Shown here: piece after piece, positions 1-64,000 of the stretch
Layout of the letters: each line of letters starts with the position of its first letter
Numbering within the stretch: position 1 is the stretch's first letter
From: Beroe forskalii
Lineage: Eukaryota > Ctenophora > Nuda > Beroida > Beroidae
NCBI GenBank assembly: GCA_011033025.1
Contig: WFMF01000201.1
Location: 124,001-188,000 of the forward strand
Length of the DNA: 64,000 bases
Reading direction: 5' to 3'
Made by a program: the position numbers and the translations under genes
Notes under the pieces: generated by a model
The model's database searches: none
What the model saw: only the letters and a program-made list of their open reading frames with translations
Told to the model about the DNA's origin: nothing

Positions 1-3000
1 AGCTTATTAGTGATAGTAGCAATTGGTCAACTCATTGGCTGAGATTTAAGGCGAGAAAATCCTGGTGTTTTCTATGGAGTGAATGATCAGTTGTTGTATC
101 TTACTCATTGACAGTAGGTCTAAGGAATCATCTAAAGATTCATACGAATCTGAATAAGAAACAAAAAAATAATATGTAATTTTCAAAAATATAATTTCAC
201 AAGTTACAAAAGCTGAATAAATAAAATTTAAATTAAATTTAGAGGGCTCTCACGACCAACATGTGAAATACAGTTAGGATAAGATATTATCTGAGTTCAA
301 TATTCATAGATTGTTGCACCAATATATTTGAATATTCCTTTGTTTAAATTGTAAATTCAAATTAAGGCATTCTGGTTCAAAATTTCTTATCCAGTAGACA
401 GACACAAAAGACAAACAATATTCGATCAGTACAAACTCTTTTCAAAGCAAACAGCACCAGATCCGAACATTAACTGACACTTGTGCCAGGGGTTAAAATT
501 AAGCGTGTCTATGTCTGCGAACTATTTTCCTGAACCTATGAATACAAATAGGCCGTTCTGATGACGTCATTATCAGAACTTAAAAAGTAAAATGATGACG
601 CCGGAGTGGCTAATTTTTTGAGCGTGTGGTATCATAGTTAAACTTTTCAGCACCTATCTCATTAAACCCTTGATAAGAAATGGCTCTTGCAACCCTCGGT
701 TAATTGTTTAAAATTACCTTAATATAATGTGACTGGTAGTTGACCGGAGGTATTACTGCACTTCAGTGCCAGTACCAAGAACTGCGCGTGTTTGACAAGT
801 GTTCATTTCGGAGGAGTTCAGTAACAGGGAAAACTAGTAAACAGTTGGTAATGGCGTAATTATCAGGGGATTTTAAATGGCAAATTAACGAATTCAAGCC
901 ACCTATTTGAGGTGCAAGACATACAGTCTGGATAGAATTATTTAACAATTTAACAAGTCATTTTCGGGAATAATAATTAGACTTTTTATTAGTCAAACGA
1001 AGAATTTGTGAATTTATGTGAAGCCCGAGTAACAGGTGCTAAAATTCGCAGTAGGGATTCTTTTCCCAAGTTGGGGCCCTCATTAATAAACAAGGAGCCT
1101 CATGCTTTAGTCACTAAACACAGGCCTCGGTACTCATAACTTTATAACACGAAAACGTCAATGAAGGACCACTAGGAGGTGTCAGAGTTTCCACGAATTA
1201 TGGCACTATGACTGGCATGGATTATTTTCTCCGAAGGCCATTTTATGAAGAAAGTCGCATTAATATTAATGATGTGCTAGAGCCAACTTATCAAATCTTT
1301 TGAGCCAAATTGTCCATCAATATTATAGGCATAATCATAAACCAGGCAGCAAATAGCATAGACTCAGAGACTATCTGACTATGGTAGACAAGAAAACCGA
1401 CATGGCAGCGGAGATACTGATAAAGTCCACTGGATGAGTCAGTAATAAAACAGAGGGTGTAGTTACCAAGCTACAAAGGTTCATGACATTTGGTAAGCGT
1501 ATCAAAATGCATACCGCTTGATGCCACCAATTTACCAGTTTAAGTCATGATCTTAACATCAATCATCAAGAAATTGTATGCGACAAGGAGAAATATGCGC
1601 CACACAATCGAAAGTAAATTCTTGGAGGGTACATTAATTGCAGATACCCAATCCTGCCTCATCCTGGAGCATCAGGAGTTCCTTTTCAGTGGCAGACAGC
1701 GTTACCAAATAAGGGCATCCATATTACGTCACTTCTTACCCAAATATGGTAAGTTTCATACTACAGTCCGCCGAATCATCAATCAACCAATGAATATCGT
1801 AGTATCGTACCGTATGGTTTGAATGGTTTGAATGGTTTGAATATCTTATCATTACTTGTCTTGTAACTGGTATGGCAGAAGAGCTGTGGATTGTAAATTT
1901 GTAATTTCACTCCCTTATTCTATTCTGTATCAGGAAAAGAAGGTCATGAAAGTGCTTCTGAAACAATGCGCAGGAAAAATGAACTGGTAAATTCATATTT
2001 TTCAGCAGTTTAGTTCAAATTGTTCAGTGCCAGGGAAAGGAAAGCATGAATTTCGGTACTATTCAAAAAGTTTTGTACCGAAAACTAATGACTTACAAAA
2101 ACCTTCTGGCCTAGCTATTATATGCATGCATATTTAAATGGATTCACTGCACAATTATCAAATTTTTCGATGGCCCAGTATTTATTTCTCTTTGCCGCGT
2201 GAAGTCTTTTAACCGACCGCTAAAAATCGGCCTTTTTGAACCCTCCTTTCGCATCTTAATTCATAATGGGACATGTTCCATGTCCACTTGGAACGAAGAA
2301 ACAAATTTGTTGACTTTGGACGTTTGTGTCATGAAACGCTGCTTATTTCAGTTATTTTCCCGTTTTAATCATGCCGCAATACCTTGAAATTGAACAAACA
2401 CTCTTCATTTAAACCCTGGAAGAGGAAATAGAAGATCGATGGTAGGTTCAGTATTATATTCAGGGCACTAGCGTTTAATTCAAAACAACAAAAAACTTTC
2501 AGTTTGTGGCAGCAACGTTTTGCCGAACAGATGATAATATATCAACGGACATATAATATTTGACATGTTGCCTGCAGTCTTAAAGATATTGGACTCCGGG
2601 TGATCCATTACAACTTCAATCGCACAGCAACGCTTTATATATCCAGAAAAACAATTATAATATCTAGCTATCTGCATAAAATCCTAAAAAACCATTGTAA
2701 ACCTTCATATGCTCGATACTTCTCCGGTCTGGAACGTCACTGTGAACGTCATATTGCCAGAACACGCTCAGTCGGGTGTCTCAAGAAAAAGGTAAAATAG
2801 TCAAATGAAAAGTGTTGGGAAGTGACGCAATTTTCAGGGTTAAGAATGATGGATTGGTGATTTTGGATTCGGCGGAATTTATCCTGTCCGGCATATAATG
2901 AGAAATGCCAGGTTTTGTTGTGACAGGGACGGACAATCCGTAAAACGTATGGTGACTGTCAGTTCAAGCCTGCCAGTCCCCAAAACTCGAGCACTTGACA

Positions 3001-3466
3001 GTCTAAAAGCAACTTCATAGCCGAAAAACGGGTGAAATCGGATGAAAGTACCCCAAAAACGAGCCTGAATCCTGAAGCTTAAGAATTCGCTCCAATGAAA
3101 AATCAGACAAACACAATTATAAGCAGTTACAACAGTCCACACCCTCACTCACCCAGCCATGGCGTCCAGGGCGAAAAAATACGATAAATTCATAATTGGT
3201 GTAAAACTCGCTTAAGCCGAAGTGGCTTTGACCACCAACTTGGCGGCCCACAGGGCCTCCAAGAATGCCCAAACACAAGATTATATATCCTTGAATGAGC
3301 ACTTACATCGAATGCCTGCCACCAGGCAACCTGTCCCAAGATGATTTTTTGAAAACTGGCAGTGAATCTGTAAATTTGACAAAGAGTGGCTGGCTGAGTG
3401 GCTGGTTACTTGAGCTGTTTTCAGCTTTTTATTTGGAAATTTTACTGTCAAATATTCCATACTCAC
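1..3466. other. non-coding stretch before the first exon candidate
   Basis: AT-rich sequence with only short open frames that show no recognisable protein and no convincing splice-bounded exon. It holds one CRE-core repeat near 551-585. On the minus strand near 3305-3328 a 24-base segment between AG and GTAAGT reads VAWWQAFD and might be a second exon of the gene starting at 3583, but the acceptor has no good pyrimidine tract. Confidence 0.5.
551..585 (-). repeat. CRE-core dispersed repeat, copy
   Basis: Carries a perfect TGACGTCA (562-569) inside GATGACGTCATTATC, with GGCCGTT on one side and AACTTAAA on the other. This is the same arrangement as the other copies, in reverse. Confidence 0.6.
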
Positions 3467-3583
3467 CGACTCATTATTTGCCGGGTCTTCCTCATCATCT
3501 CCTGGCCCATGCTCCATCCCTTGCTTCTCAATAGAGTAGGCTGAGAAACGTCCGTCTCCATTCGTCTTGTTGTCGTATGTCAT
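3467..3583 (-). CDS. probable first coding exon of an unidentified gene
   Basis: The minus strand has an ATG at 3583 in a purine -3 context (AAAGACATGA). It is followed by exactly 39 codons ending at a strong donor (GAGTCG|GTGAGTATGG). The peptide begins MTYDNKTNGDGRFSAYSIEK, is hydrophilic, and has an acidic stretch GDDEEDPANNES at its end. That composition would suit the cytosolic N-terminus of a membrane protein, but this is inference. I do not recognise the family. The next exon would lie at lower coordinates; the only candidate I saw is a weak 24-base segment near 3305-3328. Phase-0 donor, good start context and coding-like composition make this better than chance, but no homology supports it. 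Confidence 0.4.
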
Positions 3584-3714
3584 GTCTTTGTGAGAATATA
3601 GCCAACGTGCTAAAAAGACGCGCACGTGCTTAAAGGTCGCGCACGCGAACAATAGGCGACCAACTGATCACTTCAAACTGCGATTTAATGGAGCCAAGTT
3701 GTAGAAATAATACA

Positions 3715-3794
3715 GCCCGATATTGTGACGCACTAGGCCTTCTCAATCGTGTCAAAACATGATTAAGAAGACCTAGCGCGACACAATATCGGGC
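3715..3794. repeat. foldback (inverted repeat), ~34-bp arms
   Basis: The left arm starts GCCCGATATTGTGACGCACT and the right arm is its near-perfect reverse complement, ending ACACAATATCGGGC. The arms carry a few mismatches and are separated by about 12 bases. The whole unit would form a single stem-loop, as a small foldback or MITE-type remnant would. Confidence 0.75.
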
Positions 3795-4789
3795 CGATAA
3801 TTTTAAAAGTTGGTCTCAAAGTGGAGCACCTATCATTTGCGCGCAACTCCCAGTACGTGACTTCTAGTTTTGCAAAGGTCGATAAAAACTGAAAAAAAAG
3901 CAAACTTTGCAAACTGAGCTGTACCTGATTATGGAGTCTATAACATAGACAGCAGGAAATGGAAACACGTTTACGCAACTCTCAAATCTCAATCGTAAAC
4001 AACGGAATTTGATAGAAATATACTACAAAGATGCTTCCCGAGGCATAATATACGTGTGATTTATGAAGGTTTTGTTGCCTTTTGAATAATTCTCTTCTCC
4101 AGTGTAATGCTCGAGACTTAGAGTTCTTTTTTCGTAAGGTTTCATCATTTCCATAGAGCTGAGATCGAAGCAACTCATTGGTCGTTTACAAAACAAAGAT
4201 CCGATACTAAATTTTGATGATGATAAATGCCGTAAATTTTCTGCAAAACATATTGTTATTCTCGTAAAAAAAGGATATTAACAGCAAATATATTCTCGGA
4301 AAATAATTGAAACAATCATTCACGAAAGAAATCTGAGGAGCCATTCTGTAAGATAAGACCATGTCACGTGCCAAACACTTCACTTACGGATAAACTACCA
4401 GATCGCGACTTTACTGTCAACAACAAAAAATGTAACAGGAAGGATCGTGAAAATTAGCCAGAAACACAGCGCATGAAATCTACGCTGAGAATTTTTTGTA
4501 ACTTTTGAAAAATTTTTCCAACGAAAGAATTTTCCCACGAGTATAACGAGTTTATAGTTTATAGTTGTTTTGGTAGTTTTTAGTTCCACGAGACGAAGCA
4601 GAGTTGATTAGAAAGTAAGAATCAAGGTAATGCACTAGGCTGATTTCTAGTTTAGGATTTCAAATATATATTCCCGCTTTCCGTCGCGAAATTTCTCGGC
4701 AATGGCGGCTCCGAACTGTGATAATTGGTTTATTTGGACCAATTGCCGCCAAAAGCTCATTAGAGGGCTGATGCCAGCGATTGACCACT

Positions 4790-4823
4790 GTAAACCATGA
4801 TAATGATGTCACTTTAAACGGCC
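4790..4823 (+). repeat. CRE-core dispersed repeat, degenerate copy
   Basis: Reads TAAACCATGATAATGATGTC followed by ACTTTAAACGGCC. The core has one change (TGATGTCA), but both flanks fit the family consensus. Confidence 0.6.
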
Positions 4824-7153
4824 TAGGACTACGACATGACCTACATGGCAAGGTAGAGATTCCACGATGATTTTCTATGCGTAACAGGTTAAAAGTTTTC
4901 TTACAGGAAATTATTATATTATTAGATAGTAAGCCGTTTTAGAAGTCAAACGACCATCAATGAGCTGTCGAAACATCGTACGTTTTGTCCGGATTTGGTC
5001 AAAATGATGCTTGTAACTTTCAGCCAAAATGTTAGACCTAAACGTAATGTAAACGCGTTTATTAAGTGTTGAGAATTTTGGTACTAAGAGCTTTAAAAAC
5101 GGAAGGAATATGGACAGAAATTGATTATAATGTATGACGATTATTAAAGCGTGCGATTTTTCCGCACTTTGGGGTAATACCGAAATTAGGATGCCTGAGG
5201 GAGGAAGGAGAGAAAGTTCAAAATCAGTCAGTGAAAATTTTATAACTTATACAGTTCCAGCACAAAACATTAGTAAATTGATAAATTCTATTGGTTTTTA
5301 ATCGGATACGTTTGATCCTAAAAGTTGTTGATTCAAAAAAGTTGTAAGAGTGGAAATCAAAGTTCAATCATGCCCAAGTTCTGTTCGAAAATGCATGCAT
5401 CCGGTTCCGGCTTCAATGATATTCAGTAATATTATTCATGAAAGCATCCAGTTTGTCAACAGCAAAACTTATTTTTGCACTACTGTATTGTGAAAATTTC
5501 CTTTTAAAATTTCTTGTGAAAATAAACTAATAAATGCACTTTTAAATTTAACGTTTGATCTGGACGGCGAGGGTAGGCAAAGTTGTTTATTCAAAAGATC
5601 ACATAACTTCATGACTCCGGCTATCAGTAGGTCAAATTATTGAAATCTCACGCCGTGATTGGGTTAACTAATTCTCCTTCGTGCTTACAAATTGTAAGAG
5701 ATCCATCTTTTTGCCTAATTATTAATTAATTTGCCTCAGTCGATGATGTATAGCCATTATTAGGACTCACAACCGGACGAATAACCGCAAAAATTAGAAA
5801 TTGTTGCGAAAAATTTGAAGGTTATTCCGAAAAATTGCTGCGAAAAATGAGATTTAGCAAAAATTAGCAATAATTTGTCGACGAAACTTGAACTTTGCCG
5901 AGCATATATTCTGCCTGTTCGTGACTGTTTATAAATGTCAAAGAGCGACGATCTGATGCAGGTATCAGCTGCAATGTGGTTCTAATTCATTATCACAAGT
6001 GCTATATGCGTGTTGTCAGGATATGTATCTAGTCTGCATCATGTGTCATAACATATGCGAGACTAACTGGGGTGTAGGAATGAGATGAGTCAATCATGAA
6101 TCATTGGAGTGAGTGACGAGTGTACGGGATGGCTGACCGCTGATGTCTGTGAAATTGTGAATATTGATCCTCTGAAAAGGTCACAGACGGCTGGAGGAAC
6201 TGAGAGAGAAGATCCTTCCAACTTAACAGATAGAGCACGAAGGAGATATTGTTCCATCGAGTGCAATTCATTGAGCCAAAACATGGTTTGGAACATCCAT
6301 TCATGCTTTGGAATGTCTCAATTAGCCCATTTATGCGAAAACTACTTATCAGTTGACTTTACTTATTATTATCAAAAAGAACTCCAAAATTCTTGCTTTT
6401 TGGACTCTTGGATAATGGATATAATTGCTTTTGAATGGAACCAAAGGAACTAACCATGCTAAAACATCGACAATTTCAGAATGAGTCTTTCCAAAGAACA
6501 AACCTTGTTGGTTCATGGGTATACGTGACTTTTTTCTTTAACCGTATACCTGACTTTCAACATCGCTTGAATGTTGAAAGATAGATCAAAATATATATTT
6601 CATGATGACTGTCCTACAATTTGAATCAGAGATGAAGAATCATTTAGTTTAATTTGTTTAATTGAGATGACCTAGAAATGTTGTTTGCAGTGCCGCTCTA
6701 GTTGAAGGAGAAAAACTCCATAAAGATGATAATATATAAATTTCATCATGATCGCGTTTTAGAGAATGGCACAGATTTATATTTTCAGAAACTGTTAAAT
6801 CCGAAAAAACTGAAAAAGGACCGAATATTACAAAGACTCACCGTATCAAAGCTTCTTCCAAGCAGAGCAAACCAGCAGATATATCCTCAAATATGATATG
6901 TGTCCAGTCCAATCTAAAAAGTTTGGAGCAAAGTTCTGAACCCTCTTCGCTATATACTGTGCAGCCGAATGGAAGAGTATTTGGAATAGGACTGTGAGAC
7001 TGTGCCAAATAGAGGGGTTTGAGAGACAAGGGTAAATATAAATATCCTGCAACTCATGCACTTTATATATATCCACCAAGGACCCGGGATATATTGAATT
7101 TTAGGGGTTTATCATGAAAATGAGTACGCGACGCCAAGTCACTAACGCCCAAC

Positions 7154-7180
7154 GTTAAACTTTGATAATGACGTCATTAC
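7154..7180 (+). repeat. CRE-core dispersed repeat, copy
   Basis: TTAAACTTTGATAATG leads into a perfect TGACGTCA at 7169-7176. Confidence 0.6.
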
Positions 7181-8750
7181 AGCATCCAGCGAACAAGTCT
7201 CATTAGTAGGCAGTGACAGGCGTAAAACGGAGATCCGCACGAAAAATGAAACGTTTTTCCACCGATTATGCATCCGTCAAATACTCGGATCCATTAGAAA
7301 ACTAATGCAGAACGCCAAGTAGATGGACGGATCTGCGGCGGAAAAGCACTTAAACTGGAAGACGAATGGCTCGCAAAGCACTGATTTCAGGAACTTTTTA
7401 AGGTGTTCTCGTCGACATTTTACCTGTTTTTCTTCCTCGATCAATGAATGTTATATAAATTTTCCGACGTCAGTTTGGCAGGACGAAACGTCAAAATGTC
7501 ATGATGTGTGGTATAGTCAAAACATAATCTTGCTGTCCGACTCCATCTTTTTCACTACTTCTATTTCTAAGTACCAACTTGGAAAACTCAGCTCAGATAT
7601 TGCAGTCTCCTTAACAGTAACTTGCCCAATTAACAGCGATGCTAAGGAAGATATAGTGACACCTGACTGATTTCGGAGACATGATTTGAACCACTCTTGA
7701 TTCAATATTACGTCTTAAAGGAGACTGGAAAACACTTCCAAAGCTCACAACTCAAATAAGTGGTTTAACGCCCATCATGGCACGATGATGACGTCAGTCG
7801 TCACGTTCCACTGCATATTATTTCCTTTGCAGAGTGTGTGTGTGGAAATATATTCGGCCAATATCTTCGATCTTGGGTCCAAACCTTCCACTTATATGAG
7901 GACAGACAAATAAATCACTAGTTACTGATTGAATGACATATAAAAACCTACCTTAGATGCAATCATGACAGATGCAACAGATCCAATAACAGCGGATCAT
8001 CCACCTCCATTGGTTCCAATTCACAATATCGAGAAGTAAAGCCAAGGATCACATATATATATTATGATTCAAGGGAAACACACAGCAAACATATACTCAT
8101 ATATATCCAGATGGTACATAATATATATATATCAGACCTTCATTAAGATTACATGATCGTCGGAACGTGAAACGTGAACTTTGAAAACCATGAACGTAAC
8201 GAGAGAGGATGATGCAGCTTGCTCTAAAGGTTATTATAATTCCTTTCCAGCTGTGTCATTGCAGTGACGAAACTATAAAGGGGAGGAGCTGGAGTGAGCC
8301 GTTTGACTGGCACTGACGTGTTTTGTGCATGGACATGAGTACATGGGGAGAGGAGCTGTGTTTTTGGTGATTATGGTTTATGGTCTATGAAGAAAAGTTA
8401 ATGGTTTAGTGGACCACTTGTTTGGATTTATTTGATGTCTCAAAATCGGCTTTGAAGTTTCAAACGTCTACGTTTTTGCGGCCTTCGTCAGCCTCTTTGA
8501 ACTTGGCGAACAAAGGATACATGATAAAAAAGAAAAAAGTGTTTTATGGCAAAGACGGTAACAACTAGCTCCAGAATCCGCTCCATTTATAAGCCAACAA
8601 ATCTTGCAACGTAACGAAACTTTGCAATTATCGAAGTTTTATAATTTCGAGTTTTAATTACAAGTGTAAATTACAAATTTGTCTACTTGCAGACATGGTG
8701 ATTGAAAGTTCGTGATCAGATTTTGGACAGCCAAACATCACCAGCTGACA

Positions 8751-8795
8751 ATTTTAAACCTTGATAATGATGTCATTGAAAACGGCCGATTTTTC
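8751..8795 (+). repeat. CRE-core dispersed repeat, degenerate copy
   Basis: ATTTTAAACCTTGATAATGA leads into TGTCATTGAAAACGGCCGAT. This is one of the clearest copies, with both the AAACC and the AACGGCC flank, although the core is TGATGTCA. Confidence 0.6.
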
Positions 8796-9448
8796 GTGCA
8801 CAGCGTCAATCTGTTAAAATGACTGAAGTTTTCCGGAAGAGATGCTAGAGAAAAGGAAAGATCCCGGCTTTGAAGGGCTTCAAGAGTTGTTGTTTGTTTC
8901 ATTTCCCACTAAGTTCTAATCTTGGCACAGATTGTCGCGAAATTAACTCCTATCACTTATTATTTGACGTCGAGTGACGACTTTGTTTATACTAAATGTT
9001 AAAAACCTCTTGTCTCCCACACCAGATTCAGGGAAAATGTCGATTTATATATTTTTATCTTGAAGTATAAATTACCTAACCCGAGATGGAATTTACTTCA
9101 TGGATAAGTGCTGTATAGACACGCAAACAGCTCTGTCCACACTTTGATTAACAGTTAATTTAACGAATTACATTAATAACGAGGAATTAATGAGCTAATA
9201 ATAATTAATGGACGGGATACGCACATTTTTAGGGAAGTTGATCCTGACATTCTCGAGAAAATGAGGTCAGGGTTTTATTTCAGGATCTAAGTTTACAGAT
9301 AGCATAGGTATAAATTGGCGAACAAACTGAATTAGGGGAGTTGACTATTGGGGTTCTTATGTTTTAGCCTTACTTTTGTAGACAGGGGAAAACCCTTTCA
9401 TGTGGTTTCCGTAGTCTATGGCGGACTTCCCCTTACGAATTGGAAGGT

Positions 9449-9554
9449 TAAATTAACGGATAAAACGGAAATCCGCCGTAGCCTACTACCCTGCGTAGGG
9501 TTCGCCGTAGACACTAGACACCGTTAGACTATCATCCGTTTTATGTTAATTTTA
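9449..9554. repeat. foldback with nested CGCCGTAG words
   Basis: TAAATTAACGGATAAAACGG at the left end pairs imperfectly with TCCGTTTTATGTTAATTTTA at the right end. The interior is GC-richer and carries CCGCCGTAG and CGCCGTAGAC plus CTACCCTGCGTAGGG, itself a small hairpin. Just upstream, GTAGTCTATGGCGGA (near 9411-9425) is related in inverted orientation. Probably a small non-autonomous element. Confidence 0.55.
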
Positions 9555-10779
9555 TGAGTTGTTTCGATATATTTAGGTTAATAGTTGTAGACAGCTGCGA
9601 AAGTAAGAAGCTTCGTCATATTGTTCGGAAGAAGAGCTTGGTTCTGCAGAATTCGCAGGCAGTATCTTTTAATCCTGAACGCGGATCCGGTCAAACCATA
9701 GCTCACCAGGGGTAAGCCTTTCATCTGTTGATATCAATATCGGCGCCATATTTATCTTTTGCCTACAGGATACCGCAATCATCATGCCATTATCCAAACA
9801 ATCAGTGAGCAAGTTATTAGTTAACAGTCAACTCGCACGCTGCATTTGTCAATTTCAAATGGTCATGTGGCTGTTTGATCCGCAGTCGGATATAGAAATG
9901 CAAGAAACGTATCAAAATTCTGCTTCGTCTCGGGAACCATGAAAATATGTTTCAAATTCAAAAATAGAAAATGAATCAAGAATAGCTGGCCAAACAAATG
10001 AAGTTAACTAAACAAATCAAGTTGTAAATGAGCACATAAGAATAAATTCGGTCTGGTCGTAAAAGTCTACTTTGCCGTTTAAAAAGAAAACCTTTTTCAG
10101 AGTGCATACGCTAGACAACTGTCTGAAAACGCCTATGATCGCTTCACCAAAAAACCACATACGAAATCTTTTAATTTTCAATTACAAAATTTGCTTTTTT
10201 CAATTACATAATCTCAAATCCTTGTGCAATTATGGATAATGCTTACCCTAAAGTATATGGATTATTCAAATTAAAACTGACGGATTGACGGAAGAGAGAA
10301 CAGATTGACAGGGTTCCTCCATCTTCAGTGACGGACATGAATTTATTAAAATTTATGCACATAAATATACGACCTTATTCCGCCATAAATCTGCGGATGT
10401 CCAAAGTCTATTTATTGATTATTTGAGCGGTGGTTCTAAGATTCTTAATAAGAACACGTAAGATGTCAAGAATTTCGCCAAAACTTAAGACTTTTTCGCT
10501 TCTGCCGAAATTTGAAGGTGTGCCGAATACAGTTCAATATAAACAACAACCATCCCATATATATCTTCGTGCGTAACGCGTTCAATGGACCAAAGGGTAT
10601 CATCAAAAATCGTAAAATGCTCGCCACCCGAGCTACACAGTGCTATACCCCACCCATCAGCCCATCATGATGGCCTATACCCTGATGGCCATATACCCTG
10701 ATACTAAGGTATGATATGGAGTCCCATTGTTATCTGGCTCCGATATAAGTCAGGAAATTCCATGGTATGATATGGAGTC

Positions 10780-10930
10780 CACATTGACTATGGAGTCATC
10801 CTGGCCTAAATCTCCCGGGAGTATAAGGGTCCACGGGACTCCTCCATGGAATCCTGGCGACTAAATCTCCCGGGGAGGTATGGGTCCACGGGACTCTTCA
10901 TACACAGTCATCCTGGCGACTATAGGACTA
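10780..10930. repeat. imperfect tandem repeat, ~60-bp unit with CTCCCGGGAG
   Basis: Successive units run ATCCTGGC, AAATCTCCCGGG, GGGTCCACGGGACTC. The second unit (from about 10853) has a small insertion and a third is truncated near 10910. The upstream 10640-10790 part has looser repeats of ATACCCTGAT and GGTATGATATGGAGTCC. The CTCCCGGGAG palindrome also occurs in the minisatellite near 24.7 kb. Confidence 0.6.
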
Positions 10931-12777
10931 TAGGATCCTGCACCGGGGTGTCTGTCTGGATCTCTGGTAGAGGTGTCCCTCTTTAGTATTAGCAATGCAA
11001 ACCATTCAACACTGATACCAGTTCGCCAGAAATACATCAAGTTGGAAATAACATTCCAGCTCACCTCGGTCAACTGTGTCCAATAAGTTGTTCTTTGTGA
11101 GAGTGTGCCCCTTCGGCCCCTTCGAGGCCGAGATCGTGGGAAAATGTTTTGTTTTCCAAGTATATTTGTAAGACAAATACAAACACTAAAACAAGATTCA
11201 GTATAAACACATCAGTTCTAGCCCTGAGTATATACCATGTTTACCATTTCAGTGATTCTAAAAACAAGGAATTGTACACATAGACTTAGAGTTCGTGTGT
11301 CATTTTCCTTTGTTTGCATATGGAATCCTGGAATTATACATGCATTTCCATCGTAATGTCACCCTGGTATATGTAAGCGAGTTTAGCACTGTGCAATTCC
11401 AATGGTCATAGTCCCTGATTCTCTAATTCCACAGAACGGGGACTTGAAGTTATTGCATCAAGTGGGGCCCTCATGAATATCTCCAAACTTGATTCCATCG
11501 ATTTTCAATCATATCCACCACATTAACATTGCTGGTAAGTTTTACACATAGACTCTTGAAAAACTAAAAACTGAATGCTGGAATCCAATGATCAACAGAA
11601 TCAGATCATTACTGCAGTTCTGTCAAAATGGCAACGAAGTGCCATGAAAGTACCGACCAGATACTAAGGCTGATATATAGTCTATAAGTGTCAAAGTTGA
11701 ACTATACAGTATATTGTAACAACAGGAATATAACCATCTGAATTGCGATATACACAAGGTCTCCGTTTAGATAGTGTTAATAGGAATCTGACAATTGATA
11801 CCTTAAAGCAACTTATCCGATATTATTTGGTGACAACTAGTCGACGCTGAACGAGATAGAAACATCGACGTAAACAGGTTGATTTTCGTCATCAGATCTC
11901 CATTACAAAGCATGGATATGACGTCTCTCTGAACTGTAGTAGGGTTGAAGGACAGTTGATACTAAGTTGAAATATACCTGCTTGTTACAAGGCGATAATT
12001 GCCGTGTTCTCCAAAAGTGCACGTGTCACACATGTACACAGGCCAGTCTCTTTTAGTCTTCGGATATAATCATCGATCAGATAGCTGGATCCAATCTTAT
12101 GTCAATAATTTTGACAAAAATCAGGGCGTTAGTGGGTCAGTCTTAGTTTAACACTTCAATTTGGCATACTTGCGACTCAGATTCAGAATATGTCTCTTTA
12201 CGCACTTGTGACAGTTATATAAACCTGTCAAAAACGTTCCCCTTGAAGTGCTGTGAATTCCTGTTGAAGTTCTTAGTTCATGCCCACCTACAGCAATTCA
12301 CACTCTCATCAGATCCCTATCAAGTGCTAAATATGCTGACTTGTCAAAGGGAGGATATTATATACTTTACTGCCTATCACAGTGCAAAGTGTTACAAGGA
12401 AAAAACATGGCTTCATAGGCTCATTAGTGGTCACGCAGGAACAGTAGGCGCCTGACACACTGACAGTAACAGAATATATAAACATATGTTTCAGAGTGTC
12501 TATTTGCTCAGGTTTAGCCGCCTATTTCCAGCAGTCGGCATCTCCAGTGGACCTGGAACACTTGCATGGGTTGTGGCATGGGATGATTGACATGGATATT
12601 CCGAGCAAGAAGAAGAAGGGTTTCAGTGCGATCTTATATGGGAATCGGTGATGAGACATGCCATTCATTTGGCAACCTATTTTAAAGGCTGTTTGAAAAG
12701 ACTGCAAAAGAATGCAATTTGCCTATATGGATGCTTATGAAGCAGTATTGCACTGAATTTGAGTCTTATTCGATAAC

Positions 12778-12940
12778 TGATACTTCAAAATTATTAGTTC
12801 TTCCTAAAGTTTCTAAGTAGCCTAAAGAAGAAGCGGTTCTGAGGGAGATCATGAACTTTATGTAAGAAATAAAGTTCCTTTCTCGTAAAACCGCTTTTTC
12901 TTCAGTCTAATCAGAAAGAACTATTAATTTTGAAGTATCA
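12778..12940. mobile_element. 163-bp foldback MITE-like element
   Basis: The ends are inverted copies of TGATACTTCAAAATTATTAG (right arm 12913-12940, few mismatches). A second inner pair matches AAGAAGAAGCGGTT with AACCGCTTTTTCTT. The interior has CATGAACTTTATGTAAG opposite AAATAAAGTTCC. It is long enough for a non-autonomous hairpin transposon and carries no coding frame. I could not define a target-site duplication. Confidence 0.65.
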
Positions 12941-14572
12941 ATGTGACCTATCAATGAAGAAAAAGTCTAATGAAAACTCACAACTCACCGCTTGGATAGC
13001 GCAGAGAAGCTCCAATGAACTCTTGTGTTCAGATTCCATTTGGAATAAGATTGTCTGATTATAGGGAGAAGGGTTCGTCTAAAAATGCGAGTTTGAACTC
13101 GTGTTAGGATCAGAGGCACCTTTCTGTTAAGAAGGGGATTTTAGCTTTATATGAAGGGGTCTTTGATCGGCTGAAATGTGGTGCTCTGATTTCTGTTGGT
13201 TCTTGATCCTTCCACCGATGTCTGAAGTTTTGTTTTTGGAGCACCAGCAGTGATGGAAAGTCTTCTAGGTCATCCTTATCATCATCGTTTTATCCGGTAG
13301 TCCTGGTTGCATCGCTGTGATTCTGCCTTTAGGGAGATCAATGTTCAACAAAAATGTGAACAAAAACCACATACATAAATTGAAAATAATTAACAATATT
13401 ATGTTTTCCATGGTTTCAAGATTCGCCACGTAGCACCATATCCAAATTCAATTAATATATCATGCTGTGAGGCTATCGAGTTTGAACTGAAATTTCAAGT
13501 CTATGGATGGCAGACGGCTGTTATATAGGTCTCTGAACATGTAAATCACATTCGTGTATTTTCCGAGAAACACTTTGAATTTGAGGTAGAACCAGTTCTC
13601 TTGGTAGCGAAATAAAGACTAAATTCTAACGAAAAGATCTATTTTCCGAAAGTAGTTATATATTGTACTGTAGCAATTAGATGATCGTCCAAGGAATATT
13701 TTATGTTTATGTAGGTACCTACAGTCGATTGAAATGCAGAGTAAAAGAACATATGGGAATGGTTACATAATGCATGATGTTCTGCTACCAATACAGAACC
13801 AATACGGGAAACAATTTCTTTATTTGGGAAGTGGGGATAAAATGAACACGAAACCGAAGCATTTATTTAAGCGTAGCACGAAAAAAGAATGAAACTGCAA
13901 AAGCTTCGTAGCACAGACAAGATCAAAGCGAACTCGAAGACTTCTTTAAACATCAGAGTAGCACAGAAAAATCAGCGACATATCTTCACTGCTCTATAGA
14001 AACCGGAAACATCAGCGACAACCCAAACAGAGCAGGGCTATATGTAATGGGAATAGCACTGAAAAATCAGCATAGAAACATTCCCAGCTGGCACGGGCAA
14101 GATCAAAATTCAACAATTGTGTACGTCCTTATTAGACAGTAGCACTGAAATTACAGTCGACATACGTGATCAATTACACGTCAGAGACAGGTGCGATCCT
14201 AAAAATTCTACCCGTCAATAAGTAGCTCATGGCCCGTACCAACTCAATCTCAATTTGCACCTAGCAAATATATTGCTCGACAATACGTGATAATATGTTC
14301 CAGGAATTGTTACAAATTTGAAAGCAATCAAAATGACCATTAGGAATATCAATCAAGCAAGTCCGTTTGGCTCGTAATGTTCTCATCGCACATACAGATA
14401 TACAGAGGAGAATAATGGCAAATAAAAGCCCATATATGTCACTCCTGTAAATCTACAAGTGACAGGAATAATATTAGGGAGGCTAAGCCAGGCCCGTGTT
14501 AATACTGTAACTATCAGAGAGAGGTCGTGGACAAGTGATATATAGGCAGGATGACGGCATCAACTCAACACG

Positions 14573-14605
14573 TTATTCCATGATAATGACGTCACTTTAC
14601 AAGTT
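14573..14605 (+). repeat. CRE-core dispersed repeat, copy
   Basis: TTCCATGATAATGACGTCAC with a perfect TGACGTCA at 14587-14594. CACGTGCAG follows about 25 bases later. Confidence 0.6.
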
Positions 14606-14999
14606 CTATTAATTGCACGTGCAGAGTTTTGCCAATAAAGTTCTGCCTTGGGTCGGTGAATACGACTGAAAGCAAGATGACAAGGGCAAGCTTACTGAAC
14701 TGTAACACGTGTTTATAATCAAGAGTAACATAAGTTTTTGTTCTTAAAGCCGGTTTCGAGGTTATCAGTTAGGCCTGTCAGTAATAATGGTCATTGGCCG
14801 TTATAATGCAAAATACTAGCGTTTGATATAGTTATCATTGCTATGGTTTTAATTATCCAATTTATGGTGTCGCACCGCCCGATTTTGCTTACAATGCCCT
14901 TGTCAAGATTTAACGTTATACAGGTTGTTTATATAACTTCTGCCGGATGCATGATGCAACGACCCTGATTTCTGACGAAACCGGAAAATATCGATTCTA

Positions 15000-15067
15000 A
15001 TTCTCTTTAATTACGAGAATTCTCTAAATCAATTACGAGAATTCTCTTAATTAATTACTAGAATTAG
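15000..15067. repeat. short tandem repeat, AATTACGAGAATTCTC unit
   Basis: Three imperfect units of about 27 bases built on AATTACGAGAATTCTCT. The last is decayed (AATTACTAGAATT). GAGAATTCTC is itself palindromic. Confidence 0.7.
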
Positions 15068-16839
15068 CAGTCATATGAGGCAATATCAGAAGAGGCATTC
15101 AAATACGAAGCAAAAGCAAGAGAACTTCAGACCAGGTTCTACAGAGTCACACCTTCTGAGAAATGTGAAATGATGTAACAATATAAAATTTGCCAAATTC
15201 TCGTGTGCTTACTATGTTCAGGGCAATTTATAAATTATATATCTCCATAACACATTTTATTATTTGAGCTGCACAGTGTCTTTTAGTAGTTTACATCGAA
15301 TTGCCAAAGTATATTTCAGCCTTTTTTGGACCTGCTCATGACTTCACAATAGCTCTGATTTCAAGGTGAAAAGTGCTTGGTAGTTAGATATCGGCCGCAT
15401 GACTGCATATTATAAGCTGTAGGACAAAGGGAGATATCAACAAATTTTCAGAATTATTTTGATTTGCTGTATCTTGTTGGTGATACTTACACCTTGAAAC
15501 CAACAGCTATACGAAAATTTCAGATATGAAAAATAATCATATTGGCTTGAGTCGAGTTTTCTTTTTTCAGAGCGCAGAAGCACCATGCTCGAAATTGTCT
15601 GAACCAAGGAGAACGAACAACCTACAAAATGCTCAACAGTCAGAAAGCGAAATCTTCAAAGTCTTTAAGTGAAAACATTTAGAGATTCTCTTTCTTAGTT
15701 TCTTGACTCGAATTTTTCTTTTAGGGGTTTTGTGTCTGTATGGACAGTAATTATGTTATTTTCACGTAGTTTAAAACAACGCGAAAAGTAATTTGACTGA
15801 CAAAAAAGTTCACCCATTCAAAATATATAGAAGCAAAATAATCTTGAAACTTAATAAGGAAAACAATGTTGATTGAGCCAGAGCGTGCGTTGGGTCTTAC
15901 CATCAGGGATAAACAGAGAAAAATGCAGATTATGGACTTTATTAACATTCACATACTTTCCCAATATGGTAATTTTTATGGCATCTGCATTTGTAAAACA
16001 TCTATGCAGGTGAATTTGTAGTAAATCGATGTGATGTCACTGACTGATAGGACGTAAACAGACGCCCCTATACCGTGTTTCGAATAATTTCTGCGAGAGA
16101 TGCCGTTAAGATGGACTCAATCGAAATATAATGACGAGAAACGTCAAATTTCCGCATATCATTCATGGTAGTGTCATTGAACTGTGCTGGAAATGGAAAA
16201 ATAGAAATTTCTGTAGAACTAGAATCAAATTAAACAATTTGACGTTTGATCTTTGTTTAGTTCCGCGAAATCTCTCCGAATCTCTGAAGGCGGATGAAAG
16301 TGGACTCTCATTTATTTTTGATTTATCTAATGATCAATCCATGAGAAAACTTCCTTCATGCCAAGTGTCGACATCAGGATTATCCCCAGAAGATACTATA
16401 TCGTCTATATAGACTGATACAGTCACGCGCGGAAGATAGGCGTCGTGACAACATAAATTGGTCATTAAAAACCAGAAAATGACGATGCCCTCGGCCAGCC
16501 TACCAAAGAACGTACGATCAAGAAGCGGATTGATAAGTCTCTGTCGTCCAGAGAGGACAAGCCCGTCCGGAATGATATTGTTGCACATTCTTTATCCAGA
16601 ATTCATGTTCCACACTTCTATACGTCTTTAGTTCGTTAATATGGGAAGACTATAGTTCGTCAGGAAGACTAACAATGTTTCCTCATCGAAGCCTTGATAA
16701 TGTGTTGCCAATTGGCAGTCGACACGTACTAGTGGGAAACGTTCGCAAATAATATGCGACTCAATGGGGACTTGTTCAATCTCCAAAGTAAAGGCAGTAT
16801 TTGATAATCCCAGCTAGGTATCTCACAGTTTGTACTAAC

Positions 16840-16955
16840 TGCTTAACTGTGAATCCCAGCTGGGAATTTCAGCATCTTCCCAGTTTGTGCTAACTGGGAC
16901 TCCCAACCAGTGGGAATATCTTCCCAGTGGCAAGATATTCCCAATTTGGAATCAA
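16840..16955. repeat. cluster of short hairpins built on TCCCAG / CTGGGA
   Basis: Consecutive inverted repeats TCCCAGCTGGGA, TCCCAGTTTG..AACTGGGA, CCCAACCAGTGGG and GGGAATATCTTCCC..AAGATATTCCC lie head to tail. A related AATCCCAGCTAGG lies just before, near 16808. Confidence 0.6.
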
Positions 16956-19942
16956 ATGATAGTGGTGAAGTGATGCCAAAACCACCATCTGGCAACCGAT
17001 CTTGGGAGAAATTCACTGAATAATACCCGTTCTTGCTTTCCCATCTACCATCCACACTCGCTCATACCTGACCTGTTCCCAATAATGAATCATGAAACTT
17101 CGGGGCTTAGCAGCACCGTCAACCCATCTAGAGTCACTGGACATTCTAACATTACCCGTTCTTAGTTTCTGTGAAGCAGAAAGTTTTTATGTAGCGCGAC
17201 AGTCCGGATCTCTCATATGTCCATATTCCAACCACCCCTCATTTTACATGCAACCAATGGCTTCGGTTAGATGTAACCGAAACCTGAGCCCTGAATCTCT
17301 ACTTTTCTACTGTTGCGACCAAGGGAGTCTCCATGACTACCACCGGCCGGGAGGAATGAGACCCAGCCGAGTGAAATATAGGATATTAAAATGAATATTA
17401 GCTGAAATTTCAATAATGAACAAGAAAAAATAGAACAATTTTCAATTTAATACCCACCGCCATTTTGGTATAGCGTCGTCTTTGTTTGCTTTATCTCCAA
17501 CTTCAACACCGATCTATTGCTCCCGAGAGCAGTTTTACGAGTCCAACTATTATATACAAAAGGTGAAGCTGCTTAAGCTATACAACTTGACTGACCTTAA
17601 CGATCAAATAAATATAAAGTTCGATAAATTATATTCTGATCAGAAAGCCAGGATATAAATACCACTTCAAGCTATAGAACTGTCAATCATCCAAAGCGGA
17701 TTTCACGAATCGGATCGTTGACAAACTTCAATGAGTACAAGATAAACTAAGGTGTTTTTACTTCATGTACCAGTACAACCAATTCAGGAGAAAATAAAAA
17801 ATTCCCCTTTTCAAAGTTCGTGGAAAAAAAGTGAAACATGTCTGTGAAACCTTGAAAGAGTGAGAGCGAATGTGTTACACTTGAGTCACATGTCTATTTT
17901 GTATTTGGATCGGTCCAATGGTCCCCCTCTAAGCTGACCATGTTAATAATGACTAATGACGGTAAAGATATATAATAACTACTCAGCTGTTCTATAGAAC
18001 TACTCAGTTGAGACGCGTAGGACGAAGTTGCGAAAATTGAAATGCCCATAGATTCATAGAATAGGGATAAAATGAGCTTTTGATAAACTATTCGGTATTT
18101 CAATTGAAGTCATCAGGGTGCACGATATTATCAAGTTTCATGAAAATTGGACAATGGCAAGTGCGTAGGACGGGCGTTTAAAAATCGTTTAAAATCCGAT
18201 GGGTCTTTATAGCTTGACGGGAACGAATGGTACGTGACAGTGTGAACTGTTACGTTCTGTAATATTGTAACAGGTGCTGCCATGCAATTCATCGTGCTGA
18301 TGATGATTCTACAACTGTTTTATGAATAGGTTCTCTACGATTAATAGACGATATTACATTTCCAATTCATTTCGTAAAATCGTGATGATGAATCCACCCT
18401 AAATGGTCTATTAGTCTGGCGTGGCGTTGTCAACTTTCAAGCTTCAAGACAAAAACAGTTTACAAATTTGTTTGGATTCGTAAGTAACAATCTGTTAGAT
18501 TGTCTGGAAAACTTCGGTACCTAGACTATTTTTGTAACAATGTAACAGGTCGGTCATTTAGAAAACACATTACTGTCAGACTGATATGAATAACTCTCCA
18601 TAGGAGTTGAACTTTGATATATCGAAATAGGCTAGAAGATTGATGGGAAGCCCAAAATATTTAACGGCACCAAATTTTAAATGCATGGGAGAAATTTTAG
18701 CACACAATGCAACTGAATCTATCTAATGGATAATCAAAAGATTTGTTTATTATTGTTCGAGTGCAATGTCTTTCGTCCGTTGGGGACAAATCCTACGATG
18801 CCATGCATCTACCGAGTCCATAAGTCTCTAATTAGCGCACAAAGATGTCTGAAACATGCTCACAAGAGACCATATAACCCTATTCCCCCACCAAGCTGTG
18901 AACTCATGATTTTCAGATAACTCAGTAGCCATGAGGACCCTTAAGTTTGAAACAGGTGTATTATATGCTCATGAAATTATTATATTCTAATCTGTGTCCG
19001 ATTAATTTGAGTTCGTGAGGGGGCTGTGTCATTATCTGAGAACTAAATGGTGAACCAGATGACATACAATCGCCTGTTTTATATTATTCAAGGGAAGGAA
19101 TATATAATATATACTGGTTCTAGAATTTAAATCTAACCTCTGAATTTAAAAATATATATTATAACCGAGTCCGTGTGTGTTTAAAACAACATTCGTCTTT
19201 TGTTGAATATATATTTTGCAACACCAGGCTAATGCAGGGTTGGAAAATTAATGGCAGGGTTTAACAATTTCCGACCATCTAGGAAAGGGAGAATGGTGTT
19301 AAATTTAACAATTTCCGATGGAAGGAGCATCTAAATTCTAAAAGTGGTGTTTAAAGTGGTCACGGACTCAGACTAATGTCTAGTATGTCTACCGATGTCT
19401 GAAAAGAAAACCAAGGACAAAATAGTAAAAACTACGGTAGTATATTAATTGAAAAAACGGGAGGAATATATAATTGCAATTTCAGGAACGCTTACAGTTA
19501 CAGGCAAAACCTCGAGAATTGTGAATTTTGGCAGGTGGCATAAAAATAGACCGCAGGTAATCCATGATGATGCATACATATTAAAAGTCTCTTGATTTCA
19601 TTCGATTTATTTGAAATTACTTACTTTTACCTAACTCTAAGTCACCCATAAATTTACTGAACTAACTAAATAATAAATTTCCTACAAAATTAATGTTGAC
19701 AAGAGGCGTTGGCAACATTTGATAAATGTGTCTGATTTCTCTTCGGCCAGTGGCCGGTGATTGTAAAATATCAAAGAAGGCAAAGGTGTAACACAAAATT
19801 TGAGTACAAATTTGTCAAATCTTAATACCAAATCCCAATATTTTGGTGAGAAAAAATTAAGTTCAGTTGCATTGAAGTGCATCAACTTGACTCATTGTTG
19901 AGCTGATACTAATGCATAAATAAAGATAATCTGAATGAATAA

Positions 19943-20120
19943 AAGAGAGAAGTGGTGACCGAGTGAAAAGTGGTGTCGATGAAAGTTATGTTAGAGAGAA
20001 GTGGTGTTGGGGTCAAATGTTCTTTCATGAAGAAGTGGTGTCAACTGTCAGCTAGAAGTGATGTCAGTGAAAAGTGGTTTCAGTGAAAAACGGTGTCAAT
20101 GAGAAGTGGTGTCAGGTGGG
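19943..20120 (+). repeat. minisatellite, (GTGAAAAGTGGTGTCA)-type unit
   Basis: About ten degenerate units of AGTGGTGTCA joined by ATGAAA/GTGAAA spacers. The same repeat recurs in reverse complement at 51884-52042. Confidence 0.75.
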
Positions 20121-21513
20121 AGAAGTTTCAGGGGAAAGTGTATCGACAAAACACAAAAAGAGACATATAACTTTAAAACTCACTGCTTAGAGATATTATT
20201 AACACGACATATAATGGGAAGTTCCAGCAAGTGCATAACGTATCTATATTAAGTGACAAGGACCTGACAGATACCTGTCAATTTCCGACACATTAATAAG
20301 TTAGAGTCACATTAATCCCATAGAATTGGCTGGTAACGAGACAAAACTCGAAATGAACCTAATGTTGGGTGATACGGTTGATTGCACTTTGTCGGAACGT
20401 GTATTGGTAACTTTCTAACACTTCCTCAGACTCAAATACTTCCATGATTGGAACTAGGCAAGCACCGGAGTGGTCAAGTTAATATACTTATAGTACTTAC
20501 ACATGTTGAGATGCGAGATGGGAAGTTAAGTGTCCTTCTTACAAAGAGGAAAAAGGAGGAATCAGTCCAAGCGCTAAACATCGAGAGATTGATACGTTTT
20601 AACAGGTATACAAAAATAAAATATATCTGTTTGGAGACTTTTTGTCGTACTTGAATATATATTGATTTTATTGAAAATAAATAGTGACATTTTCATGCAT
20701 TTTTGGGCCGTAATAACATTTTAAAATTTAAATTCTTAAACAACGCACTAACTCCCTGAAAATAAAGAACCTATATGACCTTTGATCAGATGCTGCCTAA
20801 TCCCAAATAAATACCAAAAATAAACTACATTAAATAACTGTGCGGATCACTGGATCGGGGAACTAAATAGGAATCTAAGAACTAATAAATCCCACTGAGT
20901 CCCTCAAAAGATCTGATATTACTATCAAACTGGTTAAGTGATGATAAGACCGAGAACAAATATGCGTATAACTTACTTTATACTTTTAAATAGTTTGCCG
21001 ATGTTATAGTCCCATACAGTTTCAATTAAGTCACCTTGCATGGCTTATTTGATAGGAGACAGGAAATTCCCATGATATTTGACAAACATCATAGCCTTAT
21101 TCAGCTAAATTCCTTTAAACGAGTGCTACAGTGATTTAAATTTCTATACTCATCAAATTATTCTAATGGCCCTTAATTTGGACAAATTACGACAATTTCT
21201 GCCAATTTAGTTCACATAACCTACAGCTTTCACCTCCACAAGTTTATTTACTTCTATTTAATAACTGTAGTCTGTGGAATGTGAGTCTTACACACCCGCA
21301 CAATATGGGGTGAGATATTTGGGATATGCTGATTTAAACTTACCGCTCGGGTCGAGACTCAGTACATTCCCATTTTATCGAGTCAGTACACCCCCCCCCC
21401 CCTTCTTATCGATCTCAGACCGATTTTTCGTTAGCACAATCATAGTTTACCATCGTCACCGCTATAGAAATATCGTATCATGCATTGGGCAGATGGCAAT
21501 GGCTCCCTTGAGC

Positions 21514-21552
21514 TATGGCATTGGCTCGCTTCAATGCCATCAGCCATGGCAA
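21514..21552. promoter_or_regulatory. inverted repeat plus RFX-like half site
   Basis: ATGGCATTG and CAATGCCAT form a 9-bp inverted repeat, followed at once by CAGCCATGGCAAC, which resembles an X-box half site. It lies in the putative first intron, about 60 bases past the donor of the exon ending at 21615. A role is inference only. Confidence 0.25.
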
Positions 21553-21614
21553 CACCCAAAATTTTGTTTTGCGCGCTTTTTCGCGCCCACCTATCATAGC
21601 TCTCTAATACTCAC

Positions 21615-22004
21615 ATCATTTTCGAGGTCAGGTCGTAGTCCCAGACTCTTCACCGCATCGACATCCCCCAACTTTATCAGATTAGTCAACAGCGCAGGAT
21701 TAAACATCTCCCCATCCTTGGTTGTAGCAGCTTCCAACGACCCTGGTGGAAACTCAACCTTCTCATTCTCATGAGTTTCAACCAACACATCATCGAGTTT
21801 AGGAAGCTGTTCATATTTTGTGTTAGAATTCGCTCGGGACAGAAATCGATCCACTTCGATTGCTGCGGTGGTGAAGCGGCGTGGGTGGTCGTCGACAAGA
21901 GATTCCTCTTTGGTGGAGAGTTTGGTGCCGCCGATTGAGTGACGGTTTTTCCGGGCGGCAGTGGCTTTTCGGGATTTTTCTGCCACTGATTCGAAGTAAT
22001 ACAT
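21615..22004 (-). CDS. first coding exon of an unidentified gene (130 codons)
   Basis: The minus strand has an ATG at 22004 in a near-ideal Kozak context (CCCCACCATGT). The frame stays open for exactly 130 codons to a consensus donor (AATGAT|GTGAGTATT) in phase 0. The product starts MYYFESVAEKSRKATAARKN. It is basic at first, then mixed and hydrophilic, and ends with FNPALLTNLIKLGDVDAVKS followed by LGLRPDLEND. This last part looks like the start of an ankyrin or other alpha-solenoid repeat (LIxLGDxDAVKSL), but one motif is too little to name a family. No signal peptide or membrane segment is visible. Later exons would lie at lower coordinates; none was found, so the first intron may be long. 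Confidence 0.65.
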
Positions 22005-24234
22005 GGTGGGGAATTACTGCTGGAAGAGATGGTGGTATGTGAGAAATAAGAATGATAAATACTGAATATCAATTGAAGAATATGCACTATGCAGGAATAC
22101 GTCATTATAAGTTCTACAAAATTGTAACATTTTCGGTTACTGAATATTACAGAAAAAGCAACTAACAGTAAAACGGTTTGCTTTTTTGGCGAAGATACGT
22201 AATCCTCAACGTATCAATGTACATAATTTCAACCACTCTAAAAGGCAAAGTGATGGCATCACGAATGAACGAAACTACAGGTCTTAGAGCGGATGAGGCT
22301 GAAACACCAATGGATGAATAGGAAGCTAGGCTACCCAACAGCGAGCACTTAAATGCATCTAGGTACCGGACCACTATATTGACGAATAGAGATTGTAAGA
22401 AAGTGGAAATAAGTGTAAAATGGTAAAAATTCTTACATATATTTATACTACTTTCTCTTTGGTCACAGAATTCAGCCTGAAGTCATGGAAAATTAAGTGG
22501 ATGTATGGAGTTGGAGCAATGGATCTCTCAGCAAGAACATAATACCCCTAAACTGTTTGGTATGAAACGTGATGTTCCGAGATCGTCAAATAATATTTTA
22601 AAGCTGTTCAGATTTAAAGGTCATCAGTTTTAGATGTTGATATATAAATTGCTGTGCTTTTTTAGTATTCACTATTGTATTACTCTCCTAATAAGGCAAT
22701 ATTAATAATCGTGATCTAGGAGTACCATGGGAGGTTCCGAATGACTTATTGGATTGTTTATATTATCTAATTAGGTTTTTTAGACTGGGATATAGCCGTT
22801 ATGATGATGGCTTTTCATGACTGAATATTATGTATGTAGGAAGGAATAAAATATTGATCGTGAATATACTTATTATGAATATGGTTTTGTTTGTTTACTG
22901 TATCCCTACATATTTTGAGGTTAACAGTGATTCATATGGACGAGTAGATTGTAAATGGTTTTGTTTCACACGTGGCCAATTAGACACTCGATTATGGTTG
23001 TTAAGCAGGTGCATCTGCCCCCTTGACTAAGTCTTATCTTTCTCTCATTATTCATAAGATAGTTCAGTAAATCCTGCTAATTGCTTCCTTCGACAGTTTG
23101 ACTCATGCCATATGCCATCCACAATCTTATATTCAGTAAAGTCATAGCCAGAGGATTTGTAAAAAAATTCTTCCCCAACATTTCTTCTAAAAGCCATCAA
23201 AATTTCTTCTTCAAATATTCGCTGATCATCAATATTCGATTCTTCTTTCGCTATATATCCAAAGTATCCACAGTTGAGCTTTTCTTCCTTTTTCTAAACT
23301 TTGTAGCCAAAATCATTGGTCTACAAAATTCCAAGTATCTGTAGATATCAATAAGTGATCTTCGATGAGCTTTCCTCTAATTTCATGATAACATAGTGGC
23401 CATTTCATTGCAGTCACAGCGAGATATACGGTTATCTTTCATGTGCGTTTCAAAGTTTCAACAGAAGGCAATAATTATTCCGCCTTAGATCAGTATCATG
23501 TAACATTGTAACGTAGCAAATTCGTATAATAATAGGCATATTTATCAAGGAATAATAGATTGGCCGGCAATATAGCGGTATTCTATCTGATCATGGTTTT
23601 TATTGAGCGATCGATGACGAAGTACCAACTATTTTCAGTCGAATTAAACAATATTCTCCATCTACAGACGTAATAGTAAAACAGAAAGAAACTGCAATGT
23701 TTGTAAACCCACGATGGGGTTGGCAATGACGCAATATGTGCTTCAAATTTCAATAGGCCTACTTATTAATTCATACAATTCGAAAACGAAACTTAGCTAC
23801 GTGTTTGTAGACGCTGCTCAACTGTGAAGGTAAAAGTAAAAGTATAACTGTGAAAGTGACAAACTGTGAAAGTAATAGTAAAACTGTGAAAATAACAGTA
23901 TGTCGCAAAACAGCGAATATCAGGAACAGTAGCTTCGAACTATGTAGAAATGAAGGAACTGTGTTGGAATAAGAAGCTCAACATATGTTCCATATATGTA
24001 TGTAGTTGGAATGTTGAAACATATAACTCCACGGAAGCTCATTTAAACATGGAATAGGACGTGATTAATAACTTAAAATATGAGTTATATGTATATATAT
24101 TTCGTTATGATGTAAAGTCGCATCATATTGACTTGAGCAAGTGGAATGTCGTGTTTTTCAGAGGCTGAGAGCGGTAATGGCATTTGACGGCTTATTTACA
24201 GTACCTAAAGCTCTTTTTAAACTCATATACGCGG
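22005..24234. other. upstream region of the minus-strand gene and AT-rich spacer
   Basis: The first few hundred bases should hold the 5' UTR and promoter of the gene starting at 22004, but no TATA box or initiator could be set apart from the AT-rich background. A simple repeat of GTGAAAGTAA-like words lies at about 23823-23900. No other gene is seen. Confidence 0.4.
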
Positions 24235-25465
24235 AGGCATTGTTTCAAATGTAGGCAACAGTCAGTAACAGATGACCAAAACAGTTCCGACATATTTAAA
24301 TGGCATTTATTGGCATTTGAAGGTCTATTTGTACCAAGCGAGATACGGATAACTCTTCATACATGGAGGCATTGTAGTAAATGAAGAGAGGCAAAAGCAG
24401 ATGACCAAACAGTTCCAACATATTTTAATGGCATTTAGTCTACTTTTATTGCATTTATTTAACGGGCTATTTATTTTGAACAGTGTTAAACGATGCTCTC
24501 GAAGCCTGAATGTATTGATTTGAATGAAGAGAGGCAAAAGCAGATCACCAAACAGTTCCAACATATTTTAATGGCATTTAGTCTACTTTTATTACATTTA
24601 TTTAACGGGCTATTTATTTTGAACAGTGTTAAACGATGCTCTCGAAGCCTGAATGTATTGATTGGTCATACGAGCGAATTACTGCGGGAGACTCCCGGGA
24701 GTACTCCGGGAGCCCTCCGGGAGTCCTCCGGGAGCCCTCCGAAGGGAGGAGAGTCCCCGGGAGTCCTCCGGGAGTCCCCCGGAGTCCTACGGGAGTCCTA
24801 CGGAGTACCACGGGAGTGTCACGGGAGTACCCCGGGAGTCCTACGGGAGTACCCCGGGAGTCCTAAACAGTCCCCCGGAGTCCAACATCCTACGGGGTAC
24901 CCCGAGTCCCCAGGATGTTGGAACTGTTTTTACCCAAGTCCCCTGGGAGTCCCTACGGGAGTACCCAGGAATGAAGAGAGGCAAAAGCAGATCTAAACAG
25001 TTCCAACATATTTTAATGCATTTAGTCTACTTTTGCATTTATTTAACGGGCTATTTATTTTGAACGGTGTTAAACGGAGATCTCGAAGCCTGAATGTATT
25101 GATTTGAATGAAGAGAGGCATCAGCAGATGACCGAACAGTTCCAACATATTTTAATGGCATTTAGTCTACTTTTATTGCATTTGTTTAACGGGCTATTTA
25201 TTTTGAACGGTGTTAAACGGAGATCTCGAAGCCTGAATGTATTGATTTGAATGAAGATAGGCAACAACGGATGACCAAACAGTTCCAACATAATATTTCA
25301 AAGGCATTTATTCATTTATTGGCATTATACGGTCTACCGCGTAGGGTTTGCCAAAGCTCTCAATTTCATGGAGCCTTTATCCACTGATTTAGATGACAAA
25401 ACGCAACAAGAGATGACCAAACAAAAGAGATTGAAGTTTAAACGATGACCAAACAGTTACGAAAG
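24235..25465. repeat. tandem array of a ~143-bp unit, interrupted by a GC-rich minisatellite
   Basis: AACAGTTCCAACATATTTTA recurs with its anchor AGTTCC at about 24411, 24554, 24999, 25138 and 25281. Spacing is 143, 445, 139 and 143 bases; the 445 gap holds the minisatellite. Each unit continues with GGCATTTAGTCTACTTTTAT, ACGGGCTATTTATTTTGAAC, CTCGAAGCCTGAATGTATTG and AATGAAGAGAGGCAAAAGCA. More decayed units flank the array (near 24270 and after 25390). No promoter or coding frame explains it. Confidence 0.9.
24685..24970. repeat. GC-rich 11-bp minisatellite (CGGGAGTCCTC) inside the 143-bp array
   Basis: Units alternate CGGGAGTCCTC, CGGGAGCCCTC, CGGGAGTACCC and CGGGAGTCCTA, with some 10-base variants. 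The base composition contrasts sharply with the AT-rich surroundings. It contains ACTCCCGGGAGT, a perfect 12-bp palindrome. At its far end CCAACATCC..GGATGTTGG forms an inverted repeat, and GATGTTGGAACTGTT is an inverted piece of the host 143-bp unit. Open frames across it in several registers reflect the lack of stops in the unit, not a gene. Confidence 0.9.
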
Positions 25466-28400
25466 GAATAGTTTCACCGGACAGTTTTATACTGGGCATT
25501 AGCAGTGCAAAAATATATAATTGTCAGTGGCAAATGACTGAATTTTCATTTCATCACGCTTTAATTATTATACGAACGTGGAAGCAACTAATTTGCTAAT
25601 ATTGAGCGTGACCTTGAACGATTATTGAATGAGTCCCATGACTGTGCAATTTCATCTGTATTTGCTTTAATTTACTGCATGAAATTAATAAGAGCTTCGA
25701 AAATTAAGAAAAACAATGTTATTAAGAAAAACATTCAATTTAGCATTTTTCTAATCTCCAGCGCTTTTATGAAAAATATCCTTTTTTCACGTTACACCAA
25801 ATTAAAATTTTTGCGGCCTGAGTGCTTAATGTTTTTAACTTATTAAGTTGGTAGGTAATTCTCGAAACCGACCAGACAACCAAAGATCTGATTTTAAGAT
25901 TTTAAAGTTATTCTAGGATTATTATTCTCGTAAATTTAACTGTATATCGAAATGTAAGGATGATTTGCTTACTATGTCAGTAAAGTTAAACTTGTGTCTG
26001 ATTCATGTGATTTGTGATCTGGATAATAAGCTAATAAGAAAGAATTTAATAATGAAGCTAATAAGAATGAAGTTAATAATACGTAGCCAGAGTAAGTGAA
26101 TTCAGACGGAATTTCGTACAAGTTCTGGTACCAGGCATAGAATCAATCTATACTTTACATTTGATAAACTTAATAGCATCACATAATTTACTATTTATTA
26201 GTTCAAACAAATCTTAGAAAATATTTTCATTTGAGAGCCCTGCCTGAGCACAACCGATAATGAAATACCTCGATTTATATAACAAAATGGCGTTCATAGC
26301 ATCGCACTTCATTACAAATATATGACCTGTTTAAACTGGATAATCCTCTACATTTAGTTGTGTTATTATCCACATATTTCCTTATGTCGATGACAGTGCA
26401 CATAGCACTTTTTAGGTACTTATGATTATATATATATATATAAAAGTTTTCAAGTAGTACTCATATATATTGAAAAAATCACGCGCGCGCTGTATGCCTG
26501 CAAATTAACGAGTTTTTATTATTAAAAGGGGATATATGAATATATCTTTGGCTGATAGGAAAAGCTCGATAATTCTAAATTATTAAGCCCTGCATCTATA
26601 ATAATCACCTATAATTATGATGTGTATATTAATTTCAGAGCCTTAGCTCAATCTGAATTCTCATCTGAAGCTCAGATGCCCTTATTATAATTATAGAGGG
26701 GTCATTTCATTCACTAGTGAGGGCTAAATATGCTGCAAAGTTAAGGTCACACACAAAACGAAGGCAGTTCCATACCTACCACTACTATTCCATACCTACC
26801 ACTACTATTCTAAATCAAAGTATGATGTCATCTTATTAACCGCTGATTTTAATAATAATCTCTAATCTCTATCGTAAGACTGTCAAGAGCCTTGCTCAAA
26901 TCTTCAGCTAAGGTCGCATTATCAAGAGTCTTAGTTGGTGCTTTAACGATATTATAATTAAGATTGACCACATTAATCAACCATAATGGCAAATCGTTCA
27001 AAACCGATTCGTTAAATTTGAATAATCGTCAATAATCATTACCCAATTTAATCAATAATCATAATTTCGGCCAACCTACAATCCACGTTCAAATCATCGT
27101 CAATACTTTAATAGAGTCCGGTACAGCACTGAATGATCGTAAAGCAATGACAGAAGGAATATAAGTTGCCTCGTATACGACAAATATTCATTATTTCACC
27201 CCAAATGAAGAACAGGAAGGATGCCATAGAACCCATCCGGGCTCCTGCTCAGGATGTTTGATTGATAAAGCAGGTACCGATCTGGGATGAACAACATTGA
27301 GATCTTTTACAATGTACAGAACTGCCAAATCTTAGAAAAAACATCGAAGGGCATGATTTCAAGACCAAAAGAAGGGCAAAGATAGGTTCATTGGTTTTTG
27401 CCTATAAAATCACTTTTTTGTACTCAAATCGTTCAAAATAGGTACCTTCCAGGAACGGCCCTGCGAAATCAGGGCATGCATTGCAAAGCAAGACAACGAG
27501 GATGGCAAAGAAGGACCCCTAGCGAAAGAAGGGCAAATTGGCAGCTATGATCTATCGTATTTAAAGTCAAATGGGGCAATTTCATCTGTTAAACAATAAC
27601 TGAACGATTATTGGAATGTGGCAAGAACCGGAGATTCCAAACAAGATGAATCTGCCAACCTTGAATTAACCTTGAATTATTCAAATAGCTGGGAATTTGC
27701 ATAAACATAAATCATACATAAAGAAGGTGACAATTATAAGTCACGTATAAAGTGGTGACGACACGAAAATAATTCTATGATAATACCTTATATGGGCATA
27801 TTTCCAAATAAGGTAAGTTTCCACCTAAATTCAGCAACCTATCATCGAATCCCAGTAGACATCCCTCGCACAATGGCCACAAGGTCACAATCTCTAATCC
27901 ACACCACTAGTAAGCCACAAATCTCTCCATCAGATTAGTAGAAGCGTCATAATGCTACCAAATATGGTCATCAACCACCCAAATATGGTCATATTTCCAC
28001 CCCAATCCAGCAGCCAATCATTGAATATATAATGAATACTAAATCCCAGTAGACATCATCCGGACAAGAGCACAAGCTTTACGACCCCTAAATACTGGAG
28101 GGGAGTATAATAATCAGCTCCCTAACATAATAGTAACCCAATCTTAGATCCAGCCCCCTGGGTTATTGGTCGGAGAGAGAGGTGAGAAGAGGGCATTAAA
28201 TTTATATAATATGACATCCTTCCTTTCTAGCCCATGGAGGATTAAATTGACGTCATAATCAGACGTTAGAATGGAGAATTGATGAAGTCAGAAGAGGGGA
28301 ATAATGTGACAACATCCTCCTCCGACCATACAAAGACAGAGTAATCGTACCATCCCTAACAAACTAAACAAGGGTCTCGTGAGCGAAGACTGGGGGTCAT

Positions 28401-30136
28401 TTATCCACTATTCTGGAGTATGGTTATGCAGTCACTCCCAGGGGAGCTTCGTGATATCTAGAGAGAATCGTACAGGCCTCTAGCACCCCTAAACCCTTGG
28501 CATTAGCAAACCAATTATTACATCAGAAGAGTAGAAATCAACAAATTATAACGTTGATGTAATGAGAAGAGTAGAAATCAAGTGGTGGTGAAGTAGTCTC
28601 TTTGAATGGGGATCCGTGTTAGATTCTCCCTAACTCCTTTCTTGAGAAGCTTCCACTCCTATTCACTGCCGTCAAACTACAGTAATTATTATTGTGCGAA
28701 CACTAGTTTGTGCATCATTAACAAGGGAGCTTTCTGTGAAGATCTGTACTCTTCCTTTCCTTTCTTTACACTCCTTTGTCCACACCTGTGTCCACAACCA
28801 ATTGAACTTTCCTGGGAGTCACATGACCTTATTTGGTCATCACGTGACCTTTGGTTCACAGTTTAAAGTCCAGTTTATCACAAAATAGTCAAAGGAGCCG
28901 TTGTGTTAGCGTACTACCATATTTATCCCGACAAATCAGTCACCTATTGAACAATCACACGATAAATGAATGGAAGAAGCAGAGCTGGATTGATAGGCTC
29001 CATGCTTGATTATTCCAAGAATTATCAACAAGGTCTTCTAGGAGTTAGGCCATTTCAGCATTAAAGGCCTGCCTATATCATTGGTGTCTTCACTCTCTTC
29101 AGTGATACTGAAGCTAATATCCTATCAATTTGACTTCGAATTAATAATCTAAGTATTAAGAAGAGATCTTGAGCCAAGATATCTGATTTATGTGGTTTAT
29201 GTCTGTCCACTCTTGCATCTAGACTAACTGCTCTAGAATAGGTCATGTGGACGCAGATGAAGGTGCTAAATGGGGGAAGAAAGAGAGACCAATCCTTGCT
29301 CTAACAACCATTAAACCAAACATTATTCAAAGAATCTCCGGGGATTAACTAAGTGGTTTCTGGAGAATCAACAAATGCATACACCTACAACCAATACAAT
29401 AAATGAAAAAGGTGGGTTGAATGGAGGGATATACCACCTCAATTTTACCCGACAAATGGAAGGAATACACACCCAACGAAAGGAATCAACTACTCAAATA
29501 TTCATCGAACACATGAACCCCGCATTATCACAATATCACATTCTGCAGAACATAGAATGAAGCGCACAACTAAGGAAATATTTGTAGGAATCGTCACGGG
29601 AAACGGAAGCTGAGACTGAGTTCCCAGAATTAGGCTTTGGATCAAAGAGTCGGAATTCCGACAATCCGACATGTATGTCTCAAATCTGGAGTCACTGTCT
29701 AGACACTGGATTCATGCACTAAGTAGACACCATTCATGCACTCAGTAGACAATCACTGTTCAGTGTTCAGCAATCAGCACGCACTTTACCGAGGTAGGAA
29801 CCGTGAGAGTCACTGAAATCGTAATCTCAAAAGGAAAAGTGAGACCAGAAAAGGCAACTTATACCCAACAAAGATTTTAAAGATATTAAAATTTCATAAC
29901 TTCTCAAAAATTACTGAAATTCAGCTGGGTGAAGAAGTGACTTCTAATTCCCCCACAAACATTGGGAAGAGCTATGCCCAATAACCAGTAAATCTGCTTC
30001 CACAGCTTCTACATTCTCTACAGGAGGAGTATTGTATTATTTTATATTCTGCGTGCAGCTGGAGAACGCGCAAACTGGGGTATAAATCGAAATCAAATGG
30101 ATCTTCGACGCTGCTTCACGAACGATAGACAGTCGT
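25466..30136. other. gene-free AT-rich stretch
   Basis: No exon could be supported. Contents noted: (TA)n near 26427-26441 followed by ACGCGCGCGC, a 21-base direct duplication of CCATACCTACCACTACTATT at 26769-26810, a CRE-core copy near 28247, and CACGTGACC next to TCACATGACC near 28820-28850. Confidence 0.45.
28244..28263 (-). repeat. CRE-core dispersed repeat, truncated copy
   Basis: A perfect TGACGTCA (28248-28255) followed by TAATCAG. Only the core and one flank are recognisable. Confidence 0.45.
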
Positions 30137-30172
30137 TGGTGACGTCATTATCATGAGTTATAATGGTACTTT
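30137..30172 (-). repeat. CRE-core dispersed repeat, copy
   Basis: TGACGTCATTATCATGAGTT with the core at 30140-30147, then ATAATGGTAC, the reverse of the usual upstream flank. Confidence 0.6.
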
Positions 30173-30850
30173 TAGGACGTTAGATCGGCTAATTCCCGTG
30201 CGTGGCACAGAATTTATATATGTTACCCCTGCTGCCACCACCCTTCGTCTCTTTGAATTATATTTACAACGGGAATTGCTGAGACACTCGAACCGGTTAT
30301 ACCGATTATAATTACACCAACACACTGCCTAATAATAAAAGTCTCCGCGGTTCGAGAGTTGCGAAATAAAATAGTAAATTTGACGAAAATAATGAGTTGT
30401 TTCGAAAAAAAAGAAACTGAGAGCGAGCAGTATATATGTTTTTGGGCAATAATTATATTGTGCAATGAAAATAGAGCTCGTCATATATAATTACTTAAAA
30501 AATCTGCACTAAAAATATGATAAGTTACTAAAGCATAAGCTGGTAACTGTTATGTATTATACCCGCATTTGGCTTGACCTGTAACCCTACGGTATACAGA
30601 CCATTGGCACCAGTAAATCAGGGGGGATTAGACAGCGAAACGTCACCAATTCACTACTCCCGAACATGATGATGACCGCATGGGCAGCCTCAATAATCCA
30701 TATATCGAATATAGATTTGGCATGAAGCTTATTAATCCGACGTAACTCGGTACCTGTTGATTTGTGGGATAATCGGTTGTTTCCTGGAAACATGACCACG
30801 CAGACCGAAACATAAACACACGTCAGACGGGCAATAATTATTCTAATTAT

Positions 30851-30944
30851 GGAATAATTAGCGAGATTATTCCAATTATGGTAATTTCTTGGTGCGGCCA
30901 ATGGGAGCGCCGGATTAGAGCGATACTTCTCGCTGATTGGTCGG
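30851..30944. repeat. CCAAT-type inverted repeat
   Basis: CGGCCAATGGGAGCG (30895-30909) faces TCGCTGATTGGTCGG (30930-30944). A second inverted repeat, GGAATAAT..ATTATTCC, lies directly upstream at 30851-30873. Confidence 0.45.
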
Positions 30945-31707
30945 ATTTCTTCTGCCCGACGTCCTACGTAAACTAAATTAAACTTCTCACTTGTCAGCGT
31001 ATTTCGTGATCCTGACATCGTCTGTATTCATATTTGAGTCGAGTTTTTAATCTAAGTTATATTTTAGCATCATTGAAACTTTGAAATGAGAAAATAGGTA
31101 CACACTTCATATTCTAAGTCTCTATTTTCCATCCATGGATCTCGAATTGTCGCCAGAATTTTGGGGGCACCATATCGCCATCATATTGCAATCGTCATAC
31201 GATAATTATCATATTAGCATGGTCATATTATGAATGATAACGATATAATTCCGTAATAATTATCCTAGTAGAGGTGCAGTATCATAATATATGCATGTAA
31301 TTATCGATCAGTGGCTCATGACAATATCATATTATTACAAATGTGGTGGTCAAGAGTTCATCATCCTAATTACAGATTATCGTTACTGAATTGTTACCAC
31401 TTCGTCATATAATTATCAGGGAGCTGTTGTTATTATTGTCATCATAATTCATAATATAACCGCATTCGTCCTGCAGCCACGAGCCTCGGTCATGATGATT
31501 ACTTCTTCGGAAATGCAAGTTTTTGAGGCCAAAACTTGGAGGTTTTTGGTCTCCATATACACTTAAATACAGAAAACTTACCTCAGGAATTAAAAAGGGG
31601 GCAAACTAGAATACGTAACACAGTCAAGTATCTTTCAATCTCTTCTTGAGAGACAAGACTACGCCGATGCCTCTTTTTGGACCCACTATAATTTAGCAAA
31701 ATGAAGA

Positions 31708-31938
31708 AATGATTGGTTTTGGGACACTAATTGACACACATGTTACACGTATATCTTACAGTCCTTGAAATCTCCTTCCTGACAGGAGACAAGGGCCTTG
31801 TTCCCTGTCACAAGACCACGCTTACTTATTAAGTATTCAACAAATGCTTGGTTCACTGATTAAGGAAAATGATTGGTTTTGGGACACTATGATTGGGACA
31901 CTATTTACACACATGTTACACGTATTTCTTACAGTCTT
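31708..31938. repeat. direct repeat, ~55-65 bp, two copies 160 bases apart
   Basis: AATGATTGGTTTTGGGACAC followed by ACACACATGTTACACGTAT and TTCTTACAGTC occurs at about 31708 and again at about 31868. The second copy has an extra internal GATTGGGACACTAT. Confidence 0.75.
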
Positions 31939-32026
31939 GTCCTCATCGTCTGGGCTGTACGGCACAGCACTGAACTGCTGCAGGGATGACTCTCTTGGAC
32001 CCCGTCCTGATAGCGTGGAATTTTAG

Positions 32027-32095
32027 GTGACACTAAATAACACCTTTATAGCTGACACTATTACAGGTGACACTAAACAACACGTTATAGCAATA
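32027..32095. repeat. GGTGACACTAAA-AACAC short tandem repeat
   Basis: AGGTGACACTAAATAACACC and AGGTGACACTAAACAACACG are separated by a related CTGACACTATTAC. Confidence 0.6.
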
Positions 32096-33993
32096 GGTGT
32101 GACGTATTCAATGTTAGCTAGCACTTGGGAGGAACCATTTTTTGAAATTTTAATATTGCTCATCTTAAATTTCTCAAGAAATTCGAAGTTCGGCTGCTGT
32201 TGTATGTGATTCAAACTTTGACCTATTTGATATCAACTGAGCATCCGCATTTAAATGCTGATAGATCCCATGAAATTGACCAGCTTTATTTCGTCAGATT
32301 ACACAAGTGGCTGGCAATGATCATCAGTGCCAACAAGGACCTAACGCTTGATAAATTTCATTCGTGTCCATTATTAAACATCACCATTGGAAAATAGGCA
32401 ATAATAAGCTACGTCATAATCAGAGTTTAATAAGGTTTTAAAATTGCGAATTGATGAGATATAGCCGCCTATCTATTGCACGTGCGCGCGGCTTAGGGCG
32501 TAATTTGACGGTGTTTAGTGGCATAAATAATTGGAGGCAGCCAGTAACTGAGAATGGTAAAGTACCTGGCAAATTGGTACTCTTACGGAAGGTCTTGTTG
32601 ATATACTTTATAGTTTTGTGAAAGTCAGATGATTATTATATATTTCAGTCATTTGCTCACCTGGACTAACCCTAAATATATTTCTATAGGACGGCATTGA
32701 CATATGAAGTTGGCGCACGTTTTGGAAATTTGGCATTGTCAAAGACAAATGCAAATTGAATATTGATCCACGTAACTTCATTCATTATGGACAGAATACC
32801 ACTGTTATCATAAATCATGCTTTGGCCAAATTTAGTTACTAAAATAGCATAGGTAGTCATTACGCATAGCAATAACATAAGAAAATCGTATGAAATGTCC
32901 AGAAAATTTGAGCTTATTCCAGAAAATTTGGGCAATTGCAAAGGATTTGAACGAAAATTTGTAGGGAATCGGATAGAGAAAATTGGTTTGCAATTGTTGC
33001 CTATCAGATTAAAAAGACGCATTTTACTTTGAATGGCTTGCAATCGTATCAAATGGATCCAGCACACTCAGCAATGAACGATATGATTGATTAGCGATAT
33101 GAATATCATCTGCCAAAAGCAAATATTCTGCCTGATTTTCATCACTTCAAAATCAGTAAAATTCCAACTCAATATCCTGGTATTTTCGACAAAAATTTTT
33201 GCCAAATACATTTGGTATTCCGCCAAATATCCAAATTACTTACTTGTATCTTCCGCCGGGTATCTCGGACTGACATATTCTCCCTTGTACATGATTCTTC
33301 TTCAGATTCTCAAGGATATACAGAACTCCAATACACGTTCTAGCTTCAGGTTAGGGAACTTTTAAAACTTGGATATAGCTATTAATAAGTTGCATAAGTG
33401 CACATATATTCAGTTGTTAAGATATATATTAATTGTTGTCAGTGTTAATATATATTTTAAATGTTTTACATAAAATCATCAGCTTCTTGTTCGGCATAAC
33501 AAATATCGCTCAATGGTCGGACGGAGCCTGAAAACAGAGTATTCTCCTGTTCCGACTGACGGGAAAATATCAGAAATATAAGAAACGTAGGGCAGTTGTA
33601 AACGTTATGACTTGGGTCCTTTTAATCAACCAAGACACCGGAGACAGCGAACATTTCTAGAGACCAAAACAAAATATGAAGTAGAAATCCTGTGCCCGAC
33701 CACGGGTTCGGATTGCCACGCTATCCTATATGACTAGCTCATATAGACCACTGGTTTCGTTAGCTCTTAGTCCTCGGCGGGCGTCGTTAGAAAACTCGGA
33801 CGCCGGCATTTCAACCCCAAGGTCCTTTCCCGGCTTCCCTTTCCTTTTCCATTCTTATTTTCCTTTTCCCATCCCCTCCTGCCAGGAATCTGTCAGGAGT
33901 TTGTCATGTCTGACTGTGACATGTAAACTGTGTCTAAACCGGCCCGCGTGCGAAAAAGGGCGATTCAACGTCATCAACTTGCTTCCGTTGCGC

Positions 33994-34020
33994 GATGATA
34001 ATGACGACATTTTAACAGCC
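33994..34020 (+). repeat. CRE-core dispersed repeat, degenerate copy
   Basis: GATGATAATGACGACATTTTAACAG. The core is changed at one base (TGACGACA), but TGATAATGAC and the AACAGCC flank fit. Confidence 0.45.
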
Positions 34021-34175
34021 TATACCTCGCGAGGGTGTATTAACGTACGCTGTTTGACAGACTGGATACAACTCCAAGGTCCTTTACCGGCTTGGATAAA
34101 ATCGGTGCAGAGGATTTGTACTGCTCCATGCATGCTGCAGCAGTATTACAGGTTGCGGGATAACGATTATCGGTT

Positions 34176-34210
34176 AAAAATGACGTCATTATCAGGGTTT
34201 AAAGTGGTTA
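34176..34210 (-). repeat. CRE-core dispersed repeat, copy
   Basis: A perfect TGACGTCATTATCA (from 34181), then GGGTTTAAAGTGGT, the reverse of the ACCATTTTAAACC-like flank. Confidence 0.6.
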
Positions 34211-35622
34211 AAAGATTACTCAAATCCGTGTATATTTGCATGTGCTGCAATAGGAAATATGGTTGCCAGTCGAGATATTTAGATATATTTTCCTAATGCC
34301 GCAGTTAAATATGTTCTGATGTTCCAACAGCAGCATGAATCATTTCGGGGAAGTGATGGCAGACTGTTTTTGAGGACGAAGGCGCACCATTAAGTTTCAT
34401 GAACCTCAAAAAACCTACCTTACTCGACATTTCCGATTGCATCAAAATATACGCAATGATATATCTAATTTTTATACGATGAAAAAAGGTAAAAATACTA
34501 AAATCTGCTCTGTTTTAAGCCGGACATCAGTTGTTTATCTGACAACCAAAAATTTAGATACAGTTCATGGTTGTGTAAATATCTACTTTCCAGTTTCCTA
34601 ATGTATCTTGTTACTACCGGTTACTTGTTCCCAAGTATCCAGATACAAGTGTCGCGCATCATGTGCCTATTTTTCATGCGCCCGCGCATAAAAAATACGC
34701 GGTTCCATGAACTCAAATTACCATTCTAAAGAATGGCAATATTGCGGATTTCAGCCGTCTACCATTCAAACACGATCTCAGGTCATATCACGCCGAATGA
34801 TCATACAGACTTCTAGTCTGATTTCCAGTTCCGTCGAATGGAAATTACAATTTTCCTAAGTCAATTTCGAGAAGGCTTCAGTTCCGCTACTCTGAGGCTT
34901 CATTTCCCAGATGAGGAAAAAATAATTTCCAGGGTCATGACAAAAATAAATGAGTGGTATCAATGACATTCTGAGAAATTATGTCGCATTTTCGCATTTC
35001 AAGTGCGGAAATTTCATGCGTTATTATTCCTTAATTCAATAATCTAATACTCCCTTACTCGTTAAAAATACCTTACCTGGGTAGCCAAATCACTGGAATG
35101 TATCACCAGTTATTCAGATTTTTTCAACGTTTTTCAAACTTTTGATAACAACAAACAAACAACAAAACTCACTGGTTTAGGTGTTTCTCTAGTCCGGTAC
35201 TAGACAATGCTTTGTTGTTGATGAATCCTGTTACTGCTTGTCAGCATAGACTCCCAGACTTGCCTTTTGTGGAAAGATTAAGTGTGAAAATAATGAATAT
35301 CGGAGATAAAATCAAGAAAACTACGAGATATCAACGAAAAAACACCAAAAGACGTGCCAACGCCTTAAAATAAACGACTGAAAAATGACAAAGACAGCAC
35401 CCTGATAGTCCTACTGTTGATTGAAAATAATGATAATAAATTAATCCAAAGCTACGATAATAGTGTGAATAACGCCAGCTGAGGAGGAGAAATATTTTCC
35501 TGAGTACCACAGTGCAGCTGTGAATTTAGTGGACGCTTAAACTTCACACACAGCCGTGAATTTATGCTTTTCACCTCCAATTATAGAAAATATATGTTAA
35601 CTGACAAGCTCCTCCTACTACT

Positions 35623-35735
35623 GAAGTTTACCCAAAAACATTTCATAGATCGACCAATCAGCGAGCAGCATCATTCGAATCATGCGCTCTGATTGGTTAA
35701 ACTTTCGCACACACGTGCTGCTTTGGGTAAACTTC
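35623..35735. mobile_element. 113-bp foldback with perfect 14-bp ends and inner CCAAT pair
   Basis: GAAGTTTACCCAAA at the left end is perfectly complementary to TTTGGGTAAACTTC at the right end. Inside, GACCAATCAGCG faces CGCTCTGATTGGTT. The nested structure and size fit a small MITE-like element. No target duplication could be confirmed. Confidence 0.6.
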
Positions 35736-35911
35736 CGTCGAAAATATAAGTAGGTGAATATACACAGAAATCAAACATGTTTATCACATACCTATAAACA
35801 TACAGAGAAGCGGGTGTGTTTGCTTTCGAGGATATAAAATACTAAAATATATTATCTGTGAAAAGAAGTGCAGCGCAAAATATAAAATTGATGTTTGCTG
35901 TCAGGAAATTT

Positions 35912-35945
35912 ACCATTTTAAGTCATGCTAATGATGTCACTGCTG
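35912..35945 (+). repeat. CRE-core dispersed repeat, degenerate copy
   Basis: CCATTTTAAGTCATGCTAAT then GATGTCACTGC. The left flank fits, but the core is TGATGTCA. Confidence 0.45.
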
Positions 35946-36108
35946 CTCGTCCATAATTTATGTCTAGCAAGTACTGAGCAAGGGAATTTTACATAGGGTA
36001 GCTGAGTTATATAATATGTATGGGCAATAATAATATAGTGGAGCAAAACCCTAGTCCTACACCAATGTTGGGATAAACTGGTTCTGGTTAAATGGCAGGT
36101 TTTTTGCT

Positions 36109-36132
36109 GTGACGTCATTATCATCATCTAAG
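36109..36132 (-). repeat. CRE-core dispersed repeat, copy
   Basis: GTGACGTCATTATCATCATC with a perfect core at 36110-36117. Confidence 0.6.
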
Positions 36133-37174
36133 GTTGGTATTTGATGAAGCTAGACCATCTATAATATTCCTTGTGGGCAGCCTAGGATATCCCAACACAT
36201 ATACTGTGTGTTTTATGATGGACAAGTCCTCATGCTTATTCTGACTTGAGTCTGCCGTCTGGAGTCTAGGTAAAACAACAGGCGGCTGTGGTGTGTCAGA
36301 CCTTAGACCATCTATATTTAGGTCTATATGCTCATACAAAATCCAATGTTTAGCACAAAATCAGGTTACAATAATCCAATGTCTTATCTATAGAGGTGTA
36401 TGGGTATACTACAAACATAACAAAATACTGTATTCGATTTTCTAATTCAAGGATTGACATAAGAGGCGGAAGATACTAAACTGTGAATCATCAGCGGTTA
36501 CCCTACAGTTGTAAGGTCTTTCTGAGGATCACAGTTATTTCCTACAATGAGATGCGGTTCAAATGGGTGTGCCAATACGGACATTGTGAGGAAACGCCGA
36601 AGGGGCACCACGGGGTTATAAAGGGGCATCAGGCTAAGCAAGCATGCCAACACAGCATGACAAATCGGAACGTTTTGTGCACTGCACAAGCATTAAACAC
36701 TTTATAACTGAAATCTTCAGAGAACATGCAAACAGTGTGGCATAACAGTAACCACTATAGCACTCCCAAGTCCATATACATATATAGTTCTACCCATCTT
36801 ACTTTCTCAGCAACATTACAATACTTGACACCATGTTTCCTTAAAGTCAAGAATAGATTCGCTCGGATTACTATGCGTCGAGCAGAAATAGTCAACGGTA
36901 AAAGTTACATAATTATCATGACCTTAAATGCAAGTTAGTGACATCAAAATGGTTATAATATATGTCTAATAAGGCAAATTTCGCCATATTTTTCTCTGTA
37001 ACTATACGGAAGTATTCAAAGTAGCCATGATAAAATTGAGATACAGTGATATGTTACTGTCGACAGATTTTACTGAAAGATATAGTTAACACCTTATCTA
37101 GCGCGACACACGTCTATTGAAAAACACCACACACTTTTCATCGGTCGTGCCAAAACAATAGATATATAGTTGCG

Positions 37175-37205
37175 AGTTACATCATTATCATGGGTTAGGA
37201 TGGTA
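37175..37205 (-). repeat. CRE-core dispersed repeat, degenerate copy
   Basis: GTTACATCATTATCATGGGT then TAGGATGGTAA. The core has decayed (TTACATCA), but the right flank fits the family. Confidence 0.45.
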
Positions 37206-38157
37206 AATATATTGACGAAGTCAACTATAACCTCTGAAAATTCTCTCGAGCATTAGAGTCCGCCATAAACTATCAAAAGTAAAGGAAAAGACACGTGAAT
37301 CTGGTGTGGTCCCGTACGTGAAAAATACAGAAAAATACTAATTAGAGGCAAATATAGGGCTCTTGTTCATTGGTAACAATTTTATATGCGTTTCTCACAT
37401 GTTTCTATTCAAGAATTTACCCTTTTGTTACGCGAAGTTACACTAAATGAACCGAGTTATATATAATTTCATTTCTATTTAGCCAGCAAACGTGCAAAGT
37501 TAATTATGATGAACTATAGATTTTTAATTCATAATAATTTCCCCTTATTATCATGAAAATATATCGCAACTTACAGATGTTATGAAAGAAATGAACATTT
37601 ATAATCAAGGAAATGCTGCAAAGTGATAACCACCTGTGATTCATGATGTTACGTTTCAAATGATTGCCTAATAGGTTCAATTACAGTGGAATATGTACCC
37701 TTAGTAAGTCAAATGCGAAGCTGTTTTATCTCCATTTTAACAGTTAGGCAGCTATTTTCACACAATTTAACCCTACTTTCACCCCCACTGGAGGTGTATT
37801 AGGGTCATTTAATCGGTGGCATTTGCTGACATATACAACTGTGGGAAGTCAAGGAAAATTGCTGAAATATTATCAGCGATTGAATCCATGGGAACTGGGA
37901 ATTATAATAACAAAACTCTCTTGGAAAGCAAAAACTGCTTCTTGCGGCTCTTATTTTCATGGCTTATATATACAACCTGAGAGGAGAATGTTAAAACATT
38001 TTCACCAATATATAAGACATGTTTTAACTGTCGTAAACCTTTAAAATAGTAGCCCTGGAGATTTCATTTGTAGAAGTGAATATATTCTTAGAAGGTATTG
38101 TTAATAGAGTCAGCATAATATATTAGCTTCCCCTTAGGATCCCTAAATCGTCATGAT

Positions 38158-38210
38158 ATTGACCAATCAAAGCGAGGGTTGATTTCCAACTCGTGCGCTG
38201 ATTGGTCAAT
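38158..38210. repeat. CCAAT-type inverted repeat, perfect 12-bp arms
   Basis: ATTGACCAATCA (38158-38169) is perfectly complementary to TGATTGGTCAAT (38199-38210). GCGAG and CTCGTGCGC lie inside. Confidence 0.65.
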
Positions 38211-38960
38211 GTTAAATGGACCTATGGATAAACTAATGCGCTGTCAATGATAATAGAGGCTGGAGCCTACTTGCGATATGAAGCAATTAAAACTTAAACA
38301 CTGATAACTAAATTAATTAAGTACTTAAATATTTATATGCGGCTATTTCATCTAGTCTAGGTTTAACTATTTTCATGTTTACGATATAATATGGGCCAGA
38401 GTTCAGGGAAAGGTCCAATTTTGGTCTACTTTATTGCATATTTTTTCCAATATAAATCGTAAGTCAAGCCTCTCATTTGACGGAAAATCAAGACGATGAA
38501 TATATCAGATCTGAAAACTGTTATCGTATTACTGCGACTTCCGAATCTCAAGACTGACTTAAATACCAACGTATATATTACGTTGTTACTACACACTACA
38601 AAGGTGCAGATTTGGGAATATTCCTCGAGGCGAAGCCGAGTGGAATATGAACAAGAATTGCGCCTGCCGACACAATTCTTGTTTGTCCATTGTTCCCGTA
38701 TGCAGGCGCTTAATTTCCCTCCCCCGCGATGCTTGATGTCTTGTAACTCAACATTTTGGAAATTCTAGTCTTAACGACCTGGGCAACATGCTTATTTTAG
38801 TATCGTGCCATCGTGTATTTCGAAATCTAACAGCTGAATTAAACTTATTACTGAAAATTTTCTGTGACCTGATTTCTGATGAACTGATTGGGCTGTACAG
38901 GATCATTTTTTTGCTATCAGAAAACTGAAGATAAGCTAAGAAAATAAAAATTTGAAATTT

Positions 38961-39043
38961 GACTATAGCGGGGCTTGAACCCGTGACCTCTAGCGTGCCA
39001 GCACTACAAAGTCTGACGCGCTTACCGATTGAGCTACGAAATC
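38961..39043 (-). tRNA. tRNA-like sequence, probably pseudogene or SINE head
   Basis: On the minus strand TAGCTCAATCGG fits a pol III A box and GGGTTCAAGCCCC fits a B box and T-loop, at tRNA-like spacing (83 bases in all). The T arm has four good pairs. A 5-bp anticodon stem (GTCAG/CTGGC) encloses an 11-base loop instead of seven. The acceptor pairs GATTTCG with TATAGTC only in part, and the D stem has one mismatch. No anticodon can be assigned safely. It could be a decayed tRNA gene or the 5' part of a tRNA-derived SINE. Confidence 0.5.
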
Positions 39044-39923
39044 ATTAAATGACATGTTAATTATATGTAACAATACGTGTAAAATTTCAGATTTTTATTG
39101 TGATACTGATTCAATTTTCCACATCATTTCTCAGAGGATAGTCAAATTTGGCAAGCCTTCTTCACATTTACTCGGTCAATATCTTTTTTGGCGAAAAAAA
39201 TCATGTTTTTTGTGTTTGAAATAGTCGAAATGAAAATCAATTTCCAGGACATTAGATTTGGTCGATATGAAAACTTTAGTGACTGGGAATGTGGCACGGT
39301 GGGCCTGGTCAACGTATGAGATTAAAATTTTTGACAACCGAAAGCTTCATGAATTAAGAAATTCGTGATTTTGAAGATTTGTGTGAAAGGGGGACGGACG
39401 GAGGGACGGAGGGACATTTTCGCGACTGATATTATAAAGGAGCAATCCGGGCACTTTCCAGAAATTACAGTAGTTGTATTGCAAACCTCGACCTGATATA
39501 CACATATCCTATTTCTCACCTTCCCAAACCACGATCTCTGCCAACCCTCTCATTTGCCTTTTTGTATACACAAAAATGCCAATGGGGAGGGAAAAAATCC
39601 ACACCGATATAGTGTGTAGTAACAATATTATTTAACGATCCGAGCAAATGTTACTAACAGGATTTCAAACTCGGCGAAGGGACCGTGAGTTAAATAATAA
39701 ATAACATAAAACCGACTAACATTTGTTTGTTTCGTGACCGCCCACAATGACCTTGAGAACATCAAAGAGCCACACTTACAATATTAAAGTTAGTGGTTGT
39801 AGCGTTCATATATTAGTGTGCCCATGTAGTGTGCCCATGTAATATTAGTACCCAAGCTCATATATAATTCTTATATTGCTGATAACCAGAATTGAAAAGT
39901 ATTCGGTTTTATATCATTGATTC

Positions 39924-39970
39924 GCCATTATAATCCATGATAATGATGTCAACCCGCAACGGGCTATTTT
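39924..39970 (+). repeat. CRE-core dispersed repeat, degenerate copy
   Basis: CCATTATAATCCATGATAAT then GATGTCAACCCGCAACGGGC. It keeps the full left flank and an AACGGGC right flank. Confidence 0.6.
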
Positions 39971-41828
39971 CAAGTTTGTGTGAGATTCAAACTGAGCGAA
40001 CCAAAGCTCGCCAATCGTAGAGTGCTGAGTCAGAAGGACCACAGGAAAATGGAATACGACTAGCTAAGGGTATGCCGCTACAGACACGGAATAGACAAAA
40101 GGGCAGACAGAGGCAAACATGCAGACAAACAGACTCAGATTGATGCGTTTTCTTGCTTTTTGAAGAAGCATGCAAATACAGAAAAATCACATGAAAGTCG
40201 ACGAGAAAAAACACAGAGGTAGAGACAATAAAAAACGAAACAAACTGAAAAAGCAGACAAACAGACAAACCTAGACAAACTAATGACGCACTATAGTAGA
40301 ATATTATATTCAAACTATATATCACCTGAAACAATATATAATTTAACCAGTCTAAAGTTATATGTTTGATGATAAAGATGTAAAACATATATTTGTATAT
40401 ATCAAACAGGTGCTAATTTTTAGCTAATTTAGCTTATTCTTAGCTAATTTTTAGCAAGCACTTATGATAAACTGCAGGTGCAGATTAAATCTAACACTCT
40501 GTGCGGTCAAAATATATTTCAAATGGGAAGAATTGCAAATATTTGACGATTTATGTCTTACTTGACGACACGAATATATAATTTGGTGATTTTCACCAAT
40601 ATATGAAAATTTGACGGATTTATTTGACGTCACAAACCGAGTGATAGTTTTTGGCGTGAGCAGTGTGGTTATATATAATCATTATTGCGCAATGAACTAA
40701 TGAACCTTCAGACCAAGATGCATTTCTCTTGAGATTAAGGTTTCTGAGACATGCGTTTCACGTAATGACTTCCATAACAAGCAAAACATTATATCGGTGA
40801 ATTATAATCACGATCAATTCTTATATGTTGAGCAGTTTTATATAATCACGAAATTTATTGAGCTGAACTGAGGGTGTAAATTAAGTGGTGTTTTCTATAT
40901 CAATCACATTAATATTGCGAAATTATTGCATCTCATAAGATTAAGTTAATCTTCATAGATCAAGTTAATCTTTATGGAGGCTTGATCATGATTTTTGACG
41001 GGGAGATATAGAGACTCACGTATACCTTTTTTATTCAAGTAATATCAACTTTCCTGATAATATTTACCAATTAACAATTTACATACTACCGGACTTATTC
41101 TAGCAGAAATATATATCTTATTTCGCGGTAGTATCAAACAGAAATATAACTAGAACGTTATGTGAATATGAAGTACATCAGCACTAGAAACGTGACAGCA
41201 AAGGAAAAGGAAATTGAAGTTTCTTGCCCTTCAAATCTATTGGAATAATATTATTAGCCAATTAATATTCTTGTAAACTGGAACAAATTCCGGTTTACTA
41301 TTCACACAATAGACTGCTGAAATGACGATATTGTCATAGCACAAAGTAGTGAGTTGGTTTTAGATAGTCGTCTATTTTTTGCACTCGGGTTTAAGCTATT
41401 ATAAACCTGTTTATTTGAGACATCAGCACTTATTTTACTAATATAGAAAAGTAATAGGAAATAGTAAAACTAGACAAAAATAGGGCAGAAAGTAAATTAT
41501 CAGAAAGTAGGAATATTTCTACATTTCAATTGTCAAGAAAATCTATTCAAGCACTTCAACAGGCAATCCGGTATTGGCCGTTGGGTTATCGAAACTTTTG
41601 ACTTGTTAAATTCTTAGGAAAAGCAGGATGGAAGGAAAATAAAAAGTTTTTGATTTTTGTACCTGAAATAATTTACTGCAAAAATATCATAAACAGCCTT
41701 CGTCTGATAAACGAAGCACATTATTATTTTCTCAAAGATAAAGAATTTTCAATATATACTCTCTGACCCTTGCCTCAACTGAATTCTTTGAATTGCTTTA
41801 CTGAGTAAAACCTTACCATTGGTAAGGC

Positions 41829-41888
41829 GTGATTTCTGTTTTCAAATCATTGGTTATACCTGACCAATGATGTGAAAAGTGAAATCAC
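41829..41888. repeat. foldback with ~26-bp arms and inverted CCAAT words
   Basis: GTGATTTCTGTTTTCAAATC..ATTGGT faces ACCAAT..GATGTGAAAAGTGAAATCAC. It is directly preceded by the palindrome CCTTACCATTGGTAAGG. Confidence 0.7.
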
Positions 41889-42154
41889 ACCTGGAAACGC
41901 TCGAAAGTAGATCTCTGCGTGTTTCTAACGGAAGAAACGTATTTCGTATTTTTTTAAAATTTTCCACCTGTGCCTATTGAAAAAGAACAATAGAGGTGAG
42001 TTCAGCGCTTTGTGCCTTGGAAGAAGAACAAAAGGACTAAGGAGGGATTGTTCTAGTTGGTTGAGGCTAAACCACTGGAAAAAGAGGGATTCCTCCAGTG
42101 AATTCTCAACCATTCTGACTACTGACCGCAAAACGATTACGAAACTTGATATAA

Positions 42155-42910
42155 GAGGGGGGGGGGCATAATTTACCCAATCAAGGTACTTCAAATATCA
42201 GGGAGATACAAATATTCAGTTCCGTTTAGTATACTCATTACCGTAAGTTTTGAGTTTTGACATCAAAAATTAAAATTAAATGTCATGGGGGGGATGGAAG
42301 GTTGGCGTATTTTTGGGAATCTCAAATACCACACGCAAAGTATTAGGGATACACCAACAAAAGTTGAATTGTATTGGCTCATCCCGCATATACGCATTCA
42401 TCAAATTACCTTTCTCACTTCATGCAGAATATGTAGTTGTCTAGGTCAAAATATAATTATATTCAATAGATTCAGAGATATTCAAAATCAGCTCCAAATC
42501 GTAGAATTTAAAAGCAAGCATACTACTTCATTGATTATCGATGTTGTCTCAGGAATGGGTTATTTCCTTCCTACAACATTACGTAATTGTAATCAGCCAG
42601 GGGGAGGGGGGTTTCAAATGATAACGCTACACATTATTGTAACAAATTTAACTAATTTGAAGGGGGGGACTTGAAAAAGTAATTAAAAAATATTTTGTAA
42701 TAGATGAATGAACACTCCATACAGAGATTCATTGGTATCGTACCTCCTCTGAAAGAGAAACGATTAAATGTGAGCTGGTCAGGGAGCTTCTCAAACTGAA
42801 AAGTGAAATTTTAGGGACCATAACCCCTCCTTCATCCTGGTTGATTACAAAAAATTTTTATATATTTTCATACATAATAAATTTTAAAATCCCCTGATAT
42901 GAGGGGGCAC
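42155..42910. repeat. segment with repeated oligo-G tracts
   Basis: Runs of five to eleven G occur at about 42157, 42288, 42600-42612, 42662 and 42901, in otherwise AT-rich DNA. ACATTACGTAATTG lies next to the GGGGGAGGGGGG tract. Repeated oligo-G beside TTACGTAA words suggests a decayed dispersed element, but I cannot assign a family. Confidence 0.35.
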
Positions 42911-43160
42911 GAGTTAAAAAACAAAAAAGTCACCCACTGGACAATATAGTTTTTGTTCATCTACGGATCTTTTAACGAGATCCTTATCACCAACAGCTGC
43001 ACTAAATTTTGTTTTATCAGAAATTCATAGTAAATAAAAATATAGATATGATTCCTAAAATACCTTCTGTCAACGAGAAAAGTTGGGGGTTGGGGCTTCA
43101 CTGATTACCCACAGTCCTAAGACTTCTGGTACTTACCACAGCTGTCCAATTGGTGGAGTA

Positions 43161-43195
43161 GATGACGTCATTATCATAGCTCATAGTGGTACGTT
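43161..43195 (-). repeat. CRE-core dispersed repeat, copy
   Basis: GATGACGTCATTATCATAGC with a perfect core at 43163-43170, then TCATAGTGGTACG. Confidence 0.6.
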
Positions 43196-43314
43196 AATGA
43201 CGTTGAATCACTTACCTTCTCAGCAGGTAGGGTTGAGTTAACTAATACCTAAGTAGTACTTAAGTATCTCGCGCGCGTGCGCGAATATAATTGGCGATTA
43301 AATGTCATCAATTT

Positions 43315-43360
43315 GAACCATTCTCAAAACATGATGATGTCATTGCCAACCGCCTATTTT
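43315..43360 (+). repeat. CRE-core dispersed repeat, degenerate copy
   Basis: ACCATTCTCAAAACATGATG then ATGTCATTGCCAACCGCCTA. A CGCGCGCGTGCGCG tract lies about 50 bases upstream. Confidence 0.5.
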
Positions 43361-43956
43361 CTTTAATATTTGGATAAGACTATATAATATCCTGATAATA
43401 TTATAACGACAATCAACCTGTGTGTCAATGAGAATGAATTTGATGAATTTAAAATATGATAAAAGTAGGTAGTGCAGCTCCGAACCAAAACTCGAGTCCA
43501 TACTGCGGACTGCCCTTCAAATGATTTAACTTTGAATCTGATGATATTGTTAGAGATTTTTCACGGGGCATTTGCACGCAGCACATTTCCTGGAAATTCC
43601 AGTTTGCACTACACTTTTTATTCTTTGAAAAAATCAGATTTCTTTGATGGCCAAAAAACTGCAATAGCGTTACATATTTCAAATGGGGGGATTTCAAATT
43701 TGGATGCTAAATCAAATATAAAAATTGTAAGTGAATTTGATACAAATTGATCGTCGAATTTGATACAAACTGATGAAATTCTAATGATTGCAACTCGCAT
43801 GTTCACGCACGGGTTGATTATGATTAAATGATCGATCGATAAAGACTCGACGGGTAATTTTGCACTCAAAGAGTAAATTATAATTTATGGATATGATTAT
43901 CGACCCATCATTCAATCGATCCCAGCTCACGCACAAACTTCATAACAAGACTCACC

Positions 43957-44068
43957 TCTGAAAAGAGCTTGACGAAGTAGTCCCATATGGCGAACACCAC
44001 ACTACCATGCTCCCTCAGCCATCCTACGACCCTCTCTCTGAGCCGAGCATCCCAAGCAGACACCTTTC
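43957..44068 (-). CDS. candidate internal exon, unidentified protein
   Basis: The minus strand reads from a possible acceptor (GGGACTCCAG|AAAGGTGTC) to a strong donor (TTTTCAGAG|GTGAGTCTTG). The frame gives KVSAWDARLRERVVGWLREH then GSVVFAIWDYFVKLFSE. The peptide is amphipathic and coding-like, with paired basic and aromatic positions. I do not recognise it. The frame stays open further upstream through an in-frame 21-bp minisatellite to about 44309, so the exon could be longer. No partner exon is firmly linked. The quality of the donor is the main support. Confidence 0.35.
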
Positions 44069-44084
44069 TGGAGTCCCTCGGAAA

Positions 44085-44175
44085 GGTCCCAAGGGACACT
44101 ATTCTTATCCCGAGGGGCACTATTCTTATTCCAAGGGACGCTTTTCGGATCCCGATGGGATCTTTTCTGGATCTG
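44085..44175 (-). repeat. 21-bp minisatellite encoding a heptad-length repeat
   Basis: Four units of about 21 bases, such as CCCAAGGGACACTATTCTTAT on the plus strand (quoted up to its 20th base and beyond only as a unit of 21). On the minus strand each reads as seven residues: RKDPIGI, RKASLGI, RIVPLGI, RIVSLGT. The unit length is a multiple of three, so the frame is kept into the neighbouring exon candidate. Whether it is translated is unknown. Confidence 0.6.
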
Positions 44176-44584
44176 TAACCGATCCAAAGATACACTTTTG
44201 TGGAAGCGGACCCGGAACAAATCCTGTCTGTGAGTTTTAGGTTCGATAGGATCGTGGGCAGCAAAACATGCATCAAATATGTAACAAAAACAACCGAAAT
44301 AATATGCACTATTTATACAATAATATCCTCAGTCATTACTATAGATGTAACGTGCATTTATAAATACAGATATAACATACATGTGCCAGACATTGAATGA
44401 TAATGAATAGTAACGTGTTTGTAATTGAGCCTGGTAAATGTTATAACTTGTCATATTGCACCGCAGCACCGACACCTGATCCTTCGATTAGTTAAGTACA
44501 ACTAATTGGGATAATATAATTGGCTATCATAACTCACATTAAACGTGTGTTAATATTAAGTGATTAAGCGGAAATTGAGTCTAC

Positions 44585-44970
44585 CTGGAAGTGTGTTGCG
44601 GGTACTTCAAACGTCAGATTCATCGCTGCTTCCTGTCTACCCTGTCTGCAGTTTACCAAAAACCGGAATCATGCTGTCAGGGCAGTGAGGTCAGCACATG
44701 GACCATCGATGATAGTCTCTGTCGCGCCGAGCATACTTATCGGCTGCAACAGCGGGTCTGGTATCAACACACTCCCTGAAACAGGTCCTGTTTGGATTTG
44801 GTTGCATTATATCCCGCTCTTTATCCCACTTAATTTCGTCTTATCATGACATGGATCAACCCGAAATGATACTAAAACATTCTGTATAGATTACAGATTA
44901 TGGTCATAGTATTGGCATCCCCTTTTTAAAATTTCGACTTACCTTCAACTTCAACTTGCTCGGAATCCAT
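44585..44970 (-). pseudogene. two-exon coding-like segment with an in-frame TGA
   Basis: A possible first exon at 44970-44943 (MDSEQVEVE, donor GAAG|GTAAGTCG) joins in frame to 44775-44585 (acceptor GACCTGTTTCAG, donor TTCCAG|GTAGAC). The second exon reads GSVLIPDPLLQPISMLGATE then TIIDGPCADLTALTA, meets a TGA at 44671-44669, and then stays open as FRFLVNCRQGRQEAAMNLTF and EVPATHFQ to the donor. GPCADLT followed by FxFxVNC and NLTF faintly recalls REJ/polycystin-type ectodomains, which is a weak inference. Possible readings: a decayed exon, a sequence error, or a short 44-residue product. Confidence 0.3.
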
Positions 44971-44975
44971 AATAT

Positions 44976-46864
44976 ATCAGACCTCGGGCAGACTGACCCA
45001 TCAGACGAGAGTTCTCTCTACGTATAGTGTAGAAGGACTTCCATATTGTCGGCTTCAACAGCAGAGTTAAACATGACTACCTGACGATTTTCTGTAATTT
45101 AACAATCATTTCCAAAGTCTACTCGGTAAATTTATACAGAATTTATAAAATAATTTAAACTGCCGTGTGTCAACACTTGTAATTATGAAGTAGTTCCAGC
45201 ATTTCATAAATTAATACTTTTCATCTAGACAAATTTTAAATTGTCACCTACAACGTGGAAGCAATTTCACATTCAAAGTTTAGAATTGTTATTTATATTT
45301 ATAGAATCAAAAGGAATCTTTCGCAATAAAGATTCACGATAAAATACAGAAATTATGAATAAAAATCAATGAAACAAAAGACTTATCAACTTTCAGAAAT
45401 TTAGAATATGTGATAACATAAAACTTTCACAAAATGAGTCAACTTTCGGATGCAAAAACCAACGGGGTACTGAAAAAACGTGATTTCAATTTCGTATGAA
45501 AATTCAACAACAATTATCGACTAAATAACATTTAAGTGTCTAAACTTTATCTTACAGGAATGTTATAAATATAAATCAAAAAGTAGTAGCTTTCATACAG
45601 CTTCATTGTTCAACATTGTTAATTGCAAAATTTGTAGTTTAAACTATCTTTATTGATCCAGTAGCATTGCGATTATTTTACCATGGAAAAATCACAATCT
45701 CATAGAAGTTGATACTTTGATAGAATATTCAAATAAAATTTATGCGTATTGAAATACCTAGACAAATAAACATAAAACGAATAAAAAATAATTTCAATAT
45801 CCCTTTTAATCTAATATACAGAAGGTTAAACTAATTTGCTAATATATCCTCTGAATTTAAACTCCTTTTAGTAAAACTATCAATTATAAATTTGATAAAC
45901 TCTAAGATGCTTGGACGATATGCGCAATTGATAATCATAGATCCACAAGTCCGGGTATCAACGTCTATGAAGAATTTGCTGCATTCAAGGCAGTCAGATG
46001 AAAAAAACACCTGACTGCCATATGTCAGGTACAAACTCATAAAATAGTCCGGTCAGCCTCTCATCCGTTGAAAAAAAGTCCTATCACGCATGAACCACAT
46101 TGGGGTAGAGTGGGGTTAAATTCATTCAATAAAGTTATCTTTGAAATATTATACATTTAGAAATTAGATCGAAAAATAAACATAAAACTCTTTAATATAA
46201 TTCTCCGTCCGAAGGGCTGATCCTTGTTCAGAAATTGGTCGACACCGACAAAAAAGTTCCACTCGTAATTGCAATCGAACTGAACTTAGTGGCAATGAAA
46301 TTTCAGGGCTAAACGGATCAATGGACTTCACGTCTTTTTCTTATCCATTACTTGCGTAGAAACTCCGTCTGAAACCAAAATAAATGAACGTCGACCGGGA
46401 TGGCATTGAGTGGGTGGATCTCGTGAAATTTGGAAAGTCGATAGAGTCGGAATGAGGAGGCTTCAATGCCCTTACATGCAGCTGATGTTGAAAGATTCTC
46501 GTGGATGATTCGTAGTTTAATGAAAAGTGCTGATGGTAACATTGCCTAAATCTCATCTCCAGTTTGTTTCAAGAACGGAGCGCGCGGAGCAAAATTTCTG
46601 GTGGCAGTCTGATCTGAGTGTGATTGGGTGTAATCGGAAACGCGCGCGCGGCCTATAATTGAAGCCGCGCAAAATATCGAACATCCTTGTCTAATTGCAA
46701 AGTTTTCGCGCGTTACGCAAAGCACCCAAAAACCATGTGACCGTACCATAATTAGTATGAAATGAATATGCCAATTTCCAAGTAATTCGGTACTTTGCCA
46801 TAACCAAAAAGAATGTGACACCATACCATGCTCGAAACTAAAAGTTTCCACGCAAAAGTCAGCT
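44976..46864. other. non-coding stretch downstream of the myosin tail exons
   Basis: Very AT-rich to about 46.2 kb, with nothing recognisable. From 46570 to 46720 there is a CpG-rich patch with GCGCGCGG tracts (CGCGCGCGCGG near 46640). No gene is supported. Confidence 0.4.
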
Positions 46865-46899
46865 CTATTGACCCCACCAGACCATGTGTGCTAAATTTC
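46865..46899 (-). CDS. possible terminal exon of the myosin-I gene
   Basis: A good acceptor (GCGTTCCTTTCAG) in the matching phase gives GNLAHMVWWGQ and a TAG. It is short and not conserved, so the true last exon may lie elsewhere. Confidence 0.3.
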
Positions 46900-48595
46900 C
46901 TGAAAGGAACGCCCTAGATATCAAAACACAACAAGCGTGCAGCCTTATTGTATTGGAGTTAGGGAGAGCAAATGATAATTGCTGGACACATACACCCGGG
47001 GACAAAGGCTGTATTCTATGTGAGTGTGTGTGGATACTAGATATCTGAGTAACTGAACGTAATTGTAAACGAAATCACGGCCTGTTTTGACGGAAATTTT
47101 GGTAAATTCTTGAATTTGTGAAATAAATTCAATGTATTATTTGATTAGATTTAAATTAATTTAACTTACCATCATCTTTTGTGAATTTGATTTCTCTGTA
47201 AACGCCATTGTCTACTTTGTATTCCAATCTGAAAAGAAAATGGATAATTTCACAAGGAGATTTCCCAAAAATGGGCAAACAGAACCGAAGATAATTCCAA
47301 AGTTAACAAGCCAAATTATTAAAGGACAAAATCACTATTTCTTACGTGTTTTTGAACTCGATTGGCAGAACTTGTCCACTGTGAACGTACTGATACTGAC
47401 GCCGTAGCTGCAGACAGATTTCGACTTTCTTACTGCTAATGAGAAAATTCGATCAGAAATACTTTTTAGTAATAAGTTTCTGAGGTGCAATTCAACAAAT
47501 AGTTATATTATAGATGGCAAAGTGCAGCAGTCTTTGCATAACCGCGCGCGCAATCAGCACGTGCAAATAAAATGCCAGGCAACGCGCACGTGCAGCTCCA
47601 GTTCTTTGCTCGCAAATTCGTTTCGTCTATCCTCAAGCACGCTCTTTTAAGCGAAATCTATGAAAGCTTTCACGATGATGATGGAAACCCCAGAGATTAA
47701 TCTTCTTGCTTGCAACGGTTGCCCTTCTCAAATTGCTTGTCGGGACAGCAAACATCGCACTGCTTCTGAGAATCACCAGAAGACAGCACTTTTCAACTCG
47801 GAGAATGGAGGAATTGGAAGATGTAAACTCGACCGTCAGACGTGGGTAACTGAGCTGAATCACATATAGTACTACGAAACCTTGGAGAGGTTTACAGGAA
47901 ACTTGTCCGAGGTGAAAGCGAGGACGGAGCCTCAAGTGGTAGACTACGAATTCTTGGACAGGTTTACAAGAAACCTGGACTAAAAGAGGATGAAACATTG
48001 CGTGGTAGAGCACATCTACCATTACATGGAGATTCCGACTATTGACCGACCAACAGTCAGACATGAGACGGACACAAGACTAAAACCCGATCAGAACACG
48101 TCAACAACTTCAACAATCGGGAGTCTATACCACATCAATGATTTTAGCGGTCCTGATTCGCCAGGGCCACAGTGGGGGGAGGACTGGTAAGCCTCTTCGT
48201 GCCAGCCTCTGGTTCCCAAGAGGTCCCACTGCCGCGGATCTGACCAGGCTGATGATCCAGGAGTGCGGTCAACTCCAAAATTTTTAATATGAAATTTTAA
48301 TAATCGGGAAATTTAATCGAGCAACAAAATTAGAACGCCCATATTTTGAACAGAAGAATTAGATATCTAAATTCTGATCTAAACCCACCCCAAATTACCA
48401 GCTATTGAGGAATATCCCAAACCTGCTGATGAAGAGGTAATCGTACTCTGACGGCACACAGATAACAAAGAAGTTATCCTGGAGTCCGCTCATCTTAACA
48501 GCTGATATGTCCAGCAGACCTATTCTCCGACGAGGTTTACAGGATACAGGGTCGATGTTGTACAGTGAGCGTTCTGTTAGCAGCAGGATCCGTTC
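46865..48595 (-). CDS. class I myosin tail (TH1 domain), 3' exons only
   Basis: The TH1 domain of class I myosins binds acidic phospholipids and tethers the actin motor to membranes. Three exons join in phase at 48595-48423, 47432-47346 and 47228-47170, with a possible terminal exon at 46899-46865. The peptide runs ERILLLTERSLYNIDPVSCK, PRRRIGLLDISAVKMSGLQD, NFFVICVPSEYDYLFIS, then KKVEICLQLRRQY, GQVLPIEFKNTLEYKVDNG and VYREIKFTKDDG. The order RxLLLTxxxLYxID, (K/P)RRRIxLxDIxxVxxSxLxDNFFVIxVPxEYDYL, LPIxF and GxxRxIxFxKD is characteristic of TH1. All splice phases agree. The motor, IQ motifs and start of the tail should lie upstream, above 48.6 kb, but I found no such exons there; the GPCR on the other strand may sit in an intron. 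The subclass cannot be decided. Confidence 0.8.
47170..47228 (-). CDS. myosin-I TH1 exon C
   Basis: Acceptor TTTTCTTTTCAG, donor GATG|GTAAGTT, 59 bases. Encodes LEYKVDNGVYREIKFTKDD, which fits the end of the TH1 fold. Confidence 0.85.
47346..47432 (-). CDS. myosin-I TH1 exon B
   Basis: Acceptor CTCATTAGCAG, donor ACAC|GTAAGAAAT, 87 bases. It completes the split Ser codon and encodes KKVEICLQLRRQYQYVHSGQ then VLPIEFKN. Confidence 0.85.
48423..48595 (-). CDS. myosin-I TH1 exon A
   Basis: Acceptor CCTTTTCCCAG, donor AGCAG|GTTTGGG, 57 codons plus two bases. Encodes ERILLLTERSLYNID to DYLFIS, the best-conserved part of TH1. Confidence 0.85.
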
Positions 48596-49095
48596 CTGGG
48601 AAAAGGGAAAGTTGAGACTGCTGGCCGGAAAGGGGTATCAGGAGGAGGGATATAAATATGTTTTTTCTGGATGTTGAGTAGGCGCCTTTACTGTCCAAGT
48701 TTATAGTAACTATTGACTTTTCTGTAGAGCGTATTGCGATCGCCTAATCGAATTGTTGGGGATAGAGTGGAAAATTTGGACTTCGGTCAAAGCTGACAAA
48801 TGTTGTTAAATGGCGTTGTAATGACGCTTTAGAGTTTTTTGAATGAAGTCGGAAGTTGAAAAAGTTCGTATCCGTCAAATAAAAAAGTACCTGGTATATC
48901 TCAGATTGAAACGTCTAATTAACGGGTTTTCTAGGTTAATATTACTACTATCAAAAGGAGGACGGATCATGGACAGCGAGAGGTCTGGTAGTCCTCCGGC
49001 GCTGAGGCTCCTGCGGTCCTGCCCAGCGATTCAGTAGCAATATTACTCAGTACCCACCAGAACATTTATACTAAAGTATGACGTTAATCGTAGGC

Positions 49096-49250
49096 GACAC
49101 GTCACGATTATTTACAAGTGACACATGACATGACGCGTCACGATTATTTACAACAAGTGACACGTGACGGGTCACGTGACGATAAGCTGGGGTCTTAGTC
49201 ATGATCTCGTGACGAAAAACATTCCTCTCGTCGTGACGAAACATTCCTCA
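49096..49250. promoter_or_regulatory. repeat cluster rich in CACGTG / GTGACG, upstream of the GPCR
   Basis: CGTCACGATTATTTACAA occurs twice (about 49099 and 49135), each followed by AAGTGACAC. Then come GACACGTGACGGGTCACGTGAC, described here as two overlapping CACGTG palindromes at about 49160-49180, and two copies of TCGTGACGAAA..CATTCCTC (49207 and 49231). CACGTG is an E-box bound by bHLH proteins. The cluster ends about 300 bases before the GPCR start, so a promoter role is plausible but is inference. Confidence 0.4.
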
Positions 49251-49548
49251 GTCAGACGTCCGTCATCCTGTCTGACTCAACACAATCTTGGATCGAGTAG
49301 CGCAACATACCAGTTCAGTTTTGCTCCTTCATAATTCATATTGAAGTCGCTCTTGGCAGTAATTTCTTCCGAAAACCTCGACTGACGAACGCATTCCTAT
49401 CATAATATCAAGTTACCCCGCGAGTTACCAGATCATATTCAAAACTCATTGTTAGGCACCCATTTCTTCCCGTTTCTTCAATCCTATATTTAGACTTTTT
49501 GCAGTTTGCTTTACCAGCCGCAAGTTCCTGCTTTACCAGTATCCCAGA

Positions 49549-49632
49549 ATGAATTACACATCTCCTGCTATTGAGCAATCCTCTGCCAGAATGAATTACA
49601 CATCTCCTGCAATTGAACAATCCTCAGCGTGG
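49549..49632 (+). repeat. 42-bp direct duplication spanning the GPCR start codon
   Basis: ATGAATTACACATCTCCTGC occurs at 49549 and again at 49591, so the protein would begin MNYTSPAIEQSSAR then MNYTSPAIEQSSAW. Both copies carry an NYT glycosylation site and a usable ATG with A at -3. Confidence 0.85.
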
Positions 49633-50706
49633 ATCCCAGCCTTTAACCGGAGTTATCACTACATAGCACCTCTCAACCTGTCTCTAGCTCTCTTTATCAT
49701 CCTTCACAACAGCATTATATTTGCTGACTACTTACAAGGATCGTAAGAAGATCGTAGCTGCGATGTTCATGTTCATTGCGGCTGCTGACTTGTTATCGGC
49801 AATGGGAATAAATACCAATTTTATAAAGTTCCAATCTCTTTTATTCTTTATTCTCAGGTCAGTAGTTGGACTTCTCTGTTATCATGATGAAAGAAGGTAT
49901 ATTCCGACCTGGTTTGTCATGCTGTACCTGACGGCAGGACTCTATGGCTATATCTGCTCTATTTTCTGTAATACAGTTCTGGCTGTAACAAAGACGATTC
50001 AGATCGTTAATCCGTTCAATAACATCAACGAAACAGCCATAGCTGTATCCATCACTTTAGCATGCATCTTTTCCTTGGGTTGGGTATCGGAGACTACTTC
50101 ATCCTCGAAACAGACCATTATTCCTCCCGTAACTCCTGTCACGTTGCCTGGAGACTGCTGGAAGAATACAAATGTATAGGTGACGGAGTCCTCAGAGTAG
50201 TTGCCAGTAAACTAGGTATAATCGCACATAACAACGACAGTAGTGATTTGAGTTGGTGGTTGTTGTGTACCACCACACCTCTTGCGGTTGAGTATTTCAT
50301 CCCCTGCTGTATCCTGTTTGTCTGCATGATCATACAGATGGTATATCTCAGGAAGTCCATGTCAAGGAGTAGTAATCCTCTTCTAAACACGGCTAATCAT
50401 GTGAATATCACTGTTTTTATGACTTCCATGCTGTATTTTGCCTGCAACACTCCATACTGTTTGAATGAGACTCTGATTGTGTATGGTAATGGGATACATG
50501 GAGAGTATACCCCTACCATACTCTCACAGTGCACTCTGCCTCTAGTTAACGCAGCGTTATTTCCTATCATACTGATCCTGAGGAAACCAGCTCTTAAACA
50601 GAAATACAAGGAATTCCTCCTCAAAATCTTCTCTTCTCCAGTCAGATTGTACAAGAGGATTTGGATGGTGTGTCCTAGACACAGCTATGAAACATTGGTA
50701 GAATAG
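49549..50706 (+). CDS. rhodopsin-like GPCR, intronless, with two frame changes
   Basis: A seven-transmembrane receptor split over frames 1, 2 and 1. Frame 1 starts at 49549 and gives an N-glycosylatable N-terminus and TM1 (LNLSLALFIILHNSIIFA). Near 49725-49745 the reading moves to frame 2: TYKDRKKI, TM2 (AAMFMFIAAADLLSAMG), TM3 with LAVTKTIQIVNPF in place of a DRY-type box, and TM4. Near 50045-50095 it returns to frame 1: extracellular loop 2 with Cys (RNSCHVAW), TM5 (EYFIPCCILFVCMIIQMVYL), TM6 (YFACNTPY, like CWxP) and TM7 (NAALFPIILILRKP, like NPxxY), ending at TAG 50704-50706. The domain order is complete, so this is a recent pseudogene or two single-base sequence errors. The ligand cannot be predicted. 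Confidence 0.7.
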
Positions 50707-51438
50707 GCGAAGGTGGTGGATAATGCAAATGGAATGCAAATTTCGTGACATTTTGGGAGTGAGCAAATTGTGCCATATTCTACGAGTCTTTTCACTGTTT
50801 AGTAAGTTTGTAAAGTTGTAAATATGTAAATAGTTGCGTGTGAGTAATGAAGTATGATTAGATATCAGTGAAGTATAATTAGTAATTGATTACCTGTAAT
50901 TTACATTTGCGATTCATTTTGACGATCGTGTCAGCGAACAGGACCTCCTTTTCTTCGTGTTTTCTGGAAGAGTTACAAATGAATAATAAGGAAGCGGTTT
51001 ACCTTGTATTATTTCGAAATTTATTTCATTCCGTTATCAAGCAATTTTTTGTATGTTTGCTATGTAATGTGACCTTTCACTTTAAATATTTGTGGTTTTA
51101 TAGTTTGTAACGTTCTAGAACATTTCTGTCTCAAGATAAATTTGATATTATCACGGTCACATCCCATGAATTACCACATATACACTACACTGCACATGCG
51201 AAGTAACGCTAAAACTGTTTGACTTGATCGATAAATTTGGTATCTTATGATTTTGTCCGAGAGTCACGGTCCCATGATAGAAAGTATCTTATTGTTAGAT
51301 GACAGATTTAATTCTATATATGGCACTCTTGGTACATATACCTTTCTCGTTCAACGAGATAACCTGCATGTAGAGTGTACTACACTATTAACTACACGAT
51401 ACTTATGCAAATTACATGCCAATGCTTGGTTTTATTCG

Positions 51439-51525
51439 TAATTCACCCTGCCTGTAGTCACACATACAAACTCGGTTTTTTCAGATCACCGAGTTTGTAT
51501 GTGTGACTACAGGCAGGGTGAATTA
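51439..51525. mobile_element. perfect 38-bp inverted repeat with 11-base loop
   Basis: TAATTCACCCTGCCTGTAGT (left arm start, 51439) is matched base for base by the right arm ending CTACAGGCAGGGTGAATTA at 51525. The loop is 51477-51487. Perfect arms mean recent origin or selection. An imperfect single arm recurs near 60458-60488. Confidence 0.85.
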
Positions 51526-51883
51526 CAAATGTTAGATGACACTCACCCAATGATAGACAATATCTTGTTATTTGTCTTCGCCCCTATGTAATCCCCCTGG
51601 AGGGGTTTATTAAGACTACTTCTCCTCCTCTCCTTCCTTCCCATGAACTTCTCCAGTCTTTTCTCTTCCTTGTTGTTGTTATCTGCCTGCCCCCCTCCTC
51701 CTCCTTCTGAGTCGTTACAACTCATCCTAACAGGAGGGTGGTCAGGGTTAAAGAGATAATCTTAGAATCTAAATCTTATCTGTATAATCACATACGTCGC
51801 AATAGCAATGTCCTGTACGGAGCCCCTCAGCTTCTATTCCTTGTTTAACCATCTAGACGCATATTTCTAAGTTTCAATAAAAT

Positions 51884-52042
51884 CTGACACTACTTCTTAC
51901 TGACACCACTACTCTGACACCACTTCACTCTGAATGCAAGACTTCTTTCTGACACCACTTTTCACTGACACCACTTTGCCCTGACACCACTTCACTCTGA
52001 CACCACTTTTCTCTGACATCAATTTTCCCTGACATCACTTCA
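51884..52042 (-). repeat. minisatellite, CTGACACCACTTTTC-type unit
   Basis: About ten units of TGACACCACTT with spacers CACTC, TTCAC and TTCTC. This is the reverse complement of the array at 19943-20120. Confidence 0.8.
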
Positions 52043-53384
52043 CCCGTACATAATATGAACCCAGTAAAACAGTAGTAAGGATGACGCATGAGAAAATCAC
52101 ACATTCGAAGCTCTTACACATGTAACAATTTAACCAGTTCATTACACGAGTACAGGGGAAGAATTAGCGGCTCGCTATATATTCGCCTTAAATGGTGATC
52201 TTAAAGACCGGTGATCTTTCAGTACTCATTGCAAGATTGGTTAAAACGTTCAGAACTTCAGAGGTACTACATGACCTTATAACCAGTATGTTGTATGATG
52301 TCAATCAATCAAAGAAAATGAGGATATAATCTTACTAAGTTCAAACAAATTTTTGCTTATATTTATCAAATAAAGTATTGAATTTTGAAGCTGCGAAACA
52401 AGATGCAATAGTCAAGCAATTTAAGCTGAATTTAAAGTTCTGTGATAGCAGTAACTATGCTAAGGAGAATTATTTCAGCACGTGACCTTCAGACTCGTTG
52501 AATAGTATCATGAAAAGTCTCGTGCAGCCAAAGAATTATTATGTGCATCATCAACCTTATAACAGTTTACGTGGATGAAGCAGTAATCAGCAACGTCATT
52601 GAATCAACCAAATAGCATTCGCTGATTCAAGAGCAAATTTATTTGACTTAGACTAGGCCATAATATATCATGTTTCGTTAATTTAAACTGCAAGTGGCAA
52701 AAAGAAGCAATGAAACAAGAGTATTTCCTTCATGTGTCAAACATTAATTAAATGAATTGGTATACATTCGATAATATTTATATAGCGACTATTAAACAAA
52801 ATCATTGTACATGTAAAATTGTAAAATTAAGTCACACAATTTTCACTGACGAAACAACTTTCTTCTGTATTCATTTTATACAATCAAATTATTATTTGAG
52901 GCATTTATACGCTTACATGATTATTTCAGTACGGTGAGCGTATCTTTTGAAATTAATTTATTTACTAAAATCAACAAAAATCAACCATTTCAGAGGAGAA
53001 GCAGGAACTAGAAAAAACTTCTTATAATAAGTGAATTAAAATGATGCCAAGCATATTCAGTATTCACTACAATTGAACGGGAACACAGTTACGCAGCAAT
53101 CCAAATTCCAATCAAGGGGACTTTAATCACGATAATCTATTTCAGACACATCTCAAAGGGAAACAAAAAATAATATATGCTAATAATAATAATTTAAGAT
53201 AAGGATATCTACGGACTACGTAGCCAAGATAATTCCTTTTCTGATCATGAAATTCTTTCGATTATAACCTAAGTTCATGATAAATAAATTCTTCTGGCAG
53301 ATTTGAGATTATCCTTGAATATCTAAATCAGAAATACTTCAAGTAACTAAGTAAAGTTAAAATATTAACATACTAGCAGGCCCG

Positions 53385-53496
53385 GTGAATGTTGATTTCA
53401 AAGGAGCAAACGACGAAAGTTGCGATGCGCTCGTGGTTAGGTGAATGTTGATTTCAAAGGAGCAAACGACGAAACTTGCGACGCACTTGTGGTTAG
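53385..53496 (+). repeat. 56-bp tandem duplication
   Basis: GTGAATGTTGATTTCAAAGG..GTGGTTAG is repeated directly from 53441 with four or five differences (for example GATGCGCTCG against GACGCACTTG). Confidence 0.85.
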
Positions 53497-54087
53497 GCAT
53501 TAGGAAACGCTAACGCATTGTTTGACTGGTCTTACTGTGAATTATGATTTTTCCTTCATTCGTATACTGAATAAAGCTGTGTTAGAAATGGAAATAAATT
53601 AGATATTAATTTTAGGCCTTGCCTGGTGCGCGCTCAGACTAAGCGCAAATTCATAATTCTACGCCGCGCATTTCGTCTTGTAAGTTCGTAACTATATCTG
53701 AAATAACTTTGCGACGCGCGCAGAGTTTCTGCGTTGCGCGCAAGATTAAAATGCGCGCGCGTCGTGTTTTGTTAGTTCAACAATTTTGTTTTCCCTTACG
53801 TTTACGTGAAGTGTTCTGAATCGAAATTCGTGAACTTCTCATTAATTTTGAAACACGCCGAGATGTAGGAACATCGTTCGATGCGAATTTATTTAATCGG
53901 TTGAACTCTACTGTTTAGATATTTTTTGTAATAATTTCCTACTTTCCTAAGCGTCCGATAATGTCGTCCAAAATTCCTATATGCCTCATGAACTACGGAT
54001 TCAAAAACATCAACATTTAAAAGCAACATCTCGACAGCTTAAATCACTAACGTAATAGTAACACTACTTTAGAAACTACTTTATGTT

Positions 54088-54842
54088 GCACGTGCGCTAA
54101 TATCCAATCTCCATAGCAACGGCACCTCTTTTCTCCCGTTTGCATTCGTTTCTCTTGATAATTCCTTGGCAAGCTCAAATTTAAACTGTGCGCCCGCACA
54201 GACATTATTCACGTGCTCTTACGAAATTATAATTAAGATGAGCTGCTAGAATTTCTTATATTCATGATTTCAATTCTGACAACTGATTTTCACACTGACA
54301 TTTTGCTTTATTCACATTGATTTTGGCCAGGAACTGTCTTTTGTAATCTGCTACACCCACATTCGACCGGGGATTAAATTGTACACTTTGTAAACCTTGA
54401 ATTGCCCTTAATAACGGTCTATTTCGAAACTACAATTACCACTGTTGTCACGGGCTCTGAAGCATTAAATATCGACCGACCTCTATTTATGAAAACCATC
54501 CATCTGCATTATCCTCCGTTATTCAAGTTATGCCCATTCTCCATTTTGAGATCTTGAATTTGACGTTAAGAAAATGTCAAAAATGTTCAAAAATCCACAG
54601 CACAGCATTTAACAGTAGTAGCGTAATAGGAAGCACTTGCGTAGAACTGATCATAATCTGCACGTGCACAAAAATCTGTTTCCATAGCAACGGCGCCACT
54701 TAGCCCAGCTTAGCCTTCGTTTCTCTTGATATTCTCTTGGCAAGCTCAAATTTAAAATGTGCGCCCGCACAGACAAACATAATTCACGTGCTCTTACGAA
54801 ATTATAATTAAGATGAGCGAGCAACTTGAGAATTTCTTATAT
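54088..54842 (+). repeat. direct duplication (~165-180 bp) with RFX-like and CACGTGC words
   Basis: Copy A (54088-54262) and copy B (54660-54842) share GCACGTGC, TCCATAGCAACGGC, TTCGTTTCTCTTGATA, GGCAAGCTCAAATTTAAA, TGTGCGCCCGCACAGACA and CACGTGCTCTTACGAAATTA. TCCATAGCAAC resembles an X-box half site. The upstream parts also match loosely (GTAGCGTAATAG against ACGTAATAG). Confidence 0.75.
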
Positions 54843-55244
54843 TCTACAGACTGTCAAAATCTTCACAATAAGCTTCTAGATATAACACATATTTCATAAA
54901 ATATCATAATCTAAATAAAGTTATATATAGCATATGCTTTCTGTAAATTCATCAAGCGAGTCCTGATGGCGAAAAATAGACGATAATTAACGTTATACAA
55001 CTAGGTCATTTCAATCTATGATATAATGGTCCGTTACAGGGACATATCTAACTCCTACATGCACGGCTTTTTGTGCGTGGCGTAATCGTGCGCCGCGCAC
55101 AGCCTGTAATAAACAACCAGTGAGCCCCGCACGATTACACCGCGCACATAAGAGAGTAAGAGTTTGACATATCACCGCTACTCTCTCGATCATCTATCCA
55201 TCGTGCCCCAGGACTGCACGACCCTTGAAACATATAATAAATAT

Positions 55245-55448
55245 CTACGATCTGACGAGTGGGTTCTGCTTGAGCTGCAGGAATATGGACCGCATCCGGG
55301 TTGTGTCCTTGCAGTTCCGGTTGTTCTTGGGGTTGAAGTCGCAGAGTTTGCAGATCTTCTCCCATTGGGCACCTGGTTTCTGTTCCTGGCATTCCTTCAG
55401 GAATTCCTCCTGAGCTTCACGGTTTGCTGTCTTGTTCTTAGCCAGAAC
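55245..55448 (-). CDS. CLT: clathrin light chain exon 4 (stop codon)
   Basis: Acceptor TTTCCTGCAG, 67 codons and TAG at 55247-55245. Encodes VLAKNKTANREAQEEFLKEC to NPLVRS. Confidence 0.95.
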   Translation of the reverse strand, partial: VLAKNKTANREAQEEFLKECQEQKPGAQWEKICKLCDFNPKNNRNCKDTTRMRSIFLQLKQNPLVRS

Positions 55449-57584
55449 CTGCAGGAAAGACGGAAAATTAACTTTGATAAGAGTGAGACTTTAGAATATT
55501 CTGAAATTTGATCATAACAGTTAGTTCACTACAACAGACCAAATTCGGTGGGAAGGATCATGCATATTGCAGATCTCTATGTCCATTATGTTGATCGAGT
55601 GCCAAAACACCCCATCTCACCTCGTTCTGTTTGGAGTGCCAGTTCTCGAGCTCCTTGACCGCCTCAGCTCGCCATTCCTCAGTCTTGGCGGCTGCTTCAG
55701 TGTCCCTGGCAGCTATCTCCTCCGCCTGCTCTAACCTCCACAACCTGGGGGCGGACAGGAATGAGACGGAAGAAAGGCAGTAGATAGGCAGTAGACAGAA
55801 TGTAGTTTTCGGACATTGGGTATGTTTGATATGAGTCGCATCTGATAAACGTATTTTTTAACCTTTCTAGAAATTTTACTTCACACTTTTTGCGAAAAAT
55901 TAAATTCTAGGGATTTCTCTCCTTATCTGATGCTCTCTGGTTCTGCAGCCTCACTGAGCGCCTCATACACAGACCCTCCCCCCTTACCTGATGCTCTCTG
56001 GTTCGGCAGCCTCACTGAGCGCCTCATACACAGACCCCCCACTGGACCCTCCCTCGTCAGTAGGGGCAGGAGCAGCCAGCACCATCTCCGGTTCACTCAT
56101 CACAGGGGCAGCGATGAATTCAGGCTCAGACATGACGGGGGGAGCGGCGATAGGGCCGTCGTCTTCTGCCAGAAAATCTGAAGATTATATTTGTGTCATG
56201 ATAGATTAGATTATTCAGTGAAATTAATTGCAGGTTTAGCTTGCCTAATTTAGGCATTATAAGATCTACTCCAATCTGTGTCTTTATCGAAAGTATTGTA
56301 GTATCGTTATCGTTACTGAGTTGTTGTGTTAAAATCCAAATCATGTGAGACCTGAATAGCAATTATATTCCTCCTCTCTACTGACTACCCTCAATTTGGC
56401 ACCATCTGTTCGCGGTTCCGGTTATTAAACACAACTCACAGATAACAGGCTCTCAAGAGCCATCTCATTTTCGTGATTTGGAGTAGTGAATTGATGATGC
56501 CAGAACGCCTCTTATTGGCACAAGACCTATTGAAGGTACATATCATATGAGTTTGAGATATGTAAATGGATAGAAGCCAGCTGTTAAGTCTTATGACTCT
56601 CAGTATTTTCTCTCGCGGATGCAAAGTAGAGCAAAGCTTCACATTCTAAACTATGATAATGACGTCATTCTCAACTGCATTTATATTATTTGGGGACACA
56701 CAGCTAACACTCGTGAGACGTTCCAGTGAGCGAATCGACAAAGTTCAGACAATTATTATCATCACGTTGAGATATACAAATATAAATAATAAAATTTCAT
56801 GAAAAGCTTTTTACTGGATATACGAATATATTGATTTTCTAAGAATTAATGAAAAGATATGTCACATGAAAATATTTTGCCGAATGTCAATTTAGGCGGC
56901 ATCTTTGCTTTAATTCAACTGATGCCATTCACAATTAATATCTTTCTTTCACAGCTTGAGTTGTATCACATTATCACATTCGCAAGGCTACAACTAAGCC
57001 TCAGGTGCATTAATTTTTTAAATATATGGATTAAGCCAAAGTTGGGGCAAAATGGATCGTTGCCCCAAGACTAAGATTTGAAACCTGGAAAAAAAAACAG
57101 CTAAAGCTCTTGGGATCTACAGATCTACGTATATTAAATTTACAGCACCAAATACCAAGTCAAAATATCCAGCAGTTATGATTTAATAATGCTTAAATAA
57201 TAAAGCAAAAATAAAACAGCGAAAGCCGCTTTCCGGGCTTAATTGTTCCCGTGCTAAAAGACTGCTTACAGAATAAGGAAACTCTAATACTTTAATAAGA
57301 CTCAAAATCGTGAATAAATAACAAGCTTTCAGCCTAGAGTTTCAAAAATTTTCCAGCGAAAAAACAGATTGCATGCATAGCCTTAAGAGTGTTAACAGAC
57401 GGCACTCACCAAGTCCTACGTCTCCAGGAGCCACTTCAGCCGGCGGGGGAGGATCATCAGCGATCAGCTCGAAGTTATCGCCACCCAAAACATCGCCACC
57501 TAGCACATCGCCACCTAAAACATCGCCAATGGCGGCTTGTTCTCGAGAGAGGAAGTCGGCAGCCGGGTCTTCTTCAAAGTCCAT
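55245..57584 (-). CDS. CLT: clathrin light chain, complete, four exons
   Basis: Clathrin light chain binds the proximal leg of the heavy chain and regulates coat assembly at the plasma membrane and trans-Golgi. Exons at 57584-57410, 56177-55988, 55744-55621 and 55448-55245 join in matching phases to a 230-residue product, the usual size. It starts MDFEEDPAADFLSREQAAIG, the conserved acidic EED plus DPAAxFLxxE consensus element, followed by three GDVLG repeats. A Pro/Ala-rich linker comes next, then ESIRLWRLEQAEEIAARDTE and EWRAEAVKELENWHSKQNE, the heptad region that contacts the heavy chain. The C-terminus, FLKECQEQKPGAQWEKICKL, CDFNPKNN, MRSIFLQLKQNPLVRS, is the classic light-chain ending. 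Splice signals are consensus throughout. The vertebrate CLTA/CLTB split does not apply, so I use a general symbol. Confidence 0.95.
55621..55744 (-). CDS. CLT: clathrin light chain exon 3
   Basis: Acceptor CCCCCAG, donor AACGAG|GTGAGATG. Encodes the heavy-chain-binding helical region, LWRLEQAEE to WHSKQNE. Confidence 0.95.
55926..56046 (-). repeat. 61-bp tandem duplication of an exon end with its donor
   Basis: GGGTCTGTGTATGAGGCGCT..GAGAGCATCAGGTAAGG is repeated directly downstream on the minus strand. In the second copy the donor reads CAG|ATAAGG, so the GT is lost. Only the first copy keeps a working splice site. Confidence 0.9.
55988..56177 (-). CDS. CLT: clathrin light chain exon 2
   Basis: Acceptor TAATCTTCAG, donor ATCAG|GTAAGG. 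Encodes DFLAEDDGPIAAPPVMSEPE and then a Pro/Ala-rich stretch ending SEAAEPESIR. Its 3' end and donor are tandemly duplicated just downstream (see 55926-56046). Confidence 0.95.
56645..56680 (+). repeat. CRE-core dispersed repeat in clathrin intron 1
   Basis: TCTAAACTATGATAATGACG then TCATTCTCAACTGCAT, with a perfect core at 56660-56667. Confidence 0.6.
57410..57584 (-). CDS. CLT: clathrin light chain exon 1 (start codon)
   Basis: ATG at 57584 to donor ACTTG|GTGAGTG. A 15-bp in-frame tandem repeat (GGCGATGTTTTAGGT-like) gives the triple GDVLG. Confidence 0.95.
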
Positions 57585-58903
57585 TTTATTCGTACTTCCT
57601 CAAATTTGGGGAATATGGTGAGTGCTGGAAACTTCATATTTTTTATTGAAGTACCATATTTTTTCTCGAGAAATATGACACGTAAAATAATAATTAAGTG
57701 ATTATACATGCATAGTAACTTGATCCACCTCGACGTAAATAATGATAATGAAAATTATTTCTGCCCTCAAAAACCCGTACATTATTTCCGAGTTCTTTCA
57801 CAAAAACAGTAACTCTTGGAAAACCTTCTACAAGACTATTATAATGCCAACACTAAATGTTTAAATGAAACAGTAAAACAACGAAAAATAACGAAGATAC
57901 GCTATATATTTTGTAAATAAATTATAAATATATCATCATTTAAAATAATGGGAATAAAAAGTAAATCATGGATAAAAAGTGAATTATATTGTGTGAACTA
58001 AACTCGGGTGTAACGTTTAAAGTTTAACATTTTGGTACGACAGGTACGTTCATTCTCGTACGACTCAACTTTTAAGGTTTTAATAATGGATTGATTCAAT
58101 GTGGTGCGTACCAAAAAACAGTTTTAGGTTTTTTCTCTGCAACCTAGCATCTTTTCTACAACACTAAATTCATATTTTGTTTTTGATCTTTCCAAATTAA
58201 GCAATTATTAAAGCCATAAAACTCATTCAATAGAACTTTAAAATATAAAGCTTTATCGAAGGACCTTTACTCACAGGGTTCATTTAACTCGTTAAATAAA
58301 TAAATTTCAACAACAAACAATAAATTTAAAACGTGAGATTAAACGTGGGTTTATAAATAAAATATTCATTAATTTAAATCATAACTTGTCGAGCAAAACT
58401 ATTCATTATGCTACTGTATGGCAAAATAATTCTATGTCTAATGATAAAATAATCGAAGCTCTCAGGATTATTTGAAATGCGGATTATATACCGTGGACCT
58501 TAAAATACTTGATTTTTAAACGAACTTTTTTAAACTAAGATCAGGTATATTACTATATTATAACTCTTTGCATGACGCATTATGCTATGCATTCTAAAAG
58601 TTCTAAATTGTGCTAACTTATCGGTACTTATTTAAGTTCCTTTTAACCGAAAACTTTAATTGGCCTTTCTTTACAGGCTCTCCGAACCTTGTATTGAGGG
58701 TTTAAACCTTACGAATAGGGTTGAATAAGGCCGATAAGGTATCGATTCAACTAAAAAGGATACATACAGCTACAAGCCAAGACATCGTGACACATCACTC
58801 CGACATCACACGCTTAAATCGCTAAATCAGTTACCATGACAACAAGATATATCTCTGATGACGTCATATCACAGGTGTCCATGATATCTCAGATGACGTC
58901 ATA
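57585..58903. other. clathrin 5' flank and USP48 3' flank
   Basis: Very AT-rich. It should hold the promoter of the minus-strand clathrin gene (just above 57584) and the 3' UTR of the USP48 gene (just below 58904). No distinct promoter element or certain polyadenylation signal could be picked out. The 35-bp duplication at 58857-58915 is the only clear structure. Confidence 0.4.
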
Positions 58904-58915
58904 TCACAGGTGTCC
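58857..58915 (-). repeat. 35-bp period duplication at the USP48 stop codon
   Basis: GATGACGTCATATCACAGGT followed by GTCC occurs at 58857-58880 and 58892-58915. Each carries a perfect TGACGTCA. The second copy contains the USP48 stop codon (58904-58906); the first lies in its 3' UTR. Confidence 0.85.
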
Positions 58916-59072
58916 AGAGAGAGCAGTCCCCTTAAAACCCTGTTCCTCCACCCTCTCGAATATCTCAGTCTCGTTTAGGAGGGCCTGGTTATACTCGAGA
59001 TAGAGGATACATCCCGGGAGGATGCCCAGTTCTTGGAGCGTGCCTTGCTCCAGGATCTTACCGTTCAGTGTG
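58904..59072 (-). CDS. USP48: USP48 terminal exon (UBL part 2 and C-terminus)
   Basis: Acceptor CCTCTCCCAG, stop TGA at 58906-58904. Encodes STLNGKILEQGTLQELGILP and ends EEQGFKGTALSGHL, strongly like the human C-terminus. Confidence 0.92.
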
Positions 59073-62000
59073 CTGGGAGAGGAAGGGATAAGAGATAAGA
59101 TGGGAGATACATGATGGGAGATACTGAGATAAGACATAAGAGATAAGGGACAAGGTAGAGATAAGAAGGATAAGTATACTCCGAGAGGAACACAATTTAC
59201 AGAACAGTAGGCTGTCAGGAAATAGACAAACTTTAAAATGAGGCGATAGCAATAAATAGCGGTTCAAGCAATAGTTAAAAGGGCGAAAAGCAAATGATCA
59301 GCTACCATCGCCTACCTGAGAGTCTGCTCGGAGGGAGCTATAGCCATCTTCCTACAGATCTTAACCTTGACATCTTGCACCGTATCATATGAACTAACGT
59401 TCAGTTCCTTGTCTCCTCTCCTACCCCTCTTACCTTCTATCTTCTCTTCTCGTAGGTATATCGTCTGTGGGGATTACAGGTTAGATTCAGTGGGGATCAG
59501 GGAGGTTGCCTGTATCGGAGGTTTAATATGAGCATGAAATGTGATTGGCCAAACGAGGTCTTCATACGTCGCTCGATTTATTAACTACTAGGGATGCATA
59601 TGCGATCAATACATGAAAAAACTATGTTATGCGTGTTATATGATTACAAGCGATACCTTCATTCAGTCGGCCAAAACATGCCCTGTAAGCCTATCTATTC
59701 ACCTGATCGACGTAAGCATCGTGCAGCATCACACAGCCCTGCTTACACACTGCAGGATCACTAAACAGAGGGACGGAGAAGTTACTTGCTGCCACACCCG
59801 GGTCAACAGTGTCATCAAACTCGTCAGTTTCACACTTCAGAGCGATGGTGGGGCCGAAGTGCAAGAATAGCAGCTCCCATTCAGACTCCTGCAAAGGGGG
59901 ATGCCGGGATGTGATTCGTTGATACTTTTGTTTAGTTATTGCCAATGAAATGCTGGCACATCTAATGACTCAATGAAAACGGAGGAATTAAAGAAAATGC
60001 AAAATCTCTGACTTTTACTTTTCGTTTTCTCAAAAACAAACGATCACTAATTTCCCAAATATCGATATATGAGATAGAATTACCGCACCTTGATAAAAGC
60101 AGCGTGCTCCAAAGCATCAGTAGTCAGCATAGAGTGTTTGCATATCAACACAGAGTTATCCACTGATATACGCTCCTGTATCTTCTTCTTGTACAACGGC
60201 TGTAAGTCCTGTGGAAAGGAGGGAGTTAAGAACTTAACACTTTAAGAGGAGACGTCCTGCTTTTGAGGTCAGAAAGAGAGTAGTCAGAAAGAGGGTAGTC
60301 AGAAAGAGGGTAGTCAGAAAGAGGGTACAAGTCATGCTTTTTCACGGTTTTTATAGCTCCAAAAGTCTCGAAATCACTACTTGCCAAGGAGGTAGTAGGC
60401 CACAGAGTTTATAATTTAGTCTCTCTCGCCGCTGTAAAGTGCACTTTAAATGCGTCTGTTTTGTATGGGTGACTACAGACAAGGATAGATCATAATGGCT
60501 GCTTGACATCCATTTCAAACGAGCATCACACTCCGTAAAATTCGGAGAATACACTGATAATTACAGCAATGTGTAAGCGGAGTAGGGTGACAATTGAAAT
60601 CCTGATTTTTCATAAATAACGTGAGCTACAATTCTCAGCAGATTACCAAAAATCGTCACAATTGAGAAAAATTAATTCCTCAGTTTAAGCACCTTATTAA
60701 AGAACTCCTGAGTCCTGAACGCAAATTAAAACAAGGCTAAACTGTACAACCGTACAAGTCAGAGTAGTGCAATCAGTAAACAGGACTACTGCCATCCTCA
60801 AAATGAGGTTCCCTAAACGGTAATCTGATACGGTAAACCTTGCAAGCCAATTAAAAACATGCATATATCCGTTACACTTAGCGTATAGAGTTACTACTGT
60901 ACTGAGTACTCTTTGAAGTTGGGACACTGATAAAGTAGATTGGAGTGTAGGAGAGGGGGTAAAATATCCCAAATTTTTATCCGGGGCCCTTTCTCCACCC
61001 TTATGGGACGAACACACAGGCTGCTGATAAAATGGCACACTAGAAGCGTCGCTCATTGTATTTCGACCCGAAAAATAATTCGATTTTCGGCAATCATTTC
61101 TTGAAAAATATACAAACGATACCAACTTTGAAAATAATGCTGAATGAGATGAAAGCATATAACTCACCTGTTGGATGAAGCTGACGGGCACAATGTAGGG
61201 CGTCAGCCCAGGAATGTAGGGGAAAACCACAGAGGATATGAGACGGCTTAAGTCTTTCTTGAGGAGGAAGAGGGAGGAGAAGTAGAGTTGTTCTGTGTCT
61301 GATTCGTTGGTGCAGGTCTCACATTCAGGGGTAGAGAAGTCGGGGGTTGGGAACTGAGGGAGGAAGTAAATAGGGGAGGTTTGTTTGGTAACTTTCGCCT
61401 CAAAATTGATGACTTCTGCCTCAAAATTATGTGTTTATAAGAATAAGGTTAAAAAATCGCTCTTAATAACCTCGTTGAAATATTTCTTCAGAATCGGTTG
61501 TGTGTCGGTGGATATGAGTTTTCTGCGTTTGGCTTGGGGATCAAGTTGACCATGCCTACACAACACGTCCTTATTGAAATCACCACCTGAAAAATCAGCC
61601 GAATGAACTATGATAATCAGATAAGTAAATATCAAATTATATTGAAATTTTTGTCCGGTTATTGATATGCACTTATTATGGTCGTCGAACTTGAATGGCT
61701 TGATATTTGAAGGATGGCTAAGATATTTAAAGACCTCCGATCAACGGACACGCTTTCAAAATGAATTTAATGAAATAGATTTTGAAATAGTAAAAATTTC
61801 AGAATCAGATAGTACCTTGCCTCACTAACTTCTTAAAGTTTTTAATGTCGTCTTTCACGGCCCACCACCCACATTCAGAGTCGATGTTCTGGGAATGGAT
61901 TCTGTTGTCGATAAATGTTCATAAAATCTTTAGTATGATACCAGATACGATATAATCGTGAACCGTCATGCACCATTGACCAGTCGCCGCGTATGAAAGG

Positions 62001-63815
62001 CGATAAAAGGAAATAAAACAGCCGAATCAATATTAAAAAAATACTAAACAGTGATTTAGTCAAACCGTCACCTTTATCTGAGTAATGGTTTTCCCGTCCT
62101 GATCTAAACTCAGATCGTACATATGAGACTGTAAATCCAGCTCCACACAGGAATTACACAACACCAACTTATCGAAGGGGTGGCCGAGTGTGTTGCTGGA
62201 AGAATAGTCTGGAGAAGGGCGTGGTCCATCGTTGCTGAACGACACAACATCTCGCAGAATGTTCTCGTTGATGTACTTGATGTTCTTCAGGTTGTGATAC
62301 GATAATCTGTTGTGGAAACACAGGAAATCTGAATCAGACACCCCATTGCTGCCCGAATACGAAACATCCGTGGTATTTGGGGAAAATCCCAAAGATGCCC
62401 CCTGATTTCTACACGGAACAATGTTTCCTGAACGATTCAAAGTCTGAGATACGCCAGATTTTAACCAAGCCTTGAGCATTGCCGTAGGAACAGGTGCGAA
62501 TTCAGTCTCACTCTCGGCGGCGATGTTACAGCAGATGCTTCTCATGAGGGCAGTTTTCGATTCTCGGCTAGTTCGGAGATCACTTCGCTGCTCCACGAGA
62601 AGGTTACGGAGCTCTTGAAACTCCTGATTGTCTGCGATTGTTTGTTCTAGAAGGTCTGATGGGGCTTCTGCCCGGGGTGAAGGAATGTCTGATAAGAGAG
62701 TGGGTTGGGATGAAGGGGCAGGATGGGACGAGGAGGCAGGTTGAGATGAAGCGGGTTGGGAAGAGGAGGCGGGATGAGAGGACGCTGGCTGAGATGAAGA
62801 AAGTCCAGATAAGGGGGGTTGAGAAGATGTTGGAGCATCAGCCGGAGTGGGCTCAGATTTAGGGTTGTTATCTGATAAAGGTTCAGACTTAACGAGTGTA
62901 GAGGATAATGAGATTGGTTCAGACTTGACGGTTGGGAATTTTGACTTAACTTCACGTGACTCAATCTTCACAAATATATCGGATTTGATAGGTTCAGTAA
63001 AATCAAGTATAATATCCGTAGTGGGTTCAGTTTTAACAACGGGATTAGAATCTGCTGAAGGTTCCACTTTGATTGGTGGTGGGGATGGCGATCGTTTGAG
63101 ATCAGGCTGTTCTGCTGGCTTAATGTCTTCTGACTCAGCTTCTTCTTCTGGCTTAACCACATCGCCCGAACCAACAGTCGATGCGGGATCAATCAAGTCA
63201 GCCAGACACGGATTACTAACCATCCCACTTGTTGAACCAGTCTCGTATATCAACATGTAGACACTCTGAGAACAATACTCATTAGCCTTACATCCCGGTC
63301 TTCGTGCTGTACTCAAATCATACGACCTCAGATTCAATGTCCTGGATTCACTGACTACATCGTCATTGAAAGGGTTGGATTGTAGTGGAATCTGAGGAGC
63401 TGAAGATGAAGGGTGTGCGGGTATTTGTTGATCATGTAACACCGCTCCACCTTCCGTAAGGCATTACACTGACTGCAGTGGTAGCTGTTTTCTCCCTCTA
63501 GGATCTCCACTGCACTGAGCTGCTGGATTCGCTCCACCTAGTAGAGACACATAGGATGGAGTTGCAGCAAACATTGAATTGCTTATAATTATGAGCTTTT
63601 TGGCATGATTTTATCAAGTTTCATGTAAATCGAAAAAGCATAAGACTGCGTATAAAAATGGTATAAAATCCTATACGTTTCTAGTTTCTACCCACCAGGC
63701 TCTGACTCTTGGGTTCTATCTGGAGTTTAAGGTCGGTGAAGTCGCTGGTTCTGGTTGTGATGTTACTGCAGGTTAGACACCGCATTACGTAGCTTCCTGC
63801 ACCCTTGCAGCTGTC
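58904..63815 (-). CDS. USP48: USP48-like ubiquitin carboxyl-terminal hydrolase, 3' eleven exons, His-box segment missing
   Basis: USP48 is a nuclear cysteine deubiquitinase with a USP catalytic core, DUSP domains and a C-terminal ubiquitin-like domain. On the minus strand I join 63815-63696, 63537-62072, 61888-61816, 61586-61471, 61353-61168, 60707-60693, 60208-60089, 59888-59703, 59464-59316 and 59072-58904, with matching phases except inside 63537-62072. The order matches human USP48: zinc-binding part of the catalytic core (CLTCSNITTRTSDF; YHCSQCNALRK), LHLQLLRF, FND box, YMLIYETG, DUSP-type regions (WLKSG.., CRHGQLD, ESEWELL), the UBL (LNVSSYDTVQDVKVKICRKM) and the ending EEQGFKGTALSGHL, like EEGFKGTGLLGH. 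The His box (GHY region) between LQLLRF and FND is absent and the frame changes there. N-terminal exons with the catalytic Cys lie beyond 64000. That makes ten listed segments; the exon beyond the window would be the next. Confidence 0.9.
59316..59464 (-). CDS. USP48: USP48 exon (ubiquitin-like domain, part 1)
   Basis: Acceptor ATCCCCACAG, donor CTCAG|GTAGGC. Encodes TIYLREEKIEGKRGRRGDKE then LNVSSYDTVQDVKVKICRKM and APSEQTL. Confidence 0.9.
59703..59888 (-). CDS. USP48: USP48 exon (third DUSP, rest)
   Basis: Acceptor CCTTTGCAG, donor GATCAG|GTGAAT, 62 codons from ESEWELLFLHFGPTIALK to GCVMLHDAYVDQ. Confidence 0.9.
60089..60208 (-). CDS. USP48: USP48 exon (third DUSP start)
   Basis: Acceptor CTTTCCACAG, donor ATCAAG|GTGCGG, 40 codons: DLQPLYKKKIQERISVDNSV then LICKHSMLTTDALEHAAFIK. 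Confidence 0.9.
60240..60330. repeat. AGTCAGAAAGAGGGT short tandem repeat in a USP48 intron
   Basis: Three to four copies of a 15-base unit (AGTCAGAAAGAGGGT) at about 60267-60327. Confidence 0.75.
60693..60707 (-). CDS. USP48: USP48 15-nt microexon (EFFNK)
   Basis: Five codons between GGACTCAG and AATAAG|GTGCTT. In frame it gives IQQ-EFFNK-DLQPLYKK, aligning with VSQFFVEEWRKF in human USP48. A second AG seven bases upstream would break the frame, which decides the acceptor. Confidence 0.75.
61168..61353 (-). CDS. USP48: USP48 exon (second DUSP, rest)
   Basis: Acceptor CTTCCTCCCTCAG, donor CAACAG|GTGAGT, 62 codons. Encodes FPTPDFSTPECETCTNESDT to PVSFIQQ, with the CxxC expected after APEFP in the family. 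Confidence 0.9.
61471..61586 (-). CDS. USP48: USP48 exon (start of second DUSP)
   Basis: Acceptor GATTTTTCAG, donor AACGAG|GTTATT (unusual +3 to +6). Encodes GDFNKDVLCRHGQLDPQAKR then RKLISTDTQPILKKYFNE. Confidence 0.85.
61816..61888 (-). CDS. USP48: USP48 exon (end of first DUSP region)
   Basis: Acceptor CATTCCCAG, donor GCAAG|GTACTATC. Encodes NIDSECGWWAVKDDIKNFKK LVRQ, matching GFWVGKSSLRSW in human USP48. Confidence 0.85.
62072..63537 (-). CDS. USP48: USP48 large exon with frame-changing gap and SUMO-site insert
   Basis: Acceptor TCTCTACTAG, donor ATAAAG|GTGACG. From 63537 the frame reads VERIQQLSAVEILEGENSYH then CSQCNALRKVERCY and LHLQLLRFHYN, and would stop soon after. The frame open from 63442 carries FNDDVV (Asn-Asp box), KANEYCSQSVYMLIYETG, six psi-K-x-E motifs, a Ser/Gln/Pro repeat, and a DUSP-like region (VPTAMLKAWLKSG; FLCFHNRLSYHNLKNIKYIN; LVLCNSCVELDL). 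The two parts abut at about 63370-63390, without the roughly 55 residues that hold GHY in the human protein. Confidence 0.85.
63696..63815 (-). CDS. USP48: USP48 exon: zinc-ribbon part of the catalytic domain
   Basis: Acceptor CCCTCCTCAG, donor AGCCTG|GTGGGTAG, 40 codons. Carries CLTC, the first CxxC of the USP zinc ribbon, and TSDFTDLKLQI. Confidence 0.9.
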
Positions 63816-64000
63816 CTGAGGAGGGAATATTCTTATTTGAACTTAATAATAATAATTAAACATTTTTAATTAATCGCCCTAAAGCCCTAAACTTGAAAGG
63901 ATAGGTGGTCCTTATATGTTTATAAAAATTAACAAGTTTCTTTCAAAAAGGAAAAAAAACCCCCTGAATTTGGAAAAGAAGGGGACCCCTGAATTGGGGG
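63816..64000. other. USP48 intron; odd last ~50 bases
   Basis: AT-rich intron to about 63950. The last 50 bases contain A8, CCCCCTGAATTTGG and, 17 bases later, CCCCTGAATTGGGGG. This self-similar low-complexity end looks like a sequence-end artefact rather than genuine intron. Confidence 0.35.

What the first reader, a model, noticed from the sequence alone, without database searches (positions are those of the whole stretch)
551..56680. Dispersed repeat family with a CRE (TGACGTCA) core
I count 13 exact TGACGTCA sites (562, 7169, 7789, 14587, 28248, 30140, 34181, 36110, 40625, 43163, 56660, 58859, 58894). Even at equal base frequencies about one is expected in 64 kb. About ten of these, plus degenerate cores (for example 4801, 8765, 39943, 43332), sit in a longer unit: AAACC(A/T)TGATAATGACGTCA then TT..AACGGCC(T/G)ATTTT, in both orientations. 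TGATAATGACGTCATTATCA is a full 20-bp palindrome. This is either an uncatalogued palindromic MITE family or a distributed regulatory site for CREB/ATF-type factors.
Basis: partly seen in the sequence, partly recalled or inferred. Interest (0 to 1): 0.75.

Follow-up and report, generated by a model that had tools for sequence, protein, structure and literature searches.

The report
Foldback repeat family with CRE core
An animal genome carries tens of thousands of short, hairpin-type mobile-DNA remnants that mostly keep the same 14-letter protein-binding-like sequence while the rest of each copy has decayed, which is unusual and testable but most likely a transposon family rather than a regulatory code.

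Summary
Nine of the 13, and all four degenerate cores named, lie in a longer unit with 29 copies in the window, on both strands.

Genome-wide (216 Mb) the 14-mer TGATAATGACGTCA occurs 7,719 times exactly, against 3 for the reversed control. I estimate about 26,000 copies.

The best-preserved copies show what it is: a foldback element of roughly 100 bp with 18-bp inverted ends (13 of 15 exact pairs start 69 bp apart), unrelated flanks, and two outward CRE-like boxes 35 bp apart. Two window copies folded no longer fold back. Target-site duplication stayed unproven.

The surprise is the decay pattern: the core differs from consensus at 8-15% of sites, the ends at 50-59%. Ordinary MITEs should keep their ends best. 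Two other repeat types carry the core. I read it as a protein recognition site.

The regulatory reading is weak: 27 of 29 window copies lie before 43.4 kb, where no gene domain was found, and one duplicated region gives no sign of slower change in the core. Organism not identified.

The parts
549..618 (-). element copy; exact 14-mer core 562-575
   Evidence: nhmmer E 5e-11
837..908 (-). element copy, decayed core
   Evidence: E 3e-9
1504..1551 (+). element fragment
   Evidence: E 6e-5
2810..2861 (-). element fragment
   Evidence: E 1e-4
4765..4825 (+). element copy, core TGATAATGATGTCA
   Evidence: E 2e-11
7122..7180 (+). element copy, exact core 7163-7176
   Evidence: E 1e-9
8724..8791 (+). 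element copy, core TGATAATGATGTCA
   Evidence: E 1.5e-11
11872..11925 (+). element fragment
   Evidence: E 7e-7
14538..14610 (+). best-scoring copy in the window, exact core 14581-14594
   Evidence: E 4e-15; no foldback left, z 0.04
16432..16484 (+). weak element fragment
   Evidence: E 0.0045
18339..18412 (+). element copy, decayed core
   Evidence: E 8e-6
19028..19080 (-). element fragment
   Evidence: E 2e-4
28240..28291 (-). element copy, TGACGTCA intact
   Evidence: E 1.6e-9
30125..30196 (-). element copy, exact core 30140-30153
   Evidence: E 1.5e-12
30628..30676 (+). element fragment
   Evidence: E 1.6e-6
32394..32477 (-). element copy with an insertion
   Evidence: E 7e-8
33953..34020 (+). 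element copy, core TGATAATGACGACA
   Evidence: E 1.3e-9
34170..34237 (-). element copy, exact core 34181-34194
   Evidence: E 1.6e-11
34691..34739 (+). weak element fragment
   Evidence: E 0.0025
35907..35953 (+). element fragment, core TGCTAATGATGTCA
   Evidence: E 1.7e-6
36103..36162 (-). element copy, exact core 36110-36123
   Evidence: E 2.5e-7
36896..36954 (-). weak element fragment
   Evidence: E 0.007
37168..37224 (-). element copy, core TGATAATGATGTAA
   Evidence: E 2.6e-7
39895..39966 (+). element copy, core TGATAATGATGTCA
   Evidence: E 3e-10
41314..41380 (-). element copy, decayed core
   Evidence: E 4e-6
43155..43217 (-). element copy, exact core 43163-43176
   Evidence: E 4e-13
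43289..43358 (+). element copy with TGATGTCA
   Evidence: E 6e-8
56465..56516 (-). element fragment, about 1 kb from a clathrin light chain exon
   Evidence: E 3e-7; exon 55.25-55.49 kb
56638..56679 (+). element copy, exact core 56654-56667, 19 of 20 bases of the palindrome
   Evidence: E 8e-9

Best explanation
It is a non-autonomous, foldback (MITE-like) mobile DNA family of roughly 100 bp, present in about 26,000 copies in this animal genome. A fresh copy has long inverted ends (18 bp, CGCACGAGAAATAGGCGG ... CCGCCTATTTCTCGTGCG, with a looser extension of about 9 bp on each side). Inside them are two CRE-like boxes pointing outward (AACGTCATCA on the left, TGATAATGACGTCA on the right, 35 bp apart), around a variable centre. 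Shown: dispersal as a unit among unrelated flanks, the inverted-end anatomy of the best copies, loss of the foldback in the two window copies folded, and much stronger retention of the core than of the ends. Inferred: a transposase supplied from elsewhere moves it, and the TGATAATGACGTCA box is the recognition site of a protein (that transposase, or a host bZIP factor recruited by it) that several element families share, so every successful source copy keeps the core while ends and centre drift.
For: 14-mer 7,719 exact against 3 for the reversed control. Up to one mismatch 17,705 against 92, giving about 0.92 per-site retention and about 26,000 copies by my arithmetic (independent, equal decay assumed). 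The 18-bp end occurs 1,887 times at up to 2 mismatches, control 0; among the 100 exact places listed are 15 -/+ pairs, 13 of them 69 bp apart, one 68, one 72 (recounted). Eight well-preserved copies were read with flanks; L032 and L033, on different contigs, differ at 3 of 87 positions and have unrelated flanks. Mean outer-flank identity between copies 0.26. Three well-preserved copies fold with z -7.6 to -8.6; two window copies have z 0.04 and 0.23. TA at the same offset outside the end in 12 of 16 arms, and TA peaks at -61, -58 and +46 over 144 copies (25 each, other offsets mostly 5-20). Core against ends: of 94 genome-wide places holding CATCAAYTCACCATTTTAA, 58 have TGACGTCA at the fixed distance and 1 has the 8-bp right end; copies found by that block alone keep TGATAA and TGACGTCA at 0.88 and 0.85, the ends at 0.50 and 0.41 (n=17, 1 in the reversed control). 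The same 14-mer lies in two other repeat types, one of them an inverted repeat carrying it in both arms.
Against: No clean target-site duplication: flank direct repeats are in modest excess (36 of 149 copies with 7 bp or more against 19.4 expected, three of the 36 from the L018 array) but at inconsistent offsets; outer flanks also show a mild excess (35 against 26.8); one copy with perfect ends (L033) has none of 5 bp or more. The TA could be part of the end rather than a target; TA also stands at offset 6 in 7 of 16 arms. No empty site was found for 7 copies. No autonomous partner was looked for. Ends are the least conserved part, the reverse of what transposase dependence usually gives. Three tandem arrays of a 35-36 bp unit show that parts of the unit also multiply locally. 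About a tenth of exact 14-mers (7 of 75 with non-core identity under 0.35) are not in a recognisable unit of this family or lie in arrays.
Confidence: 0.7

Rival explanations
1. The copies began as a mobile element, but the CRE box is kept in place by selection at many sites because a CREB/ATF-type bZIP protein uses it (regulation, chromatin organisation or silencing).
For: Core retention of 0.85-0.94 per site while ends are near 0.4-0.5; the four centre positions next to the core vary freely; copies look nearly star-like, nearest-neighbour identity 0.588 against 0.540 for column-shuffled.
Against: In the one inverted duplication available (L014/L015, four element pairs) the core changed as much as the adjacent bases, 6 of 56 against 45 of 462. 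27 of 29 window copies lie before 43.4 kb, away from the genes recognised. Only 144 of about 26,000 copies were compared, so many small subfamilies with a shared core would look star-like; about a quarter of the 144 do have close neighbours and the 75 exact-14-mer copies show real heterogeneity. Selection at thousands of sites is a heavy claim.
Confidence: 0.2
2. Each unit is a small-RNA or other mini-promoter, in the manner of the C. elegans Ruby-motif piRNA loci, with flanking TATA boxes at fixed distance.
For: TATA boxes are enriched at -70..-61 and +50..+59 (21-25 per 10-bp bin against about 9 expected), symmetric around the unit; flanks are unrelated and units clustered.
Against: Other bins reach 17-22, so the TATA signal is weak; the two U6 upstream regions read carry no unit; the TATA excess can be a target preference or part of the decayed end; a near-identical 87-bp unit with perfect inverted ends on different contigs needs copying.
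Confidence: 0.05
3. A SINE or other RNA-derived retroposon.
For: Direct flank repeats of 6-9 bp at variable offsets in several copies.
Against: No Rfam family or tRNA in the window, no tail seen, inverted ends.
Confidence: 0.05

Closest known systems
MITEs (foldback, TIR-type non-autonomous DNA elements; recalled, TA-target Tc1/mariner or Stowaway type nearest)
   Same: About 100 bp, no coding room, inverted ends in the best copies, very high copy number, both orientations, TA next to the ends in 12 of 16 arms.
   Different: Ends decay fastest and an inner 14-mer is kept; target-site duplication not shown; no partner transposase known.
CRE / CREB-ATF binding site (TGACGTCA; recalled)
   Same: Exact palindromic octamer on the right and a CRE-like half (AACGTCAT) on the left, in outward orientation.
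   Different: Fixed inside a repeat with a TGATAA extension; no promoter association seen in the window; binding untested.
C. elegans Ruby-motif piRNA loci (recalled)
   Same: Very many dispersed, clustered copies of a constant box with unrelated flanks.
   Different: Inverted-end foldback anatomy; not present at the two U6 upstream regions read.
Ctenophore loop-anchor motif bound by CTEP1/CTEP2 (PMC12221973)
   Same: A genome-wide motif in an animal genome of roughly 200 Mb whose loop promoters often hold DNA transposons.
   Different: That motif is described as GC-rich; its letters are not in the passages read; the organism here is not identified.

Membership tests
MITE | short, non-coding, non-autonomous | tested here: met
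   unit of about 76 bp in the profile and about 100 bp between TAs
MITE | terminal inverted repeats | tested here: met
   exact 18-bp ends in 15 -/+ pairs among 100 listed places; foldback z -7.6 to -8.6 in 3 of 3 well-preserved copies folded; lost in the 2 window copies folded
MITE | dispersed high copy number with unrelated flanks | tested here: met
MITE | fixed-length target-site duplication | tested here: inconclusive
   TA in 12 of 16 arms, but variable longer repeats and none of 5 bp or more in L033
MITE | paralogous empty sites | tested here: inconclusive
   joined flanks of 7 copies: no empty site among 18 matches
MITE | autonomous partner with the same ends | not tested
   no transposase search was made; the one whole-genome protein-family request sent (COX1) did not complete
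CREB/ATF regulatory site | TGACGTCA present above chance | tested here: met
CREB/ATF regulatory site | enriched near genes or promoters | tested here: inconclusive
   no annotation; in the window 27 of 29 copies lie before 43.4 kb, where 11 ORFs tested gave no Pfam domain
CREB/ATF regulatory site | bound by a bZIP protein in vivo | not testable with these tools
   needs ChIP or binding assays
snRNA-type (PSE/Ruby) promoter | box present upstream of U6 genes | tested here: not met
   two of the seven above-cut-off U6 loci read (140 bases upstream each), neither carries it
SINE | tRNA/5S/7SL-derived head | tested here: not met
   window only: no Rfam match at gathering score, no tRNA

The most novel reading that the evidence does not exclude
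A decayed foldback family has seeded about 26,000 sites whose 14-bp CRE-containing box is maintained in place by the host, as a genome-wide landing grid for a bZIP protein (silencing, chromatin organisation or small-RNA production), so that the inner box outlives the element's own ends.
Probability: 0.13. Interest if true: 0.8.

Novelty: new variant of a known kind. Interest (0 to 1): 0.42.

Why it matters
In ordinary MITEs the ends are expected to be kept and the inside to drift. Here the inside box is kept some four to six times better than the ends, in a family of tens of thousands of copies, and two other repeat types carry the same box. Whether that reflects a shared recognition site or maintenance by the host is open, and cross-species or binding data would settle it.

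Tried and rejected
Organism: not settled. The COX1 search of the genome did not complete; let-7 gave two hits at one place (both strands), 46 bits, below the family cut-off of 53.5, at most a hint of a bilaterian. Protein searches returned 1 and 11 proteins without organism names, one named solute carrier 35 F1/2. A ctenophore idea was followed through one paper and left open.

snRNA-type promoter: rejected on two U6 upstream regions. Hairpin kept by selection in old copies: no support, arms of one copy match each other no better than arms of different copies (z -1.4 to 2.2 over ten offsets). CpG hypermutation of the core: TGATAATGATGTCA is 410 genome-wide, 1.7 times the mean of about 238 per one-mismatch variant, so not strong (window CpG observed/expected 0.86). 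Correlation of block identities across copies detected by the full profile is biased by detection, so it was repeated on 75 exact-14-mer copies, where there is some real heterogeneity (sd 0.108 against 0.061 expected) and some subfamily structure. In one search the core offsets were wrong by about three bases; its identity table is not used., other ascertainments in the same 94 kb: centre plus right arm (n=10, 1 reversed) TGATAA 0.82, TGACGTCA 0.81, left arm 0.38; left arm, left CRE and centre (n=28, 2 reversed) 0.69, 0.60, right arm 0.38; left arm plus left CRE (n=26, 2 reversed) 0.60, 0.52, right arm 0.35; both arms only (n=2) 0.33, 0.19, uninformative and against the pattern. Empty sites (18 matches): own halves; both flanks of L033 again at C182:196037-196223, where the ends lie at 196087/196156; two more hits of its right flank on C182; and one 80% match at C1:340275-340406 that spans the join but is the copy's own left flank running into its own unit, because its right flank is itself a decayed copy (L011 4447-4506). 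The exact longer pattern is in no virus or prokaryote contig, but it is narrow: 8 of 34 loci held have it.

Print: the 14-mer is in no paper of the library; CREB with miniature inverted-repeat or MITE terms gave none; TGACGTCA with sponge/repeat (8 papers) and with transposable element/invertebrate (1 paper) gave nothing on this by their listings. PMC12221973: passages and section 9 read. Ruby-motif papers: listing only. MITE, CRE, PSE and Ruby features are recalled.
Full report
OBSERVATION. Nine of the 13 and all four degenerate cores named lie in copies of a longer unit; 7789, 40625, 58859 and 58894 do not. A profile grown from 75 exact-14-mer copies finds 29 copies in the window at E<1e-2, 15 on + and 14 on - (28); the reversed sequence gave no hit at E<1e-2. 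The full 20-bp palindrome is not present exactly in the window.

GENOME SCALE. The window lies in a 216-Mb genome of 1,134 contigs. TGATAATGACGTCA occurs 7,719 times exactly, 3 times read backwards, and 17,705 times with up to one mismatch against 92. If sites decay equally and independently that ratio gives about 0.92 retention per core site and about 26,000 copies (my arithmetic); 7 of 75 exact 14-mers read have little of the rest of the unit, so the figure is rough. Sites are clustered: of the 47 exact sites listed for contig C2, 26 lie in 86 kb (the listing is cut at 100 rows and incomplete for C1).

ANATOMY. The 76-bp profile reads CAAAAAATAGGCGGTTTA-ACGTCATCAATTCACCATTTTAAACCA-TGATAATGACGTCA-TTCTCAACCGCCTATTA. 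Two CRE-like boxes point outward, 35 bp apart. The 18-mer CCGCCTATTTCTCGTGCG occurs 1,887 times at up to two mismatches, reversed control 0; among the 100 exact places listed are 15 -/+ pairs, 13 of them 69 bp apart start to start, one 68, one 72. Three such copies were fetched and five more taken from DNA already held. L032 and L033, on different contigs, have identical 18-bp ends, differ at 3 of 87 positions and have unrelated flanks. Three of these copies were folded and fold back along nearly their whole length (z -7.6 to -8.6), while the two window copies folded do not (z 0.04 and 0.23). Outside the 18-mer a looser CGGSGTWTA follows; TA sits at the same offset in 12 of 16 arms and at two bases less in 7 of 16, and over 144 mostly old copies TA peaks at -61, -58 and +46 around the core start (25 of 144 each, other offsets mostly 5-20). 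TATA boxes are enriched just outside (21-25 per bin against about 9 expected, other bins up to 22).

DISPERSAL. Outer flanks of different copies are unrelated: mean identity 0.26, with a few neighbouring or duplicated pairs higher. Joined flanks of seven copies, searched through the genome, showed no empty site; both flanks of L033 recur at a paralogue on C182 that also holds the ends. Direct flank repeats of 7 bp or more are in excess (36 of 149 against 19.4) but at scattered offsets, and outer flanks show a mild excess too (35 against 26.8). I therefore call the family MITE-like and leave the target duplication open.

DECAY PATTERN. Copies found only by the block -27..-1 in 94 kb (window, L027, L028, L029) that I had not chosen for the 14-mer (17 copies; 1 in the reversed control) keep TGATAA at 0.88 and TGACGTCA at 0.85, but the ends at 0.50 and 0.41. 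Genome-wide, of 94 exact CATCAAYTCACCATTTTAA places, 58 carry TGACGTCA at the fixed distance and one carries SGCCTATT within a five-place range (three of the 61 places are not among the 94). Between the two blocks four positions vary (0.49-0.80) and TGATAA is kept (0.87-1.00). So the core is kept much better than the ends. Against maintenance in place: in the inverted duplication L014/L015 four element pairs differ at 6 of 56 core bases and 45 of 462 adjacent bases, two pairs with an unchanged core and two with a changed one. The core also occurs in a second repeat (L002, L011) and in both arms of a large inverted repeat in L019, which favours a shared recognition site.

CONTEXT. Domains found in the window are an unconventional myosin tail (48.4-48.6 kb) and clathrin light chain (55.3 kb); a weak transmembrane match at 50.0-50.7 kb is below its curated cut-off. 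An ORF at 62.1-63.5 kb has no domain itself but matches a protein with ubiquitin-hydrolase domains at 41%. Eleven ORFs tested before 43.4 kb gave no domain; many shorter ORFs were not tested, so 'gene-poor' is provisional. Twenty-seven of 29 copies lie there, two about 1 kb from the clathrin exon, none in L028 or L029. Three separate tandem arrays repeat a 35-36 bp unit with the core or a near variant, as expected from unequal exchange between the two boxes 35 bp apart (inference).

VERDICT. Shown: excess, shared unit, genome-wide abundance, inverted ends, dispersal, unequal decay. Inferred: transposase mobilisation and the core as a protein recognition site. Open: target duplication, partner element, organism, host use of the core.

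Noticed in passing
window 58849-58916: Two head-to-tail 35-bp units (ATATCTCAGATGACGTCATATCACAGGTGTCCATG) hold two of the 13 octamers; not the dispersed element, but the same 35-bp spacing of CREs.
   Followed up: partly
L018 5172-5422: Seven tandem 36-bp units with the 14-mer, about 570 bp upstream of an SLC35F1/2-like ORF; related arrays in L024 1198-1294 and L011 2514-2654.
   Followed up: partly
L019 2781-3060: Large inverted repeat (78% between arms) with the 14-mer in both arms, next to telomere-like GGGTTAGGG/GGGTCAGG runs.
   Followed up: partly
L002 1406-1604 and L011 4763-4964: A second repeat (87% alike, about 200 bp) with ATATGGGGATTTTT motifs that also carries the exact 14-mer.
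   Followed up: partly
window 20055-20140 and 51876-52043: 16-bp-period TGACACC tandem array, present in inverted form 32 kb apart (78% complementary).
   Followed up: no
window 24306-25390: 143-bp tandem duplication flanking an 11/21-bp GGGAGTCC array, repeated 584 bp on.
   Followed up: no
window 51434-51530: 43-bp inverted repeat, 98% complementary, 11 bp between the arms.
   Followed up: no
L014 4901-8800 against L015 1-4600: Inverted segmental duplication on contig C1 (pieces of 74-90% identity) holding four element pairs, useful for rates in place.
   Followed up: yes
G000:C240:191488-191570: Weak let-7-like hairpin, 46 bits on both strands, below the family cut-off.
   Followed up: no
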